A stretch of DNA of 64,000 bases from Tubulanus polymorphus (lineage: Eukaryota; Nemertea; Palaeonemertea; Tubulaniformes; Tubulanidae): NCBI RefSeq assembly GCF_964204645.1, contig NC_134030.1:20029110-20093109 (forward strand), given 5' to 3'. How positions within the stretch are numbered: the first letter of the stretch is position 1; each line of letters starts with the position of its first letter. The notes under the pieces were generated by a model that saw only the letters and a list, made by a program, of their open reading frames with translations, was not told the DNA's origin and searched no databases. Below, one piece after another: positions 1 to 64,000 of this stretch. A program made the position numbers and the translations under genes.

Positions 1-1
1 G

Positions 2-643
2 GTGTTTACTGTGTACTGTGACGGACTTCAGCACACGGCGAAGATGCATCGGAACTCGCTAATCATTCTGATCAGTGTTGAGCGATTGATTCAATTGTCG
101 TCTCCGTTGTGGGCCCGAGTACATCTTACTCAGCGCAAATGTGATATAATAGTGATCTGTCTATACGTCTTTAGCGCTGCAAGTCAAAGCTATCGTTGGC
201 AACTAAATCGTGTGATCTTTGTATTCAATAGTTGCCCGATATTTGGCAGAACGATGCGCCGAGTTAGTCTTGACGGACCGCGATATGGCACACTTTTGAA
301 CTTCAGTACTATCATTTGCCTGCCGTTTTTAATCCTATGTTTGACGAATGCAGCTTTGATAAGAAGTTTGATAATATCGGCCAAAAGAAGATCTGCATTC
401 ACAACTAGTCAGAGTGCGAAACACGACATCCAAACAACGATGCTAGCACTGATGTCAGTAGGTTCATATCTGATTTTGGAAGCTCCTATCGGTATAAATC
501 GTGTTTTGGATTATTTAAGACAACCGACTTATTTCAATTTGAGCGGCCATTTGTTTTCTCAAATTGACTCGTGCGCTAATTTCTTTCTGTATTGCATTGC
601 GAGTTCAAAGTTTAGAAAGGCTTTAAACTGTATTCGGACTTAA
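2..643 (+). CDS. FMRFamide-receptor-like class A GPCR, copy A (5' end outside window)
   Basis: Seven-transmembrane peptide receptor, C-terminal 213 codons only; the frame is already open at the first bases and aligns with residue 112 onward of the complete copy at 2727-3701. Visible: TM3 with its cysteine (VYCDGL), SVERL at the end of TM3 in place of DRY, the ECL2 cysteine (NSCPIF), TM5, TM6, and TM7 with SCANFFLYC where NPxxY is expected. It ends LNCIRT like copy B. No intron is needed. The family call (FMRFamide/orphan peptide receptor) is from overall resemblance and is less sure than the class A call. The missing N-terminus is a window effect, not decay. Confidence 0.85.
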   Translation: MFTVYCDGLQHTAKMHRNSLIILISVERLIQLSSPLWARVHLTQRKCDIIVICLYVFSAASQSYRWQLNRVIFVFNSCPIFGRTMRRVSLDGPRYGTLLNFSTIICLPFLILCLTNAALIRSLIISAKRRSAFTTSQSAKHDIQTTMLALMSVGSYLILEAPIGINRVLDYLRQPTYFNLSGHLFSQIDSCANFFLYCIASSKFRKALNCIRT

Positions 644-769
644 ATGATGTAAGACAGCAATCAAACTGCTAGGAACTTTCCCCTCTATTATAACTTCGCA
701 TTCGACGTTTTTCATCCAGTCTTTTATCGTCCAGTCTTCATATGTATTCAGTATATCAAGATATCGATC

Positions 770-1060
770 TATTTCTAATTGATAAACAACTACAAACACC
801 AGACATTAGACATGTTTTCAGCGCACTTCCAAAAACTGATCGTCCACACTTCACGTGTGATCAGTGCTTCACCTGAGACATTGCTAATTGAAAACTGCAA
901 ACACCAAATATCATAAATCTAACTTACAAAAACAGATCGTCCACATTTCAATGTATTCAGAAATTCACCTGAGACATTTTATCAGTACACTTTCAAAAAC
1001 ATATCGTACACACTTAACATTGTCCAGTGCCTCACCCGAGACATTTCACTTGAAGATCGA
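770..1060. repeat. Degenerate irregular tandem repeat after GPCR copy A
   Basis: Related segments containing a 'cacctgagacatt'-like core recur near 870, 966 and 1033, each preceded by a 'caaaaactgatcgtccacac'-like stretch, giving irregular spacings of about 67-96 bp. The ORF of 126 codons over this region is a by-product of the repeats. The same block follows copy B at about 3840-4115. Confidence 0.5.
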
Positions 1061-1439
1061 CTACAGATACCCAATTCCAAAATGGCTACCATCGGTTCGT
1101 GAAAGATTCCTAGATTACATCAGGGCATATCTTGGTACTATGCTACGTTCTGTAATTAATTGTAAATTTCCCGCAACGTTTGCCGGGCAGGGCATCCGAA
1201 AACGAAAAAGCCTCGTCGATAAAGGATTTTCTACATCCACATCGGTACGTCACTCTGTCACGAGCTGACAATTCTGTGACGGTGCGCAGAATAATCAAAG
1301 AAGAAGAGATACGTGTTCACACCCTCAGGGCAAGACCAGTTCGGCTTCCGTGGCGGTAACAGGGTGCAAACCACGCCGACATAGCCCGGTTCCATCACTG
1401 GGATGTTAGATTGTACCTGGGATTGGGGTCCCCTTAGAA

Positions 1440-1975
1440 GGTCATGTTTGACAACCCGCTTGACTTAAGACTGTTCGTCGATGTAAAGTAGGAAAGAAAC
1501 TTTAGACTGTGGGGAGAGCGTGGCATGACTTTCGCTGGTTTCAAATAGTCCGCTGAATTAATGCCTACTATGATGGATTATCTTGAAGAAAATTGTCAGC
1601 TGATGTTTGTAACGGCGTGACCGTAGGGTTTCCCATGTCAGTTCATGAATCGTGTCATATACACACACTGCTGGTGTTGTGATATTTGTTAATTGCAAAT
1701 CGCAACGGCCTTCGTTGAACCATTTCGACTTTGTTGGCGAGTTGTTGGTGGGGGTTCCAGATGGTATCGCAGTATTCAAGGTTAGAACGAATAAGGGAAT
1801 TAAAGGCTTTGGTTTTCGTATCCCTCTTCTGGTGTTCCGTAGATTACGTCACAGGAAACAAGCATGTTAGACGCCTTCTTTTGATATGCGTTCGATATAG
1901 GATTTCCACGAGAGATCATGATGGAGGTCCACTGCTAGGTATGTTGCGGTCTTTTAAAGTTTCAATTTAACGGTA
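1440..1975 (-). pseudogene. Non-LTR retrotransposon reverse transcriptase relic (thumb and C-terminus)
   Basis: Read on the minus strand in shifting frames, the block gives YLAVDLHHDLSWKSYI, then FNSLIRSNLEYCDTIWNPHQ, then TWETLRSRRYKHQLTIFFKI. This order is characteristic of the C-terminal part of Jockey/CR1-type non-LTR reverse transcriptases. Stops and frameshifts break it, and the segment holding the usual WNSLP motif is deleted here but kept in the sister relic at 4420-5040. It is a dead fragment that was copied along with the GPCR unit. Confidence 0.75.
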
Positions 1976-2726
1976 TTGCCACTTTTCTTTTGCAAGAAGA
2001 ACTCATTAATCAAATTGTTTTTTTCGTGATATTTGAAGGGCACTTTATTTTCATGGGTGGGGTCCAACAACCGAACCATTCACCCTCATCCACCCGAGTG
2101 TAATCTACATAAACAATGGCTGATAAAAAAAACGAAAACAAGTTTATGAGAATTCATAGTTAATTACTGGAAGCAAAATCCTGAATAAATTGATTCACAA
2201 TATATACAGCAACTTATTATTAATAAAATATCATATTCGAAACGTCGCACGGAGAGCATGTGTGACAGACAGTGTAAGCGGTACCAGAACGTGAAAGAAA
2301 ACTAAGAATGAAAATATACGAGTGATGTTTATGTCCATGTATATTATGTTCAGCTATAAACATTTAAGTGTTTCGGTGAGGTCGATATGCATCTGCCGTG
2401 AAGTCTGAAAATTGCTTTCAGCTTATATGTATTTACTACCTGGGGATTTAGAGTGGACAATTTCATTTTCTCTAAATGGTCGATACCGCACGCAGCATTA
2501 GATTCTTCTTTTTGTTACATATAGAAACTCAGAAGCGTTAACAAGACAAGGCTTTCAACAAATAATTTCAACGCGCAAATGAATGTGTGGCGAGGTGGTG
2601 AAATATGAATGATGAATGCAGGGATGGTTTCATCAATGCTTCCAATTCCTCAACTATTCATTACAACTTAGTTTGATAATCTTGGATAAAACTGATGCGG
2701 AATACATCTAGATTTACCGCCGAACT

Positions 2727-3701
2727 ATGACGAGCGACAACGTTTCGGTGGGTGACACACATGAATGCCTAACACCGGACTTTCAGCAGAGGATGATAGA
2801 TCGGCTGCTGATTCAAGGATATATCGGAACTGTTATCTGCGTGTCGGGAATCGTATTCAACGCGATAAGTTTCTTCGCATTAACGCGCATGAAGTCGTCC
2901 TGCGTGAACACGTACCACCTGCTCGGAATATTAGCGGTCGTGGATTCGATTTATCTGGTCGCGTTATTTTGCTTCACATCCGTGAAGGAATACGTATCGT
3001 TGTGGACGTACGGCTTGGAAAAATTCCGATATTTGAAATATTTTTACGGAGTGTCGGCGGTGTTTACTGTGTACTGTGACGGACTTCAGCACACGGCGAA
3101 GATGCAACGGAACTCGCTAATCATTCTGATCAGTGTTGAGCGATTGATTCAATTGTCGTTCCCGTTGTGGGCCCGAGTACATCTTACTCCGCGCAAATGT
3201 AATATAATAGTTATCTGTCTATTCGTCTTTAGCGCCGCAAGTCAAAGCTATCGCTGGCAACTAAATCGTGTGATCTTTGTATTCAATAGTTGCCCGATAT
3301 TTGGCAGAACGATGCGTCGAGTTAGTCTTGATGGACCGCGTTATACTTCGCTTTTGAACTTTAGTACTATCATTTGCCTGCCGTTTTTAATCCTATGTTT
3401 GACGAATGCAGCTTTGATAAGAAGTTTGATCATATCGACCAAAAGAAGATCTGCATTCACAACTAGTCAGAATGCGAAGCATGACATCCAAACAACGATG
3501 CTAGCACTGATGTCAGTAGGTTCATATCTGATTTTGGAAGCTCCTATCGGTATAAATCGTGTTTTAGTTTTTTTAAAGCAACCGAATTATTTCAATTTGA
3601 GCGGCCATTTGTTTTCTCAAATTGACTCGTGCGCTAATTTCTTTCTGTATTGCATTGCGAGTTCAAAGTTTAGAAAGTCTTTAAACTGTATTCGGACTTA
3701 A
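2727..3701 (+). CDS. FMRFamide-receptor-like class A GPCR, copy B (complete)
   Basis: Single-exon receptor of 324 aa, presumably a plasma-membrane neuropeptide receptor. Approximate layout: extracellular N-terminus with an N-glycosylation site at Asn5; TM1 31-53 with the TM1 Asn in VFNAISF; TM2 64-86; TM3 107-139 with Cys117 and SVERL at 136-140 replacing DRY; TM4 158-174; ECL2 Cys189; TM5 208-232; TM6 253-276; TM7 288-311 with SCANFFLYC at 301-309 in place of NPxxY. The ATG at 2727 is chosen because copy C starts at the equivalent codon within an identical upstream context. Length is normal for the class. Compared with A and C, differences cluster in ECL2 (residues around 199-208) and ECL3 (VFLKQPNY). 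The ligand is unknown. Confidence 0.9.
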   Translation: MTSDNVSVGDTHECLTPDFQQRMIDRLLIQGYIGTVICVSGIVFNAISFFALTRMKSSCVNTYHLLGILAVVDSIYLVALFCFTSVKEYVSLWTYGLEKFRYLKYFYGVSAVFTVYCDGLQHTAKMQRNSLIILISVERLIQLSFPLWARVHLTPRKCNIIVICLFVFSAASQSYRWQLNRVIFVFNSCPIFGRTMRRVSLDGPRYTSLLNFSTIICLPFLILCLTNAALIRSLIISTKRRSAFTTSQNAKHDIQTTMLALMSVGSYLILEAPIGINRVLVFLKQPNYFNLSGHLFSQIDSCANFFLYCIASSKFRKSLNCIRT

Positions 3702-3839
3702 ATGATGTAAGACAGCAATCAAACTGCTTGGAACTTTCCCCACTATTATAACTTTGCATTCGACGTTTTTCAACCAGTCTTTTATCGTCCAGTCTTTACA
3801 TTTATTCAGTATATCAAGATATCGATCTTTTTCTGATTG

Positions 3840-4115
3840 AAAATGAACTACAAACACCAGACATTAGACATGTTTTCAGCGCACTTCCAAAAACTGATCG
3901 CCCACACTTCACGTGTGATCAGAGCTTTACCTGAGACATTTTTAATTGAAAACTGCAAACACCAAATATTATAAATCTAACTTACAAAAACCAGATCGTC
4001 CACATTTCAATATGTTCAGAAATTCACCTGAGACATTTTATCAGTACACTTTCAAAAACAGATCGTACACACTTAACATTGTTCAGTGCCTCACCCGAAA
4101 CATTTCACTTGAAGA
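3840..4115. repeat. Degenerate irregular tandem repeat after GPCR copy B
   Basis: Second copy of the block at 770-1060, with the same 'cctgagacatt' cores and the same order of segments; small indels distinguish it. Confidence 0.5.
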
Positions 4116-4419
4116 TCGACTACAGACACCCAATTCCAAAATGGCTACCATCGGTTCGTGAAAGATTCCTAGATTACACGAGGGCATATCTTGATACTAT
4201 GCTACGTTCTGTAATTAATTGTAAATTTCCCGCAATGTTGGCCAGGCAGGGCATCCGAAAACAAAAAAGCCTCATCTGAGCTCACACCCTCAGGGCAAGA
4301 CCAGTTCGGCTTCCGTGGCAGTGACAGGGTGGAAAACCCCGACGACATAGCCCGAGTCCATCACTGGGATGCTAGATTGTACCTGGGATTGGGGTTCCCT
4401 TAGAAGATCATGTTTGACA

Positions 4420-5040
4420 ATCCGCTCTAAAGGACGCCAAAAGAGTGAGCCTCAGCGACTGTGGCTGGTAATGAATTCCAAAGTGGTGTACTACGAGGAT
4501 AAAAGCTGGACTTAAGACTGTTCGTCGATGTAGAGAAGGGTAGAAACTTGAGACTGTGGGGAGGGCGTGACATGACTTTCGCTGGTTTCAAATAGTCCGC
4601 TTAATCAACGTCAACTAAATGATGGATTATCTTGAAGAAAATTGTCAGCTGATGTTTGTAACGACGTGACTGTAGGGTTTGCCATGTCAGTTCATGAATT
4701 GTGTCAGACACACCTTGGAGTAAGGACACACACACTGCTGGTGTTGCGATATTTGTTAATCGCAAATCGCACCGCCCTTCATTAAACCATCTCGACTTTG
4801 TTGGCGAGTGATGCGTGGTGGGGGTTCCAGATGGTATCGCAGTATTCAAGGTTAGAACGAATTAGGGAATTAAAGGCTTTGGTTTTCGTATCCCTCTTCT
4901 GGTGTTCCGTAGATTACGTCACAGGAAACCAAGCATGTTAGACGCCTTCTTTGATATGCGGTCGATATGGGATTTATACGAGAGATCATGATGGAGGTCC
5001 ACTGCTAGGTAAAGTTGTGGTCTTTTCAAAGTTCAATTTA
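4420..5040 (-). pseudogene. Non-LTR retrotransposon reverse transcriptase relic, longer copy
   Basis: Minus-strand relic homologous to 1440-1975. It keeps the C-terminal end of the protein: SSFYPRSTPLWNSLPATVAE is readable in one frame, matching the 'FPRTI..WNSLP' signature near the end of Jockey/CR1-like elements. DTIHELTWQTLQSRRYKHQL lies upstream. Internal stops and frame changes show it is dead. It is absent from the spacer after copy C, so either that unit lost it or that unit predates the insertion. Confidence 0.8.
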
Positions 5041-5332
5041 ACGGTATTTCCACTTTGCTTTTGCAAGAAGAATACCTTAATCAAATTGTTTTTTTTTCGT
5101 GATATTTGAAGGGCACTTTATTTTGATGGGTGGGGTCCAACAACCGAACCATTCACCCTCCATCCACCCGATTGTAATCTACATAAACAATGGCTGATAA
5201 AGGAAAACGAAAACAAGTTTATGAGAATTGATAGTTCATTACTGAGAGCAAAATTCTGAGTAAACTGATTCACAATATATACAGCAACTTATTATTTACA
5301 AAATAACATATTTGCTACGTCGCACGGAGAGC

Positions 5333-5446
5333 ATGTGTGACAGACAGTGTAAGCGGTTGCGGTACCAGGGTTTAGGAAAGTACGGGAGGGCTAAATTTTC
5401 TGCTAAATGTGAAAGAAAACTAAGAATAGAAATATTCGAGAGATGA
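5333..5446 (+). CDS. 37-codon basic Cys-containing micro-ORF (uncertain)
   Basis: ATG to TGA, 37 aa, rich in Lys/Arg with three cysteines (C-x3-C near the start, one near residue 26). The same ORF with the same length occurs at 7268-7381 with two amino-acid differences, and a deleted version lies at about 2257-2310. No signal peptide is visible and I do not recognise the sequence. It may be a chance ORF carried by the duplicated spacer, or an exon of a small peptide gene whose other exons I cannot find. Confidence 0.25.
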   Translation: MCDRQCKRLRYQGLGKYGRAKFSAKCERKLRIEIFER

Positions 5447-5846
5447 TTATGTACATGTATATTATGTTCAGAAATAAACATTTAAGTGTTTCGGTGAGGT
5501 CGATATGCATCTGCCGTGAATTCTGAAAATTGCTTTCAGCTTATATGTATTTACTACCTGGGGATTTAGAGTGGACAATTTCATTTTCTCTAAATGGTCG
5601 ATACCGCACGCAGCATTAGATTCTTCTTTTTTTTGTACATATAGAAACTCGGAAGCGTTAACAAGACCAGGCTTTCAACAAATAATTTCAACGCGCAAAT
5701 GAATGTGTGGCGAGGTGGTGAAATATAAATGATGAATGCAGTGACGGTTTCATCAATGCTTCCAATTCCTCAACTATTCATTACAACTTAGTTTGATAAT
5801 CTTGGATAAAACTGATGCGGAATACATCTAGATTTACCGCCGAACT

Positions 5847-6827
5847 ATGACGAGCGACAACGTTTCGGTGGGTGACGCACATGAATGCCTAACACCGGAA
5901 TTTCAGCAGAAGATGTTAGATCGGCTGCTGATTCAAGGATATATCGGAACTGTCATCTGCGTGTCGGGAATCGTATTCAACGCATTAAGTTTCGTCGCGT
6001 TAACGCGCATGAAGTCGTCCTGCGTGAACACGTACCACCTGCTCAGAATATTAGCGGTCGTGGATTCGATTTATCTGGTCGCGTTATTTTGCTTCACATC
6101 CTTGAAGGAATACGTATCGTTGTGGACGTACGGCTTGGAAAAATTCCGATATTTGAATTATTTTTACGGAGTGTCGGCGGTGTTTACTGTGTACTGTGAC
6201 GGTCTTCAGCACACGGCGAAGATGCATCGGAACTCGGTAATCATTCTGATCAGTGTTGAGCGATGGATTCAATTGTCGTTCCCGTTGTGGGCCCGAGTAC
6301 ATCTTACTCAGCGCAAATGTGATATAATAGTGATCTGTCTATTCGTCTTTAGCGCTGCAAGTCAAAGCTATCGCTGGCAACTAAATCGTGTGATCTTTGT
6401 ATTCTATAGTTGCCCGATATTTGCAAGAACGATGCGCCGGAACCGTCGTGTCGGACCGCTATACAGTAAACTGTTGAACTTCAGTACTATCATTTGCCTG
6501 CCGTTTTCAATCCTATGTTTGACGAATGCAGCTTTGATAAGAAGTTTGATCATATCGACCAAGAGACGATCTGCATTCACAACTAGTCAGAATGCGAAGC
6601 ACGACATCCAAACAACGATGCTAGCACTGATGTCAGTAGGTTCATATCTGATTTTGGAAGCTCCTATCGGTATAAATCGTGTTTTAGATTATTTAAGGCA
6701 ACCGACTTATTTCAATTTGAGCGGCCATTTGTTTTCTCAAATTGACTCGTGCGCTAATTTCTTTCTGTATTGCATTGCGAGTTCAAAGTTTAGAAAGGCT
6801 TTAAACGATGTATTCAGGCGTAAATGA
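5847..6827 (+). CDS. FMRFamide-receptor-like class A GPCR, copy C (complete)
   Basis: Single-exon receptor of 326 aa, the third member of the tandem array. It has the same skeleton as copy B: TM1 Asn (VFNALSF), TM3 Cys followed by SVERW, ECL2 Cys, TM7 SCANFFLYC. Two regions differ strongly. ECL2 reads ARTMRRNRRVGPLYSKLL where A and B have GRTMRRVSLDGPRY. The C-terminus ends LNDVFRRK rather than LNCIRT because of a short change just before the stop. ECL3 is like copy A. The intact frame and the clustering of changes in extracellular segments suggest a functional paralogue with shifted ligand preference; the latter is inference. Confidence 0.9.
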   Translation: MTSDNVSVGDAHECLTPEFQQKMLDRLLIQGYIGTVICVSGIVFNALSFVALTRMKSSCVNTYHLLRILAVVDSIYLVALFCFTSLKEYVSLWTYGLEKFRYLNYFYGVSAVFTVYCDGLQHTAKMHRNSVIILISVERWIQLSFPLWARVHLTQRKCDIIVICLFVFSAASQSYRWQLNRVIFVFYSCPIFARTMRRNRRVGPLYSKLLNFSTIICLPFSILCLTNAALIRSLIISTKRRSAFTTSQNAKHDIQTTMLALMSVGSYLILEAPIGINRVLDYLRQPTYFNLSGHLFSQIDSCANFFLYCIASSKFRKALNDVFRRK

Positions 6828-7716
6828 GTTAGTTACAAAAGGAATCCAACTGCAAACAGCTTTCTCCTCAAATACAAACACATTGACAGTTCACCAACAT
6901 TGTATTCGACAAGTTTTACATCGCCCACACTTCACTTGTATTCAATAGATCAAGAAATCGAACAAATTAATTCCTTTTACGGTATTTCCACTTTGCCTTT
7001 GTATGTTAGAATGCCAAATCAAATTGTTTTTCCATTATATTCGAAGAACACTTAACTTTGAGGGATGCGAGTCCAACAACCGAACCATCCACCCCCATCC
7101 AACCGAGTGTAATTTGCATGAACAATGGCTTATAAAGGAAAACAAAAACAAGTTTATGCGAATTCATAGTTTATTACTGAAAGCAAAATCCTGAATAAAC
7201 TGATTCACAATATATACAGCAACTTATTATTAATAAAATAACATATTCGAAACGTCGCACGGAGAGCATGTGTGACAGACAGTGTAAGCGGTTGCGGTAC
7301 CAGGGTTCAGGAAAGTACGGGAGGGCTAAATTATCTGCTAAATGTGAAAGAAAACTAAGAATAGAAATATTCGAGAGATGATTATGTACATGTATGTTAT
7401 GTTCAGTTATTTGAACATTTAAGTGTTTCGTCGAGGTCCATATACATATGTGAAGTTCGAAAATGGATTTCAGCTAATATATATTTTCTATCTGAGGATT
7501 TAGGGTGGACAGTTTTATTTTCCCTGAATGGTCGTAACCGCACGCAGCATTAGATTGGTGGCACAGAGTCCTCATTGCAACTGTTTGGAAATAGACAACG
7601 TTTATTTGTTATGTAAAATAATTTTTGTTACCAGCCCTAAATTGCGTGAATTCATGGCTGTAAATAACCCCCCCCCCCCATACACTCATTTATTATTGTG
7701 TCGGGATCGATAGTTA
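6828..7716. other. Spacer after GPCR copy C
   Basis: The left part (about 7000-7540) is homologous to the promoter-side part of the other two spacers, including the 37-codon micro-ORF, but lacks the reverse-transcriptase relic. Homology fades near 7550. A ten-base C run lies at about 7669. I see no gene here other than the micro-ORF. Confidence 0.5.
7268..7381 (+). CDS. 37-codon basic Cys-containing micro-ORF, second copy (uncertain)
   Basis: Same length and frame as 5333-5446, with Leu to Ser and Phe to Leu changes. Preservation of length across two copies is weak evidence for coding because the spacers are young duplicates. No function can be proposed. Confidence 0.25.
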   Translation: MCDRQCKRLRYQGSGKYGRAKLSAKCERKLRIEIFER

Positions 7717-8670
7717 TTAGACTGAATTCCTACAGCGGATTTTCATACAGAAATATTCACGAATTTCTCGTCCCAGTAAAAGATATATGTAGAAATTAAT
7801 GGCATAATTACACATTTGAAATTGTGCAAATATGTCATATAGAAAATTGGTGAATTCTTGTGAGAATGGCAATACTGTGGTAATAGTGGTTGGAAGTGTG
7901 AAAACTGCAAATGCGATTGAAACTGTTACAAGCATTATTGTCGTACGTTTTGATTTTGTAGTTTTCTGATCGGACGAAACCATTTTCGAACCTCTGAATA
8001 ACTGAATTATAATTACTGAATTTGATGTAATGATTAGAGTTAACGGAAGAAAAACCTGACATGCGTGGATACCAATCATGGCAAAAAATGATAGTTGGTC
8101 AAACAGCTTGTAGTAACATCCGAAAAACCAATCTGCAAAATATATCGACAATGTTGGCACGTGATATACAAGCAGTGCATTTACTGCCGTAATTATGAAT
8201 ATAGTAAATCTAGCGAATCTCGGTGTACATACAAAACGAGATGTGAACGGGAAGAGCACAACTGCAACACGTTCTAGAGATATCGCTACGATTAACCATG
8301 AACTATTACACGCAGCAAACACCATTATAAATTCATAAATTCGACAACTTGTCGATGAATTCATCATGAATATAGGACCGTTCTTTACGTGCAATAGAAC
8401 AAACTGTAAAATGGGCATCAGTGTAAAATTGATGCAGAATACAAAATCGCTGAGCGATAAAACAATAAGATAGTTAGCGTAAGATAAACTGCGGAATCTG
8501 CGACTTATCATAATAATGAGAGTGACTGAATTACCGAAGGCTCCTAACAGGAACACGATTGGCAAAAAGACCAGTGACACAGTTAGGTAGGTACCAGACC
8601 TGTTTGCCATAGCCATGAGAATGATGTAACTGTTATAAGTCCGAATCTGCATCTGGGACGAATTCATCAT
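7717..8670 (-). CDS. Class A (rhodopsin-like) orphan GPCR
   Basis: Single-exon seven-transmembrane receptor of 317 aa on the minus strand, unrelated in detail to the array at 1-6827. TM1 about 31-54 with GNS (46-48); TM2 67-90 with LSLSD (71-75); TM3 108-132 ending SLERV (131-135) in place of DRY; TM4 about 154-176; ECL2 Cys185; TM5 about 201-225; TM6 243-267 with FAVFTLP; TM7 about 278-300 with NYAINFYIY where NPxxY is expected. Asn residues near the N-terminus could be glycosylated. ATG at 8670 gives MM; the second Met is equally possible. Part of this gene was copied into the right arm of the inverted duplication (12582-12748). Probably a peptide receptor; ligand unknown. Confidence 0.9.
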   Translation of the reverse strand: MMNSSQMQIRTYNSYIILMAMANRSGTYLTVSLVFLPIVFLLGAFGNSVTLIIMISRRFRSLSYANYLIVLSLSDFVFCINFTLMPILQFVLLHVKNGPIFMMNSSTSCRIYEFIMVFAACNSSWLIVAISLERVAVVLFPFTSRFVCTPRFARFTIFIITAVNALLVYHVPTLSIYFADWFFGCYYKLFDQLSFFAMIGIHACQVFLPLTLIITSNSVIIIQLFRGSKMVSSDQKTTKSKRTTIMLVTVSIAFAVFTLPTTITTVLPFSQEFTNFLYDIFAQFQMCNYAINFYIYLLLGREIREYFCMKIRCRNSV

Positions 8671-9805
8671 TTACAAGGATCAAGATGAATGATGGTGTCA
8701 CTGACTGTGTGATGAGAATGTCCTGGAACCGACTGTGTCTCTTCGCGTATCGGAAAATGTATTCAACTGAATTATATTATTAAGTTTTATTGCAGTAACC
8801 AGCCAATGAAATTGTAGCTACATAAATCAAACCCAATTTACTTGGATTAAGCGAAGGTTTATTACTGTGCAAACTATGAATGCAACTAAATGTTCAATGT
8901 AAATTTTCCGTGTAGATTACGATTGATCGTATGTGGTAACATGTATTGTAAGTGTACAACTGAACAGGTTGGAAAATATCCATCAGATCTACAGGGAAAC
9001 CGTAGGTAGTAAACAGGCTTGTAGCCAACGACTTCTTAGGGTCGGTATTATCAGGACCAGTAACAAATAGAAATAAAAACGCACTTCCTGCATGCAGATA
9101 TCTATAATTAGATGGTTGTAGAATTACAGCAATATCATTTAAGCCTTTACGTTTTGCTTCGCCAATTAGGTTTCTCAAGTCAAATTATGTGTTTAGATTG
9201 GTTTCAAAATTTGGATGTTTAAGTTTTGCTTTATGAACTGGACTCCATATTGGTTTTTAATTATCAAGTTTACTTCGTTACTGGGCTCCGCGATTTTCTA
9301 TGTGCTTCACCAACCGATTTCCATCGGCTTTGATGATTCTATTTTGCTCCGCCAACTGAGCTCTGTTCGTAGCGTTGTAGCTTTTAAGATGTCCTTCATC
9401 TCCTGTTCTAATTTCAACAAATACACAAATTGGGCTCCAGGCCAGGCTTATATTGAGGGCCAATGGATGATTGGATGCACCGTTAAGAAGATTGTGTCGA
9501 AATCGATCATGCAAATGGTCAGTGGGATGATTACCCACGTCCTAAAAGTTGCTCAGATATTCCTTCAGTGTGTGGAAGTCAATGAGTTTAAAATAAACAC
9601 AAATTCACACTGTTTATTGAGTTTTTGGTGTTTGAAGAACAATTATTTCATTTTTACGTGAATTCGTGTCTTCAGAATTCATTTTTTTGAATTTTAACTA
9701 AAGCTCTAAAACAATTTGTACCGCTGTTAAATTGGAATTTGTTCATCTTATAGATAACAACTGTGGACTCGCAGCGGTTGACGGTTAGTAGTCTAATAAT
9801 GTAAT
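8671..9805. other. Intergenic and anonymous ORF blocks of the left arm
   Basis: Holds the upstream flank of the GPCR (8671-8890) and two anonymous blocks that are conserved in the right arm (8894-9178 and 9215-9661). I see no complete gene and no clear splice-linked exon set. Confidence 0.4.
8894..9178 (-). pseudogene. Anonymous ORF block, left arm (possible vWA-like exon relic)
   Basis: Minus-strand frame containing EAKRKGLNDIAVIL and TGPDNTDPKKSLATSLFT, also readable at 12311-12547 on the plus strand. The EAKRKG..IAVIL and PDNTDP..S..T..F pattern recalls the C-terminal half of von Willebrand A domains, but the match is partial and I would not assign it. The two copies end differently (FQPVQL here, FGYGKL in the right arm). 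No start or splice structure that makes a gene was found. Confidence 0.3.
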
Positions 9806-9983
9806 TTATCTGCCGCCTGGTCCTATGGTTTGGCATATATTTTCGGACGGGCGTGCGCAAGACCAGACCTTGTATATCCCTTCTTTGGTATAATAGTTTT
9901 TATTGGTGCAGCAGCGGTCCCCGGCAATACGTGATTCGTTGGATTTGATGCACTGGCTTCCCTCAATCCACACACAATCAACA
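9806..9983 (-). pseudogene. Left-arm copy of the last exon of the eight-cysteine peptide gene
   Basis: A 178-nt exon on the minus strand, the same length and frame as 11506-11683, with the acceptor AG at 9984-9985 and the stop at 9806-9808. It is fully open. Cysteines 3 and 7 of the right-arm version are both arginine here, each through a T-to-C change at the first codon position. Exons 1 and 2 of the peptide gene lie in the unique loop and were not duplicated, so this exon has no visible signal-peptide partner and is probably non-functional, unless it uses exons I failed to see. Against the right copy, about 13 codons differ by replacement and 2 silently. Confidence 0.65.
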
Positions 9984-10521
9984 CTAGAAGCGTTAGAGGC
10001 GATCCTGAAACGAGATTCGCTAGATATGTTATATTCAATTGATAATTACTGCAGCGAATGCGCCGATTCTCTCTCACACCTGCCACATTGGGTAGCGACC
10101 GTGAAACGAAAACATACACAAGGATGATCAGGTTGTTTATCGGGAAACTTGCGAGAATGTTTATTATTTAAAGAAAAGAAACAAAAAATTGATTTCTGCA
10201 TGCGGTATGCGCAACTTCATTAGGCTTTTCTGCTATATCGTAGTGCTCGGCTGTCCCATTCGGGTATGTAAAGCATTAAGAAATGGAATGAATACCGTAT
10301 CTGGTTACCTCTTCTTCTTGTCACTGATGCTACATTTGCCATTACTTCTATTAACAAATTCAATAAGGCTGGTTGATTGGCAGGCATAATTTACAGCGCT
10401 TTGATAAATGCACCTGCTGTTGGAATTAAAAAATATTTTGTTTTCGTCTCGTTAGATCGGCTCGTGCACCTGTCATAACGTGGCGATAGAGAAATTAATC
10501 ATCGATCTTTTGTTAGATGTC

Positions 10522-10529
10522 TATTTAAA
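10522..10529 (+). promoter_or_regulatory. Candidate TATA box of the eight-cysteine peptide gene
   Basis: TATTTAAA about 88 bases before the ATG at 10617, which allows a start site near 10555 and a short 5' UTR. It sits just inside the unique loop of the inverted duplication, so only the right-arm gene has it. Confidence 0.4.
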
Positions 10530-10616
10530 CGGTACTACGAAAATATATTGTCTGAGATCAACTCGAAAATTCAATCAGTATCAAACGACAGAAGAGTAAA
10601 CCATCAATATTTCAAC

Positions 10617-11683
10617 ATGAAGATCGCTTGTGGTAAGATTCTGTATAATATTCTTATCGCAATTTTTTCTTTTAAACTCTTTTACTACGATAAACGTCAA
10701 AAGCTAATGAGTTTCAAAATATTTTACTAGACATTTGACACCAACTTGGGGTAGAAGTTTTCAGTTTCAACTTATACTGTATTACATGAACCCTAACTCA
10801 TGTATATTCGACTTGGTGATTTTAACATGTAGTCGTTGAATTTAAGATTTAGATAGAACACTATTACTATTATAGGTATCATGATGATGAACCTTATTCT
10901 TGTGGCGTTCATTGACGTTTCAAGGTAAGTAACAAAAGATTAGATGGATATACAACCAAAGAAAGGGTACACGTAAAAAAAATAGGCTAGTTATCCCATG
11001 GGCCGTTAGCCAGTTAAAAACCAATTCGCAATTTAGGAGCTGCAATAAGTATCAATAGTACTACTATCTATAGTATCAATGGCTCCATCAAGAAAATGAG
11101 AAATATACACTTATCAAGGACCACTAATCCGCTAATGGCGTTCGTTCTTGTTTTTATATGTACACAGCTATAGTGGGACTATAATCTCAACCACTGTAAC
11201 ACTATCTACATTCGTACATACATATATTATTGTATAACCATTACCTCAACACACCCATCAGTAAACACAATATTCGCATCCATATCGGTTACATATTCGA
11301 TGATTAATTTCTCTATCGCCACGTTATGACAGGTGCACGAGCCGATCTAACGAGACGAAAACAAAATATTTTTTAATTCCAACAGCAGGTGCATTTATCA
11401 AAGCGCTGTAAATTATGCCTGCCGATCAACAAGCCTCATTGAATTTGTTAATAGAAGTAATGGCAAATGTAGCATCAGTGATATATTCGCCTCTAACGCT
11501 TCTAGGGCTGGTTGTGTGTGGATTGAGGGAAGCCAGTGCATCAAATCCAGAGAACCATGTAGTGCCGGGGACCGCTGCTGCACCAATCAAAACTATCATA
11601 CCGATGAAGGGATACACATGGTCTGGTCTTGCGCATGCCCGTCCGACAACATTTGCCAAACCATAGGACCAGGCGGCAGATAA
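10617..11683 (+). CDS. Secreted eight-cysteine peptide, three exons
   Basis: Predicted 80-aa precursor. Exon 1 is 10617-10632 (ATG, donor GTAAG at 10633). Exon 2 is 10876-10924 (acceptor TATAG, donor GTAAGT at 10925). Exon 3 is 11506-11683 (acceptor CTTCTAG, stop TAA). The frame stays open over both junctions. Exons 1-2 encode a hydrophobic signal peptide of about 20 residues. Exon 3 encodes the mature part with cysteine spacing C-x7-C-x6-C-x5-CC-x16-C-x1-C-x5-C. The CC and the C-x-C-x5-C end recall inhibitor cystine knots and also colipase/AVIT-type folds; neither is certain. It could be a hormone-like, antimicrobial or toxin-like peptide. A TATA-like element lies upstream and AATAAA lies at 11873. 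Other ORFs over exon 3 (for example 11415-11666) are in the wrong frame. Confidence 0.65.
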
Positions 11684-11797
11684 ATTACATTATTAGACTA
11701 CTGACTGTCAACCGCTGCGAGTCCACAGTTCTTATCTATAAGATGAACAAATTCCAATTTAACAGCGGTACAAATTGTTTTAGAGCTTAAGTTAAAA

Positions 11798-12274
11798 TTA
11801 TAAAAACAATGAATTCTGAAGACATGAATTCACGTAAAAATAAAATAATTGTTCTTCAAACACCAAAAACTCAATAAACATTGTGGTTACTTTAAACTCA
11901 TTGACTTCCACACACTGAAAGAATATCTGAGCAACTTTTAGAGTGTGGTTAATCATCCCACTGACCATTTGCATGATCGATTTCGACACAATCTTCTTAC
12001 ACCAATACCGGTGCATCCAATCATCCATTGGCCCAATATTAGGCTGGCCTGGAGCCCAGTTTGTGTATTTGTAGAAATTAGAACATGAGATGAAGGACAT
12101 CTTAAAATCTACAACGCTACGCACAGAGCTCAGTTGGCGGAGCAAAATAGAATCATCAAAGCCGATGGAAATCGGTTGGTGAAGCACATAGAAAATCGCG
12201 GAGCCCAGTAACGAAGTAAACTTGATAATTAAAAACCAATATGGAGTCCAGTTCATAAAGCAAAACTTAAACAT
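11798..12274 (-). other. Anonymous ORF block, right arm (minus-strand frame)
   Basis: Open for 158 codons on the minus strand and matched by the plus-strand frame at 9215-9661 in the left arm, with frame changes in between. It contains YTNWAPGQPN, which resembles the WND-loop region of C-type lectin domains, but flanking lectin cysteines and the usual W-x-DG are missing. The opposite strand is also open in places (AEQNRIIKADGNRLVKHIEN, ending at a shared stop). Which strand, if any, was coding cannot be decided. Confidence 0.2.
11873..11878 (+). terminator. Candidate poly(A) signal of the eight-cysteine peptide gene
   Basis: AATAAA about 190 bases after the stop at 11683; another AATAAA lies at 11839. 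Confidence 0.4.
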
Positions 12275-12310
12275 CCAAATTTTGAAACCAATCTAAACAC
12301 ATAATTTGAC

Positions 12311-12547
12311 TTGAGAGACCTAATTTGCGAAGCAAAACGTAAAGGCTCAAATAACATTGCTGTAATTCTACAACCATCTAATTATAGATATCTGCATGCA
12401 GGATGTGCGTTTTTATTTCTATTTGTTACTGGTCCTGATAATACCGACCCTAAGAAGTCGTTGGCTACAAGCCTGTTTACTACCTACGGTTTCCCTGTAG
12501 ATCTGATGGATATTTTTGGATACGGAAAATTAACATTAAACATTTAG
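12311..12547 (+). pseudogene. Anonymous ORF block, right arm (possible vWA-like exon relic)
   Basis: Partner of 8894-9178, with the same central text and several replacements. Its downstream end is fused to sequence leading directly into a GPCR fragment because of the right-arm deletion. No gene structure is visible. Confidence 0.3.
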
Positions 12548-12581
12548 TTGCATTGATAGTTTGCGCAGTAATAAACCTAAA

Positions 12582-12748
12582 AGTCGCAGATTCCGTTGTT
12601 TATCTTACCCTAACTATCTTATTGTTTTATCCCTCAGCGATTTTGTATTCTGCATCAATTTTACACTGATGCCCATTTTACAGTTTGTTCTATTGCACGT
12701 AAAGAACCGTCCCATATTCGTGATGAATTCACCGACAAGTTCGAAATA
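12582..12748 (+). pseudogene. Fragment of the 7717-8670 GPCR in the inverted right arm
   Basis: In-frame homology to residues 57-109 of the minus-strand GPCR (SRRFR, then LSLSDFVFCINFTLMPILQF, then HVKN) in opposite orientation. Both ends are truncated: the 5' part was removed by the right-arm deletion and homology stops at about 12748. It covers only the end of TM1 to the start of TM3, so it cannot encode a receptor. Confidence 0.85.
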
Positions 12749-12814
12749 ATGCGACAATAATGTATGCCGTGACATCAAACAATTCAACGTCGAATACATG
12801 CCGACCGATTTACT

Positions 12815-13075
12815 CACCTGTTGCGCTGAAGGTTTTAGTAACTGAAATTTCTGTCCGATGAACATTATCGGGAATGGGTGAACAAATACATTTCTAACAG
12901 TCACCTATCGCGTCTGAGGTTCTGGTAACTGAAATTTCTGTCCGATGAACATTATCGGGAATGGGTGAACAAATACATTTCTAACAGTCACCTATCGCGT
13001 CTGAGGTTCTGGTTACTGAAATTTCTGACCGCTGAAACACTCGTCATGAATCGATGAGCAAATACATGCCCTACC
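12815..13075. repeat. 87-bp tandem repeat, about three copies
   Basis: The string 'actgaaatttctg' starts at 12841, 12928 and 13015, an exact 87-bp period; copies one and two are nearly identical. The repeat is built from the exon-like module that also occurs once in each receptor unit (for example 14904-14981). Only the first tandem copy keeps the minus-strand donor CAACAG|GTGAGT. Confidence 0.85.
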
Positions 13076-13749
13076 AGTTCGACAGTTTGTGGGGCTCCTC
13101 AAGTGTTAGGGAGTTCCATGGTCAACACAACTGATGAAAACTATGATGAATTATTGATGCCATCCACAAGACACATTTCATTCTCGCTACGCGGATGGGA
13201 TTCAATCATTTCCAAAAATTTTCATAACTTATATAGAAAAGAATAGCAATCAATTTAACCTATTAAATTAGTTCATTTTCAGAATGGCAATGGACTATTA
13301 GATTAGTTCATAGCCTGAAAGAAAGGAGGCGATGTGGTGAAACGTCTGTATTTGATAACACTTGTAGTTTTCATTACATAAGTTTGTCTCTGGATGTTTC
13401 TCACCAACAAGTTGTCTGTAAACCTCAGAATTATTGCATATTTTCCCAACTTTCGACATTTCTATAACTCTTGGACCAATGGATGGAAACGACTGTGATG
13501 AAACTAGGTACATATGTACTTTTATCGAATACCATTCAATGCCTTATGAGATTAGTTCATATCCCTTTCTCTGGGGTAAAATGCCCGTATTTTAGATACT
13601 TGCCATACTCATAATTACGAGTGGATCCAGCTGCATCTTTTCTACAAGCCTTACATTATTTAGAAAATTCTTTATATTTTATTCGGCACACTCTGCAGCT
13701 ATATTTTTTCAATCAAGATTGTCTTGGGGGATGCACTTTACATGTGTGA

Positions 13750-14003
13750 AGTGTGGATTATCAGGGCGCTAATGAACTATTCAATGTCTGGTGTTTGTAG
13801 TTGGTTTTCGATTAAAAATGGGATCTCGATATATTGAACACATGTGAAGTGCGGACGATAAAACTTAAGGAATACAATGCGGAAAAATCCAAGGTACCAG
13901 GTCAGAAAAGAAAGTTTTCCGCATTTTGATCCCTGTTGTAGTCTACACGTAAGAATACATGGTTTAAAGCCTTTCTAAACTTTGAACTCGCAATGCAATA
14001 CAG
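13750..14003 (-). pseudogene. Inverted relic of the region 1 GPCR: 3' end and flank
   Basis: Reverse complement matches the last codons of copies A-C (the segment encoding LYCIASSKFRKAL, at 13969-14003) and then their 3' flank with the degenerate repeats. It shows that a GPCR unit was once placed in opposite orientation beside the receptor array. Confidence 0.7.
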
Positions 14004-14199
14004 ACACTCCGAAAAAGTAATTAGGGTTTTCTGACTTTCGTCGAAAACCCTCTTGAAATTTTGTTGATTATTATTATTATATATTTTCCGCCGATTTCGT
14101 CAAATAAAATTCATCTTCATTCAGATTCGGCAACTGACAGCTTCGAAACGAAATGTATAAATTGATACTGTAATAACGGTTTCTCTGAACCAAGAGATT

Positions 14200-14280
14200 G
14201 TCTGAATGTACTTTCCATCCTATTTGAAACTTAAAATTACTTATTAGGTTACTGTAAATAAAGAATTGAATTGAATTGTT
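14200..14280 (+). mobile_element. Probable LINE 3' tail
   Basis: Ends in 'ctgtaaataaag' followed by 'aattgaattgaatt', a short pentameric tail of the type that ends many CR1/L2-like elements. No coding part remains next to it. Confidence 0.35.
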
Positions 14281-14524
14281 AGAAACAAGCACCGGCGAAA
14301 TAACAGTTTGTGACGTCATTTAGTAAGTAAATAAAGGAGGGCTCCGAGAATTTCCAAATCACGGGGACTATACTGAGGTTAGACCATTCAACCAAAAAGA
14401 GGATTGCTCCGATAATATCCAAATCATCTCATTTTATTTTTTCCATCGAATACCCGGTAATTAATTTTTCCTTTCGATCACATGCATCCAGAAAACCCGT
14501 TATCGCTGCTTTGCAGCTATATTT

Positions 14525-14645
14525 CAAATATTGGAATTTTACCAAACCGTATCCGTCCACAACGATACGTACTCCTTCAAGGCAAAATAGCACAACCGGG
14601 TATTTAAGGATCGCAAATATTCTGAGCAGGTGGTACGTACCATTT
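14525..14645 (-). pseudogene. Inverted relic of the region 1 GPCR: TM2 region
   Basis: Reverse complement matches the GPCR from the 'gtaccacctgctcagaatatt' segment (TM2) to the start of TM3, heavily altered. It is the shortest of four such relics; the others lie at 37535-37812, 49845-50115 and 62550-62825. Confidence 0.65.
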
Positions 14646-14679
14646 GTAAATTTGAGAAAAAGAAATTACCGTGAAAATC

Positions 14680-14753
14680 ATCGTTCGAACCGTTAAGTCC
14701 CGGATTGACAAGACTAGTGACCGGCGGTTTAAACCACTCGGCCAGTGCGCCTC
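14680..14753 (-). mobile_element. tRNA-derived SINE head
   Basis: Minus strand reads a tRNA-like A box (GGCCGAGTGGTTTAAACC) and a B box-like GGTTCGAACG, as in Leu/Ser-tRNA-derived SINEs. It does not fold as a functional tRNA. It repeats at the same place in each unit, so it predates the array. Confidence 0.55.
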
Positions 14754-14903
14754 TTACATGAGTTCATAGAAGATTTGGCTTGTGTATTGAGCTTGGATCA
14801 ATATTTCCACCAGTTGTGATCTAGATGCTTAGTATACGTTAGTATACTGAACGGCATCATCGATGACCAACAATATTCACCATTGAATATACGATTTACT
14901 CAC

Positions 14904-14981
14904 CTGTTGCACTGGAGGTTTGGGTTACTGATATTTCTGATCGATGAACCATGCTCACGAATCGGTGTGCAAATACATTTT
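14904..14981 (-). other. 78-nt exon-like module, unit 1
   Basis: Bounded on the minus strand by a pyrimidine-rich acceptor (CTCCTTTTAG) and a consensus donor (CAACAG|GTGAGT). Length is a multiple of three, so it would be phase-symmetric. One frame starts KCICTP and contains another Cys; a one-base indel relative to the tandem copies at 12.8 kb changes the frame. No flanking exons could be joined with confidence. Confidence 0.35.
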
Positions 14982-15101
14982 CTAAAAGGAGTTTAATACA
15001 AATATACAGTTTGACAGGTTGTAGTGCAGTTCGGTCGTCAAAACAACTGACGAAAATTGTAATGAATACATGTAGTTAATCTAGCATGTGAAACTGAATT
15101 A

Positions 15102-15430
15102 ACTCACAAACATCAGTTTAAGTACCGTACTGCTATTTTCAAAATTTCGATGTATTAAATCAGGCAGCCAAGAAAATTCACCCCCAATCAGTCGCTTGCC
15201 GGTTAAGACTGAATGGAAGATTGTTTGAATGAACCGGAACCGAATTTCCCAATTATGTACTTTGAGCAAAAAACTTTTGTAAACTCGACCGCCGATCACA
15301 CAACTATATCTGTACTTCGATTATCGATTGTAAAACCTAACCCCCTGTTTCGCTCCCGGCAGGTGTGGCGGGTTTGTAAGGGACACTCAATCAAAAAATC
15401 AAACGAAATTTACCAACCAAATAAATAACA
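15102..15430. other. Anonymous block conserved in all units
   Basis: Present at about 38283-38610, 50584-50910 and 63301-63627 with very few changes. Both strands stay open over part of it (66 codons on minus, 71 on plus) in every copy. Neither translation is recognisable. The minus frame ends at a GTGAGT. Conservation may reflect only the youth of the duplications. Confidence 0.3.
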
Positions 15431-16127
15431 GGGACCATCCCTATTTTAGGAAAAAAAACACAAATGAAGAAGAGCCACAATTCAAAGTATACACGATAAA
15501 ATCTATCAAATTGAACCCACTACGTTCGCTAACAGCCACTATCACGTGGAAATCGGCAAAATTACGGCAATATTTAAACTTCAAACCGGGGCGTTGATGA
15601 TGTACGTAGTCCCGGCCCATTACATACATGAGTGACTTCTAGACGAATAATATATTTATCGAAATCCCGATTAGAATATTCCTGCTGTGCGGCCAGTTTG
15701 TTCTCTACTTATCACCAAACTGTGTAAAACATATCCTCAATTGACGGTGCAGTATTTCAGGGGCGAATCTCGGGTATTTGGGTCCAGGGAAGTAAAAGGG
15801 ACCATATGAAACGTTTCTGTAATGACGATGCAAGACGCATAACGACATAGCCCTATGGCCAGGGGTACTCGACAATAGAAATGTTTTGAAATTTCAAGAA
15901 GAATTTGGTCAGATTTTCTACGAAGTTGAATATTGACGTCCATGAAATTGATCATAAAATACACAATTCCACGACCACAATCACAATACCATTGTATATT
16001 CATCATTTTGCATGAGAAAATACCACTTCTGTTCTTTTTTATATTCACCTTTAATGTCACTTTTAAACAGTTTCGAGGAAAAAAAAGAATTCCTAAGAAA
16101 TTCTTTTTTGGGACTTTCAAATTTAGG

Positions 16128-16154
16128 AGGGGGTGGGGCGGGTGGTGGACTGGG
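16128..16154 (+). other. G-rich tract, unit 1
   Basis: Closely spaced G runs that could form a quadruplex, about 1.6 kb before the knottin gene. Equivalent tracts at 27080-27102 and 38912-38937 have stronger runs; unit 4 has lost the tract. Confidence 0.4.
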
Positions 16155-16979
16155 CTCCTCTAACTCCGCCCCTGAATTGTGCCGCATTCTTAGGCAGTTT
16201 TTACTCCAAGTCTTCAAATAACGAGGAATACACGTATTACAGAGGGCCGCATTACGTCACTGCAGAAAATGCGTCTCGTGGAGAAAATGGTGGAAGGCGG
16301 GGACTTAACAAAACTGTTTAGATGATATATAAGATGATGTGTTTTTCTGCTATCGTGAATATGAATTGTTAAAGGTTTTGAATACATATGGATTTAAAAA
16401 CTTCTCGCTGCATTTCCCTTTAAGAGGACACCAAGAAGAGTCAATCAATCACCAAAGCTGTGCAATTATTTGGTTTTATTTCATATTGTTTTATTTTGTA
16501 TTTGAAGAATATATAGTATCGCGCGCAATATTTTTCATTCATTCGTCGACTGTTCTGGCTCGAGAAAACGAGATATTGTCATTTCGAAAGTATAATACGT
16601 TGGAAGAGCGACTAAGGTAAGCGTAGTGATAAAATATTCTAATTTAACGATAAAAATGATACCTTGTTTCTTAAAAGCTTAAAAGTTGACCCGGCCGGCC
16701 GCCGCCTATCTACCCTATACATTATTCTAAAAAAAAGAAACTATTATCAGCCATTCGACGACAAGACGCGGCGGCTATTGAAACGAATGGATTACAAATT
16801 TAATTGAAATTTACAAAATAACCCGGGCGCTGCGGAGAAACAAGGTGTCATTTTTAGCCTAAAATAATATACTCCGATAAGTACAGCAGCAATTTCAGTA
16901 ACCGGAATCTAAAATACGACACACGACTAAACATTTTTTTTCTGCTGAAAATCATGCATCGATTAATTGATCAATGACG

Positions 16980-17212
16980 TGTCACTGATCATACCGTTTA
17001 GCATAGTAATATATTCTACGGTTATATGTTGATTTTCACCGATGGAGATCTCAATATAAATTACATAAAATTCATAACCAAATTCATTATTCCTGAAGAT
17101 GACTATTAGGATATAGTCGAAACGTTGAATAAACTACTAAGAGCTCAAAGTAACATTTTCGGACTTTTTTCTTATCATTGTGGGATTCTCTCTACATCGC
17201 GTCAACACGGAT
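16980..17212 (+). mobile_element. Unit 1-specific insertion, Penelope-like/retrozyme-type end
   Basis: About 230 bp present only in unit 1: unit 3 reads straight from 'gacgtgtca' to 'tatagtgttc'. It contains CTGAAGA, a stem (GACTAT/ATAGTC, about 17100-17117) and CGAAAC, flanked by complementary TTATTC and GAATAA. That is the CUGANGA-stem II-GAAA layout of hammerhead motifs at the ends of Penelope-like elements, but stem III is not evident, so self-cleavage is unlikely. No clear target-site duplication. Confidence 0.45.
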
Positions 17213-17757
17213 ATAGTGTTCTATCAATCGTGTTCATAACCAAATTATTCTATAATAAATGATTTTCTATAGTTGAGGTTAGTAACTAATTTCAAACGAA
17301 TATCTTTTGACTAGATCATTTAGGCTGAGGAACCAAACTTGGAAGCGACTCTGAAGACAATAAATGAATTATCGATGATTATCTATATTAGATATTTAAA
17401 GCTTATCACTCACGGAAAGAAACGACAGAGACTTGTTCCTGCGATGCCCAAACACTAGCAATGCGGCCGCCCTGCACTCACTTCATAGCACGGCATTCAA
17501 ACCAGCGATTCAAACCCGTTACACTGCTCTGCACTAAATCAAAAATACATCAAGTATTCTTTATGAATTTTTGACTGTATCTATTATCAGTTCCTTTTTT
17601 CTGTGTAGCTGCGTTATTTCAAACCTGGCTCATTCTCTGACGAAAAGGTTTGCTCATTGAGAGCCTATTTGAAAACTGTTGCAATATCAATTTTCTTTTC
17701 GAATTTTTTAAAATGCCAAATCGCAAATATATTTTATTCAAATTCTAGGCGAAGAAA

Positions 17758-18427
17758 ATGCTTGCTTATACAATGACTCGCATATGTGCTTTTGCTGCGA
17801 TTGTGGCCAGTGCCGCGGCCTTCAGTGGTGAGTTAAGACTGGGAAAATAATACTCAGCTTCATGAGATTTCATAAAATGATATAATTCAATTCACAATTA
17901 TCATTAAACATTTATTATGCGTTTATCGACGGAACGAATTGATTCGATAGATATATTTCACAAAATGACACATATACATTATGACAAAAACCCTGTTAAT
18001 TGACGTGCAATATATTGTTATTATACACATGTATTTTTTTAACACCCTGGCCCGCTAAGCGCAACGCTAGAAGCGGGTTCGATGTTTCTTTTTCCCAATA
18101 CCCACACTAGAGAAGAACCTCCGACCAAGAAACTTCCAATGGTTGAACCCATAAACCCTGGATTGATGAGAACAGTGACAGCCGGCTTATACCACTCGGC
18201 CACTGCGCCTCCCATCTGTTATCCTCATCGGGATCACCATTATAGTCCTACATCTGGGGGCGGGAGTTCCATTATTTCTTCAATTTAGGTAAAAACATCT
18301 TTCAATTCAAAATTCAATTTTTAATTTCATGTTTTTCGAAAATATAGATTGCTATCCAAAGGGCAGGACGTGTGACGATGACCTTAAGTGTTGCAACAAC
18401 ACCTGTAGAGCTAGTATTTGTTCCTGA
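17758..18427 (+). CDS. Secreted six-cysteine knottin-type peptide, unit 1
   Basis: Two exons: 17758-17827 (donor G|GTGAGT) and 18348-18427 (acceptor AATATAG, stop TGA), joined in phase 1, giving a 49-aa precursor. Exon 1 encodes a signal peptide ending in an Ala-rich stretch; exon 2 encodes a 26-residue mature peptide with spacing C-x6-C-x5-CC-x3-C-x4-C, the classic inhibitor-cystine-knot framework. ICK peptides include toxins, antimicrobials and endogenous neuromodulators in many animals, so the class does not fix the role. No propeptide or dibasic site separates signal and mature parts. The 520-bp intron carries a SINE. AATAAA lies at 18597. The receptor gene follows 1.7 kb downstream on the same strand. 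Confidence 0.75.
18105..18212 (-). mobile_element. tRNA-derived SINE in the knottin intron, unit 1
   Basis: Same element as 28285-28373 but with the segment around the B box partly deleted. Present in the intron of all four peptide genes. Confidence 0.5.
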
Positions 18428-20149
18428 TCGTTGAGTACAAAGGTTTATAATGGGATATACTCGTGGTGGTTTGGGAAATATATCCGATTATGAAACTGAA
18501 CGACAGTCAGTTTTACTGACTAGGCCGTGTACGAAACAGCTCGAATTGAATTTATATTTGTTACCGATTCTTCATATCTTGTAGTAAATTAGATTCAATA
18601 AAACTGCGAGTAAATAAATCAATTGTCGGGTTGTTGACTGTTTATGATTCATCGGTCAGAGTTTTCAAAGTGATCAGAAGTGCCATTCCATCGGCAGTGA
18701 AGAACATTCATCGTCAATTAAAAAAGACTACTCGTAAGCAAAAGTCCAAAATCTCCCTAATCAATTATTTCAGTCCCAGGGTTTAAATCTTTCATATGCA
18801 TCCATCCATTAAGATATTTAGAGTTTTCTGTCCTGTTGCCCGGTCGGTGATTTTCTTGTGACGTCACTCAACCTCGTATGAAACTGTGGAAAACAATATA
18901 AATACAGTTTTAAGATGCTTTAAATGAAATCCATTTTCGTAGTTCATTGATGCTTCGATTTTTTTTATTCTCTAAATTTAAGATTTCTATAGATTAGAAC
19001 TGAACCTCGGGGACTTCCACATCGAAAATCAGCAATATCAACTTTACCGTTTGTAACAACTTTGTGTGTAAATTCCTGAAGGTGCGTAAGATTTGAAATA
19101 ATTCTGTTTTGAAGCTGATTAGCGGCCATGCGTTCAAGCATCTTTGTGGCTACAGGTAAGTAAGACAATGATCTATAATTATTCAATTAGTATAGATTTA
19201 AAAGTTGTGTTTTTTATCAATTGCTCAACCGAGCATGATTTTAATTAAACAGTTCGTAGGTACAACACCGGTTTCCAAAGAGAGCAATTTATAATTCTAG
19301 TAACGATTGGAACAGTAACACACTGTTTTAGAATTGGCGCGGGCAACTAAAGCATCCCCTTTATACTTCGCAAATCCTGCATCAAAATTGCTCGGAGCAC
19401 CACGGAAAAACTGATCATTAACGCGACTAATGGTCAGTAGCGTATGTTCCAAACGAGCGATGGAAATTCACCTATTTCAAACTGGTCATTTATGTGTAAA
19501 ATACAAGCACTTGAGAGACCGGCGGATACGCGACATGGACATAATAGCGTAACCTGCATTTTCAAGTGTATTAATGGCTTATGCGAGCTTTCAACTTAAA
19601 CTTCGTGTTGGGCGGTGATTTATTGATAGGCCGTCTAGAAGACTGAGAACCGCGTAATTTTTTTTTGAAAAAAACTTTCTTTCAAAATTAATTCTGCAAG
19701 ATCTAGCGGTTTGAAATCAAATAATTTCGTTTCGTTGACATTTTCGTCATCTTGAATTGATGCTAATGTAGAAAAGCATTGAATAATGATATTGAGGCTC
19801 ATCGTTAATATTCAATGATTCTATAACTAAAATAACGTTCGGGTTGAATGTGTTCTGATGAAATACGTAATGTCTAATGACGAAATTCGTGTGTGAACAA
19901 ATTGGAAAAAAAAAACAAAATTGGAATTAATTGGCGCCTTAGGAATTTTGGTAAGCAACGTGGAATCTAGAAATTATTGCTAATTGGAAAACAGATCTTT
20001 ATGCAAAAAATCCAAACATATCAAATCTAGAATCGGTTTAGAACTAATTGCGGCAGTAACCAAAAATCCACCTAAAAGAAGTCACAGCGAATTCTCTAAT
20101 TTATCTGATTGGACGAACTGCAATTTGTGTTCGTTATTATTCGACGAAA
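18428..20149. other. Unit 1 interval between knottin and receptor genes
   Basis: Contains the peptide 3' UTR, a reverse-transcriptase relic (18965-19190), an anonymous minus-strand block (about 19320-19450) and the receptor 5' flank. I see no intact gene and no clear TATA box before 20150. Confidence 0.5.
18965..19190 (-). pseudogene. Non-LTR reverse transcriptase relic, unit 1
   Basis: Minus strand reads NNYRSLSYLPVATKMLERM and then jumps, by deletion, to DFRCGSPRGSV, matching RT finger and palm motifs (NYRP..LP..KLLER and G.PQGSVLGP). The catalytic FADD region kept in units 2 and 3 is deleted here. Confidence 0.75.
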
Positions 20150-23100
20150 ATGGTTTCGGTTCATTCTGTCGTGTTGATGCTGTTCGGTATGGATCGACTG
20201 AGAGCGCTGTTTATAGCGTCGCTGATCGTCTGGCGAGTTAATATCGCACACGCTGATCTGTCTGACTCTGTGACGGTTTGTTCGTCTTGTAACAACACTT
20301 GGTACCCCGTCGATTCTACGTCCGGTTACATCGTTTCACCGAATTACCCGTCGTTTACGCGAGGTGTTGAATGTCGTTGGTTCGTCAACAGCTCTTTACC
20401 GGGAACTTTCAACATCAAACTATACTACGACATCGAGCCGTCGATATTCTGTAGTGATAACTATCTTCTCGTCGGTGAGTCCGATAACAGATTCTGCGGT
20501 GAAGGAAAACATGGAATCCGCCGTAACGATTCGATGTCGTTGATGTTTAGAAGTAACGTCGATGGTGCGCGGGGTAGTCGGGTTTATATCATATATCGTT
20601 TAGAACGGAACAATTTGAAATTAATTCAAACCTGCGCAAGATACGGTTTAAAAATCAACAAATTACCAACATCGATAGGATATAAGTTTGCTTTGGTGGT
20701 ATGGCAATGTAAATTGTATTTAAAATGGATCGGGATCCCGGATGGGTTTGCTATGAATTTCACGTTTTCGCAGATAGAATTCCAATTATATCCCGGCACT
20801 GATCCAGCGACAACTGTTCAAATTCATGACGGATGGAACAGCAGTGAACTTCTTGCTGTAATACCAGAACAAACCGGACATCCACCTTCATCATTCTATA
20901 CTAAAACTAACAAAGCTATGATCAGTTTGCCACGTGGGCGAAACGTACTTACATCACAATTATCAGTTCAAGTGTATAGAATATCAGATTGGAACGTCTC
21001 TAATCCGTTAATCCAAATCTCTAATAACGAGTCTGGAGTGCTCATTCCTGATGACAACAGTTTACACGTAATAATTCGATCAAAACACTTACACTGCTGG
21101 TCTATCACAGTGCAGGTGTTACAGTACGTCGTCTTCAACTGGGCACGTGATCTCAGCACATCCGGTGACGTCATTGGTGTATATAAACTAGAAGGGTTAC
21201 GCGTTGTAGGAACTGATATTTTACTCGGTTACAACTACCTGGAATCACTGAGTGTTAAATCTGACGGCTTTCTCGTCATACTGTGCGTTTTAATAAGACA
21301 AGGTGTTTTACAGTCGAATGTAAAAATTGAATTTGAATTGAAATCTATTTCCATAAAAGACGTACGAGTGGATAAACGCTTGGTGAGTATTTGTGTGTTT
21401 TAATTTTAAGTTTAGGATTTTATTATGTGTGGATCTCTATTATTAGGTTTCATGCTTAGTTTTGTTTGTGTTCTGAGAACAAAGTGAAAGTCTTCGAAGC
21501 CAACACGAGAAGTTACGCGCACTTTTTCTTGGAGATCCAGATACTATAACTGCATGTGTTAACGATTATTGGGATGATTTAGGGTGGGTTTTTTTTCAAC
21601 TAAAATACTTTATTGGGAAATTTGGATTTTCCACCTGAAGAAGATATTTCATTTTAGCAAATCTTAAAACGTGGCAAAATCATAACTCGATATAGATTTG
21701 GAAATGCTGTTATGTTATTAATACTTAATAAAACTAATGCTGATTTGTTATATTTTGTAGATATCTGGTAACAGAAACAGCTACCGCTTGCCTGCTCAAA
21801 GATTGTTCCCGACGACAAAGAAGACAACATTATCGTATCGCATAAATACATTAGAATATAAACGGAAAGTTGATATCTATGAGGATAGATTAAAACTAAC
21901 AGTTTTATCAGAGACGTGCGAGAGAGCTGGATTTTATATATATGATGGTGGTAATTTTACAGCTAGACGCTATGGTCCGTATTGTCCTGGTCATATAAAC
22001 GGTCGTAGCGTCGTCAGTCTTATTACATCAGGAGGACCGGTTACTGTAGTAGGGTACGCTTATAACTGGGATGATCGGTTGGTAGTTGATTCGGAAGCAT
22101 ATCTAGTATTCGCCCCTACTGATTGTGACGGGTATGTTCTACAGGAAAGAGAAAATCAGATCAATATGACGTCACACTGTCTCGTGATTACACCTGAAAA
22201 CCGACGCCTTCCTTTAGAAAATATTTATATATTATCAGAACACGAATATCAAATTTACACTTGTTCCCGTGGTTTAAATTCGTGTCCTGTTGTTACTCTT
22301 GCAACTCAATTACTGAATAACAGTCTCTTATTGAATCATCTGATGATAAAAGGAAGTAGTTATAGGTTCTGGAGTAATCCACTGATGATTGTACTACGAC
22401 GTAAATGTTTGGTGTTGATGATCTATCAAGATTCCCCGGTACTTACTTCTGATAGTTTTGCATACGTCCCGCCGATGCGAGAAAAATGTGGAGTCGCACA
22501 ATCACCGAACTATCCTGGATATGTTCCACAACGCAGTAAATCAAGTTTGTACTACTCATTTCATTACGACAAACCTTTGAATTATTACATCAGATTCCTT
22601 TTCAAATTTATGGGACACGCCTCGTGCAGCCCTTCTAGTAGTAATGCCGTTCGAGATCAATTATTACTGGCACAGATTATTTCGAAACCTGGTAATCATG
22701 AAACCGGCTTTAGACAGCGTCGCCACGAGAATAAAATATGTGAAAATAACGCAGTACCTGGACTTGTATTGTACAGTCTACTCGGGTATGACGTTTACTT
22801 TGAAGCGAAAAACTATATCCCAATATTCAAAATTCAATACACTTTAGAACAAGCGTCCTTACAAACACATCTGAATAATGACTGCGGATTAGATTTTCTA
22901 GATTCAGGTGTTTCGTGTATCAGATACATCAAACATGAACGTCTGAATTGGGAGAACGCTGAAATGTACTGTCAACAGAAATACGGAGGACATCTTCTCA
23001 GTATCAACTCTGAACATGAAATGATTGCTTTAGAAAAACTGTTCGCTACGAAACTTCTTCAGGAGGCGTATTCACAGGCGGCGCTGATTCTGATGATTGG

Positions 23101-26100
23101 ATTGAAATGGCAGGTAATTTCAAAGTTTCGTTATGAACATGTTTACCAACATTCATTTAGTTTTGAACATGATTTTGAATTTGTTACGTATTCATTCATT
23201 CTCTACTAAAAGTCTAGAATCTTTCATATTAATTGAAACAGATTTCTATTAGTCAACGTGTAAAATATAACATAATCTTAATTTGATGAACTCAATTCAG
23301 ACGCTTGATATAAGTTAGATATCCTAAAGCTAATCGTCATGAACACTTCTAAAACCATTTCGATCAATGAAACTGAATTTATTTTGAACAGGATGATGGT
23401 TATTACACGTGGACTGATGGAAAACCATTGAGCTACACAGAGTGGTTTAAACCTACTATAATAAACGAAACGATACCAGAAGTTATTCAAGGATTGATAT
23501 CACCTCTACGAAAACAACCGATAAATGACGTCAATATGCCGTGTACGGCGATGATTCTGAATAATCCACGAGGATCAGCGAACTGGGTTCGATTCCCGTG
23601 TCAAATCGAGGAGACTCGAACAACTTTCATTTGTGAAAAAGACAAAGATAACTCCTCATCTACTAACAATCACAAATTACCTGTTGCAGAAGAAAACTAT
23701 ACTTATTTTTCGGGGATATTGGAATCAGATAACTCCACGTGTTTAAAGGGATGGATTGGTTTAGAAAGAAATTGCTATCAGATACTTACAGCCTGGGAAA
23801 CTCACATATTGTCAATTCGAGAAGCTGAGAGAATGTGTCATACAATTGGTGGTGAAATAGGTATAGTATCCAATGATGTTATAATTCAGCATTTGATTCA
23901 AATATTTCATTATGAACATCAATACGGTGCTGTTCTAGCAAAGGCTACGGAAAGTGAATTTCTTGCTCTGGATCCAGTTTTGACCAGAGATGAAATAACA
24001 TATATAAAAACGGTGAAATGGTCAGTGACTGCCTTTGATAATGTCACAGATGTAGCGCATTCAGTGCTATGTTCCTACAATGTAACTGATGAAAAGTTGG
24101 CTTCTATAAGTGGTTGTAAATCGTGGCAATTTGAATGTAACGATCACAGATGTATCAGCGATCATCGCGTATGTGATACCAGAAACGACTGTCAACACGG
24201 TGAAGATGAACTCGATTGTTCGGATTCAATCTTGCGCAGTCAGTTCCACTGTACCGATGGAAGAATTATATCAGTTAGTAATTTGTGTGATTTTGTACGA
24301 GATTGCGCTGACGGATCTGATGAGAACTCGTGCTATCATACTTCATGTTCCTCTGAACAGTTTAAGTGTAGCAATGGACAATGCGTGGGTAAATATAATC
24401 GATGTGATGGACTGGTTGATTGTAAAGATAAATCTGATGAGATCGGCTGCTCTTCGGATAAATGTAACGGGTTTCTGTGCGTAAATGGTGAATGCATCAG
24501 TTCTCTGTTGTATCGGGATGGCGTTGTAGATTGTGCTGGTAGCCTCGAAGAAGATGAGATTGTCGCCAACATAACAGTTACACCAAAGGTTCACTGTACT
24601 ACAGAGAACTACTGTACGACTAATTTCACAAACTTATGTAAGAAATCCGATGAACAAAGATGTTCTTTCGATTCTCCTCATTGTTATTCTAGACGTCACA
24701 GGTGCATTTTAGAAAGGATGTCGATTGGTTACCCGGTATGTAGAAGGCTCGAACATATACAAGGTTGTGCTGATTTCAAATGTCCAGCTGGTGCTGCAAA
24801 ATGTCCAGCATCTTACTGTATACCGATGGGACAGGTGTGCGATGGTCGATCCGATTGTCCTAACTCAGAAGATGAGCGAAACTGCAAGACTTTGTCATGT
24901 CCTGGCTTGTTTAAATGTGGCCAGGAAAACCGATGCATACCTCAATCTGAAGTTTGTGATGGTGTCGTCAATTGTAAACAGACCACTGATGACGAAGCGT
25001 TCTGTGACGTCATATGTCCAAAGGACTGTAAATGTCAAGGTCATTTGATAGATTGCGATCATGCTGGTTTCGTAGAAATTACTGATCTTTTCTCGGCATC
25101 AACTCGAGTTCTGATTTTGTCAAGAAACCAAGTTGTATTCAATGAGTCAACATTTTCTTCGTACCTCTATTTACATTTCCTTAATATTTCACGTAACAAT
25201 TTGTCTTATATTGTTCCAAACGCGTTCTCAAACCTGCATAATCTACATACATTAGATCTTACCTATAACCGCATAATATCATTTACCGAGAATACATTCG
25301 CCGGTTTGTATAGTTTGAAAAAACTTTTGTTTTTTGGAAATCCAGTGAGATATTTAAAAGAAGGCAGTTTTCATGGTTTAAAGTCATTGAGCGTTCTCGA
25401 TCTTCACGGACTTTCCTTGTCATTACTCGGTGGAAATGTGTTCAGTGGTTTATCCACTTTAGAGTCGTTAAATGTCAGCAGTAACGTGATCAAATATATT
25501 TCACCAAATGCATTCGCCGGATTAACAAAACTAAGAAATCTGGATTTAACCAAAAATTCTGAAGTCATATCCGTACAAAGAAACGTTTTTGACAGTCTTA
25601 CATTATTGAGTTCGTTGGCTTCTGACGCGTACAAATTTTGTTGCATGGTTCCGAATGTTGACCAGTGTCTCCCGGAAGCCGACCAATTTTCATCTTGTTC
25701 CGACCTGATGGGTAACACTGTTCTTAGAGCAATCATTTGGGCGATCGCTTCATTCAGCTTTTTTGCCAACATAATCGTAATTTTACTCCGCGTTCAAGCG
25801 TTACGCATTTCATCCTCTGAATCACGTAACATATCCTCTGATATCCTAATCATTAATATTGCCACCTGCGATTTTCTCATGTCAATTTATCTTTTTCTGA
25901 TCGCTGGAGCCGATTACGTCTATAAAGGTGTTTATTTCCTCAATTCCGAAATGTGGACAGATAGTTCACTATGTCGACTCGCTGGGATTTTAGTAACTCT
26001 TTCGTGCGAAGGGTCTTTGCTTTTTCTCCTGATTCTAACCCGTCAAAGATACTCGAATATCGTCGATCCATTTTCTGGAAGCCCAATTATATCATCGACA

Positions 26101-26622
26101 TATGTGTCCGGTATTTGCTGTATATGCTGGATCATTTTGGGCAACATTTCAATGCTACCGTTGTCGTCATCTTCTTATTTCGGACATAACTTTTACGGCA
26201 CAACTGGTGTTTGTTTACCTATGAATTTACTATCCATCGATGTCCACGCCTGGCAATATTCATTCGCTATTTTTGCCGTGTTTAACTCGGTCGTACTTGC
26301 TACAATAATGATGACGTATGCACAGATGTATAGACTCGTATCTGGAAGCAGGTCCGGCTCGGGTAGAGCAGATCCTACCGAATTGGTTCTGGCGCGTAGG
26401 AGTTTAGTGATAAATCTGTGTAATTTATTTTGCTGGTTACCGATAATTATCGTTCAGTTTTGCGCTGTATTGCGAGTAGAAATACCGAACCAAGTGGCGG
26501 CTTGGTTGGTGGTACTTTTCCTACCGATTAACTCGTCACTGAATCCACTTCTTTACACCATCCTCACTATTGATGTTAAATCTATTCGGGCCAGAAATAA
26601 ACGCGTTTTGAAAACTCGCTGA
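20150..26622 (+). CDS. Chimeric CUB / C-type lectin / LDLa / LRR G-protein-coupled receptor, unit 1
   Basis: Three phase-0 exons: 20150-21382 (donor TTG|GTGAGT), 21761-23113 (donor CAG|GTAATT) and 23392-26622; 1,938 aa. Signal peptide 1-36; CUB 47-151 (SPNYP, Cys 47, 75, 101, 116); Cys-poor CUB-like modules to about 411; CUB-like about 455-560; CUB from 654 (QSPNYPGY) to about 773; C-type lectin domain 786-943 split by intron 2; degenerate lectin domain 979-1089; LDLa 1104-1138, 1149-1176, 1181-1215, 1220-1243 (degenerate); Cys-rich 1264-1321; LDLa 1326-1360 and 1365-1400; LRRNT 1404-1417; about seven LRRs 1432-1604; CC hinge; 7TM 1640-1919 with QRY for DRY, CWLP in TM6 and NPLLY in TM7. The 3' half matches GRL101/relaxin-receptor (type C LGR) design. 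The ATG at 20150 or the in-frame Met 14 both give a signal peptide; an upstream TTG extension is ignored. Likely a surface receptor; ligand unknown. Confidence 0.9.
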
Positions 26623-26763
26623 ACCATTCGACAGTCAAACCCTGACTATGCACTCAAATCAGAATGCTGCGAAATCTTTTCAGATGAAATATATTATATA
26701 CATAAACAAATACGTAGCAAACGTGTGGACTCGAGAACGAACTGATACTTGCTTATACGTTCC

Positions 26764-26769
26764 AATAAA
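26764..26769 (+). terminator. Poly(A) signal of receptor unit 1
   Basis: AATAAA followed by an A run, 142 bases after the stop; the same signal follows every receptor copy. Confidence 0.6.
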
Positions 26770-27910
26770 AAAAAAACTGACGACACTTCAAGATAATATC
26801 GCAAAGTAATGAAATCATCGAATGGGTTTCGAATCGTGTCCAGAAATACGACGTAGCGATAAGAATACACGCTAGGAGAGCTGAGTAATGTCATCTAATA
26901 TGAGTTGTAACACCGATTATCCTGACAGTTAATTACGCTTATTTTATATCAGGATGATTTGAAAATTATGTAAGCTGGAAATAAAAGTGCCAAATAGTGG
27001 TACATGTTCTACGTTCATGATCATTTAAACAGTTTCGAGGATTTCTTAGGAATTCTTTTTTGTGACTTTCAAATTTAGGCGGGGGTCGGGGGGGGTTGGG
27101 GGTTCCTCTAAATCTGCCCCTGAAATGTGCCGCATTCTTAGGCAGTTTTTACTCCAAGTCTTCAAATCAGGAGGAATGCATGTATCACAGAGGGCTGCAT
27201 TACGTCACTGCAGAAAATGCGTCTCGTGGAGAGAATGGTGGAAGGCGGGGACTTAACAAAACTGTTTAGATGATATATAAGATGACGCGTTTTTCTGCTT
27301 TCGTGAATATGTATTGTTAAAGGTTTTGAATACATATGGATTTAAAAACTTCTCGCTGCATTTCCCTTTAAGAGGACACCAAGAAGAGTCAATCAATCAC
27401 CAAAGCTGTGCAATTATTTGGTTTTATTTCAATTTGTATTTGAAGAATATATAGTATCGCGCGCAATATTTTTCATTCATTCGTCGACTGTTCTGGCTCG
27501 AGAAAACGAGATATTGTCATTTCGAAAGTATAATACGTTGGAATAGCGACTAAGGTAAGCGTAGTGATAAAATATTCTAATTTAACGATAAAAAATGATA
27601 CCTTGTTTCTTAAAAGCTTAAAAGTTGACCCGGCCGACCGCCGCCTATCTACCCTATACATTATTCTAAAAAAGAAACTATTATCAGCCAATCGACGACA
27701 AGACGCGGCGGCTATTGAAACGAATGGATTACAAATTTAATTGAAATTTACAAAATAATCCGGGCGCTGCGGAGAAACAAGGTGTCATTTTTAGCCTAAA
27801 AATAATATACCCCGATACGTACAGCAACAATTTCAGTAACCGGAATCTAAAATATATTTTTGAAAATGCCAAATTGCAAATATATTTTATTCAAATTCTA
27901 GGCGAAGAAA
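26770..27910. other. Shortened spacer between receptor 1 and knottin 2
   Basis: Lacks the GPCR relic, SINE, 78-nt module and 15102-15430-type block found in other spacers: sequence after 27020 joins directly to the G-rich tract (27080-27102). A second deletion near 27856 removes about 0.8 kb before the peptide gene. No gene seen. Confidence 0.6.
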
Positions 27911-28586
27911 ATGCTTGCTTACACAATGACTCGCATATGTGCTTTTGCTGCGATTGTGGCCAGTGCCGTGGCGTTTGGTGAGTTAAGACTGGGAAAATAA
28001 TACTCAGCTTCATAGGATTTCATAAATGATATAATTCAATTCGCAGCAATTATCAGTAAACATTTAGTATGCGTTTATCGACGGAACGAATTGATTTGAC
28101 AGATATATTTCACAAAATAACACATATACATTATGACAAAAACCCTGTTAATTGACGTGCAACATATTGTTATTATACACATGGATTTTTTTAACACCCT
28201 GGCCCGCTAAGCGCCACGCTAGAAGCGGGTTCGATGTTTCTTTTTCCCAATACCCACATCAGAGAAGAACCTCCGACCAAGAAACTCTGCCGCCTCCAGG
28301 GTTTGAACCCATGAACCCTGGATTGATGAGAGCAGTGTCAGGCGGCTTATACCAATCGGCCACTGCGCCTCTCATCTGTTATCCTCATCGGGATCATCAT
28401 TATAGTCCTACATCTGGGGCGGGAGTTCCATTATTTCTTCAATTTAGGTAAAAACGTCTTTCACATCAAAATTCAATTTTTAATTTCATGCTTTTCGAAA
28501 ATATAGATTCCCATCCAAACGGCAGGACGTGTGACGATGACCTTAAGTGTTGCAACAACACCTGTAGAGCTAGTTTTTGTTCCTGA
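27911..28586 (+). CDS. Secreted knottin-type peptide, unit 2, first cysteine lost
   Basis: Exons 27911-27977 and 28507-28586; 48-aa precursor. The signal exon is one codon shorter than in the other units and ends GTG GCG TTT G before the donor. In the mature exon the first knot cysteine codon is TCC (Ser) instead of TGC, leaving five cysteines, an odd number. The frame, splice sites and stop are intact. The peptide cannot form the three-disulfide knot of its sisters; it might dimerise through the free cysteine or be an early-stage pseudogene. AATAAA at 28756. Receptor 2 starts 1.8 kb downstream. Confidence 0.7.
28285..28373 (-). mobile_element. tRNA-derived SINE in the knottin intron, unit 2
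   Basis: Minus strand carries GTGGCCGATTGGTATAAG (A box-like) and GGGTTCAAACCCTGG (B box-like) at tRNA-like spacing. Too degenerate to be a tRNA gene. Confidence 0.6.
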
Positions 28587-30381
28587 TCGTTGAGTACAAA
28601 GGTTTATAACGGGATATACTCGTAATGGTTTGGGAAATATATCCGATTATGAAACTGAACGACAGTCAGTTTTACTGACTAGGCCGTGTACAAAAAAGCT
28701 CGCACTGAATTTATATTTGTTACCGATTCTTCATATCTTGTACTAAATTTGATTCAATAAAACTGCGAGTAAATAAATCAATTGTCGGGTTGTTGACTGT
28801 TTATGATTCATCGGTCAGAGTTTTCAAAAGTGATCAGAAGTGCCATTCCATCGGCGGTGAAGAACATTCATCGTCAATTAAAAAAGACTACTCGTAAGCA
28901 AAAGTCCAAAATCTCCCTAATCAATTATTTCAGTCCCAGGGTTTAAATGTTTCATATGCATCCATCCATTAAGATATTTAGAGTTTTCTGTCCTAGTTCC
29001 CGATCGGCGATTTTCTTGTGACGTCACTCAACCTCGTATGAAACTGAGGAAAACAATATAAATTCAGTTTTAATATGCTTTAAGTGAAATCAATTTTCGT
29101 AGTTCATTGATGCTTCGATTTTTTGTTTATAAAATAGTAAGTATCATCTGCAAACATCGTGCAATCTAAGATGTCTATAGATTATATCAGCAATAGGTGC
29201 CGAATATAAAAAGTAAATAAAACTGGCCCCAGAACTGAACCTTGGGGGCTTCCACATCGAAAATCAGCAATACTAACTTTACCGTTTGTAACAACTTTGT
29301 GTGTACATTCCTGAAGGTGCCTAAGATTTGAAATAATTCTGTTTTGAAGCTGATTAGCGGCCATGCGTTCGGGCATCTTTGTGGCTACAGGTAAGTAAGA
29401 CAATGATCTATAATTATTCAATTAATACAGATTTAGAATTTGTGGTTTTTATCAATTGCTCAACCGAGCATGATTTTAATCTAACTGTTCGTAGGTACAA
29501 CACCGGTTTCCAAAGAGAGCAATTTATAATTCGAGTAACGATTGGAACAGTAACACACTGTTTTAGAATTGGCGCGGGCAACTAAAGCATCTCCCTTATA
29601 CTTCGCAAATCCACGACCCGCATCAAAATTGCTCGGAGCACCACGGCAAAACTGATCATTAACGCGACTAATGGTCAGTAGCGTATGTTCCAAACGAGCG
29701 ATGGAAATTCACTTATTTCAAACTGGTCATTTATGTGTAAAATACAAGCACTTGAGAGACACACGGATACGCGACATGGACTTAATAGCGTAACCTGCAT
29801 TTTCAAGTGTATTAATGGCTTATGCGAGCTTTCAACTTAAACTTCGTGTTGGGCGGTGATTTATTGATAGGCCGTCTAGAAGGCTGAGATTGAACCGCAT
29901 ATTTTTTTTTGAAAAAAAACTTTCTTTCAAAATCAATTCCGAAAGATCTAGCGGTTTGAAATTAAACAAATTCGTACGGATATAGTTAATGAAATTTTGA
30001 ATTGATGCAAAGGTAGAAAAGTATTGAATAATAATTTCTAGGCTCATCGTGAATATTCGACGATTCTATAACTAAAATTACGTTCGGGTTGAATGTGTTC
30101 TGATGAAATATGTAATGTCTAATGTCTAAATTCGTGTGTGAACAAATTGGAAAAATCGAATTTGGAATTAATTGGCCTTAAGAATTTTGGTAGGCAACGT
30201 GGAATCTAGAAATTATTGCTAATTGATAAACAGATCTGTAAGCTAAAAATCCAAACATTTCAAATCTAGAATCAGTTTTCAAACTAATTGCGGCAGTAAC
30301 CAAAAATCAACTTAAAAGAAATCACAGCGAATTCTCTGATTGGACGAACTGTAATTTGTACTCGGTTGTTATTCGACGAAT
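28587..30381. other. Unit 2 interval between knottin and receptor genes
   Basis: Peptide 3' UTR, reverse-transcriptase relic (29115-29421), anonymous minus-strand blocks (29481-29693 and 29832-30047, open in part and repeated in unit 3), then the receptor 5' flank. No intact gene. Confidence 0.5.
29115..29421 (-). pseudogene. Non-LTR reverse transcriptase relic, unit 2
   Basis: Best-preserved copy: NNYRSLSYLPVATKMPERM, a collapsed middle, CGSPQGSVLGPVLFTFYI and, after a frame change, MFADDTYYFI, the RT catalytic motif. The anonymous blocks further upstream on the same strand are probably also remnants of the element. Confidence 0.8.
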
Positions 30382-33300
30382 ATGGTTTTGGTTCATTTTG
30401 TCGTGTTGATGCTGTTCGGTATGGATCGACTGAGTGCGCTGTTTATAGCGTCGCTGATCGTCTGGCGAGTTAACATCGCACACGCTGATCTGTCTGACTC
30501 TGTGACGGTCAGTTCCTCTTGTAACAACACTTGGTACCCCGTCGATTCTACGTCCGGTTACATCGTTTCACCGAATTACCCGTCGTTAACGCGCGGTGTT
30601 GAATGTCGTTGGTTCGTCAACAGCTCTTTACCGGGAACTTTCATCATCAAACTATACTACGACATCGAGCCGTCGATATTCTGTAGTGATAACTACCTTC
30701 TCGTCGGTGAGTCCGATAACAAATTCTGCGGTGAAGGAAAACATGAAATCCGCCGTAACGATTCGATGTCGTTGATGTTTAGAAGTAACGTCGATGGTGC
30801 GCGGGGTAGTCGGGTTTATATCATATATCGTTTAGAACGGAACAATTTGAAATTAATTCACACCTGCGCAAAATACCATTTAAAAATCAACAAATTAACA
30901 ACATCGATAGGATACAAGTTTGCTATGTTTCTAAAGCGATGTAAATTGCATTTAGAATGGATCGGGATCCCGGATGGTTTTGCTATGAATTTCACGTTTT
31001 CGCAGATAAAATTCGAATTATATCCCGGCACTGATCCAGCGACAACTGTTCAAATTCATGACGGATGGAACAGCAGTGAACTTATTGCTGTAATACCAGA
31101 ACAAAGTGGGCATCCACCTTCATCCTTTTATAGTAAGACAAACAAAGCTATGATCAGTTTCCTACTTGGGCGAAACGAACTTACATCACAACTATCAGTT
31201 CAGGTGTATAGAATATCTGATTGGAACGTCTCTAATCCGTTAATTCAAATCCCTAATAACGAGTCTGGAGTGCTCATCCCTGATGACAACAGTTTACACG
31301 TAATAACTCGATCAAAAAACTTACACTGCTGGTCTATCACAGTGCAGGTGTTACATTACGTCGTCTTCAACTGGACACGTGATCTCAGCACATCCGGTGA
31401 CGTCATTGGTGTATATAAACTAGAAGGGTTACGCGTTGTAGGAACTGATATTTTACTCGATTACAACTATCTGGAATCACTGAGTGTTAAATCGGACGGC
31501 TTTCTCGTCATACTGTGCGTTTTAATAAGACCAGGTGTTTTACCGTCGAATGTGAAAATTGGATTTGAAGTGAAATCTATTTCCATAAATGACGTACGAG
31601 TGGATAAACGCTTGGTGAGTATTGTGCATTTTAATTTTAAGTTTAGGATTTTATTGCGTGTGGATCTCTGTTATTAGGTTTCATGCGTTGAGTTTTTGTT
31701 AGCGTTCTGGGAATAAATTTAACGTCTTCGAAGCCAACACGAGAAGTTAGGCGCACTTGATCTTGGAGATTCAGATACTATGACATGAGTAAAATGACTA
31801 ATGGGATGAATCAGGTGTTTAATCGGGAGGTAATTTTCGACTAAAATATTTTAGTTGGAAATAACGATTTATCACCGGTGAAAGAAATTTAATTTAAGCA
31901 AATCTAAATTACGAGTTGCTGCTTCACGTGATGAAATCGACACAGATTTGAAAATGTTGATATGTAGTTATTACTTTAAAAACAAATGCTGATTTGTTAT
32001 ATTTTGTAGATAGATGATAAAAGATACGGTTTGTCTGCTCAAAATCTGTTGCCAAGATACACAAACACAAGATTAACGTATCGTATAAATACATTAGAAT
32101 CTAAACGGAAAGTTGATATCTATGAGAATAGATTGAGACTAACAGTTTTATCAGAGACGTGCGAGAGAGCTGGATTTTATATATATGACGGTGGTAATTT
32201 TACAGCTAGACGCTATGGTCCGTATTGTCCTGGTTATAAATACGGTCGTCACGTCGCCAGTCTGATTACATCAGGAGGACCGGTTACTGTAGTAGCATAC
32301 GCTTATAACTGGGATAAAAACTTAATAGTTTATCCAGTGTCGGATCTATTTTTCGCCCCTACTGATTGTGACGGGTTTGTTCTGCAGGAAGGTGAAAATC
32401 AGATCAATATGACGTCACACTGTCTCGTGATTACACCTGAAAACCGACGCCTTCCTTTAGAAAATATTTATATATTATCAGAACACGAATATCAAATTTA
32501 CACTTGTTCCCGTGGTTTAAATTCGTGTCCTGTTGTTACTCTCACAACTCAATTACTGAATAACAGTCTCTTATTGAATCATCTGATGATAAAAGGAAGT
32601 AGTTATAGGTTCTGGAGTAATTCAATGATGATTGTACTACGACGTAAATGTTTGGTGTTGATGATCTATCAAGATTCCCCGGTACTTTCTGCTAATCAAT
32701 TTGCATACATCACGCCGATGCGAGAAAAATGTGGAGTCGCACAATCACCGGAATACCCTGGATATTTTTTTCATCGCGGCAAATCTTTGTACTACTCATT
32801 TCATTACGACAAACATTTGAATTACATCAGATTCCTTTTCAAATTCATGGGGCAAGCCTCGTGCAGCCCTTCTAGTAGTAAAACTGTTCGAGATCTGTTA
32901 TTACTGGTACAGACTATCTTGAAACCCGGTAATCAGGTAAACAATATGAGGCTGCGTCGGCACGAGACTAAAATATGTGAAAATAACGCAGTACCTGGAC
33001 TTTTATTATACAGTCTACTCGGGTATGACCTTTACTTTGAAGCGAAAAACTATATACCTTTATTTCAAATTCAATACACTTTAGAACAATCGCCTTCACA
33101 AACACATCGAAATAATGACTGCGGATCAGATTTTCTAGATTCAGGTGTTTCGTGTATCAGATACATCAAACATGAACGTCTGAATTGGGAGAACGCTGAC
33201 ATTTACTGTCAACAGAAATACGGAGGACATCTTCTCAGTATCAACATTGAACAGGAAATGATTGCTGTAAAAAAACTGTTCGCTACGAAACTTCTTCAGG

Positions 33301-36300
33301 AGGCGTATTCACAGGCGGCGCTGATTGTGATGATTGGATTGAAATGGCAGGTAATTTCAAAGTATCGTTATGAACATGTTTACCAACATTCATTTAGTAT
33401 TGAACAAGATTTTGAATTTGTTATGAATTTATTCATTCTCTACTAAAGGTCTAGAATCTTTCATATTAATTGAAACAGATTTCTATAAGTCAACGTGTAA
33501 AATGTAACATAAGCTTAATTTGATAAACTCAATTCAGACGCTTGATGTAAGTTAGATATCCAAAAGCTAATCGTCATGAACACGTCTAAAACCATTTCGA
33601 TCAATGAAACTGAATTTATTTTGAGCAGGATGATGGTTATTACACCTGGACTGATGGGAAACCATTGAGCTACACAGAATGGTTTAAACCTGCTATGATA
33701 AACGAAACGATACCAGAAGTTATTCAAGGATTGATATCTCCTCTACGAAAACAACCGATAAATGACGTAGATATGCCGTGTACGGCGATGATACTGAATA
33801 ATCCACGAGGATCGGCGAACTGGGTTCGATTCCCGTGTCAAATCGAGGAGACTCGAACAACTTTCATTTGTGAAAAAGACAAAGATAACTCCTTATCTAC
33901 TAACAATCACAAATTACCTGTTGCAGAAGAAAACTCTACTTATTATTCGGGGATATTGGAATCAGTTAACTCCACGTGTTTTAAAGGATGGATTGGTTTA
34001 AAAGGACATTGCTATCAGATACTTACAGCCTGGGATACTCACAGATTGTCAATTCGGAAAGCTGAGCAAATGTGTCTTAAAATCGGTGGTGAAATAGGTA
34101 TAGTATCCAATGATGTTATAATTCATCATTTGATTCAAATATTTCATTATGAACATCAATATGGTGCTATACTGGCGAAGGCTACGGATAGTGAATTTCT
34201 TGCTCTGAATCCAGTTTTCACCAGAGATGAAATAACATATAAAAAAACGGTGAAATGGTCAGTGACTGCCTTTGATAATGTCACAGATGTAGCGCATTCA
34301 GTGCTTTGTTCCTATAATGTAACTGATGAAGAGTTGACTTCTATAAAAAGGTGTAAATCGTGGCAATTTGAATGTAACGATCAAAGATGTATCAGCGACC
34401 ATCGCGTATGTGATACCAGAAACGACTGTCCACACGGTGAAGATGAAGTGGATTGTTCGGATTCAAACTTGCGCAGTCAGTTCCACTGTACCGATGGAAG
34501 AGTTATATCAGTGAGTAATTTGTGTGATTTTGTACGAGATTGCGCTGACGGATCTGATGAGAACTCGTGCTATCATACTTCATGTTCCTCTGAACAGTTT
34601 AAGTGTAGCAATGGACAATGTGTGGGTTTATATAGTCGATGTGATGGACTGGTTGATTGTAAAGATAAGTCTGATGAGATCGGCTGCTCTTCCGATGAAT
34701 GTAACGGGTTTCTGTGTGTAAATGGTGAATGTATCAGTTCTCTGTTGTATCGGGATGGTGTTGTAGATTGTGCTGGTAGCCTCGAAGAAGATGAGATTGT
34801 CACCAACATAACAGTTACACCAAAGATTCACTGTACTACAGAAAACTACTGTACGACTAACTTCACAAACTTATGTAAGAAATCCGATGAACAAAGATGT
34901 TCTTTCGATTCTCCTCACTGTTATTCTAGACGTCACAGATGTATTTTAGAAAGGATGCCGATTGGTTACCCGGTATGTAGAAGGCTCGAACATATACAAA
35001 GTTGTACTGATTTCAAATGTCCAGCTGGTGCTGCAAAATGTCCAGCATCTTACTGTATACCGATGGGACAGGTGTGCGATGGTCGATCCGATTGTCCTAA
35101 CTCAGAAGATGAGCGAAACTGCAAGACTTTGTCATGTCCTGGCATGTTTAAGTGTGGCCAGGAAAACCGATGCATACCTCAATCTGAAGTTTGTGATGGT
35201 GTCGTCAATTGTAAACATACCACTGATGACGAAGCTTTCTGTGACGTCATATGTCCAAAGGAATGTAAATGTCAAGGTCATTTGATTGATTGCGATCATG
35301 CTGGTTTCGTAGAAATTACTGATCTTTTCTCGGCATCAACTCGAGTTTTGATTTTATCAAGAAACCAAGTCGTATTCAATGAGTCTACATTTTCTTCGTA
35401 CCTCTATTTACATTTCCTTAATATTTCACGTAACAATTTGTCTTATATTGTTCCAAACGCGTTCTCAAACCTGCATAATCTACATACATTAGATCTGACC
35501 TATAACCGCATAATATCATTTTCCGAGAATACATTCGCCGGTTTGTATAGTTTGAAAATGCTTTTGATTTTTGGAAATCCAGTAAGACATTTAGAAGATG
35601 GTAGTTTTCAAGGTTTAAAATCACTAACTGATCTCGATCTTCGCGGTTTTTCCTTGTCGTTACTCGGTGGAAATGTGTTCAGTGGTTTATCCGCTTTAGA
35701 GTCGTTAAATATCAGCAGTAACGTGATCAGTTATATTTCACCGAACGCATTTGCCAAATTGACAAAACTCAGAAATCTGGATCTCACCAAAAATTCGAAA
35801 TTCATATCCGTAGAAAAAACCGTTTTTGACAGTCTTACATTATTGAGTTCGTTGGCTTCTGACGCGTACAAATTTTGTTGCATGGTTCCGAATGTTGACC
35901 AGTGTCTCCCGGAAGCCGACCAATTTTCATCTTGTTCCGACCTGATGGGTAACACTGTTCTTAGAGCAATCATTTGGGCGATCGCTTCATTCAGCTTTTT
36001 TGCCAACATAATCGTAATTTTACTTCGCGTTCAAGCGTTACGCATTTCATCCTCTGAATCACGTAACACATCCTCTGATATCCTAATCATTAATATTGCC
36101 ACCTGCGATTTTCTCATGTCAATTTATCTTTTTCTGATCGCTGGAGCCGATTACGTCTATAAAAGTGTTTATTTCCTCAATTCTGAAATGTGGACAGATA
36201 GTTCACTGTGTCGACTCGCTGGGATTTTAGTAACTCTTTCGTGCGAAGGGTCTTTGCTTTTTCTCCTGATTCTAACCCGTCAAAGATACTCGAATATCGT

Positions 36301-36859
36301 CGATCCATTTTCTGGAAGCCCAATTATATCATCGACATATGTGTCCGGTATTTGCTGTATATGCTGGATCATTTTGGGCAACATTTCAATGTTACCGTTG
36401 TCGTCATCTTCTTATTTCGGACATAACTTTTACGGCACAACTGGTGTTTGTTTACCTATGAATTTACTATCCATCAATGTCCCCGCCTGGCAATACTCAT
36501 TCGCTATTTTTGCCGTGTTTAACTCGGTCGTACTTGCTACAATAATGATGACGTATGCACAGATGTATAGACTCGTATCTGGAAGCAGGTCCGGCTCGGG
36601 TAGAGCTGATCCTACCGAATTGGTTCTGGCGCGTAGGAGTTTAGTGATAAATCTGTGTAATTTATTTTGCTGGTTACCGATAATAATCGTTCAGTTTTGC
36701 GCTGTATTCCGAGTAGAAATACCGAACCAAGTGGCGGCTTGGTTGGCGGTACTTTTCCTACCGATCAACTCGTCACTGAATCCACTTCTTTACACCATCC
36801 TCACTATTGATATTAAATCTATTCGGGCCAGAAATAGACGCGTTTTGAAAACTCGCTGA
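30382..36859 (+). CDS. Chimeric CUB / C-type lectin / LDLa / LRR GPCR, unit 2
   Basis: Exons 30382-31614, 32010-33350 and 33629-36859, all phase 0; 1,934 aa with the same domain order as unit 1. Exon 1 starts directly at ATG 30382. Differences concentrate in exon 2: its first codons (IDDKRYGLSAQNLLPRY) and the loops PGYKYGRHVASL and NWDKNLIVYPVSDLFF differ strongly from units 1 and 4. The second half of exon 2, the TM7-proximal tail (IDIKSIRARNRR) and the 3' flank match unit 4 rather than units 1 and 3. The 7TM part is nearly identical to all sisters. Splice sites and frame are intact, so it is presumed functional. AATAAA at 37002. Confidence 0.9.
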
Positions 36860-37001
36860 ACCATTCGACAGTCAAACCCTGACTATGCACTCTAATCAGA
36901 ATGCTGCGAAATCTTTTCAGATGAAATATATTTAATTACATAAACACATACGTAGCAAACGTGTGGACTCGAGAACGAACTGATACTTGCTTATACGTTC
37001 C

Positions 37002-37007
37002 AATAAA
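37002..37007 (+). terminator. Poly(A) signal of receptor unit 2
   Basis: AATAAA with an A run, 143 bases after the stop. Confidence 0.6.
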
Positions 37008-37534
37008 AAAAAAAACTGACGACACTTCAAGATAATATCGCAAAGTAATGAAATCATCGAATGGGTTTCGAATCGTGTCCAGAAATACGACGTAGCGATA
37101 AGAATACACGCTAGGAGAGCTGAGTAATGTCATTTAATATGAGTTGTAACACCGATTATCCTGACAGTTAATTACGCTTATTTTATATCAGGATGATTTA
37201 AAAATTATGTAAGCTGGAAATAAAAGTGTCAAATAGTGGTACATGTTCTACGTTCATCGATTTAAAACCGTATTTGAGCGCTTATCAATGTTTAATCGAA
37301 GGATAAAGCTTGCGTTGCTTTCGTCCATTCAAAGTCCTACGCCCGGAGGAGGTGGGATCACTTCAAATGCGTGTCGAACCATATGGACATTATCGGCGCT
37401 GTTAAAGGTGATCTACGTCTTTTGAATTCAGTCGTGTTCAGTATGTTCTTGCCAGTTTCTCCTTTATTAATCTTTTATAGCCTCGGCCTTCAACATCCCC
37501 TAACAAAGGATAAGTATCGTCTAATGCACTGAGT

Positions 37535-37812
37535 TAGGTGTACTCGGGCCCACAACGGGAACGACAATTGAATCAATCGGTCAACACTGATCAGAATGAT
37601 TACCGAGTTCCGATGCATCTTCGCCGTGTGCTGAAGTCCGTCACAGTACACAGTAAACACCGCCGACACTCCGTAAAAATAGTTCAAATATTGGAATTTT
37701 TTGCAAACCGTACGTCCACAACGATACGTATTCCTTCAATGAGGTGAAGCAAAATATCGCAACCAGGTATTTTAGGATCGCAAATATTCTGAGCAGGTGG
37801 TACGTACAAATT
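37535..37812 (-). pseudogene. Inverted relic of the region 1 GPCR, unit 3 spacer
   Basis: Minus strand reads NYFYGVSAVFTVYCDGLQHT and then SVDRLIQLSFPLWARVHLT, matching TM2 to TM4 of copies A-C (about residues 62-154), with frameshifts upstream and a truncated end. Confidence 0.85.
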
Positions 37813-37859
37813 TGTAAATTCGAGAAAAAACAATTGTAAGAAATAACCGTGAAAATTAG

Positions 37860-37932
37860 CGTTCGAACCCCTAAGCCATCGGTTGCCTGAAGACTAGTGA
37901 CCGGCGGCTTAAAACCACTCGGCCAATGCGCC
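37860..37932 (-). mobile_element. tRNA-derived SINE head, unit 3 spacer
   Basis: Same element as 14680-14753, with A box-like GGCCGAGTGGTTTTAAGCC and B box-like GGGGTTCGAACG on the minus strand. Confidence 0.55.
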
Positions 37933-38084
37933 TGTTACATGAGTTCAAAGAAGGTTTGGCTAGTGTATTGTGCTTGGATCAAAATTTCCACCAGTTGTGA
38001 TCTAGATGCTTAGTATACGTTAGTATACTGAACGGCATGATCGATGACCAACAATATTCACCATTGAATATACGATTTACTCAC

Positions 38085-38162
38085 CTGTTGCACTGAAGGT
38101 TTGGGTTACTGATATTTCTGATCGATGAACCATGCTCACGAATCGGTGTGCAAATACATTTT
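38085..38162 (-). other. 78-nt exon-like module, unit 3
   Basis: Same length and splice-like borders (TTTTAG and CAACAG|GTGAGT) as 14904-14981. Confidence 0.35.
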
Positions 38163-38911
38163 CTAAAAGGAGTTTAATACAAATATACAGTTTGACAGGT
38201 TGTAGTGCAGTTCGGTCGTCAAAACAACTGACGAAAATTGTAATGAATACATGTAGTTAATCTATCATGTGAAACTGAATTAACTCACAAACATCAGTTT
38301 AAGTACCGTACTGCTATTTCCAAAATTTCGATGTATTAAATTAGGCAGCCAAGAAAATTCACCCCCAATCAGTCGCTTGCCGGTTAAGACTGAATGGAAG
38401 ATTGTTTGAATGAACCGGAACCGAATTTCCCAATTATGTACTTTGAGCAAAAAACTTTTGTAAACTCGACCGCCGATCACACAACTATATCTGTACTTCG
38501 ATTATCGATTGTAAAACCAAACCCCCTGTTTCGCTCCCGGCAGGTGTGGTGGGTTTGTAAGGGACACTCAATCAAAAAATCAAACGAAATTTACCAACCA
38601 AATAAATAACAGGGACAATCCCTATTTTAGGAAAAAAAACACAAATGAAGAAGAGCCACAATTCAAAGTATACACGATAAAATCTATCAAATTGAACCCA
38701 CTACGTTCGCTAACAGCCACTATCACGTGGAAAGCGGCAAAATTTCGGCAATATTTAAACTTCAAATATAAACTTCAAGTATATTCATCATTTTGCATGA
38801 GAAAATACCACTTCTGTTCTTTTTTATATTCACCTTTAATGTCACTTTTAAACAGTTTCGAGGAAAAAATAATTCCTAAGAAATTCTTTTTTGGGACTTT
38901 CAAATTTAGGA

Positions 38912-38937
38912 GGGGGTGGGGCGGGTGGGGGACGGGG
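38912..38937 (+). other. Strong G-quadruplex-type tract, unit 3
   Basis: Five G runs of three or more within 26 bases, separated by one or two bases. About 1.4 kb before the knottin gene. Confidence 0.5.
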
Positions 38938-40299
38938 CTCCTCTAACTCCGCCCCTGAATTGTGCCGCATTCTTAGGCAGTTTTTACTCCAAGTCTTCAA
39001 ATAACGAGGAATACACGTATTACAGAGGGCCGCATTACGTCACTGCAGAAAATGCGTCTCGTGGAGAAAATGGTGGAAGGCGGGGACTTAACAAAACTGT
39101 TTAGATGATATAAAAGATGATGTGTTTGTCTGCTGTCGTGAATATGTATTGTTAAAGGTTTTGAATACACATGGATTTAAAAACTTCTCGCTGCATTTCC
39201 CTGTAAGAGGACACCATGAAGAGTCAATCAATCACCAAAGCTGTGCAATTATTTGGTTTTATTTCAATTTGTATTTGAATAATATATAATATCGCGCGCA
39301 GTATTTTCTATTCATTCGTCGACTGTTCTGGCTCGAGAAAACGAGATATTGTCATTTAAAATAAAATACGTTGGAAGAGCGACTAAGGTAAGCGTAGTGA
39401 TAAAATATTCTAATTTAACGATAAAAATGATACCTTGTTCCTCAAAAGCTTAAAAGTTGACCCGGCCGGCCGCCGCCTATCTACCCTATACATTATTCTA
39501 AAAAAAGAAACTATTATCAGCCATTCGACAACAAGACGCGGCGGCTATTGAAACGAATGGATTACAGATTTTATTGAAATTTACAAAATGACCCGGGCGC
39601 TGCGGAGAAACAAGGTGTCATTTTTAGCCTAAAATAATATACTCCGATAAGTACAGCAGCAATTTCAGTAGCCAGAATCTAAAATACGACACATGACTAA
39701 ACACTTTTTTCTGCTGAAAATCATGCATCGATTAATTGATCAATGACGTGTCATATAGTGTTCTATCAATCGTGTTCATAACCAAAATTTTCTATAATAA
39801 ATGATTTTCTATAATTGAGGTTAGTAACTAATTTCAAACGAATATCTTTTGACTAGATCATTTGGGCTGAGGAACCAAACTTGGAAGTGACTCTGAAGAC
39901 AAAAAATGAATTATCGATGATTATCTATATTAGATATTTAAAGCTTATCACTCACGGAAAGAAACGACAAAGACTTGTTCCTGCGATGCCCAAACACTAG
40001 CAATGCGGCCGCCCTGCACTCACTTCATAGCACGGCATTCAAACCAGCGATTCAAACCCGTTACACTGCTCTGCACTAAATCAAAAATACATCAAGTATT
40101 CTTTATGAATTTTTGACTATATCTATTATCAGTTCCTTTTTTCTGTGTAGCTGCGTTATTTCAAACCTGGCTCATTCTCTGACGAAAAGGTTTTCTCATT
40201 GAGAGCCTATTTGAAAACTGTCGCAATATCAATTTTCTTTTCGAATTTTTGAAAATGCCAAATCGCAAATATATTTTATTCAAATTCTAGGCGAAGAAA

Positions 40300-40977
40300 A
40301 TGCTTGCTTATACAATGACTCGCATATGTGCTTTTGCTGCGATTGTGGCCAGTGCCGCGGCCTTCAGTGGTGAGTTAAGACTGGGAAAATGATACTCAGC
40401 TTCATAGGATTTCATAAATGATATAAATCAATTCGCAATTATCAGTAAACATTTAGTATGCGTTTATCGACGGAACGAATTGATTTGATAGATATATTTC
40501 ACAAAATGACACATATACATTATGACAAAAACCCTGTTAATCGACGTGCAATATATTGTTATTATACACATGTATTTTTTTTAACACCCTGGCCCGCTAA
40601 GCGCCACGCTAGAAGCGGGTTCGATGTTTCTTTTTCCCAATACCCACACTAGAGAAGAACCTCCGACCAAGAAACTTTGTCGCCTCCAGGGTTTGAATCC
40701 ATTAACCCTGGATTGATGAGAGCAGTGTCAGGCGGCTTATACCACTCGGCCACTGCGCCTCCCATCTGTTATCCTCATTGGGATCACCATTATAGTCCTA
40801 CATCTGGGGGCGGGAGTTCCATTATTTCTTCAATTTAGGTAAAAACATCTTTCACTTCAAAATTCAATTTTTTATTTCATGTTTTTTGAAAATATAGATT
40901 GCTATCCAAACGGCAGGACGTGTGACGATAACCTTAAGTGTTGCAGCAACACCTGTAGAGCTAGTATTTGTTCCTGA
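40300..40977 (+). CDS. Secreted six-cysteine knottin-type peptide, unit 3
   Basis: Exons 40300-40369 and 40898-40977; 49-aa precursor with the same signal peptide as unit 1 and all six cysteines in C-x6-C-x5-CC-x3-C-x4-C spacing. It differs from unit 1 at three mature residues: loop 1 Lys to Asn, loop 2 Asp to Asn, loop 3 Asn to Ser. The poly(A) signal used in units 1 and 2 is changed to AATTAA; an AATAAA lies a little further on at 41163. The intron holds the SINE. Confidence 0.75.
40675..40763 (-). mobile_element. tRNA-derived SINE in the knottin intron, unit 3
   Basis: Orthologous position to 28285-28373; A and B box-like motifs are both readable on the minus strand. Confidence 0.6.
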
Positions 40978-42754
40978 TCGTTGAGTACAAAGGTTTATAA
41001 TGGGATATACTCGTGGTGGTTTGGGAAATATATCCGATTATGAAACTGAACGACAGTCAGTTTTACTGACTAGGCCGTGTACTAAAAAGCTCGCACTGAA
41101 TTTATATTTGTTACCGATTCTTCATATCTTGTACTAAATTTGATTCAATTAAACTGCGAGTAAATAAATCAATTGTCGGGTTGTTGACTGTTTATGATTC
41201 ATCGGTCAGAGTTTTCAAAGTGATCAGAAGTGCCATTCCATCGGCGGTGAAGAACATTCATCGTCAATTAAAAAAGACTACTCGTAAGCAAAAGTCCAAA
41301 ATCTCCCTAATCAATTATTTCAGTCCCAGGGTTTAAATGTTTCATATGCATCCATCCATTAAGATATTTAGAGTTTTCTTGTCCTGGTGCCCGGTCGGCG
41401 ATTTTTCTTGTGACGTCACGCAACCTCGTATGAAACTGAGGCAAACAATATAAATTCAGTTTTAATATGCTTTAAATGAAATCCATTTTCGTAGTTCATT
41501 GATGCTTCGATTTTTTGTTTATAAAATAGTAAGTATCATCTGCAAACATCGTGCAATCTAAGATGTCTACAAATTATATCAGCAATAGGTGCCGAATATA
41601 AAGAGTAAATAAAACTGGCCCCGGAACTGAACCTTGGGAACTTCCACATCGAAAATCAGCTATATTAACTTTACCGTTTGTAACAACTTTGTGCGTACAT
41701 TCCTGAAGGTGCCTAAGATTTGAAATAATTCTGTTTTGAAGCTGATTAGCGGCCATGCGTTCGGGCATCTTTGTGGCTACAGGTTAGTAAGATAATGATC
41801 CATAATTATTCAATTAGTATAGATTTAAAAGTTGTGTTTTTTATCAATTGCGCAACCGAACATGATTTTAATTAAACAGTTCGTAGGTACAACACCGGTT
41901 TCCAAAGAGAGCAATTTATAATTCGAGTAACGATTGGAACAGTAACACACTGTTTTAGAATTGGCGCGGGCAACTGAAGCATCTCCCTTATACTTCGCAA
42001 ATCCACGACCCGCATCAAAATTGCTCGGAGCACCACGGCAAATCTGATGATTAACGCGACTAATGGTCAGTAGTGTATGTTCCAAACGAGCGATGGAAAT
42101 TCACTTATTTCAAAGTGGTCATTTATGGGCAAAATACAAGCACTTGAGAGATACACGGATACGCGACATGGACTTAATAGCGTAACTTGCATTTTCAAGT
42201 GTATTAATGGCTTATGCGAGCTTTCAACTTAAACTTCGTGTTGGGCGGTGATTTATTGATAGGCCGTCTAGAAGACTGAGAACCGCATATTCTTTTTAAA
42301 ACTTTCTTTCAAAAACAATTTCGACAGATCTAGCGGTTTGAAATTAAACAAATTCGTACGGATATAGTTAATGGAATTTTGAATTGATGCAAAGGTAGAA
42401 AGGCATTGAATGATGATTTTAGGCTCATCGTGAATGTTCGACGATTCTATAACTAAAATTACGTTCGGCTTGAATGTGTTCTGATGAAATATGTAATGTC
42501 TAATGTCTAAATTCGTGTGTGAACAAATTGGAAAAATCAAAATTGAAATTAATTGACCTTAAAATTTTGGTGAGATACATGGAATCTAGAAATTATTATA
42601 AACAGATCTGTAAGCAAAAAATCCAAACATTTCAAATCTAGAATCGGTTTTCAAACTAATTGCGGCAGTAACTAAAAAATCAGCTTAAAAGAAGTCACAG
42701 CGAATTCTCTGATTGGACGAACTGTTATCTGTGCTCGGTTGTTATTCGACGAGA
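40978..42754. other. Unit 3 interval between knottin and receptor genes
   Basis: Peptide 3' UTR, reverse-transcriptase relic (41520-41790) and two further minus-strand blocks (41825-42085 and 42268-42540) that stay open and lie upstream of the RT on its strand, probably remnants of the same element. Receptor 5' flank follows. No intact gene. Confidence 0.5.
41520..41790 (-). pseudogene. Non-LTR reverse transcriptase relic, unit 3
   Basis: Same fragment as unit 2, with GSSQGSVPGPVLFTLYI (two changes in the motif) and a FADD-encoding segment in another frame. Confidence 0.75.
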
Positions 42755-45700
42755 ATGGTTTCGGTTCATTTTGTCGTGTTGATGCTGTTCGGTATGGATC
42801 GACTGAGAGCGCTGTTTATATCGTCGCTGGTCGTCTGGCGAGTTAACATCGCGCACGCTGATCTGTCTGACTCTGTGACGGTCAGTTCGTCTTGTAATAA
42901 CACTTGGTACCCCGTCGATTCTACGTCCGGTTACATCGTTTCACCGAATTACCCGTCGGTAACGCGCGGTGTTGAATGTCGTTGGTTCGTCAACAGCTCT
43001 TTACCGGAAACTTTCAACATCAAACTATACTACGACATCGAGCCGTCAATATTCTGTAGTGATAACTACCTTCTCGTCGGTGAGTCCGATAACAGATTCT
43101 GCGGTGAAGGAAAATACGAAATCCACCGTAACGATTCGATCTCATTGCTGTTTAGAAGTAACGTCGATGGTTCGCGGGGTAGTCGGGTTTATATCACATA
43201 TCGTTTAGAACGAAACAATTTGAAATTAATTCACACCTGCGCAAAATACGGTTTAAAAATCAACAAATCACCAACATCGATAGGATACAAGTTTGCTTTG
43301 TTGGTATGGCAATGTAAATTGTATTTAGAATGGATCGGGATCCCGGATGGGTTTGCTATGAATTTCACGTTTTCGCTGATAAAATTCCAATTATTTCCCG
43401 GCACCGATCCAGCGACAACTGTTCAAATTCATGACGGATGGAACAGCAGTGAACTTATTGCTGTAATACCAGAACAAACCGGACATCCACCTTCATCATT
43501 CTATACTAAAACTAACAAAGCTATGATCAGTTTGCTACTTGGGCGAAACGTATTTACATCACGATTATCAGTTCAAGTGTATAGAATATCAGATTGGAAC
43601 GTCTCTAATCCGTTAATCCAAATCTCTAATAACGAGTCTGGAGTGCTCATTCCTGATGACAACAGTTTACACGTAATAACTCGATCAAAACACTTACACT
43701 GCTGGTCTATCACAGTGCAGGTGTTACAGTACGTCGTCTTCAACTGGACACGTGATCTCAGCACATCCGGTGACGTAATTGGTGTATATAAACTAGAAGG
43801 GTTACGCGTTGTAGAAACCGATATTTTACTCGGTTACAACTACCTGGAATCACTGAGTGTTAAATCTTACGGCTTTCTCGTCATACTGTGCGTTTTAATA
43901 AGACCAGGTGTTTTACAATCGAATGTGAAAATTGAATTTGAAGTGAAATCTATTTCCATAAAAGACGCACGAGTGGATAAACACTTGGTGAGTATTGTGT
44001 GTTTTGATTTTAAGTTTTGGATTTTACCATGTGTGGATCTCTATTACAAGGATTCATGCGTAGGGTTTTCCCGTTGTCTTCCGAAAATAAATTGAACGTC
44101 TTCGAAGAAGTTACGTGCACTTTTTCTTGGAGATCCAGATACTATAACTGCATGTGTTAGCGATTATTGGGATAATTTAAAAGAAATTTCATTTTAGCAA
44201 ATCTTAAAACACGAATTGCTGCACCTAACAAAATCATTAACGGACATAGATTTGAAAATGTTGTTATGTTATTAATACTTAAAAAAACAAATGCTGATTT
44301 CTTATATTTTGTAGATATCTGGCTACAGTTACAATTTACTTCCTCGATTTCTGTTCCCAACGACAAAGAAGACAACATTTTCGTATCGCATAAATACATT
44401 AGAATCTAAACGGAAAGTTGATATCTATGAGTATAGATTAAAACTAACAGTTTTATCAGAGACGTGCGAGAGAGTTGGATTTTATATATATGATGGTGGT
44501 AATTTTACAGCTAGACGCTATGGTCCGTATTGTCCTGGTTATAAATACGGTCGTAACGTCGTCAGTCTGATTACATCAGGAGGACCGGTTACTGTAGTAA
44601 CATACACTTATAACTGGGATAAAAACTTAATAGTTAATCCGGTGTCATATCTATTATTCGCCCCTACTGATTGTGACGGGTATGTTCTGCAGGAAGGAGA
44701 AAATCAGATGAATATGACGTCACACTGCCTCACGATTACACCTGAAAACCGGCGCCTTCCTTTAGAAAATATTTATATATTATCAGAACACGAATATCAA
44801 ATTCACACTTGTTCCCGTGGTTTAAATTCATGTCCTGTTGTTACTCTTACAACTCAATTACTGAATAACAGTCTCTTATTGAATCATCTGATGATAAAAG
44901 GGAGTAGTTATAGGTTCTGGAGTAGTTATATGATGATTGTACTACGACGTAAATGTTTGGTGTTGATGATCTATCAAGATTCCCCGGTACTTACTTCTGA
45001 TAGTTTTGCATACGTCCCGCCGATGCGAGAAAAATGTGGAGTCGCACAATCACCGAACTATCCTGGATATGTTCCACAACGCAGTAAATCAAGTTTGTAC
45101 TACTCATTTCATTACGACAAACATTTGAATTATTACATCAGATTCCTTTTCAAATTTATGGGACACGCCTCGTGCAGCCCTTCTAGTAGTAATGCCGTTC
45201 GAGATCAATTATTACTGGCACAGATTATTTCGAAACCTGGTAATCATGAAACCGGCTTTAGACAGCGTCGCCACGAGAATAAAATATGTGAAAATAACGC
45301 AGTACCTGGACTTGTATTGTACAGTCTACTCGGGTATGACGTTTACTTTGAAGCGAAAAACTATATCCCAATATTCAAAATTCAATACACTTTAGAACAA
45401 GCGTCCTTACAAACACATCTGAATAATGGCTGCGGATTAGATTTTCTGGATTCAGGTGTTTCGTGTATCAGATACATCAAACATGAACGTCTGAATTGGG
45501 AGAACGCTGAAATGTACTGTCAACAGAAATACGGAGGACATCTTCTCAGTATCAACTCTGAACATGAAATGATTGCTTTAAAAAAACTGTTCGCTACGAA
45601 ACTTCTTCAGGAGGCGTATTCACAGGCGGCGCTGATTGTGATGATTGGATTGAAATGGCGGGTAATTTCAAAGTTTCGTTATGAACATGTTTACCATCAT

Positions 45701-48700
45701 TCATTTAGTTTTGAACATGATTTTGAATTTGTTACGAATTCATTCATTCTCTACTAAAAGCCTAGAATATTTCATATTGATTGAAACAGATTTCTATTAG
45801 TCAACGTGTAAAATGTAACATGATCTTAATTTGATAAACTCAATTCAGACGCTTGATATAAGTTAGATATCCTAAAGCTAATCGTCATGAACACTTCTAA
45901 AACCATTTCGATCAATGAAACTGAATTTATTTTGAACAGAATGATGGTTATTACACGTGGACTGATGGGAAACCATTGAGCTACACAGAATGGTTTAAAC
46001 CTTCTATGATAAACGAAACGATACCAGAAGTTATTCAGGGATTGATATCTCCTCTACGAAAACAACCGATAAATGACGTCAATATGCCGTGTACGGCGAT
46101 GATTCTGAATAATCCACGAGGATCAGCGAACTGGGTTCGATTTCCGTGTCAAATCGAGGAGACTCGAACAACTTTCATTTGTGAAAAAGACAACGATAAC
46201 TCCTCGTCGACTAAAAATCACAAATTACCTGTTGCAGAAGAAAACTATACTTATTATTCGGGGATATTGGAATCAGTTAACTCCACGTGTTTTAAGGGAT
46301 GGATTGGTATAGAAGGACATTGCTATCAGATACTTACAGCCTGGGATACTCACAGATTGACAATTCGGGAAGCTGAGGAAATGTGTCTTCAAATCGGTGG
46401 TGAATTAGGAATAGTATCCAGTGATGTTATAATTCAGCATTTGATTCAAATATTTCATTATGAACATCAATATGGTGCTATACTGGCGAAGGCTACGGAT
46501 AGTGAATTTCTTGCTCTGAATCCAGTTTTCACCAGAGATGAAATAACATATAAAAAAACGGTGAAATGGTCAGTGACTGCCTTTGATAATGTCACAGATG
46601 TAGCGCATTCAGTGCTATGTTCCTATAATGTAACTGATGAAGAGTTGACTTCTATAAAAAGGTGTAAATCGTGGCAATTTGAATGTAACGATCAAAGATG
46701 TATCAGCGATCATCGCGTATGTGATACCAGAAACGACTGTCAACACGGTGATGATGAACTCGATTGTTCGAAATCAATCTTACAGAGTCAGTTCCACTGT
46801 ACCGATGGAGAAGTTATATCTGTTAGTAATTTGTGCGATTTTGTACGAGATTGCGCTGACGGATCAGATGAGAACTCGTGCTATCATACTTCATGTTCCT
46901 CTGAACAGTTTAAGTGTAGCAATGGACAATGCGTGGGTAAATATAATCAATGTGATGGACTGGTTGATTGTAAAGATAAATCTGATGAGATCGGCTGCTC
47001 TTCGGATGAATGTAACGGGTTTCTGTGTGTAAATGGTGAATGTATCAGTTCTCTGTTGTATCGGGATGGTGTTGTAGATTGTGCTGGTAGCCTCGAAGAA
47101 GATGAGATTGTCGTCAACATAACAGTTACACCAAAGATTCACTGTACAACAGAGAACTACTGTACGACTAATTTCACAAACTTATGTAAGAAATCCGATG
47201 AACAAAGATGTTCTTTCGATTCTCCTCATTGTTATTCTAGACGTCACAGGTGTATTCTAGAAAGGATGCCGATTGGTTACCCGGTATGTAGAAGGCTCGA
47301 ACATATACAAGGTTGTACTGATTTCAAATGTCCAGCTGGTGCTGCAAAATGTCCAGCATCTTACTGTATACCGATGGGACAGGTGTGCGATGGTCGATCC
47401 GATTGTCCTAACTCAGAAGATGAGCGAAACTGCAAGACTTTGTCGTGTCCTGGCATGTTTAAGTGTGGCCAGGAAATCCGATGCATACCTCAATCTGAAG
47501 TTTGTGATGGTGTCGTCAATTGTAAACATACCACAGATGACGAAGCGTTCTGTGACGTCATATGTCCAAAGGACTGTAAATGTCAAGGTCATTTGATAGA
47601 TTGCGATCATGCTGGTTTCGTAGAAATTACTGATCTTTTCTCGGCATCAACTCGAGTTCTGATTTTATCAAGAAACCAAGTTGTATTCAATGAGTCAACA
47701 TTTTCTTCGTACCTCTATTTACATTTCCTTAATACTTCACGTAACAATTTGTCTTATATTGTTCCAAACGCGTTCTCAAACCTGCATAATCTACATACAT
47801 TAGATCTTACCTATAACCGCATAATATCACTTTCCGCGAATACATTCGCCGGTTTGTATAGTTTGAAAATGCTTTTGATTTTTGGAAATCCAGTGAGATA
47901 TTTAGAAGAAGGCAGTTTTCAAGGTTTAAAGTCATTAAGCGATCTCGATCTTCACGGACTTTCCTTGTCGTTACTCGGTGGAAATGTGTTCCGTGGTTTA
48001 TCCGCTTTAGAGTCGTTAAATTTCAGCAGTAACGTGATCAGTTATATTTCACCAAATGCGTTCTCCGGATTAACAAAACTAAGAAATCTGGATCTAACCA
48101 AAAATTCTGAAGTCATATCCGTACAAAGAAACGTTTTTGACAGTCTTACATTATTGAGTTCGTTGGCTTCTGACGCGTACAAATTTTGTTGCATGGTTCC
48201 GAATGTTGACCAGTGTCTCCCGGAAGCCGACCAATTTTCATCTTGTTCCGACCTGATGGGTAACACTGTTCTTAGAGCAATCATTTGGGCGATCGCTTCA
48301 TTCAGCTTTTTTGCCAACATAATCGTAATTTTACTTCGCGTTCAAGCGTTACGCATTTCATCCTCTGAATCACGTAACACATCCTCTGATATCCTAATCA
48401 TTAATATTGCCACCTGCGATTTTCTCATGTCAATTTATCTTTTTCTGATCGCTGGAGCCGATTACGTCTATAAAGGTGTTTATTTCCTCAATTCCGAAAT
48501 GTGGACAGATAGTTCACTGTGTCGACTCGCTGGGATTTTAGTAACTCTTTCGTGCGAAGGGTCTTTGCTTTTTCTCCTGATTCTAACCCGTCAAAGATAC
48601 TCGAATATCGTCGATCCATTTTCTGGAAGCCCAATTATATCATCGACATATGTGTCCGGTATTTGCTGTATATGCTGGATCATTTTGGGCAACATTTCAA

Positions 48701-49170
48701 TGCTACCGTTGTCGTCATCTTCTTATTTCGGACATAACTTTTACGGCACAACTGGTGTTTGTTTACCTATGAATTTACTATCCATCGATGTCCACGCCTG
48801 GCAATATTCATTCGCTATTTTTGCCGTGTTTAACTCGGTCGTACTTGCTACAATAATGTTGACGTATGCACAGATGTATAGACTCGTATCTGGAAGCAGG
48901 TCCGGCTCGGGTAGAGCTGATCCTACCGAATTGGTTCTGGCGCGTAGGAGTTTAGTGATAAATCTGTGTAATTTATTTTGCTGGTTACCGATAATTATCG
49001 TTCAGGTTTGCGCTGTATTGCGAGTAGAAATACCGAACCAAGTGGCGGCTTGGTTGGCGGTACTTTTCCTACCGATCAACTCGTCACTGAATCCACTTCT
49101 TTACACCATCCTCACTATTGATGTTAAATCTATTCGGGCCAGAAATAAACGCGTTTTGAAAACTCGCTGA
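42755..49170 (+). CDS. Chimeric CUB / C-type lectin / LDLa / LRR GPCR, unit 3
   Basis: Exons 42755-43987, 44315-45661 and 45940-49170; 1,936 aa. Exon 2 is open from the acceptor at 44314, although its first ATG/GTG/TTG-type codon comes only at 44642. The second half of exon 2 is almost identical to unit 1 (SDSFAYVPPM and the segment after it). Two splice-border changes are private to this copy: the exon 2 donor is CGG|GTAATT instead of CAG|GTAATT (Gln to Arg, weaker -2 position), and exon 3 begins with Asn instead of Asp. GT and AG are intact. A lectin-start Asp is Gly (NNGCG). Domains otherwise as in unit 1. AATAAA at 49312. Confidence 0.88.
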
Positions 49171-49311
49171 ACCATTCGACAGTCAAACCCTGACTATGCA
49201 CTCTAATCAGAATGCTGCGAAATCTTTTCAGATGAAATATATTATATACATAAACAAATACGTAGCAAACGTGTGGACTCGAGAACGAACTGATACTTGC
49301 TTATACGTTCC

Positions 49312-49317
49312 AATAAA
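49312..49317 (+). terminator. Poly(A) signal of receptor unit 3
   Basis: AATAAA with an A run, 142 bases after the stop. Confidence 0.6.
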
Positions 49318-49844
49318 AAAAAAACTGACGACACTTAAAGATAATAACGCAAAGTAATGAAATCATCGAATGGGTTTCGAATCGTGTCCAGAAATACGAC
49401 GTAGCGATAAGAATACACGCTAGGAGAGCTGAGTAATGTTATCTAATATGAGTTGTAACACCGATTATCCTGACAGTTAATTACGCTTATTTTATATCAG
49501 GATGATTTGAAAATTATGTAAGCTGGAAATAAAAGTGCCAAATAGTGGTACATATTCTACGTTCATCGATTTAAAACCGTATTTGAACGCTTCAATGTTA
49601 AAGCGAAGGATAAAGCTTGCGTTGCTTTCGTCCATTCAAAGTCCTACGCCCGGAGGAGGTGGGATCACTTCAAATGCGTGTCGAACCATATGGACATTAT
49701 CGGCGCTGTTAAAGGTGATCTACGTCTTTTGAATTCAGTCGTGTTCAGTATGTTCTTGCCAGTTTCTCGTTTATTAATCTTTTATAGCCTCGGCCTTCAA
49801 CACCCCCCTGACAAAGGATAAGTATCGTCTAATGCACTGAGTTA

Positions 49845-50115
49845 GGTGTACTCGGGCCCACAACGGGAACGACAATTGAATCAATCGCTCAACACTGATC
49901 AGAATGATAACCGAGTTCCGATTCATCTTCGCCGTGTGCTGAAGTCCGTCACAGTACACAGTAAACACCGCCGACACTCCGTAAAAATAATTCAAATATC
50001 GGAATTTTTCCAGACCGTACGTCCACAACGATAAGTATTCCTTCAATGAGGTGAAGCAAAATAACGCGACCAGGTATTTTAGGATCGCAAATATTCTGAG
50101 CAGGTGGTACGTACA
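49845..50115 (-). pseudogene. Inverted relic of the region 1 GPCR, unit 4 spacer
   Basis: Minus strand reads SLWTYGLEKFRYLNYFYGVS through SVERLIQLSFPLWARVHLT in one frame (about residues 88-154 of the receptor), then changes frame toward TM2. Slightly better preserved than the unit 3 relic. Confidence 0.85.
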
Positions 50116-50166
50116 AATTTGTAAATTCGAGAAAAAACAATTGTAAGAAATAACCGTGAAAATTAG

Positions 50167-50240
50167 CGTTCGAACCCCTAAGCCCTCGGTTGCCTGGAGA
50201 CTAGCGACCGGCGGCTTAAAACCACTCGGCCAGTGAGCCT
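50167..50240 (-). mobile_element. tRNA-derived SINE head, unit 4 spacer
   Basis: Same element and position as 37860-37932. Confidence 0.55.
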
Positions 50241-50391
50241 GTTACATGAGTTCATAGAAGATTTGGATTGTGTATTGAGCTTGGATCAAAATTTCCACCA
50301 GTTGTGATCTAGATGCTTAGTTTACGTTAGTATACTGAACGGCATGATCGATGACCAACAATATTCACCATTCAATATACGATTTACTCAC

Positions 50392-50469
50392 CTGTTGCAC
50401 TGAAGGTTTGGGTTACTGATATTTCTGATCGATGAACCATGCTCACGAATCGGTGTGCAAATACATTTT
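50392..50469 (-). other. 78-nt exon-like module, unit 4
   Basis: Same length and splice-like borders as the other units. Confidence 0.35.
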
Positions 50470-52932
50470 CTAAAAGGAGTTTAATACAAATATACAGTTT
50501 GACAGGTTGTAGTGCAGTTCGGTCGTCAAAACAACTGACGAAAATTGTAATGAATAGTTAACCTATCGTGTGAAACTGAATTAACTCACAAACATCAGTT
50601 TAAGTACCGTACTGCTATTTCCAAACTTTCGTTGTATTAAATTAGACAGCCAAGAAAATTCACCCCCAATCAGTCGCTTGCCGGTTAAGACTGAATGAAA
50701 GATTGTTTGAATGAACCGGAACCGAATTTCCCAATTATGTACTTTGAACAAAAAACTTTTGTAAACTCGACCGCCGATCACACAACTATATCTGTACTTC
50801 GATTATCGATTGTAAAACCAAACCCCCTGTTTCGCTCCCGGCAGGTGTGGTGGGTTTGTAAGGGACACTCAATCAAAAAATCAAACGAAATTTACCAACC
50901 AAATAAATAACAGGGACCATCCCTATTTTAGGAAAAAAAACACAAATGAAGAAGAGCCACAATTCAAAGTATACACGATAAAATCTATCAAATTGAACCC
51001 ACTACGTTCGCTAACAGCCACTATCACGTGGAAAGCGGCAAAATTTCGGCAATATTTAAACTTCAAACCGGGGCGTTGATGACGTACGTAGTCCCGGCCA
51101 ATTACATACATGAGTGTCTTCTAAACGATTAATATATTTATCGAAAATCCCCATTAAAATATTCCTGCTGTGCGGCCAGTTTGTTCTCTACTTATCACCA
51201 AACTGTGTAAAACATATCCTCAATTGACGGTGCAGTATTTCAGGGGCGAATCTCGGGTATTTGGGTCCAGGGAAGTAAAAGGGACCATATGAAACGTTTC
51301 TGTAATGACGATGCAAGACGCATAACGACATAGCCCTATGGCCAGGGGTACTCGACAATAGAAATGTTATGAAATTTTAAGAAGAATTTGGTCGGATTTT
51401 CCACGAAGTTGAATATTGACATCCATGAAATTGATCATAAAATACACAATACCACGACCACAATCACAATACCATTGTATATTCATCATTTTGTATGAGA
51501 AAATACCACTTCTGTTTGTTTTATATTCACCTTAATTAAAATAATAAATTTAAACAGTTTCGAGGATTTCTTAGGAATTCCTTTTTGGGACTTTCAAATT
51601 TAGGCTCTAAATCCGCCCCTGAATTGTGCCGCATTCTTAGGCATTTTTTACTTCAAGCCTTCAAATCACGAGGAATACACGTATCACAGAGGGCCGCATT
51701 ACGTCACTGCAGAGAATGCGTCTCTTGGAGACGATGGTGGAAGGCGGGGACTTAACAAAACTGTTTAGATGATATATAAGATGTGTTTTTCTGCTTTCGT
51801 GATGGATCTAAAAACTTCTCGCTGCATTTCCCTGTAAGAGGACACCATGAAGAGTCAATCAATCACCAAAGCTGTGCAATTATTTGGTTTTATTTCAATT
51901 TGTATTTGAAGAATATATAGTATCGCGCGCAATATTTTTCATTCATTCGTCGACTGTTCTGGCTCGAGAAAACGAGATATTGTCATTTCGAAAGTATAAT
52001 ACGTTGGAATAGCGACTAAGGTAAGCGTAGTGATAAAATATTCTAATTTAACGATAAAAATGATACCTTGTTTCTTAAAAGCTTAAAAGTTGACCCGCCC
52101 GGCCGCCGCCTATCTACCCTATACATTATTCTAAAAAAATAAACTTTTATCAGCCAATCGACGACAAGACGCGGCGGCTATTGAAACGAATGGATTACAA
52201 ATTTTATTGAAATTTACAAAATAATCCGGGCGCTGCGGAGAAACAAGGTGTCATTTTTAGCCTAAAATAATATACTCCGATAAGTACAGCAGCAATTTCA
52301 GTAACCGGAATCTAAAATACGACACATGACTAAACACTTTTTTTCTGCTGAAAATCATGCATCGATTAATTGATCAATGACGTGTCATATAGTGTTCTAT
52401 CAATCGTGTTCATAACCAAATTTTTCTATAATAAATGATTTTCTATAATTGAGGTTAGTAACTAATTTCAAACGAATATCTTTTGACTAGATCATTTGGG
52501 CTGAGGAACCAAACTTGGAAGCGACTCTGAAGACAAAAAATGAATTATCGATGATTATCTATATTAGATATTTAAAGCTTATCACTCACGGAAAGAAACG
52601 ACAGAGACTTGTTCCTGCGATGCCCAAACACTAGCAATGCGGCCGCCCTGCACTCACTTCATAGCACGGCATTCAAACCAGCGATTCAAACCCGTTACAC
52701 TGCTCTGCACTAAATCAAAAATACATCAAGTATTCTTTATGAATTTTGACTATATCTATTATCAGTTCCTTTTTTCTGTGTAGCTGCGTTATTTCAAACC
52801 TGGCTCATTCTCTGACGAAAAGGTTTGCTCATTGAGAGCCTATTTGAAAACTGTCGCAATATCAATTTTCTTTTCGAATTTTTGAAAATGCCAAATTGCA
52901 AATATATTTTATTCAAATTCTAGGCGAAGAAA

Positions 52933-53609
52933 ATGCTTGCTTACACAATGACTCGCATATGTGCTTTTGCTGCGATTGTGGCCAGTGCCGCGGCCTTCAG
53001 TGGTGAGTTAAGACTAGGAAAATAATACTCACCTTCATGAGATTTCATAAAATGATATAATTCAATTCACAATTATCATTAAACATTTAGTATCCGTTTA
53101 TCGACGGAACGAATTGATTCGATAGATATATTTCACAAAATGACACATATACATTATGACAAAAACCCTGTTAATTGACGTGCAACATATTGTTATTATA
53201 CACATGTATTTTTTTAACACCCTGGCCCGCTAAGCGCCACGCTAGAAGCGGGTTCGATGTTTCTTTTTCCCAATACCCACATCAGAGAAGAACCTCCGAC
53301 CAAGAAACTCTGCCGCCTCCAGGGTTTGAACCCATAAACCCTGGATTAATGAGAGCAGTGTCAGGCGGCTTATACTACTCGGCCACTGCGCCTCTCATCT
53401 GTTATCCTCATCGGGATCATCATTATAGTCCTACATCTGGGGTGGGAGTTCCAATATTTCTTCAATTTAGGTAAAAACGTCTTTCACTTCAAAATTCAAT
53501 TTTTAATTTCATGCTTTTTGAAAATATAGATTGCCATCCAAAGGGCTGGACGTGTGACGATAGCCTTAAGTGTTGCAGCAACACCTGTAGAGCTAGTATT
53601 TGTTCCTGA
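52933..53609 (+). CDS. Secreted six-cysteine knottin-type peptide, unit 4
   Basis: Exons 52933-53002 and 53530-53609; 49-aa precursor. All six cysteines are present with the standard spacing. It is the most changed mature peptide relative to unit 1: Tyr to His and Arg to Trp in loop 1, Asp to Ser in loop 2, Asn to Ser in loop 3, while the signal exon has only a silent Tyr codon change. The first downstream poly(A) signal is altered (AATAGA). The SINE-bearing intron is conserved. Confidence 0.75.
53305..53393 (-). mobile_element. tRNA-derived SINE in the knottin intron, unit 4
   Basis: Orthologous to 28285-28373, with both box-like motifs on the minus strand. Confidence 0.6.
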
Positions 53610-55393
53610 TCGTTGAGTACAAAGGTTTATAATGGGATATACTCGTGGTGGTTTGGGAAATGTATCCGATTATGAAACTGAACGACAGTCGGTTTTACTG
53701 ACTCGGCCGTGTACTAAAAAGCTCGCACTGAATCTATATTTGTTACCGATTCTTCATATCTTGTACTTAATTTGATTTAATAGAACTGCGAGTAAATAAA
53801 TCAATTGTCGGGTTGTTGACTGTTTATGATTCATCGGTCAGAGTTTTCAAAGTGATCAGAAGTGCCATTCCATCGGCGGTGAAGAACATTCATCGTCAAT
53901 TAAAAAAGACTACTCGTAAGCAAAAGTCCAAAATCTCCCTAATCAATTATTTCAGTCCCAGGGTTTAAATGTTTCATATGCATCCATCCATTAAGATATT
54001 TAGAGTTTTCTGTCCTAGTTCCCGATCGGCGATTTTCTTGTGACTTCACGCAACCACGTATGAAACTGGAGAAAACAATACAAATTCAGTTTTAAGATGC
54101 TTTAAATGAAATCCATTTTCGTAGTTCATTGATGCTTCGATCTTTTTATTAACGTCTGCAAACATCGTGCAATCTAAGATTTCAATAGATTATATCAGCA
54201 ATAGGTGCCGAATATAAAGAGTAAATAAAACTGGCCCCGAACTGTACCTGGGGGACTTCCACATCGAAAGTCAGCAAAATTAACTTTACCGTTTGTAACA
54301 ACTTTGTGTGTACATTCCTGAAGGTGGCTATAGATTTGAAATAATTCTGTTTTGAATTTGATTAGCGGCCATGCGTTCATGCATCTTTGTGGCTACAGGT
54401 TAGTAAGATAATGATCTATCATTATTCAATTAGTATAGATTTAAAAGTTGTGTTTTTTTATCAATTGCTCAACCGAGCATGATTTCAATTAAACAGTTCG
54501 TAGGTACAACACCGGTTTTCAAAGAGCAATTTATAATTCTAGTAACGATTGGAACAGTAACACACTGTTTTAGAATTGGCGCGGGCAACTAAAGCATCTC
54601 CCTTATACTTCGCAAATCCACGACCCGCATCAAAATTGCTCGGAGCACCACGGCAAAACTGATCATTAACGCAACTAATGGTCAGTAGCGTATGTTCCAA
54701 ACGAGCGATGGAAATTCACCTATTTCAAACTGGTCATTTATGCGTAAAATACAAGCACTTGAGAGACACATGGATACGCGACATGGACTTAATAGCGTAA
54801 CCTGCATTTTCAAGTGTATTAATGGCTTATGCGAGCTTTCAACTTAAACTTCGTGTTGGGCGGTGATTTATTGATAGACCGTCTAGAAGATTGAGAACCG
54901 CATATTTTTTTTTAAAACTTTCTTTCAAAATCAATTCCGCAAGATCTAGCGGTTTGAAATCAAATCAATTCGTACGGATATAGTTAATGAAATTTTGGTC
55001 ATCTTGAATTGATGCAAAGATAGAAAAGCATTGAATGATGATTTTGAGGCTCATCGTGAATATTCGACGATTCTATAACTAAAATTACGTTCGGGTTGAA
55101 TGTTGTCTGATGAAATATGTAATGTCTAATGTCTAAATTCGTGTGTGAACAAATTGGAAAAATCAAAATTGGATTTAATTGACCTTAATTTCTCATTTTG
55201 GTGAGCAACATTGAATCTAGAAATTATTGCTAATTGGAAAACAGATCTGTAAGCAAAAAATCCAAACATTCCAACTCTAGAATCGGTTTTCAAACTAATT
55301 GCGGCAGTAACCAAAAAATCCACCCAAAAGAGGTCACAGCGAATTCTCTGATTGGACGAACTGTTATCTGTGCTCGGTTGTTATTCGACGAAT
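53610..55393. other. Unit 4 interval between knottin and receptor genes
   Basis: Peptide 3' UTR, shortened reverse-transcriptase relic (54165-54400), anonymous conserved blocks and receptor 5' flank. No intact gene. Confidence 0.5.
54165..54400 (-). pseudogene. Non-LTR reverse transcriptase relic, unit 4
   Basis: Homologous to the unit 2 relic but with more indels; CGSPPGTV replaces CGSPQGSV and the FADD segment is partly deleted. Confidence 0.65.
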
Positions 55394-58300
55394 ATGGTTT
55401 CGGTTCATTTTGTCGTGTTGATGCTGTTCGGTATGGATCGACTGAGAGTGCTGTTTATAGCGTCGCTGATCGTCTGGCGAGTTAACATCGCACACGCTGA
55501 TCTGTCTGACTCTGTGACGGTCAGTTCGTCTTGTAATAACACTTGGTACCCTGTCGATTCTACGTCCGGTTACATCGTTTCACCGAATTACCCGTCGTTA
55601 ACGCGCGGTGTTGAATGTCGTTGGTTCGTCAACAGCTCTTTACCGGGAACTTTCAACATCAAACTATACTACGACATCGAGCCGTCGATATTCTGTAGTG
55701 ATAACTACCTTCTCGTCGGTGAGTCCGATAACAGATTCTGCGGTGAAGGAAAACATGAAATCCGCCGTAACGATTCGATGTCGTTGATGTTTAGAAGTAA
55801 CGTCGATGGTGCGCGGGGTAGTCGGGTTTACATCATATATCGTTTAGAACGGAACAATTTGAAATTAATTCACACCTGCGGAAAATACAACGAATTACCA
55901 ACATCGATAGGATACAAGTTTGCTATGTTGGTATGGAAATGTAAATTGTATTTAGAATGGATCGGGATCTTGGATGGCTTTGCTATGAATTTCACGTTTT
56001 CGGAGATAAAATTCGAATTATATCCCGGCACCGATCCAGCGACAACTGTTCAAATTCATGACGGATGGAACAGCAGTGAACTTCTTGCTGTAATACCAGA
56101 ACAAACCGGGCATCCACCTTCATCCTTTTATACTAAGACAAACAAAGCTATGATCAGTTTCCTACGTGTGCGAAACGTACTTACATCACAACTATCAGTT
56201 CAGATCTATAGAATATCTGAATGGAACGTCTCTAATCCGTTAATTCAAATCTCTAATAACGAGTCTGGAGTGCTCATCCCTGATGACAACAGTTTACACG
56301 TAATAACTCGATCAAAAAACTTACACTGCTGGTCTATCACAGTGCAGGTGTTACAGTACGTCGTCTTCAACTGGACACGTGATCTCAGCACATCCGGTGA
56401 CGTCATTGGTGTATATAAACTAGAAGGGTTACGTGTTGTAGGAACTGATATTTTACTCGGTTACAACTACCTGGAATCACTGAGTGTTAAATCTGACGGG
56501 TTTCTCGTCATACTGTGCGTTTTAATAAGACCAGGTGTTTTACAATCGAATGTGAAAATTGAATTTGAAGTGAAATCTATTTCCATAAAAGAAGTACGAG
56601 TGGATAAACGCTCGGTGAGTATTGTGCGTTTTAATTTTAAGTTTATGATTTTATTGTGTGTGGATCTCTGTTATTAGGTTTCATGCGTAGAGTTTATGTT
56701 TGTGTTCTGAGAACAAAGTGAAAGTCTTCGAAGCCGACACGAGAAGTTACGCGCACTTTTTCTTGGAGCTCCAGATACTATAACTGCATGTGTAAACGAT
56801 TATTGGGATGATTGAGGGTGGGTTTTTTCACCTAAAATATTTTAGTTGGAAATTTGGATTTCCACCTGAAGAAGAAATTCCATTTTACCAAATCCTAAAA
56901 CACGCTGAAAACAATTGCTGAACGTGACAAAATCATTAATTGACATAGATTTGAAAATGTTGTTATGTTATTAATACTTGAAAAAACAAATGCTGATTTG
57001 TTATATTTTGTAGATATCTGGTAACAGAAAAAGCTACCGCTTGCCTGCTCAAAGATTGTTCCCGACGACAAAGAAGACAACATTATCGTATCGCATAAAT
57101 ACCTTAGAATTTAAACGGAAAGTTGATATCTATGATAATTTTAAACTAACAGTTTTATCAGAGACGTGCGAGAGAGCTGGATTTTATATATATGATGGTG
57201 GTAATTTTACAGCTAGACGCTATGGTCCGTATTGTCCTGGTCAGTGGTACAGTCGTAACGTCGTCAGTCTGATTACATCAGGAGGACCGGTTACTGTAGT
57301 AGGATACGCTTATAACTGGCATAAAAACTTAATTGTTAATGGGGGGTCATATCTATTTTTCGCCCCTACTGATTGTGACGGGTATGTTCTGCAGGAAGGA
57401 GAAAATCAGATCAATATGACGTCACACTGCCTCACGATTACACCTGAAAACCGGCGCCTTCCTTTAGAAAATATTTATATATTATCAGAATACGAATATC
57501 AAATTTACACATGTGTCCGTAGTTCAAATTATTCGTGTCCTCATGTTACTCTTACAACTCAATTACTGAATAACAGTCTCTTATTGAATCATCTGATGAT
57601 AAAAGGAAGTAGTTATAGGTTCTGGAAAGGATCAATGATGATTGTACTAAGACGTAAATGTTTGGTGTTGATGATCTATCAAGATTCCCCGGTACTTTCC
57701 TCTAATCAAATTGCATACATCCCGCCGAAGCGAGAAAAATGTGGAGTCGCACAATCACCGAACTATCCTGGATATGATCAACAACGCCGTAAATCAAGTT
57801 TGTACTACTCATTTCATTACGACAAACATTTGAATTATTACATCAGATTCCTTTTCAAATTTATGGGACACGCCTCGTGCAGCCCTTCTAGTAGTTATAC
57901 TGTTCGAGATCCGTTATTACTGGTACAGACTATTTTGAAACCCGGTAGTGACATCATCCTTATTTGGGGGCTGCGTCGCCACGAGACTAAAATATGTGAA
58001 AATAACGCTGTACCTGGACTTGTATTGTACAGTCTACTCGTTTTTGACCTTTACTTTGAAGCGAAAAACTATATCCCTTTATTTCAAATTCAATACACTT
58101 TAGAACAATCGCCTTCACAAACACATCGAAATAATGACTGCGGATCAGATTTTCTAGATTCAGGTGTTTCGTGTATCAGATACATCAAACATGAACGTCT
58201 GAATTGGGAGAAGGCTGAAATTTACTGTCAACAGAAATACAGTGGACATCTTCTCAGTATCAACTCTGAACATGAAATGATTGCTGTAAAAAAACTGTTT

Positions 58301-61300
58301 GCTACGAATCTTCTTCAGGAGGCGTTTTCACAGGCGGCGCTGATTGTGATGATTGGATTGAAATGGCAGGTAATTTCAAAGTATCGTTATGAACATGTTT
58401 ACCAACATTCATTTGGTGTTGAACATGATTTTGAATTTGTTACGAATTCATTCATTCTCTACTAAAAGTATAGAATATTTCATATTAATTGAAACAGATT
58501 TCTATTAGTCAACGTATAAAATGTAACATGATCTTAATTTGATAAACTCAATTCAGTCGCTTGATATAAGTTAGATATCCAAAAGCTAATCGTCATGAAC
58601 ACTTCTAAAACCATTTCGATCAATGAAACTGAATTTGTTTTGAGCAGGATGATGGTTATTACACGTGGACTGATGGAAAACCATTGAGCTACACAGAATG
58701 GTTTAGACCTGCTGTGATAAACGAAACGATACCAGAAGTTATTCAAGGATTGATATCTCCTCTACGAAAACAACCGATAAATGACGTCAATATGCCGTGT
58801 ACGGCGATGATTCTGAATAATCCACGAGGATCAGCGAACTGGGTTCGATTCCCGTGTCAAATCGAGGAGACTCGAACAACTTTCATTTGTGAAAAAGATA
58901 AAGATAACTCCTCATCGACTAAAAATCACAAATTACCTGTTGCAGAAAAAAACTATACTTATTATTCGGGGATATTGGAATCAGATAACTCCACGTGTTT
59001 AAAGGGATGGATTGGTATAGAAGGACATTGCTATCAGATACTTACAGCCTGGGATACTCACAGATTGTCGATTCGGGAAGCTGAGGAAATGTGTCAAACA
59101 ATTGGTGGTGAAATAGGTATAGTATCCAATGATGTTATAATTCAGCATTTGATTCAAATATTTCATTATGAACATCAATATGGTGCTGTACTGGTGAAGG
59201 CTACGGATAGTGAATTTCTTGCTCTGAATCCAGTTTTGACCAGAGATGAAATAACATATAAAAAAACGGTGAAATGGTCAGTGACTGCCTTTGATAATGT
59301 CGCAGATGTAGCGCATTCAGTGCTATGTTCCTATAATGTAACTGATGAAGAGTTGACTTCTATAAAAAGGTGTAAATCGTGGCAATTTGAATGTAACGAT
59401 CAAAGATGTATCAGTGACCATCGCGTATGTGATACCAGAAACGACTGTCAACACGGTGAAGATGAACTCGATTGTTCAGATATAAACTGGCGCAGTCAGT
59501 TCCACTGTATTGATGGAAGAGTTATATCAGTTAGTAATTTGTGTGATTTTGTACGAGATTGCGCTGACGGATCTGATGAGAACTCGTGCTATCATACTTC
59601 ATGTTCCTCTGAACAGTTTAAGTGTAGCAATGGACAATGTGTGGGTTTATATAATCGATGTGATGGACTGGTTGATTGTAAAGATAAATCTGATGAGATC
59701 GGCTGCTCTTCAGATGAATGTAACGGGTTTCTGTGTGTAAATGGTGAATGTATCAGTTCTCTGTTGTATCGGGATGGTGTTGTAGATTGTGCTGGTAGCC
59801 TCGAAGAAGATGAGATTGTCACCAACATAACAGTTACACCAAAGATTCACTGTACTACAGAGAACTACTGTACGACTAATTTCACAAACTTATGTAAGAA
59901 ATCCGATGAACAAAGATGTTCTTTCGATTCTCCTCACTGTTATTCTAGACGTCACAGGTGTATTTTAGAAAGGAGGCCGATTGGTTACCCGGTATGTAGA
60001 AGGCTCGAACATATACAAGGTTGTACTGATTTCAAATGTCCAGCTGGTGCTGCAAAATGTCCAGCATCTTACTGTATACCGATGGGACAGGTGTGCGATG
60101 GTCGATCCGATTGTCCTAACTCAGAAGATGAGCGAAACTGCAAGACTTTGTCGTGTCCCGGCATGTTTAAATGTGGCCATGAAAACCGATGCATACCTCA
60201 ATCTGAAGTTTGTGATGGTGTCGTCAATTGTAAACATACCACTGATGACGAAGCTTTCTGTGACGTCATATGTCCAAAGGTATGTAAATGTCAAGGTCAT
60301 TTGATTGATTGCGATCATGCTGATTTCGAAGAAATTACTGATCTTTTCTCGGCATCAACTCGAGTTCTGATGTTATCAAGAAACCGAGTTGTATTCAATG
60401 ATTCCACATTTTCTTCGTACCTCTATCTACATTTCCTTAATATTTCACGTAACAATTTGTCTTATATTGTTCCAAACTCGTTCTCAAACCTGCATAATCT
60501 ACATACATTAGATCTAGCTTATAACCGCATAATATCATTTTCCGCGAATACATTCGCCGGTTTGTATAGTTTGAAAATGCTTTTGATTTTTGGAAATTCA
60601 GTGAGATATTTAGAAGAAGGCAGTTTTCATGGTTTAAAGTCATTAAGCGATCTCGATCTTCACGGACTTTCCTTGTCGTTACTCGGTGGAAATGTGTTCC
60701 GTGGTTTATCAGCTTTAGAGTCGTTAAATATCAGCAGTAACGTGATCAAATATATTTCACCAAATGCGTTCGCCGGATTAATAAAACTAAGAAATCTGGA
60801 TCTAACCAAAAATTCTGAAGTCATATCCGTACAAAGAAACGTTTTTGACAGTCTTACATTATTGAGTTCTTTGGCTTCTGACGCGTACAAATTTTGTTGC
60901 ATGGTTCCGAAAGTTGACCAGTGTCTCCCGGAAGCCGACCAATTTTCATCTTGTTCCGACCTGATGGGTAACACTGTTCTTAGAGCAATCATTTGGGCGA
61001 TCGCTTCATTCAGCTTTTTTGCAAACATCATCGTAATTTTACTTCGCGTTCAAGCGTTACGCATTTCATCCTCTGAATCACGTAACACATCCTCTGATAT
61101 CCTAATCATTAATATTGCCACCTGCGATTTTCTCATGTCAATTTATCTTTTTCTGATCGCTGGAGCCGATTACGTCTATAAAGGTGTTTATTTCCTCAAT
61201 TCTGAAATGTGGACAGATAGTTCACTGTGTCGACTCGCTGGGATTTTAGTAACTCTTTCGTGCGAAGGGTCTTTGCTTTTTCTCCTGATTCTAACCCGTC

Positions 61301-61878
61301 AAAGATACTCGAATATCGTCGATCCATTTTCTGGAAGCCCAATTATATCATCGACATATGTGGCCGGTATTTGCTGTATATGCTGGATCATTTTGGGCAA
61401 CATTTCAATGCTACCGCTGTCGTCATCTTCTTATTTCGGACATAACTTTTACGGCACAACTGGTGTTTGTTTACCTATGAATTTACTATCCATCGATGTC
61501 CACGCCTGGCAATATTCATTCGCTATTTTTGCCGTGTTTAACTCGGTCGTACTTGCTACAATAATGATGACGTATGCACAGATGTATAGACTCGTATCTG
61601 GAAGCAGGTCCGGCTCGGGTAGAGCTGATCCTACCGAATTGGTTCTGGCACGTAGGAGTTTAGTGATAAATCTGTGTAATTTATTTTGCTGGTTACCGAT
61701 AATTATCGTTCAGTTTTGCGCTGTATTCCGAGTAGAAATACCGAACCAAGTGGCGGCTTGGTTGGCGGTACTTTTCCTACCGATCAACTCGTCACTGAAT
61801 CCACTTCTTTATACCATCCTCACTATTGATATTAAATCTATTCGGGCCAGAAATAGACGCGTTTTGAAAACTCGCTGA
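55394..61878 (+). CDS. Chimeric CUB / C-type lectin / LDLa / LRR GPCR, unit 4
   Basis: Exons 55394-56614 (donor TCG|GTGAGT), 57014-58369 and 58648-61878; 1,935 aa. Exon 1 lacks four residues present in the others (KYNELPTS against KYGLKINKLPTS). The start of exon 2 follows unit 1 (QRLFPTTKKT), then switches to a unit 2-like sequence, with private loops PGQWYSRNVVSL, NWHKNLIVNGGSYLFF and TCVRSSNYSCPHV, and a private segment after LKPG. LRRNT differs slightly (KVCKCQGH). The 7TM part and 3' end match unit 2. A codon at an upstream TTG extends the frame but ATG 55394 matches the other copies. AATAAA at 62021. Confidence 0.9.
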
Positions 61879-62020
61879 ACCATTCGACAGTCAAACCCTG
61901 ACTATGCACTCTAATCAGAATGCTGCGAAATCTTTTCAGATGAAATATATTTAATTACATAAACAAATACGTAGCAAACGTGTGGACTCGAGAACGAACT
62001 GATACTTGCTTATACGTTCC

Positions 62021-62026
62021 AATAAA
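62021..62026 (+). terminator. Poly(A) signal of receptor unit 4
   Basis: AATAAA with an A run, 143 bases after the stop. Confidence 0.6.
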
Positions 62027-62549
62027 AAAAAAACTGACGACACTTCAAGATTATATCGCAAAATAATGAAATCATCGAATGGGTTTCGAATCGTGTCCAG
62101 AAATACGACGTAGCGATAAGAATACACGCTAGGAGAGCTGAGTAATGTCATCTAATATGAGTTGTAACACCGATTATCCTGACAGTTAATTACGTTTATT
62201 TAATATCAGGATGATTTAATAAATTATGTAAGCTGGAAATAAAAGTGCCAAATAGTGGTGCATGTTCTACGTTCATCGATTTTAAACCGTATTTGAGCGC
62301 TTCAATGTTTAATCGAAGGATAAAGCTTGCGTTGCTTTCGTCCATTCAAAGTCCTACGCCCGGAGGAGGTGGGATCACTTCGAATCCGTGTCGATCCATA
62401 TGGACATTATCGGCGCTGTTAAAGGTGATCTACGTCTTTTGAATTCAGTCGTGTTCAGTATGTTCTTGCCAGTTTCTCGTTTATTAATCTTTCATAGCCT
62501 CGGCCTTCAACATCCCCTAACAAAGGATAAGTATCGTCTAATGCACTGA

Positions 62550-62825
62550 GGTGTACTCGGGCCCACAACGCGAACGACAATTGAATCAATCGGTCAACAC
62601 TGATCAGAATGATTACCGAGTTCCGATGCATCTTCGCCGTGTGCCGAAGTCCGCCACAGTCCACAGTAAACACCACCGACACTCCGAAAAAAATAATTCA
62701 AATATCGGAATTTTTCCAAGCCGTACGTCCACAACGATACGTATTCCTTCAATGAGGTGAAGCAAAATATCGCAACCAGGTATTTTAGGATGGCAAATAT
62801 TCTGAGCAGGTGGTACGTACAAATT
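62550..62825 (-). pseudogene. Inverted relic of the region 1 GPCR, fifth spacer
   Basis: Minus strand reads SVVFTVDCGGLRHTAKMHR and SVDRLIQLSFALWARVHL, with replacements at otherwise constant sites (Tyr to Asp, Asp to Gly), consistent with neutral decay. Confidence 0.8.
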
Positions 62826-62873
62826 TGTAAATTCGAGAAAAAACAATTGTAAGAAATAACCGTGAAAATTAGC

Positions 62874-62947
62874 GTTCGAACCCCTAAGCCCTCGGTTGCC
62901 TGGAGACTAGTGACCGGCGGCTAAAAACCACTCGGCCAATGCGCCTC
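62874..62947 (-). mobile_element. tRNA-derived SINE head, fifth spacer
   Basis: Same element and position as in the other spacers. Confidence 0.55.
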
Positions 62948-63097
62948 TTACATGAGTTCATAGAAGATTTGGCTAGTGTATTGAGCTTGGATCAAAATTT
63001 CCACCAGTTGTGATCTAGATGCTTAGTATACGTTAGTATACTGAACGGCATGATCGATGACCAACAATATTCACCATTGAATATACGATTTACTCAC

Positions 63098-63175
63098 CTG
63101 TTGCACTGAAGGTTTGGGTTACTGATATTTCTGATCGATGAACCATGCTCACGAATCGGTGTGCAAATACATTTT
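63098..63175 (-). other. 78-nt exon-like module, fifth spacer
   Basis: Same length and splice-like borders as the other units. Confidence 0.35.
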
Positions 63176-64000
63176 CTAAAAGGAGTTTAATACAAATATA
63201 CAGTTTGACAGGTTGTAGTGCAGTTCGGTCGTCAAAACAACTGACGAAAATTGTAATGAATACAATACATGTAGTTAATCTATCATGTGAAACTGAATTA
63301 ACTCACAAACATCAGTTTAAGTACCGTACTGCTATTTCCAAAATTTCGATGTATTAAATTAGGCAGCCAAGAAAATTCACCCCCAATCAGTCGATTTCCG
63401 GTTAAGACTGAATGGAAGATTGTTTGAATGAACCGGAACCGAATTTCCCAATTATGTACTTTGAGCAAAAAACTTTTGTAAACTCGACCGTCGATCACAC
63501 AACTATATCTGTACTTCGATTATCGATTGTAAAACTAAACCCCCTGTTACGCTCCCGGCAGGTTTGGTGGATTTGTAAGGGACACTCAATCAAAAAATCA
63601 AACGAAATTTACCAACCAAATAAATAACAGGGACAATCCCTATTTTAGGAAAAAAAACAGAAATGAAGAAGAGCCACAATTCAAAGTATACACGATAAAC
63701 TCTAACTCCGCCCTTGAATTGTGCCGCATTCTTAGGCAGTTTTTACTCCAAGTCTTCAAATCACGAGGAATGCACGTATCACAGAGGGCCGCATTACGTC
63801 ACTGCAGAAAATGCGTCTCGTGGAGAAAATGGTGCAAGGCGGGGATTTAACAAAACTGTTTAGATGATATAAAAGATGATGTGTTTTTCTGCTATCGTGA
63901 ATATGTATTGTTAAAGGTTTTGAATACATATGGATTTAAAAACTTCTCGCTGCATTTCCCTTTAAGAGGACACCAAGAATAGTCAATCAATCACCAAAGC

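Follow-up and report, generated by a model that had tools for sequence, protein, structure and literature searches.

A tandem array of knottin-like peptide and GRL101-type receptor genes in Tubulanus polymorphus with diversifying selection on the outer exons of the receptor

In the analyzed stretch of DNA (the window, 64 kb), a knottin gene, encoding a small, cysteine-rich peptide, and the gene of a large cell-surface receptor form a tandem unit, and 20 knottin copies were identified in the array. It is strongly supported that the outer N-terminal exons of the array receptor are under diversifying selection, and the 7TM part is conserved. The amino-acid differences between the knottins are real and selection for change is weakly shown. 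We consider it probable, with some reserve, that this is a peptide family with a fixed scaffold, one member of which was amplified together with a receptor that is under selection, the linkage of the two being mostly hitchhiking.

Table 1. Features of the array, with positions counted from the first nucleotide of the window.
Feature	Position	Strand	Remarks
Unit 1 knottin signal exon	17758..17827	+	GTGAGT donor directly after; TTCTAG acceptor some 9 nt ahead of the ATG
Unit 1 knottin mature exon	18348..18427	+	CX6CX5CCX3CX4C, stop TGA
Unit 2 knottin signal exon	27911..27977	+	one codon fewer, Ala to Val
Unit 2 knottin mature exon	28507..28586	+	first Cys codon TGC to TCC (Ser)
Unit 3 knottin signal exon	40300..40369	+	
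Unit 3 knottin mature exon	40898..40977	+	
Unit 4 knottin signal exon	52933..53002	+	
Unit 4 knottin mature exon	53530..53609	+	
Unit 1 GRL101-type receptor	20150..26622	+	predicted exons 20150-21382, 21761-23113, 23392-26622; 1939 codons including stop
Unit 2 receptor	30382..36859	+	
Unit 3 receptor	42755..49170	+	
Unit 4 receptor	55394..61878	+	
Unit 1 receptor exon 2	21761..23113	+	most variable coding part; in-frame indels, sites with omega > 1
Near-identical block	5843..64000	+	recurs at C6:19802646-19860810; 77 mismatches and 4 gap openings in 58169 columns

The receptor of unit 1 contains CUB, C-type lectin (partial, below the cut-off), LDLa, LRR and 7TM domains. Five LDLa, three LRR_8 and one 7tm_1 stretches were found in exon 3, which is the combination characteristic of GRL101 or type C2 LGR receptors, and the matched homologues carry the name GRL101-like. 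Codon models for nine distinct open copies gave 2dlnL values of 43.1 for exon 1 and 138.3 for exon 2; four broken receptors and, for the nine-copy counts, four block-duplicate twins were omitted from these tests. With separate trees per segment, five of the six exon-2 segments showed p < 0.002 and the p values of the two LRR and the two 7TM segments exceeded 0.05, in tests which assume one tree per segment and can be inflated by gene exchange in the array. Silent diversity is likewise elevated in the hypervariable patches of the receptor, which were chosen by eye from the variability data, so that the contrast between patches is circular. The predicted structure of exon 2 (mean pLDDT 27) was left unused. 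Selection on the receptor was absent from the initial annotation. Two antisense tRNA-Lys predictions fall within the coding part of receptors and are apparently spurious, and no Rfam family was detected at gathering scores in the window.

In the knottin gene, a phase-1 intron separates the signal exon from a single exon in which the mature peptide follows directly after the signal. Judged by sequence, the exons encode members of a short-peptide family whose cysteine order resembles that of an inhibitor cystine knot (ICK), since the order C-C-CC-C-C with ICK-like spacing, by which knottins are recognized, was found. In profile comparisons, the family matches conotoxin and scorpion/spider models weakly. 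For the array member, no Pfam family was found at E 0.01 and no ICK toxin family reached its cut-off (Conotoxin 15.3 bits vs 25.1; Conotoxin_I2 12.9 vs 27). Homologues were absent from the searched protein collection, with a single query as well as with a 10-row alignment, and as far as these searches show the family appears to be an uncharacterised peptide set.

In the genome, 61 places with the knottin 3' UTR were found. Signal exon, 3' UTR and the six cysteines are preserved across the family, while the loop residues are replaced at roughly the silent rate or slightly above it. All nine aligned members contain six cysteines, with the last loop being one residue shorter in three of them. For the mature exon of eight members, in which the cysteines are invariant, pN was 0.370 and pS 0.416 (non-Cys residues: 0.502 and 0.468); the signal exon of seven members showed 0.252 and 0.315. 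Family distances are 0.372 for the mature exon, 0.208 for the 3' UTR and 0.263 for the signal exon. As the noncoding distances amount to 0.334 in the alignable intron (48% gaps) and 0.588 in downstream noncoding DNA, the mature exon outpaces the signal exon and the 3' UTR, but shows no clear excess over unconstrained DNA. Comparison of the codon models M1a and M2a for the mature exon, run with our own script on one array copy and seven to eight divergent exons, preferred omega > 1 (2dlnL 6.76 for eight and 7.21 for nine sequences; p about 0.03-0.04), a result based on 25 codons with a tree length near 9. The real value was matched in 16 of 400 null simulations, and the signal exon as control gave a 2dlnL of 0.00. 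Three near-identical or identical mature exons (the first and second of L024 and the first of L025) were omitted from the family alignments and codon tests.

In the initial annotation, eight variable positions had been described in the four mature exons of the window, all of them changing the residue, and were interpreted as diversifying selection. The eight positions were confirmed (4, 6, 14, 18, 33, 34, 49 and 69, with the replacements C/S, Y/H, K/N, R/W, D/N/S at two sites, N/S and I/F). That the signal exon shows a silent change only is correct for three copies but not for the copy at 27911, where Ala is changed to Val, at least one further change is silent and one codon is deleted. Under the noncoding mutation spectrum the expected silent fraction is 0.231, and the probability of no silent change among eight is 0.123. 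When 16 further array copies from the same genome were added to the four, 10 replacement sites and one silent site (CCA/CCT, present in two of 20 copies) were counted (P = 0.24). The described pattern holds, but with P values of 0.12-0.24 for the silent shortage it argues weakly for selection. The motif CX6CX5CCX3CX4C is kept in 18 of the 20 copies and the first cysteine is lost in two. One copy has a 2-nt frameshift in the signal exon and 19 keep the frame; all 20 have intact splice sites and the stop codon of exon 2. The four-gamete pattern occurs in 13 of 36 exon-2 site pairs of the array, which indicates that sites are shuffled between the copies.

It is conceivable, though rather unlikely, that the mature knottin is subject to diversifying selection within the array and that copies are kept because they differ. 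The 11 distinct mature peptides among the 20 copies would agree with this, as would the replacement to silent ratios of the mature exon, 10:1, and of the signal exon, 2:4 (p = 0.028, 20 array copies), a piN of 0.065 vs a piS of 0.012 and a mean of 0.048 in noncoding windows, and the enrichment of common variants in exon 2 (7/11 vs 43/220 noncoding; p = 0.0025), although 8% of the noncoding windows hold as many. However, 11 of 80 sites are variable in the mature exon, 96 of 486 in the intron and 124 of 677 in the 3' flank, and the density of variable replacement sites (0.170 per site) equals that of intron and 3' flank together (220/1163, 0.189; p = 0.86). Thus, within the array the exon does not diverge faster than its intron, an outcome that the initial annotation itself had named as speaking against its interpretation. 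Of the 187 noncoding 75-nt windows, 39% are at least as diverse as exon 2 (0.054), and the P values of the silent shortage, the frameshifted copy and the two copies without the first cysteine also speak against selection. Mean diversity and common-variant enrichment in the array disagree in direction. Within the array, the peptide variation is indistinguishable from neutral, except for slight indications that amino-acid variants are retained; the common variants and the contrast between mature and signal exon suggest some selection there also. Together with the family codon models, they support the proposed selection on the mature knottin in part. Relaxed constraint or decay, with redundant array knottins drifting toward loss, seems improbable. 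The exon varies like its intron, and the frameshift, the two lost cysteines and a knottin gene missing beside one receptor would fit decay, but the frame, splice sites and stop codon are kept as described, exon 2 holds fewer rare variants than noncoding sequence (4 vs 11.4 per 75 nt) and the cysteines are fixed across the aligned family members.

In the sequences examined, 15 of 17 knottins are followed by a receptor that begins 1.71-1.86 kb downstream of the exon-2 start. Among the listed places, only one of 52 non-array knottins lies less than 20 kb from a receptor and one of 99 non-array receptors lies near a knottin; 119 of at least 221 receptor motif places are listed, C12 thinly, and linkage elsewhere may be underestimated. 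Downstream of the first knottin on C9, the interval from about 1.2 to 10.2 kb (L048) contains no receptor, and neither do the roughly 5.5 kb that follow the knottin at C6:21.06 Mb (L021, L049), from which one is located about 16 kb away. The assumption that every knottin stands beside a receptor was dropped after these downstream checks and the genome lists. The linkage of ligand and receptor wherever they are present, as expected of a recognition locus, was likewise not observed among the listed places. Both families are larger than the array and rarely linked elsewhere in the lists; the pairing is read as co-amplification and not as a ligand-receptor system. That the knottin might be the ligand of the receptor in its own unit, both diversifying together as in the S-locus or B-locus, appears very unlikely. 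The regular spacing, the diversifying ectodomain and the designation of GRL101 as an orphan receptor in the available part of the literature (PMC11863921) would favor it, but the genes are unlinked elsewhere among the listed places, knottin and receptor-exon-2 distances are not correlated (r = 0.12, p = 0.20; 11 units, low power), and receptor R05 is open though its neighbouring knottin gene is missing. There is likewise little probability that the GRL101-type receptors might make up an extensive germline-encoded repertoire for recognition, hypervariable in its outer exons, with the knottin of one array as built-in partner (ligand, or effector released with the sensor) of this orphan receptor class.

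In the preferred reading, one member of the fixed-scaffold family shares its tandem unit with the gene of a GRL101-type receptor and has been copied along about 20 times. Defence and venom peptide families typically combine a fixed scaffold with free loops; the peptide may therefore be secreted and act on varied foreign targets as a defence, venom or mucus peptide. As the codon tests show, selection for difference acts on the outer N-terminal exons of the receptor, its putative recognition surface, with the 7TM signalling part conserved; the linkage of both genes would be mostly hitchhiking.

These results shift the focus from a small-sample impression of a peptide to a measurable array, in which the 7TM part of the receptors is fixed and diversification of their ectodomains is strongly supported at the codon level. 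The array receptors belong to an expanded family of so-called orphan receptors (PMC11863921, available part), and a similar receptor cluster of a snail is located in a region associated with parasite resistance (according to the accessible text of PMC12297450). The conserved signal exon and 3' UTR of the knottin family ease its collection and testing.

In the plant S-locus (SCR/SRK) and the basidiomycete B mating locus, ligand and receptor are an obligate pair and their specificities co-vary. A small secreted ligand gene adjoining a variable receptor gene is the common feature; in contrast, the two families described here are mostly unlinked among the listed places and co-variation was not found (11 units, low power). 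With ICK toxins and defence peptides, like the conotoxin superfamilies, the knottins share the cysteine order, a signal with a short mature peptide, fixed cysteines and variable loops. They differ in that the mature part follows directly after the signal and that the first member reaches no Pfam cut-off; the disulfide knot is putative. Nemertides, such as the alpha-nemertide of Lineus, are likewise nemertean ICK peptides, for which positive selection and duplication are reported, with alpha-nemertides mostly in Lineus and Riseriellus (PMC10674772, available part); the profile match to the solved Nemertide alpha-1 was not significant (E = 4.2). The SudRes2 region of Biomphalaria, associated with schistosome resistance, contains 12 GRL101-like receptors that carry C-type lectin and LDLa domains, and its top variants are in a non-GRL101 gene; it is comparable as a hyperdiverse region in which receptors of this type are densely clustered, but the cluster is smaller, and knottin genes and a CUB part are not mentioned in the accessible portion (PMC12297450). 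By domains and match names the array receptor is assigned to GRL101 or type C2 LGR, with LDLa repeats, LRR and a rhodopsin-type 7TM, and for a Lytechinus relative of this type (P0009) CUB and C-type lectin are listed as well. The difference lies in the very many copies found here, with at least 221 places of one 7TM motif.

The genome of T. polymorphus (267.8 Mb, 77 contigs) contains 20 array copies of the knottin gene, and the mature peptide shows the cysteine pattern CX6CX5CCX3CX4C. Re-alignment of the four 80-nt mature exons (exon 2) in the window confirmed eight variable sites, every one of which changes the residue; the initial annotation had read them as a sign of diversifying selection. 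Its further statement that the signal exon (exon 1) carries a silent change only had left out the copy at 27911, which shows Ala to Val, at least one more silent change and a lost codon. Across all 20 copies, 11 sites of exon 2 vary, 10 by replacement and 1 silently. A block duplication has left four of the copies as near-identical twins (2-4 differences over 3.16 kb), and without these four the results for variable sites, diversity and common variants changed only little.

Features of the knottin-receptor array and its surroundings (C6, contig; window, position in the 64,000-nt stretch)
Feature	Position	Description
Window	C6:20029110-20093109	
Array copies of the knottin gene	C6:19.815-20.107 Mb	
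Predicted knottin gene		Exon 1 (signal), intron of ~0.5 kb, exon 2; exon 2 opens on the second base of an Asp codon
Unit 1 receptor gene		Lies 3' of the knottin; predicted to have three exons (1939 codons, stop counted)
Receptor domains		CUB; C-type lectin (part-match, below the cut-off); five LDLa; LRR; 7TM
Elements of ~1.76 kb	C6:19922729-19924489; C6:19945311-19947069	Inverted arms; ~90% alike; inserted in receptor exon 3, each at a different point
Single-frame 7TM receptor genes	Window 2712-3701; 5832-6827; 7717-8670	Srw-like, rhodopsin-like; ahead of the array
Large nested inverted repeats	Window 8973-9455 and 12034-12516; 9683-10002 and 11487-11806	Upstream of the array
Near-identical 58-kb block (99.84%)	Window 5843-64000; C6:19802646-19860810	Recent duplication within the array, or assembly doubling

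For the neutral expectation, the base changes seen in the intron and 3' flank of these copies served as the spectrum, excluding stop-making changes. Under this model, 23.1% of the non-stop changes in mature codons are expected to be silent. The absence of silent changes among the eight sites of the window has a probability of P = 0.123; with all 20 copies added, the silent share (1 of 11 against 0.231 expected, P = 0.24) neither establishes nor excludes the neutral proportion. Against diversifying selection, the exon is no faster than its introns in the array. Exon 2 varies at 11/80 sites, the intron at 96/486, the 3' UTR at 41/202 and the DNA beyond it at 83/475. Replacement density is 0.170, compared to 0.189 (220/1163) in noncoding DNA (p = 0.86), and 39% of 187 noncoding windows are at least as diverse as exon 2 (mean 0.0538). 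Since exon 2 is only as variable as intron and other noncoding DNA, it diverges no faster than its introns within the array.

Several tests, all chosen after the data had been seen, favor diversifying selection. The ratio of replacement to silent changes is 10:1 in the mature exon versus 2:4 in the signal exon, counted with the frameshifted copy excluded (p = 0.028), and exon 2 has a piN of 0.065 and a piS of 0.012 over the 20 copies. Of the exon-2 variants, 7 of 11 are shared by at least 5 of the 20 copies, versus 43 of 220 in noncoding DNA (p = 0.0025), though 8.1% of noncoding windows contain as many common variants as exon 2. Rare variants are fewer in exon 2 (4 versus 11.4 per 75 nt noncoding), which is a sign of constraint.

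For the wider knottin family, the genome was searched with three queries: the 3' UTR, for which the best 40 of 179 candidates were scored; the signal exon, with the best 40 of 80; and a motif from the 3' UTR, which occurs at 41 places (control 0). At least 61 distinct 3'-UTR places were found, 41 of them outside the array and 20 inside it. Adding the signal-exon matches gives at least 72 knottin places, 52 of them outside the array (38 on contig C12); counting same-strand neighbors within 5-7 kb as a single gene lowers the 72 to 63-65. Seven divergent loci (L021-L027) together contain ten mature exons, and an eleventh lies in L048. At L023, L024 and L025 on C12, one signal exon is followed by two mature exons in succession, possibly alternative ones; the first of L024 lacks the usual stop.

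The six cysteines are invariant across one array copy and 7 or 8 distinct divergent members. In the eight-member set, the mature exon shows pN 0.370 and pS 0.416, or 0.502 and 0.468 with cysteine codons removed; the family signal exon shows 0.252 and 0.315. Distances over 7 loci are 0.372 for the mature exon, 0.263 for the signal exon, 0.310 for the 60 nt before the ATG and 0.208 for the 3' UTR, while the values for introns (0.334, with 48% gaps) and downstream DNA (0.588) come from poor alignments. According to these distances, the mature exon outpaces the signal exon and 3' UTR of its gene, both of which may be constrained themselves, but is not clearly faster than free DNA. Site models, run with a purpose-written implementation of codon models on one array copy and 7 or 8 divergent exons, preferred omega > 1 (2.98 for 44% of sites; 2dlnL 6.76, p = 0.034 for eight sequences; 7.21, p = 0.027 for nine). 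In null simulations, 16 of 400 reached the observed 6.44 (scaled-tree fit), and the signal-exon control gave 2dlnL 0.00. With 25 codons and long branches, the family-level codon evidence for omega > 1 is modest.

Among the 17 receptors in the sequence examined, 13 are open; the other 4 are broken, in two cases through insertion of a 1.76-kb element that has long inverted arms. Many array spacers contain Srw fragments in reverse orientation. In nine distinct open copies, omega by counting was 0.61 for exon 1, 0.89 for exon 2, 0.46 for exon 3 and 0.33 for the 7TM part; in the site models, 2dlnL was 138.3 for exon 2, compared with 43.1 for exon 1, values which may be inflated by gene exchange between copies. 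The receptor was also cut into 16 segments with a separate tree each. Five of six exon-2 segments reached p < 0.002 (the last one p = 0.77); in exon 1, two segments out of three fell at p 0.0006-0.04, as did the lectin and LDLa segments in exon 3, and both LRR and both 7TM segments gave p > 0.05. Despite the possible inflation, the contrast between exon 2 and 7TM sits within one gene. Exon 2 also has in-frame indels within its variable patches.

GRL101-type receptors show a very large expansion in this genome. A 7TM DNA motif (≤1 mismatch) occurs at 221 places genome-wide (control 0), the first 100 listed being on C6, C8 and C9. Receptors on C12, C22 and C32 come from the receptor search, in which the best 96 of 915 candidates were scored, 20 of them in the array; the broken R10 is a further array receptor.

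In the sequence examined, 15 of the 17 knottins are followed by a receptor whose start lies 1.71-1.86 kb past that of exon 2, as would suit the bold reading that the knottin is the ligand of the adjoining receptor. The remaining two have no receptor within 3 kb, one of them lying only 1 kb from the end of the examined stretch. Outside the array, however, only 1 of 52 knottin places, that at C6:21.06 Mb, is within 20 kb of a listed receptor (16 kb away; at least 119 distinct receptor places listed), and 1 of 99 listed receptors is near a listed knottin, figures that could shift, as C12 holds most non-array knottins but only one listed receptor. Knottin and receptor distances are not correlated over 11 units. 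Several neighboring segments within one unit are themselves hardly correlated (mature exon versus own intron, r = 0.03), in keeping with frequent sequence exchange among copies. Moreover, the array receptor R05 is open, though it lacks, ahead of it, an 841-base stretch that in unit 1 carries the knottin gene. Because of the rare linkage among the places listed outside the array, the uncorrelated distances and the open R05, we prefer co-amplification over a ligand-receptor pair as the explanation of the pairing.

None of the titles found in a literature search (titles only) names this array. GRL101-like receptors are treated in PMC12297450, PMC8286064, PMC11863921 and PMC6267866; in the accessible text, IGF is posited as their ligand (PMC8286064) and GRL101 is termed orphan (PMC11863921). 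T. polymorphus is among the transcriptomes screened for toxins in PMC9415933, the main text of which does not contain the words ICK, knottin or cystine knot. For nemertean toxins, including an ICK group, the accessible text of PMC10674772 describes positive selection together with duplication.
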